A stretch of DNA of 64,000 nt, taken from the NCBI RefSeq assembly GCF_900116115.1, contig NZ_FOZP01000006.1, positions 1 through 64,000 on the forward strand. Reading direction: 5' to 3'. The notes under the pieces were generated by a model. That model was given only the letters and a program-made list of their open reading frames with translations, was not told the DNA's origin and did no database searches. Source of the stretch: Lutibacter maritimus. Lineage in GTDB: Bacteria; Bacteroidota; Bacteroidia; Flavobacteriales; Flavobacteriaceae. A program made the position numbers and the translations under genes. Positions 1 to 64,000 of the stretch are shown piece after piece; position 1 is the stretch's first letter; each line of letters opens with the position of its first letter.

Positions 1-1173
1 ACCGCTTCCACCAACTACACTTAAATCTATCGCTCCTGTAGATCCGCCATTACATAACACATTGGTTTGTGTACCACTAACTACAACGGCTGCTGCTGGT
101 TGAGTAACTTCTACATAATTACTTGTAACATTACAATTATTATCATCGACAACATTAACTTTATAAAATCCTTTTGATAAACCACTATAGATACCATTTG
201 CATCTCCATTTGTTGGTAAGCCTGCATTACTATAAACACCTCCACTTGTTGAAGAATACAACAAATCGTATACAGGCGTACCTGCCGCTCCAGAAATCGT
301 TGCGGTAACTGTTCCATTATTACCTTCAAAACAACTTACATTTGTTGATGAAATATTTGTTATTGATAAATTACAACAAGACAAAACAGTTACGGAAGTC
401 GTCTTAGTTGCCATATCATTGTCAGCATCCGTAACAGTCAAAGAAACCATTTTTGAACCTCCCGAAGAATAAGTTACTGTATGCGGTCCAACTGTATTGG
501 CTGTGGCTGGGCTAGCTCCAGCACCAAAATTCCAAGAATAAGCTTTTGTTCCATCTCCACCAGTTGAAGTATTTGTAAATACAACTTTTTCATAGGAATC
601 TCCATCACAACTTTTTGAATATGTGAAATTAGGAGAAATAGGTGTATTTACAGGTATATTCGGAATAGCAGAAGCATCAGCACATTTAGATCCTGCACCT
701 CCTACACCTGCACAGCTTGCTGGATTTGAACTTGCTCCACCCGTTTTCCAAGAAACATAAATATTCTTCAATTCCAACTCATCTCCACATGTAAATGTAA
801 TTGGTGCAATTTTAATTGGTGTATTTGGTATAAGCGTACCTGTCACTGGTTCTGCATAAGTAAATTTGTTAATTCCATTTACTTTAGTAGCACCATTATA
901 CAAATCAAACTGTACATATATATTGTATTTTGGACCTGTATTAACATGAATATATAAAAATGCATTTACTGTTGTGCCAGCAGTACAAGATGTTAAAGGA
1001 ACATTATTATCTAATGCAATGTAAGCTTTGGTAATTGTTAAATCCCCTGCATTACAACCAGAATATGAACATCCTGAAATCTGTGGCAGTCCAACTGTTT
1101 GCGAAAACCCAGTTATTACTGTAAACAATAAGGTTAACAAAGTCAAAAATCTAATAAAAGTAATTTTTTTCAT
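1..1173 (-). CDS. Secreted PKD-domain/SprB-repeat surface protein (C-terminus cut by window edge)
   Basis: The reading frame starts at the ATG at 1173 and stays open for 391 codons to position 1, so the protein continues outside the window. The first 25 residues are a signal peptide (MKKITFIRF..., ending near GFSQ). About residues 25-185 form a Cys-containing N-terminal region I do not recognise. A PKD domain follows at about 200-280, with the typical WNFG segment and a VTVTD-like end. From about 290 there are SprB-type repeats with the recurrent pattern VSCFEGNNGT / VLCNGGSTGAIDLSV. Such repeats occur in flavobacterial cell-surface adhesins secreted by the type IX system, for example SprB in gliding. 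The signal peptide and domains are seen; type IX secretion is inferred because the C-terminal signal is not in the window. No neighbour shares its direction. Confidence 0.8.
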   Translation of the reverse strand, partial: MKKITFIRFLTLLTLLFTVITGFSQTVGLPQISGCSYSGCNAGDLTITKAYIALDNNVPLTSCTAGTTVNAFLYIHVNTGPKYNIYVQFDLYNGATKVNGINKFTYAEPVTGTLIPNTPIKIAPITFTCGDELELKNIYVSWKTGGASSNPASCAGVGGAGSKCADASAIPNIPVNTPISPNFTYSKSCDGDSYEKVVFTNTSTGGDGTKAYSWNFGAGASPATANTVGPHTVTYSSGGSKMVSLTVTDADNDMATKTTSVTVLSCCNLSITNISSTNVSCFEGNNGTVTATISGAAGTPVYDLLYSSTSGGVYSNAGLPTNGDANGIYSGLSKGFYKVNVVDDNNCNVTSNYVEVTQPAAAVVVSGTQTNVLCNGGSTGAIDLSVVGGSG

Positions 1174-1610
1174 ATTCTTTATTTTTTCAAAAAACTAGAG
1201 TAAATATTCCACCAAGTAAAAGTTTGGGGGACAGCAAAACTTCAATAATTGCAATTAAACAACCTTGAAAATTAACTTATAAACACAAATCAACTTAACT
1301 TATTGATTATATTTATTTGTAGGGTCAAAATAAAAATGAAATCTGTGGGGAAACATATTTCTAAAACAAATATACTCCAAAAAGTAGATAACTAACTATA
1401 TATCAGTTGTTTTTTCATGTGAATTTAACAAATGGAAAGATTTTTCAAACAAACGGTATAAAATATTTTTTATTTTTCTGCTTTAATATGATTTTTATCA
1501 TGCTTTTTTAAAGAATTTTTTAATTAGGAACTTATATTAATTTCCTAAAATTGATAATTGATATAAAATAAAATGGCTATTTTTGCAATTGAACTATTAA
1601 GATTATTACA
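1174..1610. other. 437-bp intergenic region between divergent genes
   Basis: I see no gene here. The right end carries the lpd promoter. A possible minus-strand -7 element for the PKD/SprB gene (TATATTTG read on the minus strand, 1367-1374) lies about 190 bp from its start codon, but I see no matching -33 TTG. The rest is A/T-rich with no clear hairpin. Confidence 0.5.
1558..1585 (+). promoter_or_regulatory. lpd promoter, Bacteroidota type
   Basis: TTG at 1558-1560, 17 bp, then TATTTTTG at 1578-1585, which fits the Bacteroidota -33 TTG / -7 TAnnTTTG pattern. The ATG of lpd is 25 bp further on. Confidence 0.6.
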
Positions 1611-3011
1611 ATGAATAATTACGATGTAGCTGTAATTGGCTCTGGTCCTGGAGGATATGTTGCAGCCATTAGATGTGCACAATTAGGATTAAAAACTGCT
1701 ATTATAGAAAAATACAATACACTTGGTGGAACTTGTTTAAATGTAGGATGTATTCCTTCAAAAGCTTTATTAGATTCTTCACATCATTATTACGATGCAA
1801 CCAAACATTTTAAAACTCATGGAATAAATGTTTCTGATTTAAGTGTAAACTTTCAACAAATGATTGCACGAAAAAACGAAGTAGTTGCTCAAACTTCTGG
1901 TGGCATTAATTATTTAATGGATAAAAATAACATTGATGTATTTCAAGGAGTTGGAAGTTTCTCTGACGCTACACATATAGTAATCTCAAAAACTGATGGA
2001 ACGTCTGAAACCATTGAAGCATCAAAAACAATTATAGCAACCGGCTCAAAACCAGCATCTTTACCTTTTATTTCTGTAGATAAAAAAAGAGTAATAACTT
2101 CAACAGAAGCATTAAGTTTAACCGAAATTCCTAAACATTTAATTGTAATTGGTGGTGGTGTAATTGGTTTAGAATTAGGCTCAGTTTATAGCAGATTAGG
2201 ATCTGAAGTTTCGGTCATTGAATATATGCCAAACATTACACCAGGAATGGATGCAATGTTATCAAAAGAATTGCAAAAATCATTAAAAAAGCAAGGCTTA
2301 AAAATATATACAAGTCATAAAGTTACTTCAGTTGAAAATAAAGGAAACGAAGTTGTTGTAATTGCAGACGATAAAAAAGGTAATCCAGTTGAATTTAAAG
2401 GTGACTATACCTTAATTTCAGTTGGAAGAAAACCATATACCGAAGGTTTAGGCTTAGATAAAGTTGGTATTAAAGTTTCTGAAAGAGGTCAAATTGAAAC
2501 CAACGAACATTTACAAACCAATGTTTCTAATATTTATGCTATTGGCGATGTTGTTAAAGGCGCCATGTTAGCACATAAAGCAGAAGAAGAAGGAACATTA
2601 GTTGCCGAATTAATTGCTGGACAAAAACCACATATAGATTATAATTTAATTCCGGGTGTTGTATATACTTGGCCAGAAGTTGCTGCTGTTGGTAAAACTG
2701 AAGAGCAATTAAAAGAAGCTGGTGTAAATTACAAATCTGGAACTTTTGCAATGCGTGCATTGGGAAGAGCCAGAGCAAGTATGGACTTAGACGGACAAAT
2801 TAAAGTACTAGCAGATGCTGAAACCGATGAAATTTTAGGAGTTCATATGATTGGAGCTAGAGCTGCTGATATGATTGCTGAAGCTGTTATTGCTATGGAA
2901 TTTAGAGCTTCAAGTGAAGATATTGCACGTTCTTCTCACGCACATCCAACATTTACCGAAGCATTTAAAGAAGCTTGTTTAGCTGTTAATGACAGAGCTA
3001 TACATAGCTAA
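1611..3011 (+). CDS. lpdA: Dihydrolipoyl dehydrogenase (E3)
   Basis: Flavoprotein that reoxidises the dihydrolipoyl group of 2-oxo acid dehydrogenase complexes or the glycine cleavage system with NAD+. At 466 residues it is full length. Visible features are the FAD-binding GSGPGG near residue 10, the redox disulfide in GGTCLNVGCIPSK (Cys42/Cys47), the NAD-binding GGGVIGLELGS near 185, the second FAD motif YAIGD near 310, and the C-terminal catalytic HAHPTFTE (His445, Glu450). It is a single gene with its own promoter and no E1/E2 genes beside it, so it probably serves several complexes. The family assignment is firm. Confidence 0.97.
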   Translation: MNNYDVAVIGSGPGGYVAAIRCAQLGLKTAIIEKYNTLGGTCLNVGCIPSKALLDSSHHYYDATKHFKTHGINVSDLSVNFQQMIARKNEVVAQTSGGINYLMDKNNIDVFQGVGSFSDATHIVISKTDGTSETIEASKTIIATGSKPASLPFISVDKKRVITSTEALSLTEIPKHLIVIGGGVIGLELGSVYSRLGSEVSVIEYMPNITPGMDAMLSKELQKSLKKQGLKIYTSHKVTSVENKGNEVVVIADDKKGNPVEFKGDYTLISVGRKPYTEGLGLDKVGIKVSERGQIETNEHLQTNVSNIYAIGDVVKGAMLAHKAEEEGTLVAELIAGQKPHIDYNLIPGVVYTWPEVAAVGKTEEQLKEAGVNYKSGTFAMRALGRARASMDLDGQIKVLADAETDEILGVHMIGARAADMIAEAVIAMEFRASSEDIARSSHAHPTFTEAFKEACLAVNDRAIHS

Positions 3012-3106
3012 TTTTAGCTTAACGTTGAAAAGTTAAATGGTTTAAAAATTTCGTCAAACTGAAATAAATTCAGTATAACGGATATTAATAATACTCTGTA
3101 AAAGTC

Positions 3107-3114
3107 TATTTTTG
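3107..3114 (+). promoter_or_regulatory. Candidate -7 element before pabB
   Basis: TATTTTTG, identical to the lpd -7 element, ends only five bases before the pabB ATG at 3120. No TTG stands at the usual -33 distance. If used, the transcript would be nearly leaderless, or translation would start at a later codon. Confidence 0.35.
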
Positions 3115-3119
3115 CAACA

Positions 3120-4424
3120 ATGCAACGAACCAATTATATTTTTCATCAAAACAATATTGCTGAATTTAAATCGCAATTGTTGCTTTGGGCGCAACAATTT
3201 AAAGTTGCCGTTTGGTTAGACAGTAACAACTACCATCAAAAGCATTCTAATTTTGATGCTGTTTTAGCTGTTGATTCGTTTTCACATATTGAAAGCTCTT
3301 ATAAAAATGCATTTCAACAATTAAAAAGTTACCAAACCAACACAAGCGATTTTATTTTTGGCTATTTAAGTTACGATTTAAAGAATGCTACTGAAAATTT
3401 ATCATCAAACAATTTTGATGGTTTAGGTTTTCCAGATTTGTACTTTTTTCAACCTAAAAAATTGTTCTTTATTAAAGGAAACACTGTTGAAGTAAAATAC
3501 ATTTCAAATTTCGAAAATGAAATCCATTTAGATTTAGAAGAAATTTCCAAACAAAAAAATAACAATCAAAAGATAAAAGGCAATAAGCAAATAAAGATTA
3601 AACTTCGTGTTCATAAAGATGAATATTTTAAAAAATTAAATACCGTTTTAAACCATATTCATCGAGGTGATATTTACGAAGCCAACTTTTGTCAGGAATT
3701 TTACAGTGAAAATTCAACCATAAATCCGTTGGAGATTTATCAGAATTTAAATAAAATTTCAAAACCGCCTTTTGCAACCTTTTTAAAGTTAAACGATAAA
3801 TTTTTATTGTCTGCTTCACCAGAACGCTATCTTAAAAAAGATGGAGAAACAGTAATTTCACAACCAATTAAAGGAACTGAAAAAAGAGCTTCTACTGTAG
3901 TTGAAGACCAAAAATTAATAAATCAATTAGAGCAAAATCCAAAAGAACGTGCCGAAAATATTATGATTGTAGATTTGGTAAGAAACGATTTATCACGCTC
4001 TGCCATAAAAGGAACTGTAAAAGTTGAAGAATTATGCAAAGTATATACTTTTGAACAAGTGCATCAATTAATTTCAACAGTAACTTGTAAAATTAAAGAC
4101 TCGGTTCATCCGGTTGATATTATAAAAGACACTTTTCCGATGGGAAGTATGACTGGCGCACCAAAAATTTCGGCAATGAAAATTATTGAAGCAGTAGAAG
4201 AAACAAAACGCGGAATTTACTCTGGCGCAGTAGGTTATTTTACACCAAACGGCGATTTTGATTTTAATGTTATTATAAGAAGTATTTTGTATAATGCAAC
4301 AAATAAATATGTATCCTATTCGGTTGGTGGTGCCATTACTTCAAAATCGGAACCAGAAAAAGAATATGAAGAATGTTTGCTAAAAGCAAAAGCTATGAAA
4401 CAAGTGTTATTAAACACTAAATAA
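3120..4424 (+). CDS. pabB: Aminodeoxychorismate synthase component I
   Basis: Makes 4-amino-4-deoxychorismate from chorismate and ammonia, for folate synthesis. At 434 residues it has the chorismate-binding fold in the C-terminal two thirds: SASPERYL, PIKGTEKR, IVDLVRNDLSR, FPMGSMTGAPK and an IRSILY-type segment. Lys251 within PIKGT is the residue that separates PabB from anthranilate synthase TrpE, which has Ala there, so PabB is preferred. The N-terminal domain is weakly conserved, as is usual. The tilS gene follows 64 bp downstream. No glutaminase subunit (PabA) is adjacent. The start is the first in-frame ATG; it sits very close to a -7-like element, so a slightly later start cannot be excluded. 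Confidence 0.93.
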   Translation: MQRTNYIFHQNNIAEFKSQLLLWAQQFKVAVWLDSNNYHQKHSNFDAVLAVDSFSHIESSYKNAFQQLKSYQTNTSDFIFGYLSYDLKNATENLSSNNFDGLGFPDLYFFQPKKLFFIKGNTVEVKYISNFENEIHLDLEEISKQKNNNQKIKGNKQIKIKLRVHKDEYFKKLNTVLNHIHRGDIYEANFCQEFYSENSTINPLEIYQNLNKISKPPFATFLKLNDKFLLSASPERYLKKDGETVISQPIKGTEKRASTVVEDQKLINQLEQNPKERAENIMIVDLVRNDLSRSAIKGTVKVEELCKVYTFEQVHQLISTVTCKIKDSVHPVDIIKDTFPMGSMTGAPKISAMKIIEAVEETKRGIYSGAVGYFTPNGDFDFNVIIRSILYNATNKYVSYSVGGAITSKSEPEKEYEECLLKAKAMKQVLLNTK

Positions 4425-4488
4425 GTATATTTACACTATTTGAAATTAAACTTAAAACAGCTAAAAACAAATTTTTTCTTGCAACCCA

Positions 4489-5838
4489 ATGAAATCTGAA
4501 TTAAGAAACCATATAGATACAAATCTTCCTTTTTTAAAAAACAAAAAGCTTTTAATTGCTATTTCTGGAGGAATTGACAGTGTTGTGTTAACTCATTTAT
4601 TACGTAAATTGAAATATTCTATTTCATTAGCACATTGCAATTTTGGCTTAAGAGGAAAAGAAAGCAATAAAGACGAAGAGTTTGTACAAGAATTAGGAGA
4701 AAAATACAATTTACCAACGTATACCATTAAATTTAACACCGAAGAATATGCCAAAGAAAAAGGATTATCTACCCAAATGGCAGCGCGTGAATTAAGATAT
4801 ACTTGGTTTGAAAAAATTTTAAAAGAGAATGAGTTAGATTACATAATTACCGCGCATCATAAAGACGATGTAATTGAAACATTTTTAATTAATTTAACTC
4901 GTGGAACTGGACTAGATGGTTTAACTGGAATTCCAGAAGTTAATGGAAAAATTGTTAGACCAATGCTTCCATTTATCCGCCAAGAAGTGTTAGTGTATGC
5001 TACCAAAAAGAAACTAATTTGGCGAGAAGATGGTTCTAATTCTTCCATTAAATATTTCAGAAATAAAATTCGCCATAAAATTGTTCCGGTTTTAAAAGAA
5101 TTAAATCCAAATTTACTAGAAACCTTTTATAACACGTTAGAAAATTTAAAAGGAAGTCAGCAAATTGTTAAAGATCAAATTAAAAATATTGAAGAAAAAG
5201 TAGTTTCAAAAACAAATAATGAAACACATTTTAATATTGAAATTTTAAAAAATTTAAGCAATCCAAAAATATATTTATTTGAACTTTTACATAACTACGG
5301 ATTTACAGAATGGAATGACATTGCAGATTTATTAGATGCACAAACTGGTAAAAAAATACTGAGCAAAACACATCAATTATTAAAAAATAGAGATGTTTTA
5401 GTATTAACTTCCATTACTAATTTAAGTGCAATTACACCTATAGAAATTCACGTAAATACTAAAGAAATTGATACGCCAATCCATTTAACTTTTGAAACTA
5501 TTACCATTCCAATTTCATCAACAAATATGGATAATAAAGCTTTTGAAACCATTATTTTTGATACAGAAAATACAATTTCAATTGATTTAGATAAAATTCA
5601 GTTTCCATTAATAATTAGAAAATGGGAAAAAGGAGATTTCTTTTATCCAATTGGTTTAAACGGAAAAAAGAAATTAAGCAAATATTTTAAGGATGAAAAA
5701 TTTTCATTAAACGACAAAGAAAATACGTGGTTGCTATGTTCAAATAATGAAATTGTTTGGGTAATTGGTAAGCGTTTAGATGAAAGATTTAAAATTTCAA
5801 AAAAAACGTCAAACATTTTAAAAATTAATTCCTTATAA
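4489..5838 (+). CDS. tilS: tRNA(Ile)-lysidine synthase
   Basis: Converts C34 of the CAU-anticodon tRNA-Ile to lysidine using lysine and ATP, so that AUA codons are read as Ile. The PP-loop is SGGIDS at residues 26-31. The N-type ATP-pyrophosphatase core continues with the AHCNFGLRG and TAHHKDD segments and a RNKIRH motif. The C-terminal TilS substrate-binding region lies at about 370-440. At 449 residues the length is normal for Bacteroidota. It lies downstream of pabB on the same strand, and ppc follows after 150 bp. Essential housekeeping gene; the assignment is firm. Confidence 0.95.
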   Translation: MKSELRNHIDTNLPFLKNKKLLIAISGGIDSVVLTHLLRKLKYSISLAHCNFGLRGKESNKDEEFVQELGEKYNLPTYTIKFNTEEYAKEKGLSTQMAARELRYTWFEKILKENELDYIITAHHKDDVIETFLINLTRGTGLDGLTGIPEVNGKIVRPMLPFIRQEVLVYATKKKLIWREDGSNSSIKYFRNKIRHKIVPVLKELNPNLLETFYNTLENLKGSQQIVKDQIKNIEEKVVSKTNNETHFNIEILKNLSNPKIYLFELLHNYGFTEWNDIADLLDAQTGKKILSKTHQLLKNRDVLVLTSITNLSAITPIEIHVNTKEIDTPIHLTFETITIPISSTNMDNKAFETIIFDTENTISIDLDKIQFPLIIRKWEKGDFFYPIGLNGKKKLSKYFKDEKFSLNDKENTWLLCSNNEIVWVIGKRLDERFKISKKTSNILKINSL

Positions 5839-5988
5839 TAATGTGGCCTTTTAATATCAAACAAATAAGACAATTAAAACGAAAACAAAATTGATTTACA
5901 AAAAAAACGATTTCGTTAAATTTCAATATTTAAAATACAAATTTACAGTAGCTTTTGTATTTTTCGCCAAAAATTAATATTATACCTT

Positions 5989-8577
5989 ATGCATAAACAG
6001 CCAAAACTTACTAGATTCAACGAAAACGTATTATCTAAATACCAAATTTACAACAGTATTTTTATGACACTACCGTTTGATACTATTTCAAAAACAGGTG
6101 TTTTATTACCGCTGTTTCATGACATTTGTGAAAGTGGATTTGCACAAAAAAAAGACCCAGTAGAAATTGTGGAACAATTTTTTGATGCTTACCAGCAAAA
6201 CCCTTCGCAAGAAGAAAAAATAAATTTATTATTTCGATTTATTCAATACATTGAGCGTCAAGTTGTTTTATTTGATGCAATTGAAGATGCCGCGTTTCCA
6301 ATTGTAAACAATATGGATGGTGTTGGAACTATGAGAAACACCAAAGAAACTGCCACACAAGAAAATAAAAAGGAAGCATTAAGAAAACATTTAGAAGACT
6401 TTAAAGTTAGGATTGTTTTAACAGCACATCCAACACAATTTTATCCTGGTCCAGTTTTAGGAATTATTACAGATTTAGCTGAAGCTATTGAAAAAAACGA
6501 TTTGTTATTAATAAATAAATTATTAGCTCAGTTAGGAAAAACACCCTTTTTTAAACACGTTAAACCATCACCTTATGATGAAGCTGTAAGTTTAATTTGG
6601 TATTTAGAAAATGTATTTTACCACTCTGTTTCAGATACTTACAACTACATCCAAAGTAATATTTTTGAAGGTCAAAAAGTAGACAATAATATTATTAACT
6701 TAGGATTTTGGCCAGGTGGTGATAGAGATGGAAATCCGTTTGTAACTACAGAAATTACCTTAAATGTTGCCAAACGTTTAAAACAAACAATACTTAAAAA
6801 TTATTACAGAGATATCCGCATTTTAAAAAAGCGACTGACTTTTAATGGCGTTGAACAATTAATTACCGATTTAGAAAAATTATTGTTTGATAACAGTGTA
6901 AATCCAGATTTAAACACCATGTATTCCTTAGAAGAATTTATTGGTAAATTAGAGCATATAAAAGACATTTTAGTTACAAAACATCAATCACTTTATTTAG
7001 AAGAAATCAATGACTTTTTAAATAAAGTTCATTTATTTGGTTACCACTTTGCAACACTTGATATTAGACAAGATAGTAGAGTACACCACAATGTTTTTTC
7101 AGAAATAGTTACAACCTTAATTAATAACGGCAACAAATCGTTTCCAGAAAATTATCTAGAACTTTCTGAAGATGAACAAATTGAAATCCTTTCTAAAGTT
7201 GAAGACACTATAGACATCTCTATATTTGAAAACGAAATGGTTACCAAAACATTAGGTTCTATTTTAGCCATAAAATCTATACAAAAAAGTAACGGAGAAC
7301 GCGGAGCTAATAGATACATTATTAGCAACAATCAAAAAGCTGTAAACGTTATGGAAACTTTTGCAATGTTTAATTTATGTGGTTTTAAACACAATATAAC
7401 TGCCGATATTATTCCGCTTTTTGAAACCATTAACGATTTAACAAATGCCGAAAGCGTGATGAATAAATTGTATTCTAATGAAGCTTATATGAAACATTTA
7501 GCCGAAAGAGGAAACAAACAAACCATTATGCTAGGTTTTTCTGACGGAACAAAAGATGGTGGTTATTTAATGGCAAACTGGGCAATATTTAGAGCCAAAG
7601 AAAACCTAACAAAAATATCTAGAAATTACGGCATTAAAGTTATCTTTTTTGATGGGCGTGGCGGACCTCCTGCACGTGGTGGTGGAAAAACACATCAATT
7701 TTATGCTTCTTTAGGACCAACTATTGAAAATGAAGAAATTCAATTAACGGTGCAAGGACAAACAATTAGTTCAAATTTTGGCACACAAGATGCTGCACAA
7801 TATAATATTGAACAATTATTAAGTGCCGGAGTTTCAAATGAATTGTTTACAAACCCAAATCATATCATGACTAAAAATGATACTGAAATTATGAATGATT
7901 TGGCAACAACAAGCTATCAAGCATATTCTGATTTTAAAAATCATCCAAAGTTTTTACCATATTTAGAAAGAATGAGTACGCTTAAATATTATGCGAAAAC
8001 AAATATTGGAAGCAGACCATCTAAACGATCAAGTGGTGATGAACTTAATTTTTCTGATTTAAGAGCCATTCCTTTTGTAGGCTCTTGGAGTCAATTAAAA
8101 CAAAATGTTCCAGGTTTTTACGGCGTTGGAACTGCTTTAAAAAAGTATGAAGATGCTGGTGAATTTGATAAATTAAAGAAATTTTACAACACTTGTGATT
8201 TCTTTAAAACATTGGTTGGGAACAGTATGATGTCACTTTCAAAATCTTTCTTTGAATTAACTCAATACATGGAAAAAGATGAAGAATTTGGCGAATTTTG
8301 GAAAGTAATTCACGATGAATATCTAACTACCAAACGTTTAATTTTAAAATTAGCAGGCTATACCGAGTTAATGCAAAGCAACAAAGTTGGAAAAGCATCT
8401 ATTGATATTCGTGAAAATATTGTATTACCATTAATTACCATTCAGCAATATGCATTAATGAACATTCAGAAACTTACAAAAGATAAAAATGCAGATCCTG
8501 AGTTAATGAAAGTATTTGAAAAAATGGTCACCAGATCTTTATTTGGAAATATAAATGCAAGTAGAAACTCCGCTTAA
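5989..8577 (+). CDS. ppc: Phosphoenolpyruvate carboxylase
   Basis: Carboxylates PEP with bicarbonate to oxaloacetate, refilling the TCA cycle. At 862 residues it is close to the bacterial norm. Catalytic landmarks are LTAHPTQ (His147), FWPGGDRDGNPFVT (GGDRDGNP around 243-250), GFSDGTKDGGY, the mobile loop FFDGRGGPPARGGG (about 553-566), and LRAIPFVGSW. The C-terminus ends NASRNSA, whereas the classical family ends in RNTG. It is followed after 3 bp by the DinB-fold gene, so the two are probably co-transcribed. A 150-bp upstream gap contains a TATTTTTC near 5958, a poor match to a -7 element. Confidence 0.96.
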   Translation: MHKQPKLTRFNENVLSKYQIYNSIFMTLPFDTISKTGVLLPLFHDICESGFAQKKDPVEIVEQFFDAYQQNPSQEEKINLLFRFIQYIERQVVLFDAIEDAAFPIVNNMDGVGTMRNTKETATQENKKEALRKHLEDFKVRIVLTAHPTQFYPGPVLGIITDLAEAIEKNDLLLINKLLAQLGKTPFFKHVKPSPYDEAVSLIWYLENVFYHSVSDTYNYIQSNIFEGQKVDNNIINLGFWPGGDRDGNPFVTTEITLNVAKRLKQTILKNYYRDIRILKKRLTFNGVEQLITDLEKLLFDNSVNPDLNTMYSLEEFIGKLEHIKDILVTKHQSLYLEEINDFLNKVHLFGYHFATLDIRQDSRVHHNVFSEIVTTLINNGNKSFPENYLELSEDEQIEILSKVEDTIDISIFENEMVTKTLGSILAIKSIQKSNGERGANRYIISNNQKAVNVMETFAMFNLCGFKHNITADIIPLFETINDLTNAESVMNKLYSNEAYMKHLAERGNKQTIMLGFSDGTKDGGYLMANWAIFRAKENLTKISRNYGIKVIFFDGRGGPPARGGGKTHQFYASLGPTIENEEIQLTVQGQTISSNFGTQDAAQYNIEQLLSAGVSNELFTNPNHIMTKNDTEIMNDLATTSYQAYSDFKNHPKFLPYLERMSTLKYYAKTNIGSRPSKRSSGDELNFSDLRAIPFVGSWSQLKQNVPGFYGVGTALKKYEDAGEFDKLKKFYNTCDFFKTLVGNSMMSLSKSFFELTQYMEKDEEFGEFWKVIHDEYLTTKRLILKLAGYTELMQSNKVGKASIDIRENIVLPLITIQQYALMNIQKLTKDKNADPELMKVFEKMVTRSLFGNINASRNSA

Positions 8578-8580
8578 ATT

Positions 8581-9096
8581 ATGACAACTTTACAAATAAA
8601 CGAAAACGAATACGCCCCTTTTTATAAAAATTATATTACGTCATTAGGAACTGTAGAATTGTTTGATATACTAAATGATTCATTAGACGATTTATTAAAC
8701 ACAATACAACATTTACCAAAAGAAAAACTAACTTACAGATATCAGGAAGGTAAATGGACCATTAAAGAACTTGTTCAGCATATTATTGATGCTGAACGAG
8801 TTTTAAGTTATAGAGCCTTACGTTTTTCAAGAAATGACGCAACAGATTTACCTGGTTTTAATGAAAATTGGTATGTTGAAAATTCTAACGGAAATGATAG
8901 AAATATTGAAGAATTATTAGATGAATTTACATTTGTTCGTAATGCAAGCATTCAACTTTTTAAAAGTTTTACAGATGAAATGTACACGTTATCTGGCGCT
9001 ATAAATGGTAGCGATATGTCTGTTAGAGCATTAGGTTTTATAATTGCTGGACATCAAGTGCATCACTTAAAAGTTATAAAGGAGAAATATCTTTAA
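8581..9096 (+). CDS. DinB-superfamily (DinB_2) protein
   Basis: A 171-residue four-helix-bundle protein of the DinB/YfiT type. The metal-binding pattern is visible: a His in LVQHIIDAERVL (about residue 66) and the C-terminal GHQVHHLKVI with further His residues. Members include thiol-dependent S-transferases and many proteins of unknown role; nothing here fixes the substrate. The gene begins 3 bp after ppc, suggesting one transcript, and its stop overlaps by 4 bp the stop of the convergent XRE-type gene. Confidence 0.8.
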   Translation: MTTLQINENEYAPFYKNYITSLGTVELFDILNDSLDDLLNTIQHLPKEKLTYRYQEGKWTIKELVQHIIDAERVLSYRALRFSRNDATDLPGFNENWYVENSNGNDRNIEELLDEFTFVRNASIQLFKSFTDEMYTLSGAINGSDMSVRALGFIIAGHQVHHLKVIKEKYL

Positions 9097-9293
9097 TCAC
9101 CTTTTTCTAAAAAGAAAATTTCATTAACATTTTTATCAAATATCTCTGAAATTTTTAAAGCTAAAACAGTTGAAGGTACATACTTATTTAACTCCATTGC
9201 ATTTACTGTTTGTCTGCTAACACCAATCATTTCAGCTAATTTTGCCTGAGTAATATTAAGTATTGCACGTTCAACTTTAATATTATTCTTCAT
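9093..9293 (-). CDS. Small XRE/Cro-C1-type transcriptional regulator
   Basis: 66 residues, essentially one helix-turn-helix: ILNITQAKLAEMIGVSRQTVNAMEL at about 11-35, followed by the PSTVLALKISEIFDKNVNEIF segment typical of the compact YozG/Cro group. Its start overlaps by 11 bp the end of the upstream membrane-protein gene, so the two are co-translated. Such pairs of a tiny XRE repressor with a several-pass membrane protein are common and usually of unknown trigger. The DNA target is not known. Confidence 0.85.
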   Translation of the reverse strand: MKNNIKVERAILNITQAKLAEMIGVSRQTVNAMELNKYVPSTVLALKISEIFDKNVNEIFFLEKGD

Positions 9294-9816
9294 TAGTTGC
9301 AGCTTTTTTAGTTTTGTACAAAATAAAATGAAAACGCAATATAAAAAACAATAATACAGTAAACATATTTAAAATTAACACTGTAAAAAAGCTTAAATCA
9401 TAAACAAACAGTATGGCTAAAACTAATATAAAATAGTTTACATACGTTGCCCATATAAGTGATTCCATTCTAATTCTTGAGATATATTCATCTTCATCTT
9501 TTGTTTTAGAAAAAGCAACTATAATGCCTCCAATAATTAAAACAATAGCCACAATTTCATCAGAAATATTATTAAAACTCCATTGAAGTGATGGGTTTTT
9601 TGAGAATATTCCGGTTTCACCAACCAAAGGAAAAACAGGAACTTCTAAATTAAAATAATCAAAATCATTAATCAGCATAACAACACCAAAAATAATTCCT
9701 GTAATAAATAAAAACCAACCTAACAGTTTGTAATTGTGCGATATTAAAAATCTAGCGTTCATATTGTTTATATTATAAATATTTTCAAATGTAAAATATT
9801 CTTTACTTTTAGACAA
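9283..9816 (-). CDS. Multi-pass membrane protein paired with the XRE regulator
   Basis: 177 residues with four probable membrane helices: about 30-48 (LLGWFLFITGIIFGVVML), 88-105 (IVAIVLIIGGIIVAF), 122-145 and 147-167. It starts at 9816, 72 bp from the divergent acylase gene, and its end overlaps the XRE gene. No catalytic motif is visible. By context it may sense or modulate the regulator, but that is inference only. Confidence 0.7.
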   Translation of the reverse strand: MSKSKEYFTFENIYNINNMNARFLISHNYKLLGWFLFITGIIFGVVMLINDFDYFNLEVPVFPLVGETGIFSKNPSLQWSFNNISDEIVAIVLIIGGIIVAFSKTKDEDEYISRIRMESLIWATYVNYFILVLAILFVYDLSFFTVLILNMFTVLLFFILRFHFILYKTKKAATNEE

Positions 9817-9854
9817 ATATTTTTTACTATTACGTTTCGTAACAGAAAAAATAT

Positions 9855-9862
9855 TATATTTG
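9855..9862 (+). promoter_or_regulatory. -7 element of the acylase-lacI-yifB unit
   Basis: TATATTTG fits TAnnTTTG and ends 26 bp before the acylase ATG at 9889. No clear TTG lies at -33. Confidence 0.45.
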
Positions 9863-9888
9863 ATGTAACTAAAAAAATATACATATAA

Positions 9889-12279
9889 ATGCGAATTCTT
9901 AAAAAGATTTTCATATCAATTGTAGTAATAATACTACTATTTTTTGCTGGAATTTGGATTTATTTCAACAGCCTAAAACCGACTTATGCAGGCGAATTAC
10001 AATTAGATAATATTGAAGATGAGACTTCTGTATATTTTGATGATTATGGGATTCCTCATATTTATGCACAAAACCAAGAAGATGCTTTAACTGCTTTAGG
10101 CTACGTTCACGCGCAAGACAGGTTGTTTCAAATGGAATTAATGCGTCGCATCGCTCCTGCCAGACTTTCAGAGATTTTTGGTAAAGACATGGTTAAAAAC
10201 GATCTGTTTTTTTCTAAATTAGGAATTGATGAGGCATCAAAAAAAACCATTGAAAAATTAGATAAAAATAGTGAAACATATAAATTATGCACCGCATATT
10301 TAAATGGTGTAAATCAGTTTATAGAAAATGGCCCAACACCTATTGAGTTTACTTTAATTGGTATTGAAAAAGAAAAATACACATTAAAAGACATGTACAA
10401 TATACTTGGCTATATGTCTTTTAGTTTTGCAATGGCTCAAAAAACAGACCCGCTATTATCTGTAATTCAACAAAAATTAGGCGAAAATTATTTAAAGGAA
10501 TTAAATATTGACAGCAATCCAAATTCAACTTTTATAAAAACCTCTAAATCAACCATAGAAAGTTTTGAAAACCTTATTGTTCAAGCCTCAGAAGTTTTAA
10601 AAACATCACCAATACCGCCTTTTATTGGTAGTAATAGCTGGGTAGTTTCGTCAAAAAAAACAACAACAGGAAAAGTGCTTTTTGCAAACGACCCACATAT
10701 TGGTTATTCACAACCTTCGGTTTGGTTTGAAGCACACATTGTTACGCCAAATTATGAAATGTATGGTTATCATATTGCTGGTGTAGCTTTTCCACTTTTA
10801 GGCCACAACAGAAAATATGCTTATGGTTTAACCATGTTTGAAAATGATGATATTGATTTTTACCAAGAAGAAAACAATCCTACAAATAATAATCAATATA
10901 AAACAGCAAATGGTTATTCTAATTACACAACAACTAGTAAAACAATTAAAGTTAAAAATGAAGATGATATATTAGTTGAAATAAAATCTACCAATCACGG
11001 TCCAATAATGAACAATGCTATTGACGGAATTTCGCAAACCGAACCCATTGCAATGTCTTGGATTTACACAAAAATTGATGCCAATGTTTTAGAAGCATTA
11101 TACCACATTTCTAGGGCAACTAAAATGGCCGATATTAAAAAAGGAGTTTCTATGATCCACGCTCCAGGATTAAATATAATGTACGGAGATGCTGATGGAA
11201 ATATTGCTTGGTGGGCTGCTGGTAAATTGTATAAATTAAAATCAAATGCCAATAGAAAGTTTATTTTAAATGGCGCATCTGGAGAAGATGATGTTGAAGA
11301 ATATTTAGATTTTAACCAAAACCCAATGGCTGAAAATCCTTCTTGGAATTATGTCTATTCCGCAAATAATCAACCAGATACAATTGCCAATATTTTATAT
11401 CCTGGTTATTATTTACCTGAAGACAGAGCCAAAAGAATTGTTCAACTATTAGAACCAAAAAATAATTGGACCAAAGAAACAATGAGTCAAATGATTAATG
11501 ATAATACTTCATCAGTTTCATCAGACATTATTAAAGAATTTACATCAATTATGGACTATAATTCGTTTTCCAAAAACGAACAAAACGCCATTGATATTTT
11601 ACAACTTTGGGATGGTTCTAACACTATTGATAATGTTGCTCCTACAATTTATAACAAATGGATATATCTGTATTTAAAAAATACTTTTGAAGATGAATTA
11701 GGTGAAAAATTATTTAACCAACTTAATGCAACACATTTAATGAAACGAATGATTGCAAACCAAATTGAAAAAGAAAATTCCATCTGGTGGGACAATGTTA
11801 ATACCAATAATATAAAAGAAACTAAGAAAGAAATTTTAACAACATCATTTACCCAAGCAATTAATTCATTAGAAAATCAACTTGGAGACAATATTATGCT
11901 ATGGAATTGGGGAAAAGTTCATACCTTAGAGCATCCGCATCCGATAGGAACAATTTCTTACTTAAAAAAGTATTTTAACGTAGGACCTTTTCCAATGAAT
12001 GGCGCAAGAGAAGTTATTGACAATAGAGGTTTTGAATATAATGATAGTGGTATTTATAAAATTACTGCCGGACCTTCAACAAGAAGAATTATAGATTTTT
12101 CAGACATTGAGAACAGTATTAGTATTCTACCAACTGGTCAGTCTGGAAACCCTTTTAGTAAACATTTTAAAGATCAAGTTGAAATGTATAACAAAGGACA
12201 ATTCAGAAAAATGAAAATGAATAAAAAAGAAATAATTACAACGTCTACTAAACTAACTATTTTACCTAAAAATGAGTAA
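9889..12279 (+). CDS. Penicillin-acylase-family Ntn hydrolase
   Basis: 796 residues with an N-terminal membrane anchor or signal (about 5-25), an alpha-subunit region, a linker, and the beta-subunit starting at the Gly-Ser junction in FIGSNSW; Ser248 would be the autocatalytically freed nucleophile. DPHIGY and the later NDNTSSVSSD segments also fit the family. Members hydrolyse amide bonds in penicillins, acyl-homoserine lactones or other acyl-amides. The true substrate is not predictable here. The protein would act in the periplasm. Its last 8 bases overlap the start of the LacI-family gene, indicating translational coupling. Confidence 0.88.
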   Translation: MRILKKIFISIVVIILLFFAGIWIYFNSLKPTYAGELQLDNIEDETSVYFDDYGIPHIYAQNQEDALTALGYVHAQDRLFQMELMRRIAPARLSEIFGKDMVKNDLFFSKLGIDEASKKTIEKLDKNSETYKLCTAYLNGVNQFIENGPTPIEFTLIGIEKEKYTLKDMYNILGYMSFSFAMAQKTDPLLSVIQQKLGENYLKELNIDSNPNSTFIKTSKSTIESFENLIVQASEVLKTSPIPPFIGSNSWVVSSKKTTTGKVLFANDPHIGYSQPSVWFEAHIVTPNYEMYGYHIAGVAFPLLGHNRKYAYGLTMFENDDIDFYQEENNPTNNNQYKTANGYSNYTTTSKTIKVKNEDDILVEIKSTNHGPIMNNAIDGISQTEPIAMSWIYTKIDANVLEALYHISRATKMADIKKGVSMIHAPGLNIMYGDADGNIAWWAAGKLYKLKSNANRKFILNGASGEDDVEEYLDFNQNPMAENPSWNYVYSANNQPDTIANILYPGYYLPEDRAKRIVQLLEPKNNWTKETMSQMINDNTSSVSSDIIKEFTSIMDYNSFSKNEQNAIDILQLWDGSNTIDNVAPTIYNKWIYLYLKNTFEDELGEKLFNQLNATHLMKRMIANQIEKENSIWWDNVNTNNIKETKKEILTTSFTQAINSLENQLGDNIMLWNWGKVHTLEHPHPIGTISYLKKYFNVGPFPMNGAREVIDNRGFEYNDSGIYKITAGPSTRRIIDFSDIENSISILPTGQSGNPFSKHFKDQVEMYNKGQFRKMKMNKKEIITTSTKLTILPKNE

Positions 12280-13306
12280 GAGAATAACCATAAAACAAAT
12301 TGCACAAGCACTGCACGTTTCAATTTCAACTGTTTCTAAAGCTTTAAATGATAGTTATGAAATTAGTGATGAAACAAAGAAAAAAATTCAAGAATACGCA
12401 AAATTGCATAAGTATAAACCAAATACTTTAGCATTAAGCCTACAAAACAAAAAAACCAAAACTATTGGTATTATTATACCAAATATTCTTACTTATTATT
12501 TTGCCAGAGTTTTGCGTGGAATTGAAAAAGTTGCTACCGAAAAAGGCTATAATATTATAACTTGCATCACAAATGAATCTTATAAAAAAGAGGTAGACAC
12601 CATGCAAATGTTGTCTAACGGTACCATTGATGGTTTCATAGCTTGCATGTCTGAAGAAACATTAAAACTTCAAAAATTTGATCATTTTCATGATATTTTA
12701 GAAGAAGGAACTCCAATTGTTTTATACGATAGAACACACCAAGATATTAATTGTGATAAAGTAGTTACTGATACTGTAAAAAGCGCCTATAAAGCAACTC
12801 GATTTTTAATGAAATCTGGTTGTAAAAATATAGCATTGGTCTCCGTTTCAGAAGGTTTAAATGTTAGTGAATTTAGTGCTAAAGGTTACAGAAAAGCACT
12901 TAAAAAATATGATTTTCCAATCAATGAAAACTTAATTATTCGTCAACATGATGAAACCAATTTGAAAGAACGAATTATAAAAATGTTGGATACAAACAAA
13001 GTTGATGGTATTTTTACAGTTGATGAAATTTCAGGAGCCATAACCATTCAGGCATTAGATGCAAAAAATATTAAAATACCTGAAGAAGTTTCTATTATTG
13101 GTTTTACAAACGGAATGATATCACGCTACAGCACACCGCCACTAACAAGTGTTAATAGGTTTGCACACACAACAGGTGAAACTGCAGCCGCAAGGTTAAT
13201 TAATAAGATTGAAGAAAAAATTGATTTTGAAGATATTAAAACAGAAATTATTAAAACAAAACTGGTTGAACGTGAATCAACAAAAAAACTTTTCATAAAG
13301 TTTTAA
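12272..13306 (+). CDS. LacI-family transcriptional regulator
   Basis: 344 residues. The N-terminal helix-turn-helix (ITIKQIAQALHVSISTVSKALND, about 4-26) and hinge helix (about 45-58, with LALSLQNKKTKTIG) are followed by a periplasmic-binding-protein-like effector domain (60-335) that carries the usual IIPN and VDGIFTVDE segments. The effector is unknown. The gene overlaps the acylase by 8 bp and precedes yifB by 19 bp. The nearest sugar locus begins 6 kb downstream; a CG-centred near-palindrome before susC (26701-26714) could be one of its targets, but this is a guess. Confidence 0.92.
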   Translation: MSKRITIKQIAQALHVSISTVSKALNDSYEISDETKKKIQEYAKLHKYKPNTLALSLQNKKTKTIGIIIPNILTYYFARVLRGIEKVATEKGYNIITCITNESYKKEVDTMQMLSNGTIDGFIACMSEETLKLQKFDHFHDILEEGTPIVLYDRTHQDINCDKVVTDTVKSAYKATRFLMKSGCKNIALVSVSEGLNVSEFSAKGYRKALKKYDFPINENLIIRQHDETNLKERIIKMLDTNKVDGIFTVDEISGAITIQALDAKNIKIPEEVSIIGFTNGMISRYSTPPLTSVNRFAHTTGETAAARLINKIEEKIDFEDIKTEIIKTKLVERESTKKLFIKF

Positions 13307-13325
13307 AATATATAAACAAATTGCT

Positions 13326-14861
13326 ATGCTTGTTAAAATTTTTGGTAGCGCCGTTTTCGGTGTTGAAGCTACTACTATTATTGTTGAAGTAAATATAGAT
13401 AAAGGAATTGGCTATCATTTGGTTGGTTTACCCGATAATGCTATTAAAGAAAGTAGTTATAGAATTTCAGCAGCACTTAACAACAACGGTTACAAATTAC
13501 CAGGAAAAAAAATTACCATAAATATGGCACCGGCAGATCTGAGAAAAGAAGGTTCCGCCTACGATTTAACTCTAGCTGTAGGAATTTTAGCAGCTTCCAA
13601 TCAAATAAAATCAGATAACATTGACAAATACATTATTATGGGTGAACTTTCATTAGACGGAAGTTTACAACCTATAAAAGGAGCCTTACCTATTGCCATA
13701 AAAGCTTTAGAAGAAGGTTTTGTCGGTTTTATTTTACCAAAACAAAATGCTAAAGAGGCTGCAATAGTAAACGGATTAAAAGTTTATGGAATTGAAAACA
13801 TAACCGAAGTCATTCATTTTTTTGATAAAAATATAGCTTTAGAACAAACTATAATTGATACAAGAGCTGAGTTTTATAAAAATTTAAACAATCCTGAATT
13901 TGATTTCGCTGATGTAAAAGGACAAGAGTCTGTAAAAAGATCTATGGAAATTGCTGCGGCAGGTGGACATAACATCATTTTAGTTGGACCTCCAGGAAGT
14001 GGAAAAACTATGTTAAGTAAACGGTTAGCATCAATTTTACCACCAATGACTTTACAAGAAGCGCTAGAAACCACAAAAATTCATTCAGTTGTTGGAAAAG
14101 TAAAAGACGCTGGATTAATGAGTCAACGCCCATTTAGATCACCTCATCATACAATTTCCGATGTTGCGTTAGTTGGAGGCGGTCAATATCCGCAGCCTGG
14201 CGAAATTTCGTTATCTCATAATGGCGTTTTATTTTTAGATGAATTACCTGAATTTAAACGTACTGTTTTAGAAGTTATGCGTCAACCTTTAGAAGATAGA
14301 GAAGTTACAATTTCTCGTGCAAAATTTACTGTTACATATCCAAGTAGTTTTATGTTGGTAGCAAGTATGAACCCAAGTCCAAGTGGCTATTTTAATGATC
14401 CTGATGCTCCAGTTACCTCATCACCAGCCGAAATGCAACGTTATTTAAGTAAAATATCTGGCCCGTTATTAGACCGGATTGATATTCATATTGAAGTAAA
14501 CCCTGTTCCGTTTGAAAAACTTTCAGAAGAACGATTAGGCGAACCAAGTAAAATTATAAGAGAACGCGTTACAAAAGCAAGAGAAATTCAGTCGAAACGA
14601 TTTCATAAAATAGAAAATGTGCATTACAATGCTCAAATGAGTGTAAATCAAATTCGAAAATTTTGTAAATTAAGTGATGAAAGCAAGATACTTTTAAAAA
14701 ATGCTATGGAACGTTTAAATCTATCAGCAAGAGCTTACGACAGAATTTTAAAAGTTTCAAGAACCATCGCTGATTTAGACGGAACTGAAAATATTTCATC
14801 TTCACATATATCAGAGGCAATTCAATACAGAAGTTTAGATAGAGAAGGATGGCTAGGTTAA
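13326..14861 (+). CDS. YifB/ComM-family Mg-chelatase-like AAA+ ATPase
   Basis: 511 residues. The N-terminal Lon-protease-like fold domain (ChlI, about 20-140) is followed by the AAA+ core with Walker A GPPGSGKT (221-228), Walker B VLFLDELPEF and sensor segment VASMNPSPSGYF, and by a C-terminal Mg_chelatase_C helical region that ends with ISEAIQYRSLDR. ComM helicases of this family promote branch migration during natural transformation in other bacteria; the role here is inferred from the family. It probably shares a transcript with the lacI gene. The stop overlaps the convergent EamA gene by 4 bp. Confidence 0.93.
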   Translation: MLVKIFGSAVFGVEATTIIVEVNIDKGIGYHLVGLPDNAIKESSYRISAALNNNGYKLPGKKITINMAPADLRKEGSAYDLTLAVGILAASNQIKSDNIDKYIIMGELSLDGSLQPIKGALPIAIKALEEGFVGFILPKQNAKEAAIVNGLKVYGIENITEVIHFFDKNIALEQTIIDTRAEFYKNLNNPEFDFADVKGQESVKRSMEIAAAGGHNIILVGPPGSGKTMLSKRLASILPPMTLQEALETTKIHSVVGKVKDAGLMSQRPFRSPHHTISDVALVGGGQYPQPGEISLSHNGVLFLDELPEFKRTVLEVMRQPLEDREVTISRAKFTVTYPSSFMLVASMNPSPSGYFNDPDAPVTSSPAEMQRYLSKISGPLLDRIDIHIEVNPVPFEKLSEERLGEPSKIIRERVTKAREIQSKRFHKIENVHYNAQMSVNQIRKFCKLSDESKILLKNAMERLNLSARAYDRILKVSRTIADLDGTENISSSHISEAIQYRSLDREGWLG

Positions 14862-15706
14862 ATATTAACTTTTTTTCTCTTTAAATAAACATTATAGATT
14901 AAACTAAACATAATTAGTAAAATACCTAAAAGAGTCCATAAATTATAGATTTCTCCAAACCAAAAAGCTCCAATCATAATCATAAAAACTACTTCTAAAT
15001 ATTTTAATGGAGCAATAACATTTGTTTCATGAGTTTGGAATGCTTTTGTTAAATACAATTGACCAACATAACCAAAAACTCCTAAACTTAGTAGTAACAA
15101 CCATTCTATGAAATTTGGAGACTTCCACTGGTTGACAGACATTACTCCGCCAAAAACAAATGCCATAACCATAAAATAATTAATAATTACCAATGGATTT
15201 TCTGAATCTCCAATTTTACGAATCAACACAAAAATGACACCTAAAAAAATTGCAGATAAAATAGCTAATATAAAACCTATAGAATTTATATTCCCCCCAA
15301 ATCCTTTAATAGTTAAAACGCCTATAAATGCAACTAAAAACAGCAACCATTGCATTGGTTTTATTTTTTCTTTTAAGAAAAAAAATGCGAAAATTGATGC
15401 GAAAATTGGAGATGTATATCTCAATGAAACAGCAGTACCAAGAGTTAAATAATTTAAAGATTGAAAGAAACATGTTAAAGATATTACACCCGCAACACCT
15501 CTAATAAGCAACCATTTTTTATTGTTTCCAAGAATAGGAATTTGGTGCTTTAAAATTAATGGAATCGTAAAAAGCAAAGTACCTATTGACCTAAAAAAGA
15601 CAATTTGATATGCACTAAAATCATTTAAATATTTTACTACAGCGTTCATTAGCGCAAATGCGATTACGCTAAAAATCATATAAAAAATTGCTTTTGAGCT
15701 ATTCAT
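14858..15706 (-). CDS. EamA/DMT-family permease
   Basis: 282 residues with about ten hydrophobic helices arranged as two EamA repeats (about 5-135 and 145-275). The early segment MNAVVKYLNDFSAYQIVFFR is typical of the RhaT/EamA group. It would sit in the inner membrane as an exporter or importer of small metabolites; the substrate is not predictable. It has its own promoter (15744-15773) and converges on yifB with a 4-bp overlap. Confidence 0.88.
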   Translation of the reverse strand: MNSSKAIFYMIFSVIAFALMNAVVKYLNDFSAYQIVFFRSIGTLLFTIPLILKHQIPILGNNKKWLLIRGVAGVISLTCFFQSLNYLTLGTAVSLRYTSPIFASIFAFFFLKEKIKPMQWLLFLVAFIGVLTIKGFGGNINSIGFILAILSAIFLGVIFVLIRKIGDSENPLVIINYFMVMAFVFGGVMSVNQWKSPNFIEWLLLLSLGVFGYVGQLYLTKAFQTHETNVIAPLKYLEVVFMIMIGAFWFGEIYNLWTLLGILLIMFSLIYNVYLKRKKVNI

Positions 15707-15743
15707 GAAAAAGTAACCTTTACTATTTAAACTAAATAGCGTG

Positions 15744-15773
15744 CAAAAATAACATTAAAAAAACTAAAAACAA
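15744..15773 (-). promoter_or_regulatory. Promoter of the EamA permease gene
   Basis: Read on the minus strand: TTG (15773-15771), 19 bp, TATTTTTG (15751-15744). Both elements and the spacing fit the Bacteroidota housekeeping promoter. The ATG is at 15706. Confidence 0.65.
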
Positions 15774-15905
15774 TTTAATATATCAAAACAATATACAAAA
15801 GAAAGTTATGAATTTATATACAAAACATAAAAAGAGTGGCTAAGTCAAACCTTAAATTTTTGTTAAAATCCTTCTAAAAAACTCACTAACAGTATTTCAA
15901 AATTG

Positions 15906-15913
15906 TAACTTTG
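15906..15913 (+). promoter_or_regulatory. -7 element of the tricorn-like protease gene
   Basis: TAACTTTG fits TAnnTTTG and lies 26 bp before the ATG at 15940. No TTG stands at the expected -33 position. Confidence 0.45.
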
Positions 15914-15939
15914 ATTATATACCCAAATAATCAAACTTT

Positions 15940-18900
15940 ATGAAAAACAAATTACTTGTAACATTATGTATTTTAGCAACATCTATAGTATTTTCACAAA
16001 ACAATCCGCTAATTAACACACCTGCATTAAGTCCCGATGGAAAATTAATTGCATTTAATTATCAAGGCGACATTTGGACTGTTGATATTCATGGTGAAAA
16101 TTTAAAAAGACTTACAATACACGAAGCATACGATGCCAATCCTATTTGGAGTGCCGATGGAAAAACAATTGCTTTCCAAAGTGATCGTTTTGGAAATGAT
16201 GATGTTTTTACTATTTCTGTTAACGGCGGAATTCCAAAACGCATCACATACCATTCTGCAAATGATAAAGTAACAGATTTTACAGCCGATGGAACTATTT
16301 ATTTTGCAACAGCAAGAGAATTTGTTCAACTAGAACGCGAACCAGAAGTTCAGTATGTGAGTGCAAATGGAGGAACACCTTTTAGATTGTTAAATGCCGT
16401 TGGTTTTGATGCTACGTTATCTCCAAACAAAAAATTTATAGCTTTTACTAGAGGTTCTTGTAGAATTGAACGCGAAGCTTATAAAGGACCTGCTAATAGA
16501 GATATTTGGGTGTACGATATTAAAAATGATAAATACAACCAAATCACAACTTTTGAAGGACAGGATTTAGCACCGCAATGGGCAAATAACAACACGCTTT
16601 ATTTTCAGTCTGCACTAACAGACAAATACAATGTTCATAAAGTTAATATTGATGAAAACGGAAATAAATCTGGCGATATTTCACAAATTACTTTCTTAAA
16701 AGATATGGGAATATTTTCATTTAATTTAAGTAAAAACGGTACAGATTTAGTCATGGTTTCTGGTGATAAAGTTTCAACAGTAAATGTAAATACTAAAAAA
16801 GTTACTCCAATAAATATTACCATACATAGTGATTATAGGTTTGACCCTATTGAAAGAAAAACATTCACTTCAAATGCTTCAGAAATTGAAGTTTCACCTA
16901 ATGGTAAATTAAGCGCTATTGTAATTAGAGGTGAGATTTTTATTCTTGAAAATAATCCAGATAAAAGTAGAGCTGTAAATGTTTCAAATTCTGCTTATAA
17001 AGATGAAGACGTTACTTGGTTAAATGATAATACTTTGCTATTTGTTTCTGATAGAAATGGGAAAAATAATATTTATACTGTAACATCTAATGATGTTAAC
17101 AACAAAAATATTTTCACTTCATTAAAACATAAAATTACACAAATCACAAACAGTAAAAAAGGTATCACCAATATAAAACTAGCACCAAATAAAAAACAAA
17201 TCGCTTACAATAATGGCTCTGAATTGATTGTTGCTAATATCTCTGAAGAGGCTAAAATAACTAATGAAATTACGCTTGTAAATGGTTGGGATACACCATC
17301 TGGAATAGCTTGGTCTCCAGATTCTAAATGGATAACTTATAGTTTAAGCGATTTATATTTTAATGAAGAAATTTATATTCATAAAGCTGATAATAGTAAA
17401 AAACCTGTAAATATTTCAATGCATCCAAAGTCAGATTCTAGAGCAATTTGGAGTGATGATGGATCTAAAATAGTTTTTTCTTCTAACAGAAACAATGGCG
17501 ATCACGATATTTGGTTTGTGTGGTTACAGAAAAAAGATTGGGAAAAAACAAAACAAGATTGGGAAGAAGCAAGCGATGAAAAGAAGGATAAAAAAGAGGA
17601 CAAATCTGAAGAAAAAACAGAAAAAAAAGTTGTTGATGTGATTATAGATTTTGAAGATATTCATGAACGTCAGCAACAAGTTACATCGTATAACGGTGGC
17701 GAATATTTAGCTGCTGTTTCTAAAGATGGAAAAACTTTTTACTACACAACTGGCAATAGTGGAAGAGGAAATCCTGATGTTACATCCGATTTATTTCAAA
17801 TTAATTGGGATGGAAAAGAAAACAAAGAAATAACAACTGGAAATTCCAGTCCAAGAAATATTTCTTTATCAGCTAAAGAAGATTTTATTTATTATTTAAG
17901 CAAAGGAAAAGCCAACCGAATAAAAATAGCTGGCTTAAAAAAAGAAAGTTTGCCGTTTTCTGCAAAAATGAATATTAATTATACGGAGGAAGCTAATCAA
18001 ATTTTTGAAGAAGCTTGGAACACAATTCAAGACCGTTTTTACGATCCAAATCATCATGGGCAAAATTGGACATCATTAAAAAACACTTATAAACCATTGG
18101 CTTTAAAAGCATCAACTAGAGAAGATTTTAAATACATTTTCAATATTATGTTAGGGCAAATTAATGCCAGTCATATGGGAATGTATCGTGGTGAAGAACG
18201 CAAAGAACTTCAAGATGAAACAACTGGTATTTTAGGCGTTGAATTTGAGCCAACATCAAACGGAAAATTAAAAATAAGCAAAGTTGTTCCAAACTCAGCT
18301 GCCGATAGAGAAATGAGCAAACTTGTTATGGGAGATATTATAACGTCTGTAAACGGTGAACCTGTATCAGTTTCTGAAAATATTTACAAACATTTAGTAG
18401 CTTCTAATAATGAAAAAATAATTTTAGGTGTTTCTTCAAACGGAAAAGAAAAAGAAGTAATAATTAGACCAAAATCAAGTGGTAGAGAAGATAATTACAA
18501 TGCTTGGGTAAAAGAATGTAAACGTTTAACTGATATTTATTCAAATGGAAGATTAGGATATGTTCACATTCAAGGAATGAACTGGGAAAGTTTTGAGCAT
18601 TTTGAAAGAGAATTAACTGCTGCTGGTTTAGGAAAAGAAGGTATTGTAATAGATGTTAGATATAATGGTGGAGGTTGGACAACCGATTATTTAATGGCTG
18701 TTTTAAGTGTAAAACAACACGCTTATACTATTCCTAGAGGCGCATCTAACGATTTAAGCAAAGACCATAAAGATTTTAAAAATTATTATCCATATAGCGA
18801 ACGATTACCTTTAGCTGCTTGGACTAAACCGTCTGTAGCCATTTGTAACCAAGCAAGTTACTCAAACGCTGAAATTTTTTCACATGCATATAAAGAATTA

Positions 18901-19146
18901 GGTATTGGTAAATTAGTAGGTATTCCAACTTTTGGAGCAGTAATATCAACTGGTGGACAAACTTTAATAGATGGTTCTTATGTTAGAGTTCCATTTAGAG
19001 GTTGGTATGTAAAATCATCTGAAAAAAATATGGACTTTACACCTGCTATGCCAGATGTTGTAATTGATAATTATCCTGATGAAAAAGCAAAAGGTAAAGA
19101 TTCTCAATTAAAAACCGCTGTTAATGAATTACTAAAAACATTGTAA
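15940..19146 (+). CDS. Tricorn-like S41 peptidase, periplasmic
   Basis: 1068 residues. A signal peptide (1-20, ending IVFSQ) precedes WD40-like/PD40 beta-propeller blades with repeated SPDGKxIAF-like and WSADG motifs over about 25-530. A Lys/Glu-rich linker lies near 540-570, further propeller repeats run to about 690, and the tricorn C1 helical region follows. A PDZ domain (about 765-850) and a C-terminal tail-specific-protease domain complete it. The catalytic region shows NASHMG (about 745) and the candidate nucleophile in SYSNAE (973-978). It probably degrades peptides in the periplasm. The gene stands alone and is closed by a strong terminator at 19267-19296. Confidence 0.92.
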   Translation: MKNKLLVTLCILATSIVFSQNNPLINTPALSPDGKLIAFNYQGDIWTVDIHGENLKRLTIHEAYDANPIWSADGKTIAFQSDRFGNDDVFTISVNGGIPKRITYHSANDKVTDFTADGTIYFATAREFVQLEREPEVQYVSANGGTPFRLLNAVGFDATLSPNKKFIAFTRGSCRIEREAYKGPANRDIWVYDIKNDKYNQITTFEGQDLAPQWANNNTLYFQSALTDKYNVHKVNIDENGNKSGDISQITFLKDMGIFSFNLSKNGTDLVMVSGDKVSTVNVNTKKVTPINITIHSDYRFDPIERKTFTSNASEIEVSPNGKLSAIVIRGEIFILENNPDKSRAVNVSNSAYKDEDVTWLNDNTLLFVSDRNGKNNIYTVTSNDVNNKNIFTSLKHKITQITNSKKGITNIKLAPNKKQIAYNNGSELIVANISEEAKITNEITLVNGWDTPSGIAWSPDSKWITYSLSDLYFNEEIYIHKADNSKKPVNISMHPKSDSRAIWSDDGSKIVFSSNRNNGDHDIWFVWLQKKDWEKTKQDWEEASDEKKDKKEDKSEEKTEKKVVDVIIDFEDIHERQQQVTSYNGGEYLAAVSKDGKTFYYTTGNSGRGNPDVTSDLFQINWDGKENKEITTGNSSPRNISLSAKEDFIYYLSKGKANRIKIAGLKKESLPFSAKMNINYTEEANQIFEEAWNTIQDRFYDPNHHGQNWTSLKNTYKPLALKASTREDFKYIFNIMLGQINASHMGMYRGEERKELQDETTGILGVEFEPTSNGKLKISKVVPNSAADREMSKLVMGDIITSVNGEPVSVSENIYKHLVASNNEKIILGVSSNGKEKEVIIRPKSSGREDNYNAWVKECKRLTDIYSNGRLGYVHIQGMNWESFEHFERELTAAGLGKEGIVIDVRYNGGGWTTDYLMAVLSVKQHAYTIPRGASNDLSKDHKDFKNYYPYSERLPLAAWTKPSVAICNQASYSNAEIFSHAYKELGIGKLVGIPTFGAVISTGGQTLIDGSYVRVPFRGWYVKSSEKNMDFTPAMPDVVIDNYPDEKAKGKDSQLKTAVNELLKTL

Positions 19147-19266
19147 AAAGGGGAAAATCCCCCTATCAAAAGGGTGTAATTCATTCTTAATAGTTTTTTT
19201 CAATATTTAAATTTGCTATCAAGAAAAAGAATATAGTCTATTGTTAATTTAGGGAAATTGCAAAGA

Positions 19267-19296
19267 AAAAAACCACTCTATTATGAGTGGTTTTTT
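19267..19296. terminator. Bidirectional terminator between the protease gene and the N-glycan locus
   Basis: A perfect 12-bp stem (AAAAAACCACTC, 19267-19278, with GAGTGGTTTTTT, 19285-19296) and a 6-base loop. A-tract and T-tract flank the GC part symmetrically, so it can end transcripts from both sides. It separates the convergent tricorn-like protease and sugar-permease genes. Confidence 0.9.
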
Positions 19297-19325
19297 AAAT
19301 TATAATTCAACTATAAAATTAATAC

Positions 19326-20525
19326 TTATTTTTTTGAAGCTATAATTGCCGAAAATAATATATATATTAAACAAGCTAACGGTACAAAAAATCCCCACAA
19401 TATACTTGTTAAATCTGCTACATAACCCATAATTGGTGGAATAAATGCTCCTCCAACTATTGCCGTTACCATTAAACCACTTAATTCATTAGCTCTTTCT
19501 GGTAATTTATCGACTGTTATTGAAAATACCAAAGGAAAAATATTTGCAAATCCCAATCCAACTAATATTATTCCTGTATAAGCAATTATTGTATTACCAA
19601 ATAGCAATAATAAAACGCCTAAAATGGCCATTATTACTGTTACAAATAAAAATTTGATTGGTTTTATTTTAGTTAAAATAGCTGCGCCTAAAAATCGTCC
19701 AATTAATATTGGTAAAAAGAATAATGCCCAACTTAGCCATAAACTAAATCCTTCTATACCAAACTCTTCATTTAATAAAATTGGTATTCCTGAACTCATT
19801 GAAACTTCAGCTCCTACGTAAACAAAAATGGATAACACCATCATTAAAACGTATTTATTTTTTAACAAAGACAAACAACTAACTAATGATGCAGGTTTTT
19901 CATCTTCATGTTTTATTTCTTTTACTTTTAAAGTACTTGTCCACCCAAATGTTATTAAAATCAATATTGCATAAATTGGAAATAATAAAGTCCAATCCAT
20001 TCCTACCATCAATGCAAATGGTGGCAGTAAAAATCCTAGTGAAGAACCAATTGCTTTTATGGATTGTCCTAATGATAAATTACTAGAATATCTACCAGGA
20101 ACGGAAACATCTCTCATTATTGGGTTTCCTGATACCTGCAACACTGTTGCTCCGGCCCCTAACAACAAAATAGAACCCAAAATTACATAAAACTTAGATT
20201 GCAATTCAATAGCTGTAGATTGAACAATTGGACCATACATACCAGAAAAAATTGGTAATAACAGGCCTATAAATGCAATTGCCAATCCTATTAGCAATAC
20301 ATTTTTTTTCCCTTTTCTATCTTGGTAAATTCCCATTGGAATAGATAAAATACCAAACATTAAAAACCCACTAAAAGGCAATAAAGTTGCTAAAAAATTT
20401 GTAAGTTCAAACGTTTCTTTTGCTAAACTTACCATTGGTCCTACTACATCTCCAAAACCCATACATAAAAAGGCTAAAAAGATAGGAAGGGTACTTATTT
20501 TTTTATTACTCATAATTTGGTTCAT
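19326..20525 (-). CDS. FHS-type sugar permease (major facilitator superfamily)
   Basis: 399 residues with about twelve membrane helices. Features of the fucose/glucose-galactose-like FHS group are the early GFGDVVGPM segment, the loop motif GIYQDRKGKK between helices 2 and 3, and GNPIMRDV followed by LGQSIKAIGSS. It would import a monosaccharide by proton symport across the inner membrane. It is the last gene of the locus, 4 bp after the ROK kinase gene, which suggests that transport and phosphorylation of the same sugar (mannose, GlcNAc, galactose or glucose) are coupled. The sugar cannot be told from sequence. Confidence 0.85.
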   Translation of the reverse strand: MNQIMSNKKISTLPIFLAFLCMGFGDVVGPMVSLAKETFELTNFLATLLPFSGFLMFGILSIPMGIYQDRKGKKNVLLIGLAIAFIGLLLPIFSGMYGPIVQSTAIELQSKFYVILGSILLLGAGATVLQVSGNPIMRDVSVPGRYSSNLSLGQSIKAIGSSLGFLLPPFALMVGMDWTLLFPIYAILILITFGWTSTLKVKEIKHEDEKPASLVSCLSLLKNKYVLMMVLSIFVYVGAEVSMSSGIPILLNEEFGIEGFSLWLSWALFFLPILIGRFLGAAILTKIKPIKFLFVTVIMAILGVLLLLFGNTIIAYTGIILVGLGFANIFPLVFSITVDKLPERANELSGLMVTAIVGGAFIPPIMGYVADLTSILWGFFVPLACLIYILFSAIIASKK

Positions 20526-20529
20526 TTTG

Positions 20530-21429
20530 TTATTTGAATAATGTAGCAGCTCCTAACATAGCCGCGCTTTCTTTTAAGATGGATATTTTAAATGGAATTT
20601 CTAATCCACTATCTTTTAATTTTTTATATAAACTTGGTTTAAATAATTCAAAAGCTTCAGCAATATTCCCTCCCATTACAACAACATCTGCATTAAAGTT
20701 TATTAAATGTGATGTTAAACATTCGGCTAGATTTTGCCCAAATTCATTAAATAATTTTATAGCTTCTACATCTCCTTCTTTAACAAATTCTGCAACTTGC
20801 TTTACTCCAGTTACTTTTTTTGATGAAATATTGTTGAAATTATTTACAAACCAGCGAGTTGAAAAGTAATCATCTGCTATTCCGTCTTTGTATGGTTGAT
20901 CCCACAAATAACCATTTTCAGGTACTGTTTTACCTTCTTCAATAACTTTTCCATTATTAATAAAAGACGAACCAAATCCCGTTCCTAATGTAATTGCAAC
21001 CATTTTTTCACTTCCTTTTCCACTACCATACCAGTAACTTCCTAATGAAAATGCAGTTGCATCATTTACAAATTTAATTTGATGTTGTGACAATGCTAAA
21101 TTTTCTAACAATGCTTCTTTTACATTTACGTTTTTTAAATCCAAAAACTTTTGATTTGAATTATCATATAACCCAATCCCATTTTCATAATCAAAAGGAC
21201 CTGGAATAGCAATACCAACTCCTAAAAAATCAGAATTAACTGGTAAGTTTTTTTTACAATCCAAAATAGCTTGGCTCCAAACGCTTAGTAAAACATTTTT
21301 TTTTTCAGAATTTGAAATTTTTACACTTATTAAAGTTTTTTGTAAAATAGTTCCTGTTTCAATATTAATTGCAGCACAACTAATATGACTACCTCCAACA
21401 TCAACCCCAATTACAATTTTTTCTTTCAT
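20530..21429 (-). CDS. ROK-family sugar kinase
   Basis: 299 residues. The N-terminal phosphate-binding GVDVGGSH (about 8-15), the IAIPGPFDYENGIG segment, FVNDATAF with the likely catalytic Asp, and the ATP-binding LGTGFGSS are all visible. The zinc-finger motif CxCGxxGCxE of many ROK proteins is missing; an ADDYFSTRWF segment stands in its place, as in the zinc-free glucokinase/mannokinase-like subgroup I know from Bacteroidota. It probably phosphorylates mannose, glucose or GlcNAc released by the locus. It lies just upstream of the sugar permease and 142 bp downstream of susD, from which a terminator separates it. Confidence 0.87.
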   Translation of the reverse strand: MKEKIVIGVDVGGSHISCAAINIETGTILQKTLISVKISNSEKKNVLLSVWSQAILDCKKNLPVNSDFLGVGIAIPGPFDYENGIGLYDNSNQKFLDLKNVNVKEALLENLALSQHQIKFVNDATAFSLGSYWYGSGKGSEKMVAITLGTGFGSSFINNGKVIEEGKTVPENGYLWDQPYKDGIADDYFSTRWFVNNFNNISSKKVTGVKQVAEFVKEGDVEAIKLFNEFGQNLAECLTSHLINFNADVVVMGGNIAEAFELFKPSLYKKLKDSGLEIPFKISILKESAAMLGAATLFK

Positions 21430-21480
21430 TTTTTATTTTTTTTAATTGAAAAACAATCTATTTTTTCGAAAATTCATTTT

Positions 21481-21517
21481 AAAAAAAAGGAATCAGCAAT
21501 AATTTTACTGATTCCTT
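21481..21517 (-). terminator. Rho-independent terminator after susD
   Basis: On the minus strand, a perfect 10-bp stem AAGGAATCAG / CTGATTCCTT (21517-21508 and 21496-21487) with an 11-base loop is followed directly by a run of T. It lies 55 bp after the susD stop and 51 bp before the kinase gene, so it should make susCD transcripts more abundant than kinase-permease ones. Confidence 0.85.
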
Positions 21518-21571
21518 ATTAAACAAAACTATTAATTCAAATACTTATAGATATTAATGTGAAAATTTGTA

Positions 21572-23479
21572 TTAATGTTTAGCCCACCATAATGGAGTGA
21601 AAACATTATCTGGTCCTTCTAAAAATTCTACAGCTTGTTTATAACCTTTTGGAACGTTGTTTGAAATTCCTGAAGGATATTTTAAACGTTGAGGAAATAC
21701 TTTTACACTATTTGTCATATAATTACCTAATGTTAAATTAGGTGAATCAGGTAAAAGGTTTTCAATAGCTGGGTTTTCAAAAAATGGCAACCCAAGTCTT
21801 CTATGATCATTCCAAGTTTCTAGAGGTAACCAAGGTGTTTGTGCTATAAATTTTTGTGTTATAATTTTAGTCAACAAATCGTTTTTAACACTTCCTCCTT
21901 GATAAATTGTATTGGATGGATATTTAAAATTATATGTACCAGGAGTTCCTGTATAACCATCAATATAATTCATTACCACAGTTGCTGGAGGTTCAGCCGT
22001 ATGATTCCAACTAACCGAAGTTCCAACTCTATTATAATTTTCTGAGGTAAGATAACTATCAACATATGCTGAAACATTTGAGTAACTAAAACTTTGTCTA
22101 ATTCCTTCTTCATAGGCAGATTTTCCACTCATAGGAACATTCCATCCTTTCACGGCTGCTTCTGCAATTAAAAAATATGATTCCCAAGATCCAAAAAATA
22201 CACGTTTCATTGTACTATTTCTATATTTACTAGCTAAACGAGGTAAAGTTCCTTGATACCAATACAGTCTATTTTTAGACCCTTTTTCGCCCCAATCTCC
22301 AGTAGCTGGAGCATTCCAAGTAAATGCAGCTTCAATTTCTTGAAGTGTATTTCCAGCATCATCTAATAAATTTCTTTTAGTTGTTGTTGCATTAGAAGCC
22401 CAAGATGGATATTTATTAAACTCTGGATTATCAAAATCTCCAGGAATTGGATACGCATCATAAGCTCTTGGATCTATTGAATTATGAAGACCATCAAACC
22501 AAAAACCTGCTGATGGATCGTTTGTTAGTGTAGTAAAATGGTCATCGTATTTTAACCCTATATAATTGGCTGGTTTAATATAAGAATGTTTATCTGCTGA
22601 TAACATAGATTCAGATGTTACTCCACCTAAACCAATCATTAAATTATTAGATGTTGCAGATAAATATTGACTGTTCCATTCTCTAGACATAACTCCAGCT
22701 AAATCATTCCATCCATCTTTTTCTTGAACTGCAAAATTATCATCTAATAAAGAAATATAAACACTTCCACTTACAGCATCTTCAAATTCTGTTTTTGCTT
22801 TAGCAGCATCAACTTCAGATAAACGCATTGCAAAACGCATTCTTAAAGAATTTGCATATTGTTTCCATTTTGTATAATTATAACCATAAGCAGGATCTCC
22901 ATTTTTAAGATTATCTGGATTATTAACATCTAATTCTAAAGAATTTGAAGCTTCTCTTAACTCATCAAGAATAAAGTAATAAACATCTTTAACGCTATTA
23001 TAATCTGGATTTATACCTTGAAAACCATCAATTGGCATTGGCCCAAAATTATCTGCCATTTCACTCATTAAATATGCTCTCCAAATTCTTGCAATTTGCT
23101 TTAAATTATTAGTATAAGCTTTTGAATTTCCAGATTCTATTTGCTCGTCAGCAACTCTAACAGCAGTGTTGATATCTTTTAACCATCTTGAAACATACGT
23201 GTAGTATTGACTACTCCAGTCTTCACTATAATACCCTTCTGATAAGGAACCAATTCTATCCATACGTCCGGCGTCTTTCCAATATAGTACAAATACTCTT
23301 TCAGCAATATTTGGGTCTTGTTGTGCTCCAATAATTGAGCTATTTATAAAATATTCTACTTGTACCTGATCTACAGAAGCAGCGGTTGGATCTACATTCA
23401 TATCCTCAAAATCTGAGCAAGAAACTAACAGACCAACTGCCATTAAATGAAATCCTATTTTTTTTAACATTTTTTTCAT
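21572..23479 (-). CDS. SusD/RagB-family outer-membrane glycan-binding lipoprotein (SusD-like_2 group)
   Basis: 635 residues. The lipoprotein signal ends at VGLLVSC (Cys21). The residues after the cysteine, SDFEDMN, are acidic and resemble the surface-export signal of flavobacterial lipoproteins. TPR-like helices and the long variable loops match the SusD-like_2 (PF12771) type; near the end the segment WLPLETWNDHRRLGLPFFENP is characteristic. It sits 20 bp after susC and would form with it the lid of the transporter, here presumably for N-glycans or glycopeptides. The ligand is inferred from the neighbouring enzymes. Confidence 0.93.
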   Translation of the reverse strand: MKKMLKKIGFHLMAVGLLVSCSDFEDMNVDPTAASVDQVQVEYFINSSIIGAQQDPNIAERVFVLYWKDAGRMDRIGSLSEGYYSEDWSSQYYTYVSRWLKDINTAVRVADEQIESGNSKAYTNNLKQIARIWRAYLMSEMADNFGPMPIDGFQGINPDYNSVKDVYYFILDELREASNSLELDVNNPDNLKNGDPAYGYNYTKWKQYANSLRMRFAMRLSEVDAAKAKTEFEDAVSGSVYISLLDDNFAVQEKDGWNDLAGVMSREWNSQYLSATSNNLMIGLGGVTSESMLSADKHSYIKPANYIGLKYDDHFTTLTNDPSAGFWFDGLHNSIDPRAYDAYPIPGDFDNPEFNKYPSWASNATTTKRNLLDDAGNTLQEIEAAFTWNAPATGDWGEKGSKNRLYWYQGTLPRLASKYRNSTMKRVFFGSWESYFLIAEAAVKGWNVPMSGKSAYEEGIRQSFSYSNVSAYVDSYLTSENYNRVGTSVSWNHTAEPPATVVMNYIDGYTGTPGTYNFKYPSNTIYQGGSVKNDLLTKIITQKFIAQTPWLPLETWNDHRRLGLPFFENPAIENLLPDSPNLTLGNYMTNSVKVFPQRLKYPSGISNNVPKGYKQAVEFLEGPDNVFTPLWWAKH

Positions 23480-23499
23480 ATTAAATATATTTTTAATTA

Positions 23500-26400
23500 T
23501 TAAAAACTTAATGATAAGTTTAAAAATACTGTACTTGATGTTGGTGATGATAAGTTTTCAAAACCAACAGCATTAGTTGACGTTGCATATACAGATTCTG
23601 GGTCAACTCCATTTAAATGACTACTAATTAACCATACATTATTGGCAGAAATTCCAGCTTTTGCATTTTGAATACCTGAATTCTTTAACCATTTTGCTGG
23701 TAATGAATAATTTAATTGAATGTTTCTTAATCTTACATTTGAAGCATCATAAATGTTCGCTTCAGTAATTCCTAAGTTTCCTGATCTTGTAGTTATCGTA
23801 TTCCAGTAAATTTGTGGAGATACTGCTACGGTATTAGCAACATACCCTCCATTTCCATCATTTACCACACCATCAACAATAAATTCTTCTCTTGCACCAT
23901 TTACAACTGTTACTGCTGCATTTCCTGAATTTTGAAGAGTTCTATTGGTTCCTGAAAATATTTCACCACCAATTCTAGCATCAATTAAAAAACTGAATGA
24001 TAAATTTTTGTATGATAATGTATTTGAATAACCAATTAACGCATCTGGTTGTTGATTTCCTAACTTAAACTTTTCACTTGTAGCTGTAGGTAAACCATTA
24101 CCATCTACAATTATGGCTCCAAAATTAGGGTTTGTAGGTTCTTCAACTCTTTGATATTTAGTTCCCCAAATTTCACCATATCCACCACCTGCAGTTGCAA
24201 AAACAGTTACATTATCAAAACCTCCTAATTCATATTGAGTAACTTCATCTGTAAGTTTTTCAATTGAATTTTCATTTTTAGAATAATTTAAACTCATTTC
24301 CCAAGAGAAACCATCAGGATTGTCAAGAATTGTACCATTCAACATCAATTCAAAACCTTTATTTTGAATATCTCCAGCATTAACGATTTCACTATTATAG
24401 CCGCTTAATGGATCTAATGGAAGTTCTATCAATTGATTTGTTGCATTAGATTTATACCAAGAAAAATCCATTGCTAAACGATTGCTAAAGAAACGACCGT
24501 CAATACCAAATTCTACTGATTTTATTAATTCACTTTTTACATCTGAATTAAATTTTACATTACCTGTTGTAGCTGTTGTATTTCCATTAGGATCTTTACC
24601 AATTGAATAACTATTGTACAATCTGTATGGATCTAAATCATTTCCTACTGCAGCATATGATGCTCTAACTTTTCCAAAGTTAATCCAGTCTGGTAAGTTT
24701 CCATCTTGTTTTTTAATCATTTCTGTTACAACTAATGATGTGCTTATAGAAGGATAGAAAAATGATCTGTTTTCTTCACTTAAAGTTGATGACCAATCGT
24801 TACGTCCTGTAAAATCTAAATATACATATCCATCATAGTTTATTTGCATAGAACCATATAAAGAGTTCATTTTTCTTTCACTAAAAATTTGATCAACCGT
24901 TGGCTTATCTTTTCCATTGTTTAAAGAAAATAAGTTAGGAACTTCTAACTCTCCTGAACTTGAATTAATTCCACTTGCTGTTTGAGACATTAAGTTACCT
25001 CCTAATGTTAATGAACCACCAAATTTTCCAAAAATATTATCTTGTTGTGCAATTAACAACGCACTATAATTCTTTTCAGAAAACGTACTTTTACCTAAAC
25101 TGTAACGTCCGGTATTTGAAAGTGGGCTTCCTGCATATAATTTTGATTCTGTGCTTGTAGTATACAAATCAGCACCAGCTTTTACTTCAGCACGTAACCA
25201 ATCATTAAATTCATACTTTAAATTTCCATTTAATAAAAAACGATCTCTAGCATCGGTACTTAAGTTATTTTTAGCTCCCCAATAAGGATTCATTGAGTTT
25301 GAAGGAACATACCAAATCATATTTCCAAATTCATCACTTCCAGATTTAAAATCTGCAACATTTACTGAACGAGGTAACATATACATTGTACCAAAACCGT
25401 TAGAAATATTTGATCCATTTAAAGGACGGTTATCTGCTTTTGAATTTATATATTGAACTTTTACATCGGTAGTCCACTTATTATCTTCACCAAATTTAGA
25501 TACTGCCCTGGTTAATAAATTAACTCGTTCTAGTTTTGCACCTGGTATTTTACTATCATCATTTAAATATGTTGCTGATGAAAAAACAGAAGTTGCATCA
25601 CTAACTTGTTGCTGAAATGACAATGTATGTGTTTGGTTAATTCCTGTTTTAAAATAAGTATCTAAATTATCATATGCCTTTAACGCTACTTGTTCTCCGT
25701 TCCAATTAGTAACTTGTTGACCTTCAATTTTTGGTCCCCAACTTGATCCTGAAACTTCATCATATACATTATTTGCACCTTGCCCATAAACACTTTGAAT
25801 TTCTGGAGTTGATCCAATTGTTTCAAATCCAATTGTTGTTGAATACGTGATTCCTAATCCCTTTTTTACTTTACCACTTTTTGTAGTAATTAAAATTACA
25901 CCATTACCTGCACGCGAACCATATAATGCAGCTGCAGATGCTCCTTTTAATACTGACATACTTTCAATGTTTTCAGGATTTAAATCTCCTAAACCATTTC
26001 CCATATCTTGTGATGGATTCCAATAATCATTATTTGCGGCTCCTGTAAAGTTATCCATAGGAACTCCATCAACAACAATTAAAGGTTGGTTATCTCCTGT
26101 TAAAGAGTTATTCCCTCTAAGAATAATTTTAGAAGAACTTGCAGGACCGTTGCTTGATCTAACAATTTGTACACCAGAAACTTTACCCGAAATAGAATTT
26201 GCTAAGTTATTTTCTCTTGATTGAATTAAAGATTCCCCATCAATTTCTTGAACAGCATAACCTAAAGATTTTTTCTCTCTTTTAATACCTAAAGCAGTTA
26301 CAACTACTTCATTAAGTGATTCTGCACTTTGAGTTAATGCTACGTTAATTAATGTTTTTCCTTTAACAGAAATTTCTTGAGTTGCATACCCCATAAATGA

Positions 26401-26619
26401 AAATTGCAATACTGCATTTTCACTTTTAACATCAATACTAAATTTACCATCAAAATCTGATGAGACACCAACAGATGTGCCTTTGATTATTACATTTACA
26501 CCTGGTAGCGGAGCTCCATCCAATGCATCTGTAATTGTTCCCTTTACTGTTTGGGCTTGTAAACTAGAAAAACCTAGTACACAAATTAAAAAAAACAGTT
26601 TTAGTGCTTTTTGTATCAT
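23500..26619 (-). CDS. SusC/RagA-family TonB-dependent outer-membrane transporter
   Basis: 1039 residues. A signal peptide (1-22, ending LQAQ) is followed by a carboxypeptidase-regulatory-like beta-sandwich (about 24-100, with ITDALDGAPLPGVNVIIKGT). Next come a NEVVVTALGIKREKKSLGY segment, the plug domain (about 115-230, including SVLKGASAAALYGSRAGNGV), and a 22-strand barrel ending in the aromatic signature LNLSLSF. No STN/FecR signalling domain is present, so it does not itself drive an anti-sigma system. It takes up large glycans with SusD. A 227-bp upstream region separates it from the GH125 gene; read-through or an own promoter are both possible. Confidence 0.95.
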   Translation of the reverse strand: MIQKALKLFFLICVLGFSSLQAQTVKGTITDALDGAPLPGVNVIIKGTSVGVSSDFDGKFSIDVKSENAVLQFSFMGYATQEISVKGKTLINVALTQSAESLNEVVVTALGIKREKKSLGYAVQEIDGESLIQSRENNLANSISGKVSGVQIVRSSNGPASSSKIILRGNNSLTGDNQPLIVVDGVPMDNFTGAANNDYWNPSQDMGNGLGDLNPENIESMSVLKGASAAALYGSRAGNGVILITTKSGKVKKGLGITYSTTIGFETIGSTPEIQSVYGQGANNVYDEVSGSSWGPKIEGQQVTNWNGEQVALKAYDNLDTYFKTGINQTHTLSFQQQVSDATSVFSSATYLNDDSKIPGAKLERVNLLTRAVSKFGEDNKWTTDVKVQYINSKADNRPLNGSNISNGFGTMYMLPRSVNVADFKSGSDEFGNMIWYVPSNSMNPYWGAKNNLSTDARDRFLLNGNLKYEFNDWLRAEVKAGADLYTTSTESKLYAGSPLSNTGRYSLGKSTFSEKNYSALLIAQQDNIFGKFGGSLTLGGNLMSQTASGINSSSGELEVPNLFSLNNGKDKPTVDQIFSERKMNSLYGSMQINYDGYVYLDFTGRNDWSSTLSEENRSFFYPSISTSLVVTEMIKKQDGNLPDWINFGKVRASYAAVGNDLDPYRLYNSYSIGKDPNGNTTATTGNVKFNSDVKSELIKSVEFGIDGRFFSNRLAMDFSWYKSNATNQLIELPLDPLSGYNSEIVNAGDIQNKGFELMLNGTILDNPDGFSWEMSLNYSKNENSIEKLTDEVTQYELGGFDNVTVFATAGGGYGEIWGTKYQRVEEPTNPNFGAIIVDGNGLPTATSEKFKLGNQQPDALIGYSNTLSYKNLSFSFLIDARIGGEIFSGTNRTLQNSGNAAVTVVNGAREEFIVDGVVNDGNGGYVANTVAVSPQIYWNTITTRSGNLGITEANIYDASNVRLRNIQLNYSLPAKWLKNSGIQNAKAGISANNVWLISSHLNGVDPESVYATSTNAVGFENLSSPTSSTVFLNLSLSF

Positions 26620-26700
26620 TCATTATATAATTTGAGTTAATAATGAATAAAAATATAAATGAATAACCTTTTCTTTAAATAATTTCGACCAATAGCAATT

Positions 26701-26714
26701 CTAAAACGTTATAG
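26701..26714. promoter_or_regulatory. CG-centred near-palindrome upstream of susC
   Basis: CTAAAACGTTATAG is symmetric at 12 of 14 positions around a central CG, the shape of a LacI-family operator. It lies 82 bp upstream of the susC start within the 227-bp gap between GH125 and susC. I see no clear TAnnTTTG element in that gap. The binding protein is unknown. Confidence 0.35.
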
Positions 26715-26846
26715 GTTGCTTATTAGAAATTAAAATTATATAAGATACTTGTCAATTTTTAGAATGTATTACAAACAAAGAATTAAATTTTTGAATATTA
26801 CTTACAATTGAACTTGATAATGCTAAATTATATTAATAAAAATATG

Positions 26847-28277
26847 CTAAAACTCTTCTAACAATATTTTCCTGTTTTCGTTGAAAACTTTTAATATTAA
26901 CTCCCCAAATAATGTATTTGCCCAAGCAAACCAATCTCGAGAATAGTCATTAGGATTGTCCTTATCAAAACTTTCATGCATAAATCCAGTTCCAGCATGA
27001 GTTGCTTTTAACATTTTTATACATTTCACAATTTCTTTATCATCAGTACTTGTCATTGCGCGCAAGATAATGCCCATTGGCCAAATTTTATTTTTTCCTG
27101 TATGTGGACTTGCTTGTCCATCTGCATATTTTCCTTTTAAGAAATATGGATTATAATTGCTTAATAAAAATTTTCGGGTATTTTGATATATTTTATCATT
27201 TGGCTGATGTGCTCCTAAATACGCTAAAGACATTAATGACGGAACATTGGCATCATCCATAAATAACTTATTTCCAAAACCATCTACTTCATAGGCATAA
27301 ATTTTACCGAAATGTAAATGTTCTGCAACAGCATATTTTTTTATGGCTTTATCAACTTCTAAAGCTAATTCCGCACATTCTTTTGCAAAACTTTCATCTT
27401 TAATTACTTCAGAATAAATAATAGACAACTGCTGTAATGATAACACTGCAAATATATTTGAAGGAATTAAATAAGGAAACATTGTAGCATCATCTGATGG
27501 GCGAAACATTGAACAAATAAGTCCATTTGGTGTAATTGGTCTTCCTGTACCTTCAAAAGGAGGTGAGTCAATTACAGAAGTTGTTTCACGGCTAAATATA
27601 TATGTTGATTCGTTATTTTTACGCTGTTCTGTTTTGAAGGTTTTTAAAATTAAACGCATAGCTTTATTCCAATCTTTATCAAAAATTGAAACATCTTTAG
27701 TTATTTGATAATATTCATTTGCTAACCGAATTACATAACAAAGTGAATCTACTTCCCATTTTCGCTCATGCACTCCTGGTAACATTAAAGTTTTGTCAGA
27801 TTTCCAATGAGATATTTTAGTTTTATCTTTATAAAAAGCATTTGCATAAGGATCTAATAACACACATTTTACTTGCCTATTTATTAAACCTTTAATTAAT
27901 TGTTTTAATTTTTCATCTTTTAAAATTAAGGGCATATAAGGCCAAACTTGTGCTGTAGAATCTCTTAACCACATAGCATCAATATCTCCAGTAATTACAA
28001 ACGTATCTGGCTTTCCATCAATAATTTCAAAATCTATAGTAGTGTCTAATGTGTTTGGGAAACAGTTTTCAAACATCCACGCTAATTCCTCATCTTTTAT
28101 TACCACCTTTACCTTTTTAATAGTGTTTTCAACGGCAATACTAGTGAAATTTCGTTCAGATTTTAGTGGTCTTTTACTTATAAACTTCTCTTGCTCAAAA
28201 GCTAACATATTTTGTGGTAAAACTAATGCTCCAGCTGCAACTAAAGAGCTATTTACAATAAAATTTCTTCGTTTCAT
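26847..28277 (-). CDS. GH125 exo-alpha-1,6-mannosidase
   Basis: 476 residues with a twin-arginine-type signal (RRNFIVN at 3-9, hydrophobic segment to about 26), so it is probably exported folded to the periplasm. The (alpha/alpha)6-barrel signature DIDAMWLRDSTAQVWPYMPL stands near residue 95-115, and the family continues with MLPGVHERKWEVDSLCY, SPPFEGTGRP and MHESFDKDNPNDYSRDWFAWAN, which holds the likely catalytic Glu. GH125 enzymes invert alpha-1,6-mannosyl bonds and work together with GH92. The gene follows the EEP-family gene by 4 bp and would remove the alpha-1,6 arm mannose of N-glycans. Confidence 0.94.
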   Translation of the reverse strand: MKRRNFIVNSSLVAAGALVLPQNMLAFEQEKFISKRPLKSERNFTSIAVENTIKKVKVVIKDEELAWMFENCFPNTLDTTIDFEIIDGKPDTFVITGDIDAMWLRDSTAQVWPYMPLILKDEKLKQLIKGLINRQVKCVLLDPYANAFYKDKTKISHWKSDKTLMLPGVHERKWEVDSLCYVIRLANEYYQITKDVSIFDKDWNKAMRLILKTFKTEQRKNNESTYIFSRETTSVIDSPPFEGTGRPITPNGLICSMFRPSDDATMFPYLIPSNIFAVLSLQQLSIIYSEVIKDESFAKECAELALEVDKAIKKYAVAEHLHFGKIYAYEVDGFGNKLFMDDANVPSLMSLAYLGAHQPNDKIYQNTRKFLLSNYNPYFLKGKYADGQASPHTGKNKIWPMGIILRAMTSTDDKEIVKCIKMLKATHAGTGFMHESFDKDNPNDYSRDWFAWANTLFGELILKVFNENRKILLEEF

Positions 28278-28281
28278 ACTG

Positions 28282-29124
28282 TTATTTTTTAATTAAAACC
28301 TCAACAAAAACTGGTAAATGATCTGATGGAAATTTACAATTTTTTGAATCGCTTAATACCGCATATTTTTTAACAGATATATTATTTTTACTTGTAAAAA
28401 TATAATCAATTCTATCGGTAACTGGTTGATTAAACTTAAAGCCATTAAAAGTTCCTTTTGGTCCAAAAGGAGTTACTTTACTTATTTTTTCAGAATCATT
28501 TAATATTTTTGAGATGGTTTGAATTGGTTCCGTTTCTGGTATTAAATTAAAATCTCCTGTTAATATTACTGGTAATTTTTTTTGATTGAGTTCTTCAATT
28601 TTTTCAAGAATCAATTCAGCGCTTTTAAGTCTAGCTTCGGTTCCAATATGATCAAAATGTGTATTAAAAACATAAAACTGTTGTTTTGTAACATTATGTT
28701 GAAACAAACCATACGTACAAATTCGTTCCATTGAAGCATCCCAACCAACAGATATTTTATTTGGCGTTTCACTTAACCAAAACGTACTACTTTCTATTAC
28801 TTTAAACTTTTTTGAATTGTAAAAAATTGTGCTGTATTCTCCTTTTGTTTTACCGTCATCTCTACCAACTCCAATGTAGTTATAATTAACAAAAACACTA
28901 TCTAAATAAGCTACCTGATGATGCAATCCTTCTTGTATTCCAAAAATATCAACTTCATAAAAACCTATTTGATTGCTTAAAAATTCCTTTCTTTGCGACC
29001 ATTGGTTTTCAACATCATTTGGATTATCATAGCGAATATTATAGGTCATTAATTTTAAAGATTGACTTTCTGCTTTGATATTAAACATAAATACGGTTAA
29101 AAGTAAAAATATATATTTTTTCAT
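28282..29124 (-). CDS. Secreted endonuclease/exonuclease/phosphatase-fold protein
   Basis: 280 residues with signal peptide (1-20). The EEP fold is shown by LMTYNIRYDN (about 25-34), FGIQEG with the metal-binding Glu, VFNTHFDHIGTEAR, LTGDFNLIPE and the final SDHLPVFVEV with the catalytic Asp-His pair. Proteins of this kind recur beside GH92 and GH125 in Bacteroidota mannan/N-glycan loci. Their substrate is not firmly known; a phosphodiester on mannose or a phospholipid-like head group is possible. It lies between GH97 and GH125 with 4-bp gaps, in one operon. Confidence 0.87.
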   Translation of the reverse strand: MKKYIFLLLTVFMFNIKAESQSLKLMTYNIRYDNPNDVENQWSQRKEFLSNQIGFYEVDIFGIQEGLHHQVAYLDSVFVNYNYIGVGRDDGKTKGEYSTIFYNSKKFKVIESSTFWLSETPNKISVGWDASMERICTYGLFQHNVTKQQFYVFNTHFDHIGTEARLKSAELILEKIEELNQKKLPVILTGDFNLIPETEPIQTISKILNDSEKISKVTPFGPKGTFNGFKFNQPVTDRIDYIFTSKNNISVKKYAVLSDSKNCKFPSDHLPVFVEVLIKK

Positions 29125-29128
29125 GTTA

Positions 29129-31150
29129 CTAATTTATTGGTGAGAATTTTATGGCTTGTCCACCACCAGCTGCTAATTTTAAATTTAGAACTGTTTTTGA
29201 ATCAACTTCTTCTGAATAAATTTCAATTGCTTGTGGGTTTGTTTTCCAATTGGCATTTTCTCCATCGGCAAAAATTTCTGCTACATATTTTTTATTGGAA
29301 TCTAAAAACGATAAGTCAATTTTTAGCTCTCTCCTATTTTCGTCAGTACAACTTCCTAAAAACCAATTGTCACTATTTTTATCTTTCCTAACAATTGTAA
29401 CATAATCACCAATTTTACCATTCAATACTTTTGAAATTTCCCAGTCAACAGCTAAATCTTTAACAAATTTAAAAGCTGGCTGATTCTCATAATTTTCAAT
29501 TAAATCAGATGCCATTTGCATTGGGCTGTATAATATTATAAACAAACTTAACTGCTTTGCCAAGGTGGTATTTACTCGTGATGTTCCTTCATCTAAATCA
29601 TTCCACTTTACTCTGTTTTTGGCGTTTTTAAACAAAATATCAAACGTTCCTGGAGTGTAATCTAATGGTCCTGCCAAACTTCTTGTAAAAGGTAAAATTG
29701 TATAATACTCTGGTGGATTTCCAGAACTCCAGGCATTCCATTCCATTCCTCTTGTTCCTTCCCGAGTCATCATATTTGGGTAAGTTCGTCTAATTCCAGT
29801 TGGCTTTATAGGTTCATGAGCATTAATCATTATTTGATATTTTGCTGCTTTTTCTATCACTTTTCTATAATGGTTTACCATATATTGCCCATGATGAAAT
29901 TGTCCTTTTGTTTTAATGACTCCAGCATATCCTGTTTTTACAGTTTTAATACCTAAATTATGATACATCATAAAGACTTTATCTAAATTTTCTTCAAAAA
30001 AATCGGCATCACCACCAGTTTCAACGTGGCCAATAAGTTGAATATTTTTTGACGTTGCACATGCTGCAATTTCATTTAAATTAAAATCTTTATATGGAGT
30101 TACAAAATCAAAAGCACCTTTTTTCCCCCAATTTTCCCAACCTGTATTCCACCCTTCTACCAAAACACCTGAAATATTGTTATTTGATGCAAAATCTATA
30201 TATTTTTTAGTATTTACAGTTGTAGCTCCGTGTCTTTCACCTAAAGTCCAAGTATGTGTTCCTAAATGCATTCCCCACCAAATACCAATATATTTCATGG
30301 GTTGAATCCAAGATGTATCTTCAATTATATTGGGTTCATTTAAATTCAAAATTAAATTGGATTCAACTAATTTCTCTGCACTATCAGTAATTTGAACTGT
30401 TCTCCAAGGTGAAACCATTGGTGTTACTGTTTTAACTTTTACGCCATCTGGCCAAGGCACTAAATTACTTCTAAATGAAAAATCTTTTTCTTTATTTTTT
30501 AGTAAAGTCATATCTGCATAATTTGTTAAATTTGCTTCATGAATACTTACAAAAACTTGATTTTCAGACTGAAAAGTTATTGGTGTATTTGCATTTTCAA
30601 TTTCATTTAAAGGTTTGTTTTGATATAATTGCTCGTATGAATCAAAATTTGCAGGAGTAAACCAACCTTCAAAATTTTTAGAAAAATTAAATTCCGTTAA
30701 TTCTTCAGAAATTAAAATACTGTCTAAATTTTTTTGAACTGGTATTTGGTATCTAAAGCCAACTCCATCGTCATAAACCTTAAAAATAACGTTCATTTTT
30801 CTAAAAGGTTCTACTTTTTCTTGAAGTGAAACCTCTAATTGATTGTAATTATCAATTATGGTTTTATTTTCTCCCCAAACCTGCGTCCATAAAGTATTTT
30901 TAGTTGTAATTTTAAAATCACTTATTAAAAAATTACCATTCAAAGGTTTGGAATTTTTTAATAACAAACCCAAATTAGATGGTTTAATAAGTATAGAATC
31001 TTTAAAATTTACAGAGTATAAAATAGCGCCACTTTTGGTTTGAACAAGTACTTCTATTTTTTTATTAGGTGAACTTATTTTTAAATTATTTTCAGTTTTA
31101 CAGCTCATTAACACTATAAAAGATAGTAAAACACAAAAAAACTTTTTCAT
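29129..31150 (-). CDS. GH97 alpha-glucosidase-type lipoprotein (inverting subgroup)
   Basis: 673 residues; lipobox LMSC at about 14-17. An N-terminal beta-sandwich (about 25-270) precedes a TIM barrel and a C-terminal beta domain. The segment INAHEPIKPTG (Glu446) and GTRGMEWNAW match the inverting, SusB-like GH97 subgroup. The aspartate nucleophile of the retaining alpha-galactosidase subgroup is absent: the strand reads IKTVKTGYAG. Calcium-dependent alpha-glucosidase activity is therefore the best guess. In an N-glycan locus it could remove the terminal alpha-glucose caps of immature high-mannose glycans. It is 11 bp after the DUF4838 gene. Confidence 0.9.
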   Translation of the reverse strand: MKKFFCVLLSFIVLMSCKTENNLKISSPNKKIEVLVQTKSGAILYSVNFKDSILIKPSNLGLLLKNSKPLNGNFLISDFKITTKNTLWTQVWGENKTIIDNYNQLEVSLQEKVEPFRKMNVIFKVYDDGVGFRYQIPVQKNLDSILISEELTEFNFSKNFEGWFTPANFDSYEQLYQNKPLNEIENANTPITFQSENQVFVSIHEANLTNYADMTLLKNKEKDFSFRSNLVPWPDGVKVKTVTPMVSPWRTVQITDSAEKLVESNLILNLNEPNIIEDTSWIQPMKYIGIWWGMHLGTHTWTLGERHGATTVNTKKYIDFASNNNISGVLVEGWNTGWENWGKKGAFDFVTPYKDFNLNEIAACATSKNIQLIGHVETGGDADFFEENLDKVFMMYHNLGIKTVKTGYAGVIKTKGQFHHGQYMVNHYRKVIEKAAKYQIMINAHEPIKPTGIRRTYPNMMTREGTRGMEWNAWSSGNPPEYYTILPFTRSLAGPLDYTPGTFDILFKNAKNRVKWNDLDEGTSRVNTTLAKQLSLFIILYSPMQMASDLIENYENQPAFKFVKDLAVDWEISKVLNGKIGDYVTIVRKDKNSDNWFLGSCTDENRRELKIDLSFLDSNKKYVAEIFADGENANWKTNPQAIEIYSEEVDSKTVLNLKLAAGGGQAIKFSPIN

Positions 31151-31161
31151 TTTTTTTTAAT

Positions 31162-33396
31162 TTAGTTTATAATTACTTCATCTGCAAAAATCCAAGATGG
31201 TAAATCGGCTGCGTGGTGCCAATATGGTGCTTTATTCATATTCTCAGCAATAATTTTTATATACCGAGCTTTTACTTTTGAAAATTCTAGATTAAAATAT
31301 TTTATATCGTTTATTTTACTTGTTTTTGTTAATGGTGTATCATTTTTTAATACACCAAGTTTCTCAAATTTTTGATTATCATTTGAATAGTAATAGGAAA
31401 CTTTTACGGGGAAAAATACGATATGATTACTCACTTGTAAAAATGCTGTTGAAACTGAACTTATTTCGGTAACAGCTTCTAAATCAATAATGGCTTCTAA
31501 ATTAGCTCCTTCAAAACCTAGCCAATTTGCATAAAAATTACTTCCACCTAAAGCGCCATCTGTTAATGTTTGTGGATTTTCATTTGCATATTTTTTAGGT
31601 TTGGTTAGCAAGGTCACTTTTTTTGCAAAAGCTTTATTTGGTTGCGAAGCAACTTCTAACGATTTTTTATAATTATTAAAATATTCTTCAACTGTAAAAC
31701 CCATTTCATTCATTAAAGTTATATTATTCTTTTTACAGGTTTCATAAAAATTGATAAGCTTTTGATTTACTACCGGATTTATACTTTTAGTTCCGTTTTT
31801 ATCTGAAATAACTAATTGAAAGTCTTCTGAAATTCCTTTTTTACAAGCTTCTAAAATGGCATAATCCACGCTTATTCTTGCACACTTTACACGATTTAAA
31901 ACTTCTGGTGAACTAGCAGCTTTTTCAGCTTCATTAAAAAATGAATTGTATTGTTTTAACAATGCTGGTTTTAAAAAAGAATTAAAAGCTTGTGAAGGAT
32001 CTCCATACAAAAACAAGAAAAAATCATTGTCTTCTTGTATTTTTTCATGAACTAAATCTATATATTTTTTCACATAAACGCCAGATTCTTTATAATACCC
32101 ATTGGTAAATTCTGTAATCAATTCATCAATATTTAAACTTGGATTCCATAGTAATTTTGCAGTGATATAGGAACGTAATTCAAACAATTCACTTGGATTA
32201 TGACTGTGTTGTTCAAACACCCAAGTTGCATTATTTTCACTAAAAAGCTGAATATTTGGTTGTAATGTATGCAAATTTGGAAACGGCGCTAAAAAATTAG
32301 TAAACTGCGTAGTATAGTCCCATATTCTAATATTTTCGGTTATTTGTTTCCAACCTTTTAAATCTTCCGAAAAATCAATACAATTTTCTTCAATTGGTGC
32401 ACTTCTATCACATTCTATTGAACATAGCGTAATTAGTACATTGCTTAAAGGTTTTGTTTTTGAAGGCTTACGAGTGTATTGATATGCCAAAGTTGAAATT
32501 GTTTTGTCTGGAAAATTGGCAGCAATTTTATTTACAAATTGAATCATAGTACCACTAGAGCTTCTTTCGGTTTCATCTATGATTTTACATTTTTCACAGG
32601 TACAATACTGCTGATTATCATTTTGACTAACGGAAATTACATTTGCATCTGGATACTGACGAAACAAAGATGCTACAGAATCTTTCACAATTTCATAAAC
32701 CTCATTGTTAGTCAAACACAGTTGAGTTGGTAACCTTTTGGTTCCTCTTAATGCATAATATTCTGGATTGGTTTTATAAAAAACTTCCTCAGGAATAAAT
32801 TTATTAAAAGTATGCACTCTTGCTGATGGCACATAATAAGGAAAAGCATTTGTGGTTACTTTATGTTTGGCAGCAAATTCAGGATTTTCATAAAATAATT
32901 TTGAATGAACAGTTCTAGTTGTTATGTTAGGTGTATATGAATAATTGATCGTATTACTCAATACAATATTTTTTGAAGTTGGAATTTCTTCAGCTGTAGG
33001 CGAATACCATTTACATTTTAAGTAACTTTCTAAAAACTCATAAACTGCATTTTGCACTGCTGAATCTGAACCTCCTACAATAAAAATATTTGAATTTTCA
33101 GTTGAAATTTTCAATTGATTTTTATTAATATTCTGAACTTGAACAACTATTTTTTTCTTGTTTATTGATTGATGTTCTTCAGTTACAATTGGAATTTTTG
33201 CTGTTGAAATTATTTGAAAGTATTTTTGCAATACTCCTGAAGCATTTTTTATATCACTTGAAGCATCACTTTTAATAACAATTTCATAATTGGAAACACC
33301 ATTTGAAACCAATTGTAATTGATTCTTGTTATTACAAGAACTAAAAATAATTGCATTAAAAACAATTAAACTTATCAAAAAACTAAAGTTTTTCAT
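31162..33396 (-). CDS. DUF4838 lipoprotein, candidate GH163 endo-beta-N-acetylglucosaminidase
   Basis: 744 residues; lipobox FSSC near residue 21. An N-terminal alpha-glucuronidase/GH20b-like domain (about 25-150, with IVGGSDSAVQNAVYEFLE) precedes the DUF4838 TIM-barrel region (about 190-440) with the hallmark VSQNDNQQYCTCEKC, ITLCSIECDRSAP and NATWVFEQ. A C-terminal F5/8-type-C-like beta-sandwich (about 600-744) ends WIFADEVIIN, like the end of the GH20 enzyme in this locus. From memory, DUF4838 was assigned to GH163, endo-beta-N-acetylglucosaminidases acting on complex N-glycans; that fits the setting well. The catalytic residues I cannot name with certainty. It follows the PNGase gene by 14 bp. 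Confidence 0.75.
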   Translation of the reverse strand: MKNFSFLISLIVFNAIIFSSCNNKNQLQLVSNGVSNYEIVIKSDASSDIKNASGVLQKYFQIISTAKIPIVTEEHQSINKKKIVVQVQNINKNQLKISTENSNIFIVGGSDSAVQNAVYEFLESYLKCKWYSPTAEEIPTSKNIVLSNTINYSYTPNITTRTVHSKLFYENPEFAAKHKVTTNAFPYYVPSARVHTFNKFIPEEVFYKTNPEYYALRGTKRLPTQLCLTNNEVYEIVKDSVASLFRQYPDANVISVSQNDNQQYCTCEKCKIIDETERSSSGTMIQFVNKIAANFPDKTISTLAYQYTRKPSKTKPLSNVLITLCSIECDRSAPIEENCIDFSEDLKGWKQITENIRIWDYTTQFTNFLAPFPNLHTLQPNIQLFSENNATWVFEQHSHNPSELFELRSYITAKLLWNPSLNIDELITEFTNGYYKESGVYVKKYIDLVHEKIQEDNDFFLFLYGDPSQAFNSFLKPALLKQYNSFFNEAEKAASSPEVLNRVKCARISVDYAILEACKKGISEDFQLVISDKNGTKSINPVVNQKLINFYETCKKNNITLMNEMGFTVEEYFNNYKKSLEVASQPNKAFAKKVTLLTKPKKYANENPQTLTDGALGGSNFYANWLGFEGANLEAIIDLEAVTEISSVSTAFLQVSNHIVFFPVKVSYYYSNDNQKFEKLGVLKNDTPLTKTSKINDIKYFNLEFSKVKARYIKIIAENMNKAPYWHHAADLPSWIFADEVIIN

Positions 33397-33410
33397 AATA
33401 ATAATTTAAA

Positions 33411-34592
33411 TTAATCTTCGTAAGTAATATATGCAGAAACCAACCAATGATTTAACTTATCATCATAAGCAGCTGTTGCAGGAATTAAAATTTGCATAGT
33501 ATGTTTGCCAGCTTTTAAATCGCCTAAATCAATAACAAAAGGCTTAACATAAGAACCTGGACACCAATTTGATCGAGATAAATCTGATGAAGCAATACGT
33601 TCTTCAATTTCTTTAATTTTATAGGCTTTTGCCTCAAAATCTATATAAGATGCCGAATCTTTTTTAAGCCAAATACCTGAAGTTGGGTTAAATCTTCTAA
33701 AAGAAGCGCAATCATCTCTCCAAGGAATGGTATCTAAAACCATCTGATTATCAATAAAAATACTATTTTTAATTTTTATAAACTCATCACCTCCTTCATG
33801 TCCTCCGTGCCCAGTAGTTGTGAAATACAATCTTACATTTTTTGCGTTTTTCAACAATTCAAAATTTTGATCTAACGGCCCTGTAGCAAAAAAATCTGGT
33901 AAAGATTGACCATTAACATACGAAATAGTATTTACCAATGGCAGTACTTTTAAAGTCTTTCTTGGTCGATTAGAATAAATTAAATCTACATCAACTTTAT
34001 AACCTTCACTTGTCCAAGTATCAATCCAAACACCAACATAAAAAGTATTACTAACCAAGCTTTTTAAATGAGAAATATCTTGTTCCCAAACAACTTCTTT
34101 TTCCCAAGTTGGAATATAAACTGGTCTTCTGTATTTTACAGTATTATCACTGTAATAACCTACACCAAAAGGTGTCATAAAACGCAATAATTCAATAACT
34201 GGAGCGTAGTTTTCAGTAGCTTTTACTCCTTTAAATTTACTATATACAGTTGAATTTGAAGGAAATTCTTTATTATTTTTTGAAATATTTAAAATAGATA
34301 ATTCATTCAAATCTTTTACAACAAAACAAGAACCTGACTTATCCCAACGGTCACCATTTGAACGCAATGAAACTTTAATTTTAACATCCGTTCCTTTTGG
34401 AAAACTAGGAACGGTTATTTTTTTATAAATAATTCGACCATTTTCCAATCGAATAACATCGGTTTCATTATCAGTTTCTCCACCAAAATTAATTGGTTCA
34501 TTTTTAAAAACAGTATGAGTTATATTTTCTTGAGCCTTAACAGAAAAAAAGGCAGTAAAAAATAATGTCACAAATAAGGGGGTTAATTTCAT
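33411..34592 (-). CDS. Peptide:N-glycosidase F-family enzyme (PNGase)
   Basis: 393 residues; signal peptide cleaved after SVKA (residue 20), so it is periplasmic or secreted. Two jelly-roll domains of PNGase F are recognisable. Compared from memory with Elizabethkingia PNGase F, the catalytic Asp60 corresponds to Asp84 in GDRWDKS and Glu206 to Glu270 in GHGGHEGGDEF, but Glu118 (in TETWLAKG) corresponds to Asp191 in IDTWTSEG. Further matches are WRDDCASFR and DLSRSNWCPG. The enzyme cleaves the GlcNAc-Asn amide and frees whole N-glycans. It lies 11 bp after a GH92 gene. It is somewhat longer than the classical precursor, about 350 residues. Confidence 0.9.
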   Translation of the reverse strand: MKLTPLFVTLFFTAFFSVKAQENITHTVFKNEPINFGGETDNETDVIRLENGRIIYKKITVPSFPKGTDVKIKVSLRSNGDRWDKSGSCFVVKDLNELSILNISKNNKEFPSNSTVYSKFKGVKATENYAPVIELLRFMTPFGVGYYSDNTVKYRRPVYIPTWEKEVVWEQDISHLKSLVSNTFYVGVWIDTWTSEGYKVDVDLIYSNRPRKTLKVLPLVNTISYVNGQSLPDFFATGPLDQNFELLKNAKNVRLYFTTTGHGGHEGGDEFIKIKNSIFIDNQMVLDTIPWRDDCASFRRFNPTSGIWLKKDSASYIDFEAKAYKIKEIEERIASSDLSRSNWCPGSYVKPFVIDLGDLKAGKHTMQILIPATAAYDDKLNHWLVSAYITYED

Positions 34593-34603
34593 TTTAATTG
34601 TAT

Positions 34604-36829
34604 TTATTTTAAGATAATTTTTAGGTTTTGAGCATTCACCAAATCTTCATGATTTATAAAATAGCCTCGGTAAATTTTTCCATTTAATAAAATTTGCTGA
34701 ATATATCCGTTAGCATTTGTATCTTTTTCAATAATCAACTCGCTATTTTTATAATATTTTGAATCTAACTGAATGGTAATTTTATCAAACAATGGTTTTG
34801 TAATGGAATACTTTGGTTCTCCTGGAGCAATTGGATATATACCCATCATAGCATATACAACCCAAGCCGACATAGTTCCTGTATCATCATTTCCAGGAAT
34901 TCCATCTGGTGCGTTTGTAAAATATTTTTCAACTAATTCTGAAACCAATTTCTGACTTCTCCATTCTTCACCTTTTACATAATTAAACAAAAACGGATAC
35001 GCAATATCTGGCTCATTTGCCATATCAAATTGATTATCATCAAAGACTTTTTGTAATTGATTTATAAATGCTTTATTTCCACCCATTATTTTTTTAAGTC
35101 CTAAAATATCGTGTGGAATCATAAATGCATATTGCCAAGCATTTCCTTCAATAAAACCAACATTTTCGCTAAAATTAGCACCATCATTCGGATCAAAAGG
35201 TTCGTACCAATAGCCATTCTCTAATCTTGGTCTTAGCAATTTTAAATTTTTATCAAACAACTTTCTATAAGAAATTGAACGATTATAAAATCGTTTATAA
35301 TCATCCTTTTTGCCCAATTCTTTTGCTAGTAATGCTATAGAATAATCTGCAGCATTGTATTCTTGAGTAGTAGAAACCGAACCTCCATTATCAGTAGTTA
35401 AATAGCCTTTTTCAATATAATTTTTTAAACCTGGACGTAAAGGATTATTCTCAACTTGGTCTGCACTTTTTAACATTGCCTTGTATGCTTTTTGTACATC
35501 AAAATCTTGAATTCCTTTTAAATAAGTATCTGTAATAACAATACTTGCCGGATCGCCAACCATTGTAAATGTTTCGGTAGCATTTAATTCCCATTTTGGC
35601 AACCAACCATTTTCATCATACATAGCTAACATACTTCTAATCATATCTGATTGTTGTTGCGGATATACTAATGATAGTAATTGATGCACATTTCTGTAGG
35701 TATCCCATAACGAAAAAACGGTATAACGTGTTCTTTCAGTTTTTCCAATTTTACCAGTTTTAATTTCAGGATATTCACCGTTAAAATCGTTCAAGGTATT
35801 TGGGTGAATTAAGGTATGATATAGTGCTGTATAAAAAACAGTTTTATCATTTGTTGAGCCACCTTCAACTTTAATTCTAGAGAGTAATTTGTTCCACTCA
35901 GTGTAAGTTTCTTTATAAATTTCGTTAAATGATTTGTTCGAAGTTTCTTTTTCTAAATTTTCACGCGCATTTTCAATACTTACATAACTCACTCCTATTT
36001 TAACTTCAACACTTTCTGTTTTATCAAATTTATAGGTAAAATAAGTACCTATACTATCCCCAACTACCATTTTTGTGGAAGCATCCATCAGTCTAGTTTT
36101 ACCATTATAGCCCATCCATTGTGCTTCTACTCCGTTATATGTTGTTGGTTTTTTCCAAACTCCAAAATTATCAGCAGGTTTAGAAAACTTCGCTACAAAA
36201 TAAACTGGATATGCTGCTTCTGGGCTGTTATAACAAAATGAACCAACAGAACGCATTCCTTCAATTTCGGTTGAAGAAACCACTTTTACCATGGCACCTT
36301 GTTCATTGGTTAAGCCCAAGCCTAAATTCAGTAAAATATTTGATTCACCTTTTGGAAACGTAAACTTACTAACTCCAACTCTTTTTGAAGTTGTAAATTC
36401 AGCTTTCACATTGTATTTATCAATTTCTGTACTATAATACCCTGCTTTTGCAACTTCATTAGAATAGGTTGAGCCATACTTTAAATGATTGGTTTCTACT
36501 GCGCCAGTTGTTGGCATTAACAATAAAACACCTAATTCTGGGCAACCTACTCCGCTTAAATTTACCTGACTAAATCCTGTTAAAAAGGTATTTTCGTGCA
36601 CATATGGATTGGACAACCAACGGCTGTCTTTTTCCAAAGGTAAATTTTGTGGTCCAGCAACATTAAACGGGCTTATACTTGCCATTCCTCTTGGTGCAAT
36701 TGGGCCAGGAAATGTTGCTCCGTAATTAGAAGTTCCAATAATTGGATTTACATAATCTACAGGTTCTTGCGCTTGCACTGTAAATAGTATGCTAAAAGCA
36801 AATAATATAAAAAATAGCGTATTCTTCAT
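34604..36829 (-). CDS. GH92 alpha-mannosidase, ANEPD subtype, periplasmic
   Basis: 741 residues; cleavable signal peptide ending TVQAQ (about residue 21) and no lipobox. The GH92 start DYVNPIIGTSNYGATFPG is followed by the (alpha/alpha)6 barrel with YRNVHQLLSL, VGDPASIVI, EGNAWQY and the calcium/base region GNDDTGTMSAWVVYAMMGIYP. At the +1-site loop it has ANEPDIAY (604-611) where the alpha-1,2-type enzymes read HGNEP, so its linkage preference should differ (alpha-1,3, 1,4 or 1,6; not decidable here). It lies 8 bp after the next GH92 gene. Confidence 0.92.
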   Translation of the reverse strand: MKNTLFFILFAFSILFTVQAQEPVDYVNPIIGTSNYGATFPGPIAPRGMASISPFNVAGPQNLPLEKDSRWLSNPYVHENTFLTGFSQVNLSGVGCPELGVLLLMPTTGAVETNHLKYGSTYSNEVAKAGYYSTEIDKYNVKAEFTTSKRVGVSKFTFPKGESNILLNLGLGLTNEQGAMVKVVSSTEIEGMRSVGSFCYNSPEAAYPVYFVAKFSKPADNFGVWKKPTTYNGVEAQWMGYNGKTRLMDASTKMVVGDSIGTYFTYKFDKTESVEVKIGVSYVSIENARENLEKETSNKSFNEIYKETYTEWNKLLSRIKVEGGSTNDKTVFYTALYHTLIHPNTLNDFNGEYPEIKTGKIGKTERTRYTVFSLWDTYRNVHQLLSLVYPQQQSDMIRSMLAMYDENGWLPKWELNATETFTMVGDPASIVITDTYLKGIQDFDVQKAYKAMLKSADQVENNPLRPGLKNYIEKGYLTTDNGGSVSTTQEYNAADYSIALLAKELGKKDDYKRFYNRSISYRKLFDKNLKLLRPRLENGYWYEPFDPNDGANFSENVGFIEGNAWQYAFMIPHDILGLKKIMGGNKAFINQLQKVFDDNQFDMANEPDIAYPFLFNYVKGEEWRSQKLVSELVEKYFTNAPDGIPGNDDTGTMSAWVVYAMMGIYPIAPGEPKYSITKPLFDKITIQLDSKYYKNSELIIEKDTNANGYIQQILLNGKIYRGYFINHEDLVNAQNLKIILK

Positions 36830-36837
36830 TTATAATT

Positions 36838-39162
36838 TTATTTTTTTGAAGTACTTAATGAATAAGGAGCGCTCTCAACTGCTGTCCCCCAATCTTTATT
36901 TGGAAGATTGTTCATGCTAAATTGTAAAGTTCCTCCTTTTTGAATAGCATCAAATTTTATAAAAGTATTGTTGTAAGGTTTACCATTTAAATCTGCGTTA
37001 TCAATATAGAAATTACTTTCTGAATTATTTTTTGAAGTGATTTCAAAAGTATTTCCGTTTTGCAAATGCAACGTTGCTTTTTTAAATAATGGACTTCCAA
37101 TTACATATTCGTCGGCTCCCGGAGTAACTGGATAAAAACCTAAAGAACTAAACACATACCAAGCAGATGTTTGTCCGTTATCTTCATCACCACAATAACC
37201 ATCTGGAGTTGCAGCATACAATTTGGTCAAAACATCTCTTACTTTTTCTTGTGCTTTGTATGGTTGATTAGCATAATTATACAAATAAATCATATGTTGA
37301 ATTGGCTGATTTCCATGTGCATAATTACCCATATTTGCAATTTGCATTTCTCGAATTTCATGAATTGTTTGTCCGTAATATGAATCATCAAATTTTGGCG
37401 GCATTTCAAAAACTTCGTCTAATTTTAAAGCAAATTGTTCTTTTCCTCCCATTAAATCAATCAAGCCATTTATATCATGAAAAACAGACCAAGTGTAATG
37501 TAAACTATTTCCTTCTGTAAAGGCATCGCCCCATTTTAAAGGATTAAATGGAGATTGAAAACTTCCATCTTCATTTTTTCCACGCATCCAATTGGTTTCT
37601 GGATCGAATAAATTTTTATAATTCATAGATTGCTTAAAGTACTTATCTGCAATCTTAGTTTTTCCTAATTTTTCTGCCATTTTTGCAATGGTAAAATCCG
37701 CATACGCATATTCTAAAGTTCTAGCAGCATTTTCATTAATTTCAACATTATATGGCACATATCCTAAAGTATTGTAATATTTTAATCCCGCTCTACCTAC
37801 TGAATTTACGGGTCTTCCATCTGCAACCGTTGTATTTTTAAGCATTGCTTCTAATAATAATTCAACATCCATATTCTTAACACCTTTCAAAAAAGCATCA
37901 GAAATAATTGGAGCAGAATTTGAGCCAATCATACAATCTCTATGTCCTGGACTTGCCCATTCTGGTAACCATCCAGATTCTTTGTAAGTGTTTGCTAAAC
38001 CTTGCATTATTTTACTGTTTAGTTCTGGGTACATCATATTAAAAAATGGAAAAACTGCCCTAAACGTGTCCCAAAATCCATTATCAGTAAACATATAGCC
38101 TGGTAAAACTTCTCCGTTATATGGACTGTAATGTACAACCTCATTATTAGCATCAAACTCGTAAAATTTTCTTGGGAACAACAACACTCTATACAAACTT
38201 GAATAAAAAGTTTTAATGTTATCTATATTTTCATCTTCTATTTGAATTCTACCTAATTCTGTTTCCCAAACTTGTTTTGCCTTTTCTTTCGTTTGATTAA
38301 AAGTATCCGTACCAATCTCTCTAGTTAAATTTAATTGCGCTTGTGCTGGACTTATAAATGACGATGCAACTTTTACATGAACTTCTTCCCCTTTTTTGGT
38401 TTTAAATCCAATAATTGCACCCACATGTGCTCCTTCGCTATTTGTTGAGTTTTCTATTAAGTTCCAGCCATCAATCCAAGTATGATTTATTTCAAAATCT
38501 TTATCAAATTCAGCAACAAAATAATTATGAAAATTTTCTGGAACGCCACCACTATTATTTCTACAATAGCCAATAATTTTGCGTTCTTCAGGAATAATTT
38601 TTACCATAGAACCTTTAAAAAAAGCATCCAACATAATAAAAGATTGTTCCGATTGTGGAAATGTAAATTTAAAATGAGCAGCTCTTTCTGTTGGAGCAAC
38701 TTCCGCAACCACATCATAATCTGCTAAATAAACTGAATAATGATAAGGTTTTACAGTTTCTGCCTTGTGAGAAAACCAAGAAGCACGTTCGTCTTCCTGA
38801 AATTTTAAATCGCCCGTAGTTGCCATTAAAGAAAATGCCGCATAATCGTTTATCCACGGACTTGGTTGGTGTGTTTGTTTAATTCCTCTAATTTTGTATG
38901 CATCATATTTATAAGTCCAACCGTCACCCATTTTTGAAGTCATTGGTGTCCAAAAATTCATTCCCCAAGGCGTTGCAATTGCAGGATATGTATTTCCATT
39001 TGACAAAATAAACTCAGAATCTGTTCCCATTAACGGATTAACATAATCCACCAAATTTATTTTAGAAATATTTGAATTTGTCTCGTTACTTTTATTTGTA
39101 TTGCAAGAAACAATAGTTATTAAAAACAATACAAACAAAAATTTAAAAGTGTTATTTTTCAT
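36838..39162 (-). CDS. GH92 alpha-mannosidase, HGNQP subtype, lipoprotein
   Basis: 774 residues; lipobox TIVSC near residue 20. GH92 landmarks: LVDYVNPLMGTDSEFILSNG, FWDTFRAVFPFF, GWLPEWASPGH, EGNSLHYTW and GDEDNGQTSAWYVFSSLGFYPV. The loop that reads HGNEP in alpha-1,2-mannosidases is HGNQP here (His616, Gln619), so a key +1-site Glu is replaced by Gln, which predicts a different linkage or leaving-group preference. It is 3 bp after the GH29 gene. The protein is longer at the N-terminus than its paralogues. Confidence 0.92.
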   Translation of the reverse strand: MKNNTFKFLFVLFLITIVSCNTNKSNETNSNISKINLVDYVNPLMGTDSEFILSNGNTYPAIATPWGMNFWTPMTSKMGDGWTYKYDAYKIRGIKQTHQPSPWINDYAAFSLMATTGDLKFQEDERASWFSHKAETVKPYHYSVYLADYDVVAEVAPTERAAHFKFTFPQSEQSFIMLDAFFKGSMVKIIPEERKIIGYCRNNSGGVPENFHNYFVAEFDKDFEINHTWIDGWNLIENSTNSEGAHVGAIIGFKTKKGEEVHVKVASSFISPAQAQLNLTREIGTDTFNQTKEKAKQVWETELGRIQIEDENIDNIKTFYSSLYRVLLFPRKFYEFDANNEVVHYSPYNGEVLPGYMFTDNGFWDTFRAVFPFFNMMYPELNSKIMQGLANTYKESGWLPEWASPGHRDCMIGSNSAPIISDAFLKGVKNMDVELLLEAMLKNTTVADGRPVNSVGRAGLKYYNTLGYVPYNVEINENAARTLEYAYADFTIAKMAEKLGKTKIADKYFKQSMNYKNLFDPETNWMRGKNEDGSFQSPFNPLKWGDAFTEGNSLHYTWSVFHDINGLIDLMGGKEQFALKLDEVFEMPPKFDDSYYGQTIHEIREMQIANMGNYAHGNQPIQHMIYLYNYANQPYKAQEKVRDVLTKLYAATPDGYCGDEDNGQTSAWYVFSSLGFYPVTPGADEYVIGSPLFKKATLHLQNGNTFEITSKNNSESNFYIDNADLNGKPYNNTFIKFDAIQKGGTLQFSMNNLPNKDWGTAVESAPYSLSTSKK

Positions 39163-39165
39163 AAT

Positions 39166-40518
39166 TTATTGGTTTAGTTCAACAGCGTTTCCGTGACCTC
39201 TATAGAGTTTTAATTCGTCTTGTAATTCAACTTCTATTATTGTTACGTACTTATCTAAATTTTTCTGGTTAGGAATTTCAATTCTTAAAATCCCAGGAAT
39301 ATTATTCCAAGCTGCTCCGCCATTTCTTTCAAAATTTAAGGTTTGATTATTTCCTAAAACTTTAATAGATTTAACTTTGTTTTGAATTCCTTTTAATGAA
39401 ATGTAATTTTTAGGAGCATCAAATAAACATAAGTAAATTTTAGTTTCGTCTTTACTTAATAATGTTGGTCCGTAAAAATGCCCGTATGGTAAACCCGCTT
39501 TAGAATTAAACACTGCTGTTTCGTATTTTTTAATCCATTCTCCTAAAGCTTCTAAACGTTCAACTTGCTCTTCAGCAATAGTTCCATCAGGTTTTGGACC
39601 AATATTTAACAATAAATTTCCTCCAGAAGCAATTACTTCAACAAACGTTCTTACAATTTGTGATATAGGTTTGTAATTGGTATCGGTAGGATAATATCCC
39701 CAATTATCATTCATTGTCATACAAAATTCCCAAGCTCCTTCAGGTCTCACAACTGGAATTCCTTGTTCAGGGGTACTATAATCGCCATGTGTTTTTAATC
39801 TAGAGTTTACAATTACTTTAGGATTCCAAGCTAATAAAGAGTCTTTTAAAGATTCTGCCCTCCATTGTTCGCTAGATTTTTCCCAGTCGCCATCAAACCA
39901 ATACAAATCTGGATTAAAATTAGTGCTCAATTCTTTTAGTTGATTATTATTAAACTTAATAAAACGTTGCCAAGGTGATAAGAATTTCTGATTTTTTTGT
40001 GGATAATTTTTTCTTGTATCAGGACGAGGAAAAACCACCTCATAATCTGGATGTGACCAATCACATAAAGAATAATACAATCCAACTTTTAACCCTTCAT
40101 TTCTTAAAGCAGTAACATAAGGTTGTACCAAATCTTTTTTAGCAGGTGTTTTTTCTCTTACATTTAACTTGCTAAATTTTGTATCCCATAATGCTACACC
40201 ATCGTGATGTTTAGTAGTAAGCACTGCATAACGCGCACCTACTTTTTTAAATAATTTTGCCCATTCATCTGGCTTATAATTTTCGGCTGTAAATTCTTTA
40301 CCTTGTAACATATAATCTTCATAAGAAATTCTTTTATGATACATAGACCAAGATTCTCCGATTCCTTTTACACCATAATATCCCCAGTGAATAAAAATAC
40401 CTAATTTAGCATCTTTAAACCATTCTAAACGTTCTTCTTTAGTTAATTTAGTTTCTTGAGCATTTATTTGATAGCTAAATAGAAATAAAATTATTAGTAC
40501 TGTATTTATACCTTTCAT
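39166..40518 (-). CDS. GH29 alpha-L-fucosidase
   Basis: 450 residues; signal peptide (1-20, ending INAQ). The (beta/alpha)8 barrel has WFKDAKLGIFIHWGYYGV near 28-45, TTKHHDGVALWDT near 105, and DLYWFDGDWE with the nucleophile Asp209. A C-terminal beta-sandwich follows from about 355. The set suggests the broad-specificity GH29-A type. In this locus it would remove core or antennary fucose from N-glycans; the linkage is not decidable. It follows the GH20 gene by 3 bp and precedes a GH92 gene by 3 bp. Confidence 0.93.
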   Translation of the reverse strand: MKGINTVLIILFLFSYQINAQETKLTKEERLEWFKDAKLGIFIHWGYYGVKGIGESWSMYHKRISYEDYMLQGKEFTAENYKPDEWAKLFKKVGARYAVLTTKHHDGVALWDTKFSKLNVREKTPAKKDLVQPYVTALRNEGLKVGLYYSLCDWSHPDYEVVFPRPDTRKNYPQKNQKFLSPWQRFIKFNNNQLKELSTNFNPDLYWFDGDWEKSSEQWRAESLKDSLLAWNPKVIVNSRLKTHGDYSTPEQGIPVVRPEGAWEFCMTMNDNWGYYPTDTNYKPISQIVRTFVEVIASGGNLLLNIGPKPDGTIAEEQVERLEALGEWIKKYETAVFNSKAGLPYGHFYGPTLLSKDETKIYLCLFDAPKNYISLKGIQNKVKSIKVLGNNQTLNFERNGGAAWNNIPGILRIEIPNQKNLDKYVTIIEVELQDELKLYRGHGNAVELNQ

Positions 40519-40521
40519 TTT

Positions 40522-42852
40522 TTAATCGATTAAAATTTCATCAATAAACAACCAAGTATCTCCACCTTCTGGAGTATTTTTTAAATTAGTTGCAATCACT
40601 TTTACATATTGTGCATTTTGAGCTGAGAATTCAATTTTGAATTCTTTTAACTCTGAACCCGGATTTTTAGCATAAGCTCTTTCTACATTTCCAACCCGTT
40701 TGTAATCTTTACCATTTAATGAAACAAATACCTCAATTTTTATTGGATAATATATTCCTGGACCTTGATTTTCCATAGAGCCAACTGTTACTTCACTAAT
40801 TGAAGTTTCTTTTTCCAAATCAATTACAACTTCCATATCTTTTCCTAACCAAGCTTGCCACTGACCATCATGAAAATTTTTGGTACCTCTTAATGTATTT
40901 ACCAAAGTAAATTCACCTGCACCTTGATAGTTATCATTATAAATTTCTTTATAAGAAACTTTTTTACCAACAGCTTTATGAAATTTAATAGTTTGATTAA
41001 ACTCCTTTCCTATTGGCTGATTATTTTCAAATAAAGAAGCTTTTAAATTTGTAGTTTCTGTAATTTTAATTGGTTCTGAATATTTTTTTGATGTGCTATT
41101 TAAATCAGTTCCATCTATTATATATCTTATATCTGAATTAGGAAATTCATTTTTTAGCAATACTTCTACTATATTTTCCTCTAACTTTATTTGAGTATCT
41201 GCAGTTACTAAATAGGCACTTTTTGCATAATTAATATCTAACAACTCATATCTTTTAAACATAGAAGTAATTCTGTTAGTAAAATAATTCCAATCTCTTA
41301 ATTCTTTTGGGGACCAAAGCGCTTCTGACAAAGCAGCTAATCTTGGAAAAATCATATATTCTGAATGTGATTCCGTTTGTATTTGTTCTGACCAAAGATT
41401 TGCCTGCCCTCCTAAAATATGTTTTTTTTCTGCTTCGGATAATTCTTCTACAATTGGATCAAATTCATATACTTTACTTAAAGGCGTATAACCTCCCCAA
41501 GCCAAAGGTTCTTCATTTTGAGGACCTTGATAATGATCAAAATAACAATGAGAACCTGGCGTCATAATTACATCATGACCTTGTTTTGCCGCTTCTACAC
41601 CGCCTTTTACTCCTCTCCAACTCATAACTGTTGCTTCTGGCGCTAAACCGCCTTCTAAAATTTCATCCCAACCAATTAAACTTTTACCTTTTGAATTAAT
41701 AAACTTCTCCATTCTTTTTACAAAATAACTTTGTAATTCTTCAACATTTTCAAGTTGTTCAGTTTTCATTCTTTTTTGGCAATTCGGACATTTTGCCCAA
41801 TTTGTTTTTGTTGCTTCATCACCACCAATATGAATGTATTTTGAAGGAAATAATTCAATAACTTCTAGCAATACATTTTCTAAAAACTCAAATGTTGAAT
41901 CTTTTCCTGCACAATAAATTTCTGTTATTGGCCAAACACCACCTGAAGGAACACCAATTGGTGTTTCAAAACAAGACAACTCAGGATACGAAGCTATTGC
42001 GCTCATAACGTGTGCTGGCATTTCTATTTCAGGAATAACTTCTATACCTTTAGCTGTTGCATACGTTACAATTTCTTTAATATCTTCTTGAGTATAAAAT
42101 CCTCCATAAGTAGCTTCATCTTCTGGTGTAGTTACTCTTCTACCATCCCAATGCAAATCTTCTTGATCCAATCTAAATGCACCAACTTCTGTTAATTTTG
42201 GATATTTTTTTATTTCAATTCTCCAACCTTGATCATCTACTAAATGAAAGTGCAAAACATTCATCTTTAGCATTGCTAAACGATCAATGGTTTTTTTGAT
42301 ATATTCCTTTTTGAAAAAATGACGTGCAACATCTAAATGAAGACCTCGATATTGAAAACGAGGTTGATCCTTTATTTCCATAACTGGAATAATCCAATTC
42401 GCATTTGATACTTTTTCTTTACTTTCAATTTCAACAGGCAATAATTGACGAATAGTTTCTAAACCATACATAAAGCCTTTAGCGTCTTTTGCTGAAATTG
42501 TAATTTTATCTGGAGCAACAGTTAATTGATAGGCTTCATTATTTAAATTATTGTCTAAAATAAACTCAACATAATTATTTGTTGGCGCTTCTTTTGTTAC
42601 TTCTAAATTCCAATTTTCTGTATTTTTAAACTTCTCTAATAATATATTTGTTATTACTAAATCATCCTTAAAATTAACCACAAATTTTGTGTTTTCTGTA
42701 AATTTAAACACACCTTCTCCTAGTGTAAATTCAACTGGCTGTGGTATTATTTTAATATCATTTTCTGTAAAAACTTTAGCCTGCTTACCGCAAGAAAAAA
42801 GTGACACAAATACCATTATTGCTATGATTTTTGAAAATCCTAATCTTTTCAT
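40522..42852 (-). CDS. GH20 beta-N-acetylhexosaminidase lipoprotein
   Basis: 776 residues; lipobox SLFSC (about residue 21). GH20b domain (about 30-165), catalytic barrel from about 170 with RGLHLDVARHFF, HLVDDQGWR and HIGGDEAT holding the substrate-assisted pair Asp345-Glu346. A CPNC zinc-finger-like pair follows it, as is common in the family. A FN3-like linker region and a C-terminal F5/8-type-C-like beta-sandwich (about 640-776) end WLFIDEILID. It would remove terminal GlcNAc (or GalNAc) from antennae or split the chitobiose core. An array of 11-bp repeats ends at its start codon. Confidence 0.95.
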   Translation of the reverse strand: MKRLGFSKIIAIMVFVSLFSCGKQAKVFTENDIKIIPQPVEFTLGEGVFKFTENTKFVVNFKDDLVITNILLEKFKNTENWNLEVTKEAPTNNYVEFILDNNLNNEAYQLTVAPDKITISAKDAKGFMYGLETIRQLLPVEIESKEKVSNANWIIPVMEIKDQPRFQYRGLHLDVARHFFKKEYIKKTIDRLAMLKMNVLHFHLVDDQGWRIEIKKYPKLTEVGAFRLDQEDLHWDGRRVTTPEDEATYGGFYTQEDIKEIVTYATAKGIEVIPEIEMPAHVMSAIASYPELSCFETPIGVPSGGVWPITEIYCAGKDSTFEFLENVLLEVIELFPSKYIHIGGDEATKTNWAKCPNCQKRMKTEQLENVEELQSYFVKRMEKFINSKGKSLIGWDEILEGGLAPEATVMSWRGVKGGVEAAKQGHDVIMTPGSHCYFDHYQGPQNEEPLAWGGYTPLSKVYEFDPIVEELSEAEKKHILGGQANLWSEQIQTESHSEYMIFPRLAALSEALWSPKELRDWNYFTNRITSMFKRYELLDINYAKSAYLVTADTQIKLEENIVEVLLKNEFPNSDIRYIIDGTDLNSTSKKYSEPIKITETTNLKASLFENNQPIGKEFNQTIKFHKAVGKKVSYKEIYNDNYQGAGEFTLVNTLRGTKNFHDGQWQAWLGKDMEVVIDLEKETSISEVTVGSMENQGPGIYYPIKIEVFVSLNGKDYKRVGNVERAYAKNPGSELKEFKIEFSAQNAQYVKVIATNLKNTPEGGDTWLFIDEILID

Positions 42853-42894
42853 TTTATCTAAATTTTATCTAAATTTTATCTAAATTTTATCTAA
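42852..42894. repeat. Tandem 11-bp repeat before the GH20 start codon
   Basis: The unit TTTTATCTAAA (plus strand) occurs three times in full and once nearly in full, filling almost the whole space between the manA stop and the GH20 ATG. On the coding strand the unit AGATAAAATTT ends directly in the ATG, so copy number sets the leader length and the A-rich ribosome-binding context. Confidence 0.9.
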
Positions 42895-43874
42895 TTAACT
42901 GATATATACTTCTAATAATTCTGACTTTTCGCTTGCAATTAATTGGTATTCTTTTAAAATAGCTGGTATTAAAACCGTTTCGCCTTTCAATAATTTAACT
43001 TCTTCAAAATCATCATTTTTTATGGTAATCTCACCTTCAACACACATATAAATTATAAATGAATCTTTATTGGTATTGTTTACATTTAACACTCCATTTA
43101 TTACAATTATATTTGTTGTAAAATATTGACAGTTTACTATTGGAGATGATGCGTTTAACTCCTTAACATACGTTGTTTTATATTCATTTTGCGCTGAATA
43201 ATCAATTGCATCTAACGCTAATTCTGTATGAAGTTCCCGTGAATTTCCCTCATCATCTAATCTATCCCAATCATAAACTCTGTACGTAATATCACTTGTT
43301 TGTTGAATTTCAGCTAATAAAACTCCAGCACCTATTGCATGAATTCTTCCAGTAGGAATAAAATAAACATTTCCTTTATGTACCTTTTCTTGATTTAAAA
43401 TTTCTAACAATTTCTTTTCTTCAAGATGTTTTACATACGCTTCTTTTGAAGTGTTTTTATTAAAACCTACAATTAAATTCCCTTCAGTTTCCGCCTGCAT
43501 AACATACCACATTTCAGTTTTACCAAATGAATTATGACGTTCATTTGCCAGTTGATCATTGGGATGTACTTGAATACTTAAAGCTTCTTTAGCATCAATA
43601 AATTTTATAAGAAGTGGAAAATTATTCCCAAAGGCTTTATATACTTTTTCACCTACTAATTCAGCTTTATAAGTACTTAATAATGTTTTTAAAGATTTAT
43701 CTTTTAAGGCACCATTACTTACTATTGAAATATTTCCATCAACATCTGAAACTTCCCAACTTTCACCTATATCATTTCGTGTAGATTTTTTATTAAATAA
43801 TGTTTTCAGCTTTTCTCCTCCCCATATTTTCTCTTTTAAAATTGGATTGAATTTTATTGGATAATTTATATTCA

Positions 43875-43875
<1 letters not shown>
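42895..43875 (-). CDS. manA: Class I mannose-6-phosphate isomerase
   Basis: 326 residues, no signal peptide, cytosolic. Cupin-type type I PMI of the short Bacillus-like form: IWGGEKLKTLFN near 15-26, zinc ligands in SIQVHPND (about 98-105) and GKTEMWYVM, and FIPTGRIHAIGAG. It interconverts mannose-6-phosphate and fructose-6-phosphate, linking the locus to glycolysis and explaining the expected mannose kinase. Its start ATG (43875) shares a base with the stop of the GH2 gene, so the two are coupled. Only repeats lie between it and GH20. Confidence 0.94.
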
Positions 43876-47033
<3,158 letters not shown>

Positions 47034-47042
47034 TTATAAAAC

Positions 47043-48062
47043 TCAATTGTCCCAAGACATTTTAAATTGCGCATCCTCCATTCTATTTCCATTTTCTTCA
47101 TCATAAACTGCGTAATTAAACCCAGAACGCAAACTGTAACCAGCGTGTTCTCCATGTTTATTTACGGCAATAAAACCAACTTGTAAATATTCCATGTCTT
47201 TATGATTTTTGTGCTTGTTGTAAATGCGCTCAACAATTTCTTTACAAGCTTCAAAAGGTGATTTTCCTTGACGCATTAACTCCACAACCATGGCACTTCC
47301 AGCGGTTCTAATAACTGCTTCACCCAAACCAGTAGCTGCTGCTGCGCCAACTTCATTGTCTAAAAACAATCCAGCTCCAATAATTGGAGAATCACCTACT
47401 CTACCATGCATTTTCCAAGCTGCTCCGCTTGTAGTACAACCACCAGAAATATTTCCATCTTCATCAATCACCAACATTGAAATTGTATCATGATTTTCAA
47501 TATTAATAACTGGTTTGTATTTAGATTCTTCCAACCATTTTTTCCAATCTTTTTCAGCTTCAGGTGTTAATAAATTTTCTTCAACAAAACCTTCAGATAA
47601 AGCAAATTGAAGTGCTCCTTGTCCCGATAACATTACGTGTGGTGTATTTTGAAGTACTTTTTTTGCTACTGAAATTGGATGCTTAATACCTTGTAAAAAT
47701 GATACCGAACCACAATCACTGTTATGATCCATAATACAAGCATCTAAAGTTACTTTACCTTCTCTATCTGGAAAGCCTCCGTAACCTACACTTCTAATAG
47801 TTGGATCTGCTTCTGGTATTTTCATTCCTGCTTCAATAGCATCTAATGACGATTTTCCACTTTTTAATGCCTTCCAAGTGGCTTCATTTGCTGGAAAACC
47901 GTGATTCCAAGTAGAAATAATTAGCGGCTTTTTTGGATTTTTAATTCCTGTTTTTTTAGTAGAAATTTCCTCTTTTTCAGTAAGTTCTTTACAACTTAAA
48001 ACAGTACTAATTCCTATAGTTCCTAAAGTGGCTTTTTTTATAAAATCTCTTCTGTGTGACAT
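47043..48062 (-). CDS. Glycosylasparaginase (N4-(beta-N-acetylglucosaminyl)-L-asparaginase)
   Basis: 339 residues of the Ntn-hydrolase fold. The N-terminus combines a twin-arginine motif (RRDFIKK, 4-10) with a lipobox (VLSC, Cys24), so a Tat-exported lipoprotein is likely. The precursor is cut before the catalytic Thr193 in NHDTISML; CTTSGAAWKMHGRVGDSPI follows, very like Elizabethkingia glycosylasparaginase. It hydrolyses GlcNAc-Asn after proteolysis of the glycoprotein, and classically does not accept core-fucosylated substrate. It sits between GH92 and GH2 genes. Its presence beside a PNGase gives two different amide-cleaving routes. Confidence 0.95.
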   Translation of the reverse strand: MSHRRDFIKKATLGTIGISTVLSCKELTEKEEISTKKTGIKNPKKPLIISTWNHGFPANEATWKALKSGKSSLDAIEAGMKIPEADPTIRSVGYGGFPDREGKVTLDACIMDHNSDCGSVSFLQGIKHPISVAKKVLQNTPHVMLSGQGALQFALSEGFVEENLLTPEAEKDWKKWLEESKYKPVINIENHDTISMLVIDEDGNISGGCTTSGAAWKMHGRVGDSPIIGAGLFLDNEVGAAAATGLGEAVIRTAGSAMVVELMRQGKSPFEACKEIVERIYNKHKNHKDMEYLQVGFIAVNKHGEHAGYSLRSGFNYAVYDEENGNRMEDAQFKMSWDN

Positions 48063-48072
48063 AAACTTGGTT

Positions 48073-50313
48073 TTAATTATACACTTTTGAACTTGTTGCC
48101 ATCGTGTTTTTTACATTTTTATTCGGAAGATTTCCCATTGTTAAGATCAATGTTCCTCCATTCATTATTTCTGAATGTTTGATATAATTTCGTTCAATTA
48201 GTTTACCATTTAATTTAATAGTTTGAATGTATTTATTTTCAAAACTATTGTTCATAGTTTCAATTGTAAACTTTTTTCCATTTTCTAAATTTAAAGTTGC
48301 CGAATCTATAATTGGCGAGCCAAAAGCGTAAATACCTTGTGCTGGATTTACAGGATAAAAACCTAAAGCGCTAAACACATACCAAGACGACATTTGTCCA
48401 CAGTCCTCGTTTCCACAATGTCCGTTTGGTTCATTTTTATATTGTGTTTCTAAAATTTCACGCACCAATCCCTGTGTTTTCCAAGGTTTTTCAATGTAAT
48501 TGTATAAATAGGCTACATGATGACTTGGTTCATTTCCGTGTGCATATTGCCCAATCATTCCGGTACTAAAAATTGGTAATTTATCTTCTGGAAGTGGATT
48601 TAGTGAAAACATGGTATCTAACTTTTTTTCAAACAATTCATTTCCTCCAATAATATCAATTAAATCTTCAATATTATGTTGTACAGACCAAAAGTATTGC
48701 CATGCATTACTTTCACAAAAATATGGTGTATATTCTTTTGGTATAAAATCTTTTACAAACTCACCATTTTTTAATTTTGGGCGCATAAATGTACTTTGAG
48801 AATCGTACACATTTCGCCAATTTTCGGAACGTTTTAAAAACGTATTATAATCTTCTGTTTTACCCAAAGCTTTTGCAAACTGTGCAATACACCAATCGTC
48901 ATACGCATATTCTAATGTTTTAGAAACCGACCAATTTTCATGGTGTTCATCAACAGGAACGTAACCTAGCTCCATATATTCATCAATTTGTCTGGAATTG
49001 TCTGTTGCACTTGCAATACAAGCTTCAAAAGCAAGCTCAATATCAAAATTTTTAATTCCTTTAAAATAAGCATCTACAATTACTGGAACTGCGTGGTAAC
49101 CAATCATCATGTTTGTTTCATTTCCTTGCATAGACCAAACTGGTAATAAACCAGTTTCTTTGTAATGTGCTAACAAAGAATTTATCATATCTGATGTTCT
49201 TTCTGGATGCAGAATAGTGTATAATGGATGCGCCGCTCTGTACGTATCCCAAAGTGAAAAAGTATCGTATCTATTAAAACCATTAGCTTTTTCGATACTA
49301 TCATTAGCTCCTTTATAATTCGAATTATGATCACTTAATAAAGTTGGTGCTAACATAGATTGATACAACATTGTGTAAAAAATATGTTTTTTGGTTGTAT
49401 CATTTGTTGAAATTTCAATTTTACTGAGTTCGTTTTCCCATTTTGCTTCTGCTTGTTGTTTAATTTCATCAAAATTAAAATCAGGAGCTTCAATTGCTAA
49501 CGATTTATGAGCTCCTTCAATATTTGCTGAAGAAATGCCCGTTTTTAAAATAATTTGTTCGCCTTCAATAGTTGCATACTCTAAAATAATTTTGGTGTTT
49601 TTTGCAGTTACTGGTGAAGTTGTTAACGTATCATTTTTAAATAATTGATATGTTTTAAATGGTTTAGAAACTTTAATTACAAAATATACACGTTGGTCTT
49701 TTGCCCAACCAGTAGATTTTCTGTACCCTTCAATAGTTGAATTATCAACAACATTTAAATACGTTTCTGTTGGACTGTCCCAATTTAATGCATACCCTAA
49801 ATCAATATGAATTTCTGTTTTATCGTCTTTCGGAAAGGTATATTTATGAATTCCAGTTCTTTCAGTAGCTGTTAATTCTGCTTTAATACCATAATCTAAC
49901 AAATCAACTGAATAATAACCTGGCGAAGCAGTTTCTTTATCATGTGAAAAACTTGAAAAAGGTTTGAAACTATTTTTTTCAATTCTTTTTGAAAATTTAC
50001 TATTGGTTGGCATTACCAAAATATCATACAAATCTCCTGCTCCGGTTCCTGTTAAATGCATGTGTGAAAACCCAGAAATAATAGAATCTTGGTAATAATA
50101 ACCCGCAATTCTGTCCCAACCAGGAATGCCAATATCTGGACTTAATTGTATCATTCCAAAAGGGACTGTTGCTCCCGGATAGGTATTTCCAGGACCATCA
50201 GTTCCAATAAATGGGTTTACATAGTTTGTTAATTTCTCACTTTTTGCATCTGGTTTTGAACAACCAAAAAGAATTCCAAATAGAATGATATATATAAGTC
50301 CAAAATACTTCAT
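48073..50313 (-). CDS. GH92 alpha-1,2-mannosidase-type lipoprotein (HGNEP subtype)
   Basis: 746 residues; lipobox LFGC near residue 18. GH92 start YVNPFIGTDGPGNTYPGATVPFG, then GYYYQDSIISGFSHMHLTGTG, SLWDTYRAAHPL, YAHGNEPSHHVAY (His592, Glu595) and GNEDCGQMSSWYVFSALGFYPV. The His-Glu pair in HGNEP is the one linked to alpha-1,2 specificity in Bacteroides enzymes. It is a close paralogue of the GH92 gene at 55502-57757. It is 6 bp after the GHL10-like gene. Confidence 0.94.
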   Translation of the reverse strand: MKYFGLIYIILFGILFGCSKPDAKSEKLTNYVNPFIGTDGPGNTYPGATVPFGMIQLSPDIGIPGWDRIAGYYYQDSIISGFSHMHLTGTGAGDLYDILVMPTNSKFSKRIEKNSFKPFSSFSHDKETASPGYYSVDLLDYGIKAELTATERTGIHKYTFPKDDKTEIHIDLGYALNWDSPTETYLNVVDNSTIEGYRKSTGWAKDQRVYFVIKVSKPFKTYQLFKNDTLTTSPVTAKNTKIILEYATIEGEQIILKTGISSANIEGAHKSLAIEAPDFNFDEIKQQAEAKWENELSKIEISTNDTTKKHIFYTMLYQSMLAPTLLSDHNSNYKGANDSIEKANGFNRYDTFSLWDTYRAAHPLYTILHPERTSDMINSLLAHYKETGLLPVWSMQGNETNMMIGYHAVPVIVDAYFKGIKNFDIELAFEACIASATDNSRQIDEYMELGYVPVDEHHENWSVSKTLEYAYDDWCIAQFAKALGKTEDYNTFLKRSENWRNVYDSQSTFMRPKLKNGEFVKDFIPKEYTPYFCESNAWQYFWSVQHNIEDLIDIIGGNELFEKKLDTMFSLNPLPEDKLPIFSTGMIGQYAHGNEPSHHVAYLYNYIEKPWKTQGLVREILETQYKNEPNGHCGNEDCGQMSSWYVFSALGFYPVNPAQGIYAFGSPIIDSATLNLENGKKFTIETMNNSFENKYIQTIKLNGKLIERNYIKHSEIMNGGTLILTMGNLPNKNVKNTMATSSKVYN

Positions 50314-50319
50314 AAATTA

Positions 50320-51438
50320 CTATTTCAAACTTTCTTTTGTTTCTTTAATTGCTTTTAAATACTCTGGTGCAATTGCATTACCATCAAAAAATGTGATTCC
50401 TTTAGCGCCATTTTCTTTTGCTAATAAAATTGCTTGTTTAAATTCATCTACAGTTTTAAAATCTGGCATATAAATTCCTGTATTAATGCCAATTCCTTTG
50501 TCTTTTACATCTTCAACACCTTGTTTGGTGGCAAAGCCAATCCAATCTATCTCTTCATTATAAAAACCGTGATAAATCATTGGATAAACCTCGTTAATTG
50601 TCCATTTATCCCAACGTTGACGTACCATGTGATCTGCCATTTCTGGATAAGGGAAAACGGCAGCTGTTAAGTTTTTGTTGTATTTATGCACAATTTTATA
50701 CGCATCATTTACCACATTTCTAACTGCATTTAAACGGAATTGTTTCCATTCCATATCAATGTCTGTATCTTTAATATTTCTTGGGTTTTTATGATGTGTT
50801 TTTTCAAATTCACTAACACAAACATCACAGTAACAAAAATCGAATTCTGGCAATTCTTCATCTTGTACTAAATCGTATTTTGGTAGCAAACCAATTGGCA
50901 AGAAAATATCTGAGAAACGAATGTAATCTAAATGTACACTTTCAATACCATCAACTTTTGCTAAACCTTCAACCAAGCTTAAAACGTGGTTGCGAGATCC
51001 TTCTCTAGTTGGGCATAACCATTGGTAATAACCAACATACGGACGCGTATCAAAACACGACTTTCCTTCTCTACTAACAGCGTACCATTCTGGATGTTTT
51101 AGTGCAATAGTGTCTCCAGGACGATTCATTGCCATAATCCACGCGTGTACTTTTAATCCCTTTTCTGTAGCAATTGGTGTAATTCTTTTTAACAATTCTG
51201 GATCGGTTCCTGTGTTGATTAAAACCTCATCAATTCCTGCAGATTTATATTTTTCAAACTCTTGTGCATATTCTTCGTTCGATTTTTCATTATTTGCAGT
51301 AGTCCAAACGCCAAATTCAAAAGAATTTTCTGTTTTAACCTCTTCTGATATAGAATTTTCAACTTTATTTTTATCTGTTGTATCACAAGAAAAAATACTT
51401 AATATCAGTGCAAAAAAAAGTAATTTTTGTAGTTTCAT
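50320..51438 (-). CDS. GHL10-like TIM-barrel lipoprotein of unknown activity
   Basis: 372 residues; lipobox SIFSC near residue 18. The body (about 40-365) looks like a (beta/alpha)8 barrel of the glycosidase-like family-10/GHL10 type: FEFGVWTTANNE, GIDEVLINTGTD, KVHAWIMAMNRPG, WLCPTREGSRNHV, ESVHLDYIRFSD, a CYCDVC cysteine pair and TAAVFPYPEMADH. Acidic residues in the HLDYIRF and NEVYPMIYHGFYNEE strands are candidates for catalysis. No GH18 DxxDxDxE motif is present. No activity is known to me for this group in N-glycan loci. A 97-bp gap separates it from the CBM9-like gene upstream. Confidence 0.7.
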   Translation of the reverse strand: MKLQKLLFFALILSIFSCDTTDKNKVENSISEEVKTENSFEFGVWTTANNEKSNEEYAQEFEKYKSAGIDEVLINTGTDPELLKRITPIATEKGLKVHAWIMAMNRPGDTIALKHPEWYAVSREGKSCFDTRPYVGYYQWLCPTREGSRNHVLSLVEGLAKVDGIESVHLDYIRFSDIFLPIGLLPKYDLVQDEELPEFDFCYCDVCVSEFEKTHHKNPRNIKDTDIDMEWKQFRLNAVRNVVNDAYKIVHKYNKNLTAAVFPYPEMADHMVRQRWDKWTINEVYPMIYHGFYNEEIDWIGFATKQGVEDVKDKGIGINTGIYMPDFKTVDEFKQAILLAKENGAKGITFFDGNAIAPEYLKAIKETKESLK

Positions 51439-51500
51439 ATGTTAATATTTATTATTTTTAATTGGTAATATGTAATTCGCATTTCGACATTGGCGTTTAC

Positions 51501-51515
51501 GACCAAATTTCGGTC
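51501..51515. repeat. Inverted repeat in the 97-bp gap between CBM9-like and GHL10-like genes
   Basis: GACCAAATTTCGGTC is a nearly symmetric hairpin core in the largest internal gap of the enzyme operon (51439-51535). It may be an RNA-processing site, a weak attenuator or a remnant of a dispersed intergenic repeat. No T-run follows on the minus strand, so it is not a typical terminator. Confidence 0.4.
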
Positions 51516-51535
51516 ATGCTCATTTCATAATGTAT

Positions 51536-52597
51536 TTAGTTTGAAATAATTTTACCGTTTTCTTTAATAATTAATGTTTTGTTAGTAAAAGGACTTTTTA
51601 CTGAAATATTATAACCTGTTGCGTGATTTTCTATTGTTGGTTGCAAGGTTTTATGATTTATAACAATAGCTTTTGCGGTTAAACTATCTATTGAAGTTGC
51701 CCATTTTTTATATTTTTGATGATAACTATTTTGCGCTTTATACAAGCTGTACAATTGCTCCTTAATGCCATCATCTTGCGGAATTGTGAATGTATCTTTT
51801 GAACCAACTTCTTTAGAAGAAAAATACACATAACCCCATTTTTCTGGTTCGTGCATATTTATAACACCTTGCGGAGACCACACCCAATTGTATTCGGGTA
51901 GCAACTTACCATCAGCGTCTTTTTTTCTCTGATACTTACCATCTTCCAATTGAAAATCCCAATTAACTCTTGAAAAATTAACTCTCCAATGTTTATTTTC
52001 AGGAACATTTTTTTCGAAATATGAAGTTTTATAAGCCTTCCAAGGAATTGCCAACTCTAATGTCCAACCGTTATCTTTATCTGTAGGATTATTAATAGTT
52101 CCATCAACTTTTATAGCCGATTTTAATCCCGTTAAAGTCCAATCGTTTAAAGCGGCATTTTTTTCACGGTAAGGTTTTGTTATAAATAAATCCCATACTG
52201 TATTTAATGCATTTAGTTCTAATTCGTAATAATTAAAAGTATCTCCATCTGGATCAATAAAAACTTCAAAATCGTTGTTATGAAAAATAATGGCATCGTG
52301 CTCTGTAATATTTGCCCAAACGTGCGGTTCTTCTAGTTGAGCTAAAATATAAAAGTAAGTTTCATCCCACATCATTTTTACTTGCGTTTTGTACGTTGGT
52401 TCTTTTACGCCTTCAATATCAATAAAAGTATCAGACCATGCTGCTTTACTCCAAGATGCTTCTGATACTTCACCATCAATAGTAATGGTTTCAGAAGTTT
52501 TGTAAGCAATATAACTTTTAGGAATATTATTTTTTGATTGCGCACAACTTATAAGCGAAAATAAACAAAGTACAATAGTTAATTTTATGAATTTCAT
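51536..52597 (-). CDS. Carbohydrate-binding family 9-like lipoprotein
   Basis: 353 residues; lipobox LISC near residue 19. A CBM9-like/DOMON-type beta-sandwich occupies about 30-260: ITIDGEVSEASWSKAAW, VKMMWDETYFYILAQLEEPHVWANI, NNDFEVFIDPDGD, YYELELNALNTVWDL and WTLELAIPWKAY. The C-terminal 90 residues are mixed helical and unknown. Such proteins are frequent in Bacteroidota sugar loci; whether they bind ligand or act as enzymes is unclear. It lies 12 bp after the GH130 gene. Confidence 0.8.
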   Translation of the reverse strand: MKFIKLTIVLCLFSLISCAQSKNNIPKSYIAYKTSETITIDGEVSEASWSKAAWSDTFIDIEGVKEPTYKTQVKMMWDETYFYILAQLEEPHVWANITEHDAIIFHNNDFEVFIDPDGDTFNYYELELNALNTVWDLFITKPYREKNAALNDWTLTGLKSAIKVDGTINNPTDKDNGWTLELAIPWKAYKTSYFEKNVPENKHWRVNFSRVNWDFQLEDGKYQRKKDADGKLLPEYNWVWSPQGVINMHEPEKWGYVYFSSKEVGSKDTFTIPQDDGIKEQLYSLYKAQNSYHQKYKKWATSIDSLTAKAIVINHKTLQPTIENHATGYNISVKSPFTNKTLIIKENGKIISN

Positions 52598-52609
52598 TAC
52601 TGTTATTTT

Positions 52610-53575
52610 TTATAAACTATTCTCTTTTGTGTACTGAATTACTTCACTTAATTTTCCAAAAGCTAAAGCTACAACAGTATCTGCAGCACCATAATACACT
52701 GCTAATTTATCTTCTTTCATATCGTGCAAAGCAGCACACGGAAATACAACATTTGCTACATCACCAACTTGCTCATAATTAACTTGTGGACCTAATAAAT
52801 AGGGTTGCGTTCTATATTTTACTTTATCTGGTTGATGTTCATCTAAAATAGCTGCTCCCATTGCGTATCTAAAACCATTGCACGTATTTATAACACCATG
52901 ATACAACATTAACCAACCTTCATCAGTTAAAATTGGAATTGGACCTGCACCAATTTTTGTGCATTGCCAAGCACTGTCTTCAAAAGCAGTGGCTTTCATT
53001 ACACAACGATGCTCTCCCCAAAATTTCATATCTGGACTGTAGCTAATGTAAATATCGCCAAAAGGTGTGTGACCATTATCACTTGGACGACTTAACATAG
53101 CATATTTTCCATTGATTTTTTTAGGAAATAAAACGCCATTTCTATTAAATGGAAGAAACGCATTTTCACATTGAAAAAATTCAACAAAATCAAATGTATA
53201 GGCAATACCAATTGTTGGACCGTGGTAACCATTACACCAAGTAATCCAATATCTATCTTCAATAAAAACAACACGAGGATCGTATTTATAGTCAGAATCT
53301 ATCATTTCGGTATTACCAGCTTGCATTTTAATTGGCTCGTGGTTGATATCCCAATCGATACCGTTTTTACTAAAACCAACAAAAATATTCATTTGTACTG
53401 CTTTGTTATCACATCTAAAAACACCTGCAAAACCATCTTTAAAGGGCACAACTGCACTGTTAAAAATACTATTTGATGTTGGTATTTGGTCGCGTTTAAT
53501 AATTGGATTTTCAGAATATCTCCAAATTACTTCGTTACTTTTTTCAGGTTTATCTTGCCAAGGAATTGTATTCAC
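52610..53575 (-). CDS. GH130 mannoside phosphorylase, probably beta-1,4-mannosyl-GlcNAc phosphorylase
   Basis: 321 residues without signal peptide, hence cytosolic. Five-bladed propeller with [17 protein letters not shown] (catalytic Asp99), [26 protein letters not shown] (phosphate-binding Arg and His of the phosphorylase subfamilies) and the [18 protein letters not shown] segment. It matches the GH130_2 group, which phosphorolyses Man-beta-1,4-GlcNAc (and the chitobiose form) to mannose-1-phosphate. It is 45 bp after the symporter gene, which may import that disaccharide. Exact acceptor preference is inferred from context. Confidence 0.88.
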
Positions 53576-53620
53576 TTTCTTATATATTTAATTACTTATA
53601 ATCTTATTTTTTGATAACTT

Positions 53621-55498
53621 TTAATTGGGTAATTTTCTAACCTTATCTAGCCAGGTAAATTTAAGCACTATAGATGTAATTAAAAATATTACCAATGCTA
53701 TTAATGTTTTAGGGTAATCTCTTATCATTAAATAAATTGGTAACACAATCATGCTTGATTGCCAAATAATGCCAATTGCACAATTCATCATATCCAACCA
53801 AAAATCTGAATTTTTCACAGCAGTTTCATCCTCTTTTTTCAACTCATTTAAAACGGGTTTCCAAAAACCCCAAGGGCGCACATCTTTGTAGAAAGATTTT
53901 AACACTTCCATATTTGTTGGCTCACTAAAATACGTTCCTAAAAAAGAACCTAAAATTGAAACAAAAAATATAATTGGAAATAAATAAATGGCATGTAAAT
54001 GAGATAGTTCATAAAATAATGAGCCTTCTAAAAAGTTGTTTTTACTTTGATCTAAAACGAATTGTAATGAAGCTACTACTAAACCCGACAACATTCCCCA
54101 AAAATAGCCCCAACCATTAAATCGCCACCAAACCCATTTTAAAAAGTTTGCTGCAACGTAACCACCAAAAAGCGCACTGGTAATCCATAAGGTTAATGAG
54201 TTGATAGATTCAGCAAAAAAGCCCATAAAAACACCTAAACCAACTACCAAAAACGATGCTATATGACTTGCTTTTATATAATGTTTAGCTGTAGCCGAAG
54301 GTTTAAAATATTTTTTATAAATATCATTTACCATGTATGCCGGACCTGCATTTACAAAGGCCGAAAAAGTACTCATAAAAGCAGCCAATAAACCAGCTAA
54401 CAACAATCCTTTTATACCAACAGGCACATGAAAATTAATAACTTTTGGCAATAGAATTTCCAAATCGCTTCCATTTAATAATGGATTTATACTCATTTCT
54501 GGAGCTAAAGTAACCAATGCAATTACAACAATACCTGCAATTAGTAAATACCTAGGAATAAATAAAATTAAATTTGTAAAACCACTCATATAAGCAGCTT
54601 CTTTTACTGTTTTTGTAGATAGAATTCTTTGTAAATCGTAGCTTGGTGTTGGCCCAGCAATACTTGCAAAAAAACCTTTAAATAAAGTCATACCTATAAG
54701 TGCTCCAAACATTTTATAACCTTCAGAATCTATTAAGTTATTAAATGCAGTATATTTATCAGTCCAATGTGTTTCTAATTCCCATCCAAAAAACACGTTT
54801 CGCCATTCATCAGAAATTACAGCATTTATTTCAACATCAGAAAAAGCAAAAAAGGCATAACCAGCAACTAAAACACCAGCCAAAACCATAATTCCGTATT
54901 GCAAAACTTCGGTGGCAACTACAGAAAACATACCTCCTTTTACAGTATATATTGTAGTTAATAAGATTATGATTAATGCATACGATTGTTCTGAAGTTAG
55001 CAAAGCTAAATTTCCTATTTGAAGTGATACATCCCAAGGAAGAATTATGGTCATAAACTTTCCAACACCTTCAAAAAAATAAGCTATAAAACCAATAGCT
55101 GCAACTATTGCAAAAACTGCAACAATAATATGCGAAGCTCTTCCTGCTTTATTATCACCAAAGCGTGTTAAAATCCATTCAGATCCAGTCATAATGTTAG
55201 ATCTTCGAATCCAAACTGCTAAAAACATCATAACAAAAATTTGATTCCATATTGGCCAAAGCCACATAAACATAAAGCTTTTTACTCCATATAGAAACAG
55301 AATTCCCACCATCCAAGCTGTTCCCGAAACATCAAACATTCCGGATCCGTTACTTAATCCTAAAAAATACCATTTTATGTTATTTCCTCCTAAAAAATAA
55401 GATTCTAAACTGCTTGAAGCCTTTTTTGAAACCCAAATTCCAACAATTAAAGTTAGTAAAATATAAATTCCAATTATTGATACATCAATTATACCCAT
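53621..55498 (-). CDS. Sodium:solute symporter (SSS family)
   Basis: 625 residues with about fourteen membrane helices. The N-terminus (VSIIGIYILLTLIVGIWVSKK, then SLESYFLGGNNIKW) and LSNGSGMFDVSGTAW are typical of the SSS sugar/sialic-acid group, as are SYDLQRILSTKTVKEA and the LLAAFMSTFSAFVNAGPAY segment. It would drive sodium-coupled import across the inner membrane. It stands 3 bp after a GH92 gene and just before GH130, so the product of outer enzymes, perhaps Man-GlcNAc, is a plausible cargo. Confidence 0.88.
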   Translation of the reverse strand: MGIIDVSIIGIYILLTLIVGIWVSKKASSSLESYFLGGNNIKWYFLGLSNGSGMFDVSGTAWMVGILFLYGVKSFMFMWLWPIWNQIFVMMFLAVWIRRSNIMTGSEWILTRFGDNKAGRASHIIVAVFAIVAAIGFIAYFFEGVGKFMTIILPWDVSLQIGNLALLTSEQSYALIIILLTTIYTVKGGMFSVVATEVLQYGIMVLAGVLVAGYAFFAFSDVEINAVISDEWRNVFFGWELETHWTDKYTAFNNLIDSEGYKMFGALIGMTLFKGFFASIAGPTPSYDLQRILSTKTVKEAAYMSGFTNLILFIPRYLLIAGIVVIALVTLAPEMSINPLLNGSDLEILLPKVINFHVPVGIKGLLLAGLLAAFMSTFSAFVNAGPAYMVNDIYKKYFKPSATAKHYIKASHIASFLVVGLGVFMGFFAESINSLTLWITSALFGGYVAANFLKWVWWRFNGWGYFWGMLSGLVVASLQFVLDQSKNNFLEGSLFYELSHLHAIYLFPIIFFVSILGSFLGTYFSEPTNMEVLKSFYKDVRPWGFWKPVLNELKKEDETAVKNSDFWLDMMNCAIGIIWQSSMIVLPIYLMIRDYPKTLIALVIFLITSIVLKFTWLDKVRKLPN

Positions 55499-55501
55499 CT
55501 T

Positions 55502-57757
55502 TTACTTTTTTATAATTCCCCAGTTTTTATTAGGGCTTTTTCCCATTTTAAACTGAAGTACACCACCTTGCATAATTTCTTTATGCGAAATTGTTGTTCT
55601 ATTAAAATCTTTTCCATTTAAAGTAGCCGATTGAATATATATATTCTCATCTGAAACATTATCAGCTTTTATAGTGAATGAAATTTCTTCAGAAATTTTA
55701 ATGGTTGAAGATTTAAATAATGGACTTCCAATTTGATACTCACCCGAAGCTGGACTAAAAGGATATAACCCCATTGAACTAAATACGTACCAAGCAGACA
55801 TTTGTCCACAATCTTCATTTCCACTTAAACCGTCTGGTGTTGTATTGTATTGGGTTTTTAATATTTCTCGTACCCAATATTGTGTTTTCCAAGGTTTGTT
55901 TGCAAAATTAAACATATACGCTATATGGTGACTTGGTTCGTTTCCGTGCGCATACTGCCCAATTAACCCTGTAATATCTGCCGAAACGTTTTCTCCTGTA
56001 ATTTCAGAAGATTCTGTAAATAACTGTTCTAATTTATTTGAAAACTTATCATCACCTCCGTGCATTTGAATTAAATTTTTCACGTTGTGTAAAACAAACC
56101 AACTGTGTTGCCAAGCATTTCCTTCAGTATATTCTGCGTGAACTCTATGCGCAGAATATTTTGGGTCGAATGGTTCTTTCCAAGAGGTTCCTGCATCATT
56201 CTTACCACGCATAAAACCAGTTTCGGCATCAAATAAATATTCATATGCTTTTGAACGATTTATAAAATATGTATAATCGTCTTGTTCACCTAATTCTTTG
56301 GCAATTTGTGCAACACACCAATCATTATAAGCATATTCTAAAGTGATGGTTACAGATTCATCTAATAAATTATGTGGAACGTAACCATATTTTTTATAAT
56401 AATTTAAGCCTCTTTCATCTTGCATCATTGTAGTTTTCATTGCTTGATAGGCTTTTTTAATATCAAAACCTTTGATACCTTTTATGTATGCTTCTGCAAT
56501 AACTGGAATAGAATGATAGCCAGTCATTGTATTGGTTTCATTTCCGTACAATGTCCAAACTGGCAATATTTTATTTGTTTCATAATAGGCTAACATAGAG
56601 TTTATAATATCAGCAACTTTTTCTGGGTGTGTAATTGTTAATAGTGGTTGTTCAGCTCTAAAAGTATCCCATAATGACAATGTTGAATAAGCGGTGTAAT
56701 TAGCTGCTTTTACAATTTCATCATTCTCTTTTCTAAACTCACCATTTACATCACTAAAAGTAACTGGAGCAACTTGCGTATGATACAAAGCAGTATAAAA
56801 AATGGTTTCTAAATCTTTATTATCGGTTTGAACGGTAATTTTTGATAGATTTTTATTCCAAGTTTCAGCCGATTCGCTTTTAATGCCCTCAAAATCAATA
56901 GTTTCTTTTGATAAGTTTTCTAAAGCATTTGCTTCGCTTACAGATGAAACTGCCACTTTTACTAAAAGTTGTGAGTTGTTTTCCGATTTAAAATAAAGTT
57001 GTGCAAATGATTTTTCTCCTACTACAGAAGTTGCATCAGTTATATAGTTTCCATCCGCTACTAATTCTATTTTTTCAATTGGTTTCGAAAATTTAGTAAC
57101 AAAAAACACTTTTTGGTTTTTGGCCCAGCCTTCGCTATATCTATATCCAGAAATAGTAGTTGCATCAATCATATTAATTTTTGAAGCGATTGTTTTGTCC
57201 CAATTAATAGCAAAACCTAAATCTAAAACAACAGATTGAACATCGTTTTGTGCAAATGTATATTTATGAAAAGCGGTTCTTAAGTTTGAAGTTAATTCTA
57301 CTTTTATATTGTGGCTTTTTAAATTTACACTATAATAACCTGGGCTTGCAGTTTCTTCTTCATGCGAATACAATGATTTATATTCTAAATCATCTCTTGA
57401 TTTTATTTCTTTAGATAAATCTACTTTTTTGTTGATTGGCATTAAGCGAATGTCTGCCAAATCGCCAATACCAGTTCCGCTTAAATGCAAGTGGCTAAAT
57501 CCTATCATAATAGAATCGGAATAATGATATCCTGAACACCAATCCCAACTTGAAATTCCGTTATCAGGACTTACTTGTAACATTCCAAAAGGAACCGTTG
57601 CGCCAGGATAGGTATGTCCATGACCTCCGGTTCCTATAAATAGGTTTGTGTTATTAGCTGGTAAAAATTTAGATGTATTATTTTTATCAATAGTATTTTT
57701 ACAAGCGGAAATACTTATAATTATTGCAAACAAAATATATTTATAATTCTTTTTCAT
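55502..57757 (-). CDS. GH92 alpha-1,2-mannosidase-type lipoprotein (HGNEP subtype), first gene of the locus
   Basis: 751 residues; lipobox ISAC near residue 19. NLFIGTGGHGHTYPGATVPFG, then SHLHLSGTGIGDLADI, LWDTFRAEQPLL, YAHGNEPSHHIAY (His604, Glu607) and GNEDCGQMSAWYVFSSMGLYPF. The HGNEP His-Glu pair points to alpha-1,2-linked mannose, as in the paralogue at 48073-50313. As the promoter-proximal gene it faces the LytS/LytTR pair across a 144-bp divergent region with a 21-bp near-palindrome. Confidence 0.94.
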   Translation of the reverse strand: MKKNYKYILFAIIISISACKNTIDKNNTSKFLPANNTNLFIGTGGHGHTYPGATVPFGMLQVSPDNGISSWDWCSGYHYSDSIMIGFSHLHLSGTGIGDLADIRLMPINKKVDLSKEIKSRDDLEYKSLYSHEEETASPGYYSVNLKSHNIKVELTSNLRTAFHKYTFAQNDVQSVVLDLGFAINWDKTIASKINMIDATTISGYRYSEGWAKNQKVFFVTKFSKPIEKIELVADGNYITDATSVVGEKSFAQLYFKSENNSQLLVKVAVSSVSEANALENLSKETIDFEGIKSESAETWNKNLSKITVQTDNKDLETIFYTALYHTQVAPVTFSDVNGEFRKENDEIVKAANYTAYSTLSLWDTFRAEQPLLTITHPEKVADIINSMLAYYETNKILPVWTLYGNETNTMTGYHSIPVIAEAYIKGIKGFDIKKAYQAMKTTMMQDERGLNYYKKYGYVPHNLLDESVTITLEYAYNDWCVAQIAKELGEQDDYTYFINRSKAYEYLFDAETGFMRGKNDAGTSWKEPFDPKYSAHRVHAEYTEGNAWQHSWFVLHNVKNLIQMHGGDDKFSNKLEQLFTESSEITGENVSADITGLIGQYAHGNEPSHHIAYMFNFANKPWKTQYWVREILKTQYNTTPDGLSGNEDCGQMSAWYVFSSMGLYPFSPASGEYQIGSPLFKSSTIKISEEISFTIKADNVSDENIYIQSATLNGKDFNRTTISHKEIMQGGVLQFKMGKSPNKNWGIIKK

Positions 57758-57848
57758 TTTAATAAACTGTAGGTTTTATTTTCTTAATATCCATTTGTTG
57801 TCTAATTTAAATATAAATATTACTTAAATTCGTAGCATTATAAAAATA

Positions 57849-57869
57849 TTTAGACGTATAACATCTAAA
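57849..57869. promoter_or_regulatory. 21-bp near-perfect inverted repeat, candidate operator of the N-glycan locus
   Basis: TTTAGACGT-ATA-ACATCTAAA: nine-base arms that agree at eight positions, with a 3-bp centre. It lies in the 144-bp divergent region, 92 bp from the GH92 start and 33 bp from the kinase start, so one protein here could control both directions. Arm spacing is about one helical turn. The binding of the LytTR regulator is inferred; LytTR sites are more often direct repeats. Confidence 0.55.
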
Positions 57870-57901
57870 CTTCGTTAAACAATAAAAAAGACTTAAAAAT
57901 A

Positions 57902-58978
57902 ATGTCGCTTATTCAAAAAGATATCTCTTTTAATTCAACAAATTTTAGAGAAATAAAAATTAAACATCATATTATTTTTTGGTGTTTGTATTTTATTTTT
58001 AACACGCTTAGATGGGGAAGTTATTTTAATGATTATTCTTATTCTATAAAAACAAATTTAATTGGGTTTCCTATACATATGACTTTATGTTATCTGAACA
58101 TTTATGTGTTTATGCCAAAATTTGTTTTTAAAAGAAAATACATCACATTTGTTGTTTTACTTTTAGCTTCACTTTTTGTAATGTTATTGGTAAAATTTAA
58201 TCTTACTTACTATTTAGTAAGTGAAAATGTTTGGCCTGAAGGAACGGAGCCAATAAGCAATTTAACACTAAACTATTCTATTGATATGATGATAGGCGAA
58301 CTGTATGTAATTACATTTGTTACGGCTATAAAAATAACAATGGATTGGTTAAAAGAGCATAAAAGATTAACCGATTTAGAAAAATTACAATTAGAAACCG
58401 AACTCCTATTTTTAAGAAGTCAAATTTCACCTCACTTTTTTTTTAATACCTTAAATAATATTTACGCACTATCATTAGAAAATTCAAAAAAAACTCCAAA
58501 AATAATTATAAAACTTTCTGAGCTAATGCGTTACCTACTATATGAAACTAAAAAAAAGAAGCAAAGTTTAGAAAAAGAAATTATTTGTATTCAAAATTAT
58601 TTAGATTTAGAACGCATTCGTTTTGATGAAAAATTAGAAGTTAATATGACCATTTCAGGTGATATTAAAAATAAAAAAATTGCACCAATTTTATTATTGT
58701 CATTTATTGAAAATGCATTTAAACACGGCGCCAATAAAAATATTGGTAAAATTAGAATAGATATTGACTTTAATATTATCGAAGATTTTCTTTATTTTCG
58801 CATTGCAAATCCAATACCCACAATAACTAAATTTGAGCAACAACTTAATACAACTAGTGGAATTGGATTACAAAATGTTAAAAAAAGATTAGCGCTAGGA
58901 TATAAAAGTGATGAATATAATTTAGAAATAAAAAACTTAGACCAATTATTTGTAGTTGAACTAAAAATTAAAGTATAA
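57902..58978 (+). CDS. LytS-type sensor histidine kinase
   Basis: 358 residues. Four membrane helices (about 22-40, 50-72, 78-104, 128-150) lead into a short linker helix and the His_kinase domain (PF06580) with RSQISPHFFFNTLNN, phospho-acceptor His178, and a HATPase with LSFIENAFKHG and TTSGIGLQNVKKRL. There is no large periplasmic sensor domain, so the signal may be sensed in the membrane or passed by a partner. Its stop and the regulator's start overlap (TAATG), so the two are coupled. It diverges from the N-glycan locus and probably controls it. Confidence 0.92.
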   Translation: MSLIQKDISFNSTNFREIKIKHHIIFWCLYFIFNTLRWGSYFNDYSYSIKTNLIGFPIHMTLCYLNIYVFMPKFVFKRKYITFVVLLLASLFVMLLVKFNLTYYLVSENVWPEGTEPISNLTLNYSIDMMIGELYVITFVTAIKITMDWLKEHKRLTDLEKLQLETELLFLRSQISPHFFFNTLNNIYALSLENSKKTPKIIIKLSELMRYLLYETKKKKQSLEKEIICIQNYLDLERIRFDEKLEVNMTISGDIKNKKIAPILLLSFIENAFKHGANKNIGKIRIDIDFNIIEDFLYFRIANPIPTITKFEQQLNTTSGIGLQNVKKRLALGYKSDEYNLEIKNLDQLFVVELKIKV

Positions 58979-59679
58979 TGAAAATAAATTGTATAATAAT
59001 TGATGATGAGCCGTTGGCAATTAACGTAATAAAAAGCCATTTAAAAGAAATTCAAGACATACATTTAGTTCAAACTTTTAATAATGCAATTGATGGTTTA
59101 TCATTTTTAAAAGAAAACAAAATTGATCTTATTTTTTTAGACATCAATATGCCATTGCTTGATGGTTTTAGTTTTATTAAAAGTTTAGAAGAAAAACCAC
59201 TTATAATTATTACAACTGCACATTCAGAATTTGCAGTAGAATCCTACAATTTAGATGTTTTAGATTATTTAGTAAAACCAATTCCTTTTCAACGTTTTAT
59301 AAAATCTATCAATAAAGTTTTTAGAACTTTTAGCACTGCCAACAAAACAATTGTAACCACAGAAAGACCAAGTATTTTTGTTAAAATTGACAAAAAGAAA
59401 ATGAAAAAAATTTATTTAGATGAAATACTTGTAATTGAAAGTTTAAAAGATTACTTAAAAATAAGTACTTTATCAAATAAATTTATAATTCACCAAACGC
59501 TAAGCAGTTTTACCGAACAACTACCTTCAAATAATTTTATAAGAATTCATAGATCTTATACCGTTGCTATTGATAAAATTGATACTATTGAAGGTAACAG
59601 CGTAGAAATTGGAAATATCAGATATACCATAGGAAGATCATACATTGATGAAGTAAAAAGATGTATTTTAAATAGTTAA
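58978..59679 (+). CDS. LytTR-family response regulator
   Basis: 233 residues. Receiver domain (about 3-115) with acidic pair in IIDDEP, phospho-acceptor Asp55 in FLDINMP, Thr/Ser in TTAHSE and Lys in YLVKPI. The LytTR DNA-binding domain (about 135-230) has IFVKIDKKKMKKIYLDEILVIES, DYLKIST and FIRIHRSYTVAIDKI. Activated by the coupled kinase, it is the best candidate to bind the divergent region upstream of GH92. The transcript ends at the hairpin at 59703-59735. Confidence 0.94.
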   Translation: MKINCIIIDDEPLAINVIKSHLKEIQDIHLVQTFNNAIDGLSFLKENKIDLIFLDINMPLLDGFSFIKSLEEKPLIIITTAHSEFAVESYNLDVLDYLVKPIPFQRFIKSINKVFRTFSTANKTIVTTERPSIFVKIDKKKMKKIYLDEILVIESLKDYLKISTLSNKFIIHQTLSSFTEQLPSNNFIRIHRSYTVAIDKIDTIEGNSVEIGNIRYTIGRSYIDEVKRCILNS

Positions 59680-59702
59680 TATCAATTACCCTATTAAATT
59701 AA

Positions 59703-59735
59703 AAAACCCTATAAACACAATGTTTATAGGGTTTT
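59703..59735. terminator. Bidirectional terminator after the response regulator
   Basis: A perfect 15-bp stem (AAAACCCTATAAACA with TGTTTATAGGGTTTT) and a 3-base loop, flanked by A and T tracts. It ends the kinase-regulator transcript and would also stop the native tRNA-Ala transcript coming from the right. Confidence 0.9.
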
Positions 59736-59758
59736 GTTGATTTTTGTGATTTTAAAAG

Positions 59759-59804
59759 TGGAGAAGATGGGAGTCGAACCCACTACCTCTTGACTGCCAG
59801 TCAA
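59759..59804 (-). other. 3' half of tRNA-Ala(GGC): attachment site of an integrated element
   Basis: Read on the minus strand the segment gives half of the anticodon arm (loop CTGGCAG, anticodon GGC), the variable loop, the T-arm with GGTTCGACTCCC and the acceptor 3' strand CTTCTCC plus discriminator A. The 5' half (D-arm and 5' acceptor strand) is missing. Identity is lost at position 59805, where the stem base should be C. The anticodon part TTGACTG-C-CAGTCAA is a 15-bp palindrome suited to recombinase core binding. A tyrosine recombinase gene begins 163 bp away. No CCA is encoded. This is the att duplicate; the intact tRNA should lie at the other end of the element. Confidence 0.8.
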
Positions 59805-59919
59805 TAAATTAGACTTTTTCTCAATACCTATTTATTCTACATTCCCTTATTTTTAAAGGCATAACCTAAAATTCATTACTAAGTGTTAATGTCTATTATA
59901 TGATTATTTCACTTATTTT

Positions 59920-59939
59920 TCTGCAAATATTCTGCAAAT
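59920..59939. repeat. Two direct repeats upstream of the integrase gene
   Basis: TCTGCAAAT occurs at 59920-59928 and 59931-59939, one helical turn (11 bp) apart, 27 bp before the integrase start. Possible arm-type integrase or excisionase site, or an operator for integrase expression. Confidence 0.4.
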
Positions 59940-59966
59940 GATTATATTTACAGAAAATAAAATGCT

Positions 59967-61214
59967 ATGAGTTATAATATTTCAATTAGACTTGACAATC
60001 GGAGAGTTAAAGATAATGGTAAATACCCTATTAAACTTCGTGTTTATTATAATAAAATTGAAAAATGGTATTCATTAGACACGTATTTAACGGAAAAAGA
60101 GTTTGAAACTATTTGGGTAAACTCTGATAACAAAAATTTAAGGGGAGCAAATAACCAAACACGCTTAAAACTTCAAACTATTGAATCAAGAGCATACAAA
60201 GAAGCTGAACAATTAACTGTTTTTGATTTTAATAAATTTGAAAAGAAGCTATTTAGAAAGTCTTCAGATAAAAATAACGTTCAATATCATTTTAATTTAG
60301 TGATTAATAAGTACATTAAAAATGATAAAATAGGAACTGCTGAAAGCTATAAATACACTCTTAATTCATTAGCAGATTTCAGTGATACTAAAAAAAATTG
60401 CCCTATTGATAAGTTGACTTTTGAAAGCATCAATGTTGATTGGCTTAATGCATATGAAAAGTTTATGGTTTCAAAAGGTAAAACCTACACAACCATTTCA
60501 ATATACACAAGAACACTAAGAGCTGTTTTTAATAATGCCATTCGTTCAAATGACATAAGCAAAGACATTTACCCTTTCGGCTTAAAAAGAGACAACAATT
60601 ATAAAATACCCAACACAAAAATTGTCAAGAAAGCTTTGAGTTCAGTCGAACTTAAAAAGTTATTTAACGCCGAAGTAAGCAACCCTAATGAAGCTAAGGT
60701 AAAAGCATTTTGGTTTTTTAGTTACGCCTGCAATGGTATGAATTTAAAAGACATTGCATTACTAAAATACTCAGATATTAAGGGTGATAAGTTTGAGTAT
60801 TACAGAGCCAAAACTTTTGACAAGTCTACAGAAAAAAAGACGATTACAATTTATTTAACAGACTTTACAAGAGAGGTAATTAAGGAATATGGAAATAATG
60901 ATAAAAGTAATTATGTATTCGATATTTTAAATATTAAAGACGATAGTTTAACTCAGTACAAGAAAATTAAGAATTTTACTCGTTACATTAATGACCATAT
61001 TAAAAGAATAGCCAAAGCAAATGATTTGCCAGAAGATTTAAGCTCATATTGGGCCCGCCATTCATTTGCGACGAACTCTATTCGTAAAGGAGCTTCAATG
61101 GAGTTTATAAGTGAGGCTTTAAACCATAGTGATTTGAATGTTACTAAAAACTACTTTGCTGGTTTTGAAGACGAAACCAAGAAAGAATTCGCGAAAAAAA
61201 TTATGGACTTCTAA
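59967..61214 (+). CDS. Tyrosine recombinase/integrase of a mobile element
   Basis: 415 residues. N-terminal arm-binding domain (about 1-90, with SIRLDNRRVKDNGKYPIKLRVY), SAM-like core-binding domain (about 100-200) and catalytic domain (about 215-410). The catalytic set includes YWARHSFAT (Arg364), LNHSD (His387) and NYFAGF (nucleophile Tyr396). At box I, where Bacteroidota enzymes have RGM or GLR, this one reads CNGMNLKDI with Asn256, so the first catalytic Arg appears absent. The gene lies beside the tRNA-Ala att fragment and starts the element. Confidence 0.93.
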   Translation: MSYNISIRLDNRRVKDNGKYPIKLRVYYNKIEKWYSLDTYLTEKEFETIWVNSDNKNLRGANNQTRLKLQTIESRAYKEAEQLTVFDFNKFEKKLFRKSSDKNNVQYHFNLVINKYIKNDKIGTAESYKYTLNSLADFSDTKKNCPIDKLTFESINVDWLNAYEKFMVSKGKTYTTISIYTRTLRAVFNNAIRSNDISKDIYPFGLKRDNNYKIPNTKIVKKALSSVELKKLFNAEVSNPNEAKVKAFWFFSYACNGMNLKDIALLKYSDIKGDKFEYYRAKTFDKSTEKKTITIYLTDFTREVIKEYGNNDKSNYVFDILNIKDDSLTQYKKIKNFTRYINDHIKRIAKANDLPEDLSSYWARHSFATNSIRKGASMEFISEALNHSDLNVTKNYFAGFEDETKKEFAKKIMDF

Positions 61215-61245
61215 TAAATAAACTGCATCCAACAAAATAATTACT

Positions 61246-62199
61246 ATGGAAACTTATTACCTAAACCTTATTGCTAAAAGCTACATTAAACTCACAATAG
61301 AGAATGATGATAATTTAGCCCTTTTCTTTTTTCAAAAATATAATAAACGTAAAGATAATAGATTCTATGACAAACTAACAGAAAACATAGAGAACTTAAT
61401 TAATAATTCATATACCAAAGCTAAAGAACCTGATTTGTCAGGTATTCCTGATGAACATCGCGATGATTATATTAGGGTGTTAAAAACAAAAGAAAATTAT
61501 TATTTTGCTGCAATGGATCAATATTCTGATTATTGTGCTGAAGAGGGGTTGCCTAACAATACTCCTAATTGGGAAATTTGCACTGATGCCACAAAATTGA
61601 CAAATGCTCTTAATAATGAATATGTCAAATTAAAAGATCCAATAAACATAATAACTCCTAGTAAAAAAATAAGTAAAAAGGAACTCATTCTAAAAAAATC
61701 AAAATTAGAATACTTGAAAAGTGAAGCTGAAAGAGCTAGTAAAGTATCATCAATAGATGAACTTGATGAAATTGCAGCAATAGAAACTAATCCTCTTAAA
61801 AGTCAGAATTCTCAACTCAATAATAGTACTACCATCAAAATAGCTGTACAAAATGCATTTAAATTCACACTTGAAATAAATAAAACGAAAGAGAAACAAA
61901 TTCTTTCTGAAGAAGATTATTCAAGACTAGTTGAGTGGGTAACCTATTTCTTTGAGAATGATTACAAAGTACCATATATTGATTCACCCATAACGGAACT
62001 AAATATTGGTATAACATATATAAGATTTGCATTCAAAGAGTTGATTGATTCTTTACATTCTAAAAAATCAAGACCAAAAACGTTTTATGAATTAGTGTCA
62101 AAATGTTTTTCAGCACTTAGTAATGACACTGAAGAATTAATTCAGCAAACCTCAAAACCAGGAGGTTATGACCGATTAATGAAGCGAAATTCATATTAA
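61246..62199 (+). CDS. Unknown protein in the mobile element
   Basis: 317 residues that I do not recognise. No signal peptide or membrane helix. The N-terminal third is charged and helical with HRDDYIRVLKTKENY; the middle (about 140-190) is a Lys/Glu/Ser-rich probable coiled coil; the C-terminal third (about 200-300) is helical and includes SRLVEWVTYFFENDYKVP. It follows the integrase by 31 bp on the same strand, probably in one transcript, and is followed by a 137-bp gap that has a hairpin. It may be an accessory or cargo gene; no function can be assigned. Confidence 0.6.
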   Translation: METYYLNLIAKSYIKLTIENDDNLALFFFQKYNKRKDNRFYDKLTENIENLINNSYTKAKEPDLSGIPDEHRDDYIRVLKTKENYYFAAMDQYSDYCAEEGLPNNTPNWEICTDATKLTNALNNEYVKLKDPINIITPSKKISKKELILKKSKLEYLKSEAERASKVSSIDELDEIAAIETNPLKSQNSQLNNSTTIKIAVQNAFKFTLEINKTKEKQILSEEDYSRLVEWVTYFFENDYKVPYIDSPITELNIGITYIRFAFKELIDSLHSKKSRPKTFYELVSKCFSALSNDTEELIQQTSKPGGYDRLMKRNSY

Positions 62200-62232
62200 T
62201 TTTCGTTCACCCGTCAACTATTTTAGTTTTCG

Positions 62233-62254
62233 CGGGAACACGTGTCTCTTCCCG
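62233..62254. promoter_or_regulatory. Hairpin downstream of the unknown gene
   Basis: CGGGAA (62233-62238) and TTCCCG (62249-62254) pair over a 10-base loop that contains the palindrome CACGTG. It is GC-rich against an AT-rich background. No T-run follows, so it is either a poor terminator or an operator for the HTH gene that begins at 62337. Confidence 0.45.
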
Positions 62255-62336
62255 TTAGATTTAAATATTCATTCAATATAATTTTGGAACTGTTCAAATG
62301 CAAAGAGTATTTGACATAATTTAAAATTATATTATA

Positions 62337-62672
62337 ATGAGTAGAATACCTTTCGATTCACTACCGCAAGTAGTGCAAGAACTAAATGCTAAAATTGACA
62401 ACATTACTTCGTTGCTTCAATTTCCAAAACAAAATGTTCAGCAAACTGATCTTCTAGTAATTAAAGATGCTGCAAAATTCTTAAACCTTTCCGTAAATAC
62501 TTTATATGGCAAAGTTAGTAGAAGAGAAATACCTTATATGAAACAAGGTAATAGGCTTTACTTCTCTAAAATGGAACTAACAGACTACATTAAATCAGGT
62601 AAAGTTTTATCTGACAGTGAAATTCAAGAACAAGCAAATAACTTTTTATCTAAAACAAACATTAAAAATTAA
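62337..62672 (+). CDS. HTH_17 (excisionase-like) DNA-binding protein
   Basis: 111 residues. A short N-terminal coiled segment (about 5-30, VVQELNAKIDNITSLLQF) is followed by the winged HTH_17/MerR-like domain at 41-85 with LVIKDAAKFLNLSVNTLYGKVSRREIPYMKQGNRLYFSKMEL. Such proteins act as excisionases or as transcription factors of Bacteroidota mobile elements. It lies 137 bp after the unknown gene and 4 bp before the first PriCT_2-like gene. Confidence 0.88.
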   Translation: MSRIPFDSLPQVVQELNAKIDNITSLLQFPKQNVQQTDLLVIKDAAKFLNLSVNTLYGKVSRREIPYMKQGNRLYFSKMELTDYIKSGKVLSDSEIQEQANNFLSKTNIKN

Positions 62673-62676
62673 ATTT

Positions 62677-63174
62677 ATGGAAACAATTAATAAAAGAGTA
62701 TCAATTTACCAGCAATTAATTTCAAGGAATTATGAAAATGAATTCACTATTGATTATTTAGTAGAAATGGATTTAGGATTTAAATGGCCCGATAAACTTG
62801 AACTAAAAAAGAAGAAATCTATTTCCAATAATTTTAGAGATGTAGTAAGGGAGATTGAAAAATATTCAATGGATTTAGCCCCTGATTATAATCATAGAGT
62901 TGTAATTGGTCTTGCAATGGCCTTTCAATATGGGAAAAAAGCAAGAAATCTCTATCATAGAATCTGTAAAATCAATGAAAATTATGATAAAGAATTATGT
63001 AATAAGGAGTTTTCCAAATGTTTACAAAATAACACATCATTTTTTTCAATAGACATTGTCCACACATTATTTTCTGCCACTTATTTTGAAGCAATGCGCT
63101 CTTTTAATATGAAACGCTTAAATAAAGCTAATAGTCAAAAGAATGACAATATACAGACAACTATTAACAATTAA
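62677..63174 (+). CDS. Stand-alone PriCT_2-like protein, copy 1
   Basis: 165 residues from the ATG at 62677, which follows an AAATTT segment and lies 4 bp after the HTH stop; an earlier in-frame ATG lies inside the HTH gene and is less likely. Residues about 68-105 read LAMAFQYGKKARNLYHRICK and NENYDKELCNKEFSKCL. This resembles the PriCT_2 module found after primase or VirE-type domains, whose consensus also has a GxAL..FGEEGRELF..S..SPKYN core. The same pattern recurs in the next gene. No polymerase or helicase motif is present, so it may be a helper in element replication. The relation to PriCT_2 is inferred. Confidence 0.6.
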   Translation: METINKRVSIYQQLISRNYENEFTIDYLVEMDLGFKWPDKLELKKKKSISNNFRDVVREIEKYSMDLAPDYNHRVVIGLAMAFQYGKKARNLYHRICKINENYDKELCNKEFSKCLQNNTSFFSIDIVHTLFSATYFEAMRSFNMKRLNKANSQKNDNIQTTINN

Positions 63175-63178
63175 TATT

Positions 63179-63541
63179 ATGAGAAACCTTATTAGATTAA
63201 GTAAACCAACTGAAGCGTTTTTTAGAAAATCTATTAAAGATATAGATAAAAACTCTAGAGATATTACCAAGAATTATAAATATAAAAATCAACTAGGGCT
63301 AGCTTTTGCTAATACTTACGGTGAACAAGCGCGGGATTTCTTTCATATAATTTGTAAACCTAATGCTAATTATGATAAACTTAAGTGTAATGTAGAATAT
63401 ACAGAATATCTAAAAGTTAAAGATAATAGAGAAGACCTAAGTATTTTCTTTCACCTATACGGTAAAGACCTTATGAGGAGATTAAATGAAATAATGAAAG
63501 CAGTCGAACTAGAAAATAACGCAAAAAATAATCAATTATAA
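63179..63541 (+). CDS. Stand-alone PriCT_2-like protein, copy 2 (paralogue)
   Basis: 120 residues from the ATG at 63179, 4 bp after the previous stop. It has LGLAFANTYGEQARDFFHIICK and NANYDKLKCNVEYTEYL at about 36-76, lining up with copy 1 without gaps in this core. Outside it the two proteins differ in length and sequence. The next gene starts one base after its stop, so all are one operon. As with copy 1, a role as primase accessory module is inferred, not shown. Confidence 0.6.
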   Translation: MRNLIRLSKPTEAFFRKSIKDIDKNSRDITKNYKYKNQLGLAFANTYGEQARDFFHIICKPNANYDKLKCNVEYTEYLKVKDNREDLSIFFHLYGKDLMRRLNEIMKAVELENNAKNNQL

Positions 63542-63542
63542 A

Positions 63543-64000
63543 ATGAAAAACTATAATACCATTAACGGTAAAGGTTACCGTTATATTAGTGAAATTCCTG
63601 AAATAAAAAAAAATGGACTACCGAGAGGTATATTAAACAAGAAACGATCAGATGTTGGTGGTACTTACTCTGTATTGTCTAGTAAAGTAAATTATATCGT
63701 TGTTGTGCCAAATGTTTCACTTATTGATTCTATAATGGCAGACAAAAATATTACGTATCCCATAATTGCGGTAAAAGAGGGGTTTATTAGATCTGAATTT
63801 GTTCAATATATAGAAAATAATAATATCCATAAAATTATAGTGACATACGATAGTTTTTATAAAGTTGCTGATTTGCTAGTTGAACAGGATTTTAACTTGA
63901 AAGATTATAGGGTTCTTGTTGATGAGTTTCACAACATTTTAGGCAATTATGGATTTAGAAAACGAGCAATTGATAATTTAATTAAAACAACTGAAAGATT
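63543..64000 (+). CDS. DExH helicase-like replication protein (C-terminus beyond the window)
   Basis: The frame is open from ATG 63543 to the window end (152 codons). The N-terminal region shows a Walker-A-like segment RSDVGGTYSVL (Gly39-Gly40-Thr41, no Lys), then NYIVVVPNVSLIDS (motif Ia-like), IIVTYDSFYKVADLL, and Walker B VLVDEFHNIL with DEFH at 127-130. Related sequences with GGTT in place of GKT occur, as I recall, in Bacteroidota phages and elements. It starts one base after the stop of the second PriCT_2-like gene, so it is probably the main replication helicase of the element. Confidence 0.65.
   Translation, partial: MKNYNTINGKGYRYISEIPEIKKNGLPRGILNKKRSDVGGTYSVLSSKVNYIVVVPNVSLIDSIMADKNITYPIIAVKEGFIRSEFVQYIENNNIHKIIVTYDSFYKVADLLVEQDFNLKDYRVLVDEFHNILGNYGFRKRAIDNLIKTTER

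Follow-up and report, generated by a model that had tools for sequence, protein, structure and literature searches.

A bipartite, probable N-glycan utilisation locus with a conserved regulated core in a Lutibacter-like marine flavobacterium

The N-glycans on the proteins of algae, animals and fungi form a widespread source of sugar, and in the literature consulted here the pathways for their use are mostly those of gut, oral and pathogenic bacteria. A long run of genes in Lutibacter maritimus raises the question of how a marine flavobacterium would detach and consume such glycans, and how much of its equipment is shared with relatives. The window analysed here is a stretch of 64,000 nucleotides (contig NZ_FOZP01000006.1, positions 1 to 64,000). 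With a probability of about 0.78 it is best read as containing a two-part locus with which a Lutibacter-like marine flavobacterium uses N-glycans (glycopeptides); its activities, transport and substrate we infer.

An ORF listing with a threshold of at least 120 aa showed 22 consecutive minus-strand ORFs that span exactly 19326-57757 in an unbroken run (Table 1). The first-pass annotation had described one minus-strand locus of about 38 kb with 20 genes; the extent and strand stand, but the count is 22. Missing from its gene list were 28282-29124 (EEP), 50320-51438 (GHLx) and 51536-52597 (CBM9-like), and it also overlooked the conserved core described below, together with that core's regulators and its two defining genes. 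The families it did name, PNGase F through SusC/SusD, are borne out by Pfam matches above curated cut-offs: the N and C domains of PNGase F, Asparaginase_2, DUF4838, four GH92, GH125, GH97, GH29, GH20, GH2, GH130, type I phosphomannose isomerase, ROK, SSF, MFS, SusC and SusD. This assemblage is far beyond chance expectation. By ORFs and Pfam, SusCD, a release enzyme and N-glycan exo-enzymes all lie within one locus. The unit reaches onto the plus strand and includes the LytS-type kinase and LytTR regulator at 57902-59679. Signals read by eye showed that the hydrolases bear Sec, lipoprotein or Tat-type signals and that the signal-less soluble proteins are GH130, ManA and ROK. A cytoplasmic placement is expected for these three, so the signal pattern supports the proposed pathway.

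Table 1. Features of the locus and its divergent regulators (window coordinates)
Feature	Position	Strand	Evidence
LytS-type sensor histidine kinase (His_kinase PF06580), divergent from operon	57902..58978	+	Pfam; counterpart in 64/80 GHLx loci
LytTR response regulator	58978..59679	+	Pfam; counterpart in 63/80 GHLx loci
Operator-like 34-bp motif, consensus TGTTTAgctcaGTTTAtaTGTtgTCCGTCTAAAT, divergent intergenic region	57848..57881	-	43-bit match
GH92 alpha-mannosidase a, lipoprotein	55502..57757	-	Pfam; signal
SSF sodium:solute symporter, putative importer of Man-GlcNAc-type core sugars (inferred)	53621..55498	-	Pfam
GH130, UhgbMP-type phosphorylase, no signal peptide (cytoplasmic)	52610..53575	-	PDB UhgbMP 4udk/4udg
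CBM9-like lipoprotein, constant partner of GHLx	51536..52597	-	Pfam; synteny
GHLx, putative glycoside hydrolase lipoprotein near DUF4015/GHL6/GHL10	50320..51438	-	Pfam sub-cut-off; hhalign; TIM-barrel model
GH92 alpha-mannosidase b, lipoprotein	48073..50313	-	Pfam; signal
Glycosylasparaginase, Tat-type signal and lipobox, Thr193 beginning beta chain	47043..48062	-	PDB E 1e-121
GH2 LacZ-type beta-galactosidase	43875..47021	-	Pfam (Bgal_small_N, GH2_C)
Mannose-6-phosphate isomerase ManA, cytoplasmic	42895..43875	-	Pfam; TIGR00218 above cut-off
GH20 beta-N-acetylhexosaminidase, lipoprotein	40522..42852	-	Pfam; signal
GH29 alpha-L-fucosidase	39166..40518	-	Pfam
GH92 alpha-mannosidase c, lipoprotein	36838..39162	-	Pfam; signal
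GH92 alpha-mannosidase d	34604..36829	-	Pfam
PNGase F, group-1 type (Asp191 in IDTW), type I signal peptide	33411..34592	-	PDB 4qhb, 3ks7
DUF4838 lipoprotein with F5/8 C domain (GH163 candidate, putative antenna removal)	31162..33396	-	PF16126 E 1e-99
GH97, alpha-glucosidase (SusB-like) branch	29129..31150	-	PDB scores
Mannosyl-6-phosphatase relative (EEP fold)	28282..29124	-	PDB 4c1r E 4e-57; motif residues
GH125 alpha-1,6-mannosidase, Tat-type signal	26847..28277	-	PF06824 E 3e-169
SusC-like TonB-dependent transporter	23500..26619	-	Pfam
SusD-like lipoprotein	21572..23479	-	Pfam; PDB SusD homologues
ROK-family sugar kinase	20530..21429	-	Pfam
MFS sugar permease (GluP/FucP/NagP-like, all below cut-off)	19326..20525	-	Pfam; profile matches

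The synteny search that the first-pass annotation had proposed was run on family genomes. Across relatives a core is constant: a divergent LytS/LytTR two-component system and the run GH92-SSF-GH130-CBM9-GHLx, often with glycosylasparaginase. Most of the 80 named GHLx loci have this run. All 80 include CBM9; SSF and GH130 are present in 77 each (together in 76), the kinase in 64 and LytTR in 63. Glycosylasparaginase is found in 58/80 and absent within 10 kb in 22/80, some loci being truncated; GH20 occurs in 69, GH29 in 55 (weak matches included) and GH2 in 22, and a chitinase-like GH18 adjoins GHLx in 17. SusCD is seldom near the core (SusC matches in 6/80 loci and SusD in 5/80, counted with 10-kb flanks). 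All of the 20 GHLx-centred regions taken from other genomes of the family contain CBM9, and 17 contain the full five-gene run. Of 30 regions centred on PNGase, about half have the core (GHLx 14, GH130 15, CBM9 16). The locus is also present in Lutibacter litoralis JCM 13034. Genome G047, of the same genus as the window, showed neither PNGase nor GHLx. Thus the contiguity stressed earlier holds in that the gene set is unusually complete in one place; it is not peculiar to the strain, since the core recurs so widely.

The intergenic region between the regulators and the operon carries a conserved, operator-like 34-bp site. In the window the motif has a single strong match, scoring 43 bits where five one-strand shuffles reach no more than 2.4. 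It stands out in relatives too: with the window and 61 loci taken together, each of the 62 intergenic regions scores above all 50 of its own shuffles. No further copy of the motif lies upstream of susC or ROK in the window.

PNGase F is the only enzyme of the locus that should detach whole N-glycans, being the sole detacher with an assigned activity. Both N-glycanase domains are there (PF09112, E 7e-60; PF09113, E 6e-50), and the closest structures are 4qhb (E 3e-118) and 3ks7 (E 2e-117). These two structures are group 1, in which an Asp, replaced by Gly in group 2, blocks core alpha-1,3-fucose (PMC9522356). The 393-aa protein lacks an N-terminal extension, and its IDTW (190-193) aligns with the IDTW of both structures. 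With the blocking Asp present, by our own reading of which Asp is meant, and with no N-terminal bowl domain, it is assigned by sequence to group 1. The group-1 PNGase of B. fragilis is reported to strip complex and high-mannose glycans and not plant glycans, and type I signals are predicted for Bacteroides PNGases (PMC9522356). In our reading of signal peptides by eye, no clear surface signal was seen on any release enzyme.

The distribution of PNGase sets it apart from the core, to which it is an add-on: it is present in 23 of 65 GHLx genomes. GHLx orthologues occur in 23/34 genomes with group-1 PNGase versus 42/363 others (Fisher p 1.5e-12, related genomes treated as independent). Both cut-offs were chosen after viewing the lists, for GHLx at E ~1e-160 or lower and for PNGase at E up to 1.5e-44 minus G375, G363, G119 and G127, whose frames exceed 560 aa. 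Neither group-1 PNGase nor a GH18 of the locus type was found in 31/65 GHLx genomes, and PNGase-based release is therefore not the general role of the core.

Several other enzymes were compared with PDB entries. The glycosylasparaginase is of the Ntn-hydrolase type, with a beta chain starting at Thr193, and matches PDB glycosylasparaginase at E 1e-121 against 1e-32 for the best isoaspartyl peptidase. GH130 is closest to UhgbMP (4udk/4udg; E 6e-151, 505 bits); the next best are the beta-1,4-mannooligosaccharide phosphorylase 5ayd (451 bits) and 1vkd, of unknown function (400), and the rest reach at most 130. Given the modest margin over 5ayd, specificity for Man-b1,4-GlcNAc is predicted, not proved. 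The 28282-29124 protein has the EEP motif residues (TYNIR, IQEG, GDFN, SDHLP) and matches the 'mannosyl-6-phosphatase' 4c1r at E 4e-57, with 3mpr, of unknown function, equally close (2e-57). GH97 was also considered as a retaining alpha-galactosidase, and this was rejected: alpha-glucosidases score 609 bits against 200 for the retaining alpha-galactosidase, and the NCBIfam alpha-galactosidase model falls below its cut-off.

The absences noted earlier hold with some qualification. No match to PF00704, PF03644 or PF16141 (BT1044-type GH18) was found in the whole genome, which extends the earlier statement of no GH18 or GH85, although these models may miss GH18 of the EndoF/EndoH type. The locus has no sialidase, as had been stated; elsewhere in the genome PF13088 matches a BNR_2 gene above cut-off (G000:C8:119062) and another below it (C8:506001). 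The N-terminal sialidase motif (F/Y)RIP was not seen by eye in the former, and its identity as a sialidase is doubtful.

At the centre of the core lies GHLx, a putative TIM-barrel hydrolase, uncharacterised and conserved. Its score against DUF4015 (26.1 bits) is just below the cut-off of 27, and this model matches 14/14 aligned orthologues at E up to 5 (best 4e-10). The Pfam GHL10 model does not match the window protein at E up to 10 but matches 8 of the 14 orthologues (best 4e-12). Alignment with E. coli DigH by hhalign (probability 93.6, E 2e-7, 20% identity) showed HAW and a beta-4 Asp motif in common. The similarity to the GHL10 glycosidases (E. coli DigH, C. difficile Cwp19) is remote, and the genomic context differs. 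The structure model is a TIM barrel (pLDDT 76). Among the 50 Foldseek matches listed, only generic TIM barrels (beta-amylase, lacto-N-biosidase, GH20, GH164) appear at query TM 0.45-0.58, which supports the fold but not an activity; a PDB profile search gave nothing useful. The CBM9-GHLx pair was also present in 13 of 14 regions examined outside the family.

The proposed locus has two parts, and its families, synteny and motif are demonstrated. Part A, the widespread regulated core, comprises the divergent LytS/LytTR pair and operator-like site followed by GH92a-SSF-GH130-CBM9-GHLx, usually with a tail of GH92b, glycosylasparaginase and GH20. Part B is a variable armoury of PNGase F, the putative DUF4838 antenna remover, the mannosyl-6-phosphatase relative, GH97, GH125, extra GH92s, GH29, GH2, SusCD, ManA, ROK and MFS. 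The following steps are drawn from families and signal peptides. Glycopeptides would be imported through SusCD, and phosphate, glucose, antennae, galactose, fucose and alpha-mannose trimmed off in the periplasm. PNGase F would then free the glycans on internal Asn. PNGase cannot take glycans on terminal or free Asn, and such refractory stubs may be cut in the chitobiose core, with GHLx as the leading if doubtful candidate, giving Man-GlcNAc and GlcNAc-Asn. The latter would be split by glycosylasparaginase. The Man-GlcNAc core would be imported by SSF and phosphorolysed by cytoplasmic GH130, and ManA and the kinase would pass the products to metabolism.

Could the locus instead serve chiefly alpha-mannan, fungal or algal, with the N-glycan genes minor and later acquired? 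The four GH92, GH125 and the mannosyl-6-phosphatase relative would suit such mannans too, and GH92/GH130-rich PULs of North Sea flavobacteria have been interpreted as mannan or glycoprotein PULs (PMC6298971). However, by Pfam the locus has neither a GH76 nor a GH26 endo-mannanase, UhgbMP is nearest to the GH130, and the core is accompanied by glycosylasparaginase, GH20, GH29 and GH2 at the frequencies given above; we consider a mannan locus improbable. Still less probable is the first-pass claim of three separate ways to detach N-glycans, by PNGase, a DUF4838 endoglycosidase and glycosylasparaginase. All three genes are present and open, and with no GH18/GH85 found an alternative endoglycosidase would be convenient. 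Glycosylasparaginase, however, requires GlcNAc-Asn whose amino and carboxyl groups are free and does not act on a glycan borne by protein, so it would finish the stub and release no glycan. PF16126 (DUF4838) we take to be GH163, and the window protein has no catalytic-domain match in PDB by sequence. The reported activity of GH163 is on the antenna bond GlcNAc-b1,2-Man and not on the core (PMC10154615). With these activities, only PNGase F of the three is left as a release route. The B. theta GH163 is reported to be surface-located (PMC10154615); if the DUF4838 protein is too, trimming would not be purely periplasmic. A structural route to its function was dropped because the model was poor (pLDDT 63).

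The step assigned to GHLx is the one most open to another reading, in which the protein acts on another sugar or a cell-wall glycan and is linked to the locus otherwise; this stands only a little short of an even chance and leaves the other steps untouched. Elsewhere in the Bacteroidota, GHLx and CBM9 are paired at sites that lack N-glycan genes; the pair of G435 sits among PEPCK, a release-factor gene and a PurK-type gene, and the same clusters are seen in related genomes. GHL10 relatives act on peptidoglycan (PMC12288456, PMC5765458), and where the chitinase-like GH18 lies near GHLx a core cleaver may already be there. On the other side, a reduced locus in G223 combines GHLx with glycosylasparaginase, SusC and a NagB-like gene and has no match to the mannosidases of the window, which points to the GlcNAc end of glycopeptides. 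In reduced loci of G160 and G343, GHLx is the only glycosidase recognised beside SusCD among the part of the ORFs scanned. No match to PF09113, PF00704, PF03644 or PF16141 was found in 19/65 GHLx-orthologue genomes, by models that may miss EndoF/EndoH-type GH18; four of these (G094, G153, G159, G323) carry, close to GHLx, both GH130 and a glycosylasparaginase match without breaks. Tentatively, GHLx may found a new endo-b-N-acetylglucosaminidase family outside GH18/GH85, one that cuts the chitobiose core in trimmed N-glycans or in glyco-asparagines. It might then, acting jointly with CBM9, supply Man-GlcNAc to SSF/GH130 and GlcNAc-Asn to glycosylasparaginase, though we hold this loosely. With similar reserve, a module of the Flavobacteriaceae under LytS/LytTR control could have GHLx as its defining enzyme. 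As a strict either/or substitute for GH18 it finds no support: a locus-type chitinase-like GH18 (E <1e-85) is also present in 22/65 GHLx genomes, 11 of them with group-1 PNGase as well.

In the animal lysosome, glycosylasparaginase, fucosidase, hexosaminidase, mannosidases and mannose-6-phosphate removal share one compartment; the locus would have only this logic in common, and homology of the systems is not claimed. The N-glycan loci of B. thetaiotaomicron also carry SusCD and GH130. Its complex-glycan genes are spread over several loci, in contrast to the one here, and the likeness is drawn from descriptions of the loci. As here, its high-mannose PUL and complex loci are described with GH92, GH18/GH20/GH2-type trimming and a GH163 (PMC10154615). 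Its glycans are released by a surface GH18, unlike the PNGase with a type I signal found here (PMC9522356). Bacteroides PNGase loci likewise place PNGase beside GH92, and in some species group-2 PNGases have SusCD, GH29, GH3, GH130 and further GH92 nearby; the B. massiliensis genes lie in three putative loci, and the B. helcogenes and B. vulgatus loci are more extensive (PMC9522356). The available text of that paper has 0 occurrences of glycosylasparaginase, which is present in the locus here. Among flavobacteria, Gpd/PUL5 of Capnocytophaga canimorsus is also a SusCD-based N-glycan foraging system, but it consists of five genes with a surface endo-b-GlcNAcase and an associated sialidase, its exoglycosidases lying outside the five (PMC3128124).

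Taken with its relatives, the locus defines a regulated module of the Flavobacteriaceae that brings together PNGase, glycosylasparaginase and a UhgbMP-type phosphorylase with a mannosyl-6-phosphatase relative and one conserved hydrolase of no assigned activity. Should GHLx prove to cut the chitobiose core, it would add to GH18/GH85 a further class of core-cleaving glycosidase, useful in glycoprotein analysis. Even otherwise, GHLx, CBM9 and the operator-like motif provide a clean handle to find such loci.

The locus is made up of 22 consecutive ORFs of at least 120 aa on the minus strand, and no plus-strand ORF of that size was found between its ends. The first-pass annotation had the strand right but counted 20 genes, leaving unnamed the EEP (mannosyl-6-phosphatase relative), the CBM9-like gene and GHLx, a putative TIM-barrel glycoside hydrolase. 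The widest intergenic gaps are 227 bp before susC, 142 bp before ROK and 97 bp between CBM9 and GHLx; two or three transcripts are therefore possible. A sensor kinase and its regulator adjoin GH92a, the first of four GH92 genes. Directly past the regulator gene the locus may border on a mobile element, and the protease gene on the other side is convergent with the locus end.

Layout of the locus and neighboring features (window positions unless a contig is named)
Feature	Position	Strand	Assigned by
Locus, 22 ORFs in order of transcription	57757-19326	(-)	
Genes 1-7: GH92a, SSF, GH130, CBM9-like, GHLx, GH92b, AGA (glycosylasparaginase)		(-)	Pfam
Genes 8-15: GH2, ManA, GH20, GH29, GH92c, GH92d, PNGase F, DUF4838		(-)	Pfam
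Genes 16-22: GH97, EEP, GH125, SusC, SusD, ROK, MFS		(-)	Pfam
LytS-type kinase, LytTR regulator	57902-59679	(+)	Pfam
34-bp motif match	57848-57881		
Phage-type integrase, ORF without Pfam match, PriCT_2 primase-like ORF	59967-63541		
Tricorn-like S41 protease, PD40 repeats and PDZ	15940-19146	(+)	
BNR_2 beta-propeller gene (L031), 393 aa, outside the locus	G000:C8:119062-119937		

PDB sequence searches placed the PNGase nearest to 4qhb (E 3e-118) and 3ks7 (E 2e-117). Its IDTW motif carries the same Asp as these two, and Asp at a key position, probably this one, marks group 1, of which the B. fragilis enzyme is described as active on both complex and high-mannose glycans, though not on those of plants (PMC9522356). 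AGA is much closer to glycosylasparaginase (E 1e-121) than to isoaspartyl peptidases. The best match of GH130 is UhgbMP and the second a mannooligosaccharide phosphorylase; GH130 is among three families named for splitting Man-b1,4-GlcNAc (PMC10154615). EEP matches equally 4c1r, named a mannosyl-6-phosphatase, and 3mpr, of unknown function. GH97 groups with alpha-glucosidases, a type that would suit high-mannose glycans carrying glucose. In the DUF4838 protein the C-terminal F5/8 domain is similar to that of a beta-hexosaminidase, 6q63, and no PDB relative of its catalytic domain was found by sequence. Judged by eye, lipoprotein signals are present in GH92a, GH92b, GH92c, CBM9, GHLx, GH20, DUF4838, GH97 and SusD, Tat-type signals in AGA (with a lipobox) and GH125, and Sec-type signals in GH2, GH29, GH92d, PNGase, EEP and SusC; GH130, ManA and ROK have no signal peptide.

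The N-glycan locus is genuine and rich. The headline given to it, three separate ways to detach N-glycans from protein by PNGase, AGA and the DUF4838 protein (probable GH163), was wrong, as only one clear route, that of PNGase, is left. The substrate of AGA is GlcNAc-Asn. The reported target of GH163 is the GlcNAc-b1,2-Man bond (PMC10154615). The absence of GH18 and GH85 extends to the whole genome, where profile searches gave no match to GH18 PF00704, GH85 PF03644 or BT1044-type GH18 PF16141. A same-genus genome, G269, has a GH18 in the locus between susC and GH125. No (F/Y)RIP motif was seen at the N-terminus of the BNR_2 protein, so a sialidase role for it is doubtful.

Conservation was followed in a 397-genome sample of the Flavobacteriaceae. 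Thirty regions centred on PNGase, each at most 40 kb long and taken from 30 of the 34 other genomes with strong matches, contained GH92d in 21, CBM9 in 16, GH130 and SSF in 15 each, GHLx in 14, DUF4838 in nine (one at 32% identity), EEP in eight, GH125 and GH97 in three each and ManA in one; the counts of GH20 (25), GH29 (19) and AGA (18) take in weak paralogues. DUF4838, EEP and PNGase are consecutive in four genomes (G006, G209, G240, G392), which suggests a cassette. Among 20 GHLx-centred regions from other genomes of the family, CBM9 is present in all, AGA in 16, counting the fragmented match of G155, and the complete GH92a-SSF-GH130-CBM9-GHLx run in 17, allowing a GH18 between CBM9 and GHLx. 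In 80 named loci with 10-kb flanks, several of them incomplete, GHLx and CBM9 occur in 80, SSF and GH130 in 77 each (together in 76), GH92a in 73, GH20 in 69, the kinase in 64, the regulator in 63, AGA in 58 and the chitinase-like locus-type GH18 in 17; the single PNGase is a lower bound because in the window over 15 kb separates PNGase from GHLx. A PF09113 match of any strength is found in 95/397 genomes and a GHLx orthologue in 65, of which 12 have only a group-1 PNGase, 11 only a locus-type GH18, 11 both and 31 neither. By these counts the constant part consists of GHLx, CBM9 and the regulators, and PNGase (23/65 GHLx genomes) is an add-on.

Among named organisms, the GHLx gene is most similar to that of five Lutibacter records (88-92% identity), the window's own record possibly being excluded; G047, of the same genus, has neither a PNGase nor a GHLx match. 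Behind the core, part of the family (L135, L262 and their relatives) carries genes for DUF1549/DUF1553 (Planctomycete cytochrome-type) and DUF1501 proteins, as clusters c11 (6/40 regions) and c14 (5/40). Sulfatase genes within or beside some loci (L133, L259) suggest sulfated glycan variants.

A 34-bp block with the consensus TGTTTAgctcaGTTTAtaTGTtgTCCGTCTAAAT lies in the kinase/GH92a intergenic region and is a candidate operator for the LytTR regulator. Of 62 such regions, one from the window and 61 from other loci, 52 contain the 8-mer CGTCTAAA. Since the window's block served as the seed of the matrix, a best match was forced in every region; all 62 match the seed in at least 20/34 bases, a match in 18 being no better than shuffles (reached by 189/310). 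With a matrix from sites less than 90% identical, every region beat all 50 of its own shuffles (lowest region 16.0 bits, highest shuffle 6.1). The window has a single match, at 43 bits (runner-up -3.1). In eight of nine further regions with a kinase gene (the exception being G307), some form of the site is found close to that gene.

GHLx is a lipoprotein of 372 aa. It scores 26.1 bits against the DUF4015 cut-off of 27, is also below the GHL6 cut-off and does not reach the GHL10 Pfam model, which is matched by 8/14 orthologues (best 4e-12). An hhalign comparison with E. coli DigH gave probability 93.6 and E 2e-7; the 186 aligned columns fall in the N-terminal half and take in the signal peptide region. 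Peptidoglycan is the substrate of the GHL10 proteins studied to date: DigH acts on denuded glycans (PMC12288456), and Cwp19 is a further example (PMC5765458; PMC6016235). The proposed Cwp19 active site includes Asp196-Tyr197, Trp127, Arg132 and Tyr297 (PMC5765458), and Asp171-Tyr172, Trp100, Arg106 and Tyr289 of GHLx look like their counterparts at corresponding strands. It is uncertain whether the catalytic Asp residues are equivalent, because the DigH alignment pairs Asp171 with the first Asp of the DD in DigH.

GHLx is a candidate chitobiose-core cleaver because GH130 needs Man-GlcNAc and AGA needs GlcNAc-Asn: a cut at the chitobiose bond of ManGlcNAc2-Asn would supply both. Among the 31 "neither" genomes some GH18 is found in seven, GH85 in three and a weaker PF09113 match in seven; 19 have no match to GH18, GH85 or PF09113, and none of the 19 to PF16141. 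GH130 and an unbroken AGA lie near GHLx in four of the 19 (G094, G153, G159, G323); G155 has GH130 and an AGA match in three pieces (L148), possibly a decaying gene. Reduced loci are suggestive of the same role. G223 retains regulators, CBM9, GHLx, AGA, SusC, a NagB-like protein and an ORF judged SusD-like by eye, and G075 adds GH20. In G160 and G343 the regulators, CBM9 and GHLx are accompanied by SusCD and an FG-GAP/ASPIC protein, and no other glycosidase of the window was matched. Pfam scans covered part of the ORFs in these four regions. Their motif scores are 15.6 (G223), 8.5 (G075), 5.3 (G160) and 0.4 bits (G343), the last two at noise level. Against this reading, EndoF-type enzymes may have been missed by the models, GH18 is also found alongside GHLx, many loci have no AGA near it, and in G227 the GHLx-CBM9 pair lies near a sulfatase gene with no match to the rest of the locus. 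For these reasons the strong claim, that GHLx is a new chitobiose-core cleaver of N-glycans, is given a probability of about one in four.

In 13/14 regions from outside the family CBM9 lies close to GHLx; GH18 follows GHLx in two of the 14 (G565, G423) and GH20 lies within 10 kb in two (G450, G404). Two distant Bacteroidota genomes (L164, L165) have CBM9, GHLx and a GH18 domain next to one another, all on the same strand. The scanned neighbors in G435 are housekeeping genes (PEPCK, a release-factor gene, an ATP-grasp/PurK-type gene). The same neighbor clusters are found again in up to five relatives, the GHLx-CBM9 pair lying beside these conserved neighbors in several genomes of one other Bacteroidota family, f24 (L152-L157).

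Of the systems already described, the PNGase pathway of B. massiliensis is spread over three putative loci, with more extensive PNGase loci in two other species (PMC9522356), B. theta is reported to have a single high-mannose PUL (PMC11180146), and Gpd of Capnocytophaga comprises five genes for release, among them that of a surface endoglycosidase (PMC3128124). Glycoproteins or mannans are the suggested targets of North Sea flavobacterial GH92/GH130-rich PULs, whose gene order is little conserved (PMC6298971). No publication on the LytS/LytTR-GH92-SSF-GH130-CBM9-GHLx module was found in the literature searched, which mostly excluded subscription journals. The true interest of the locus is this conserved, regulated core with its unassigned hydrolase GHLx.
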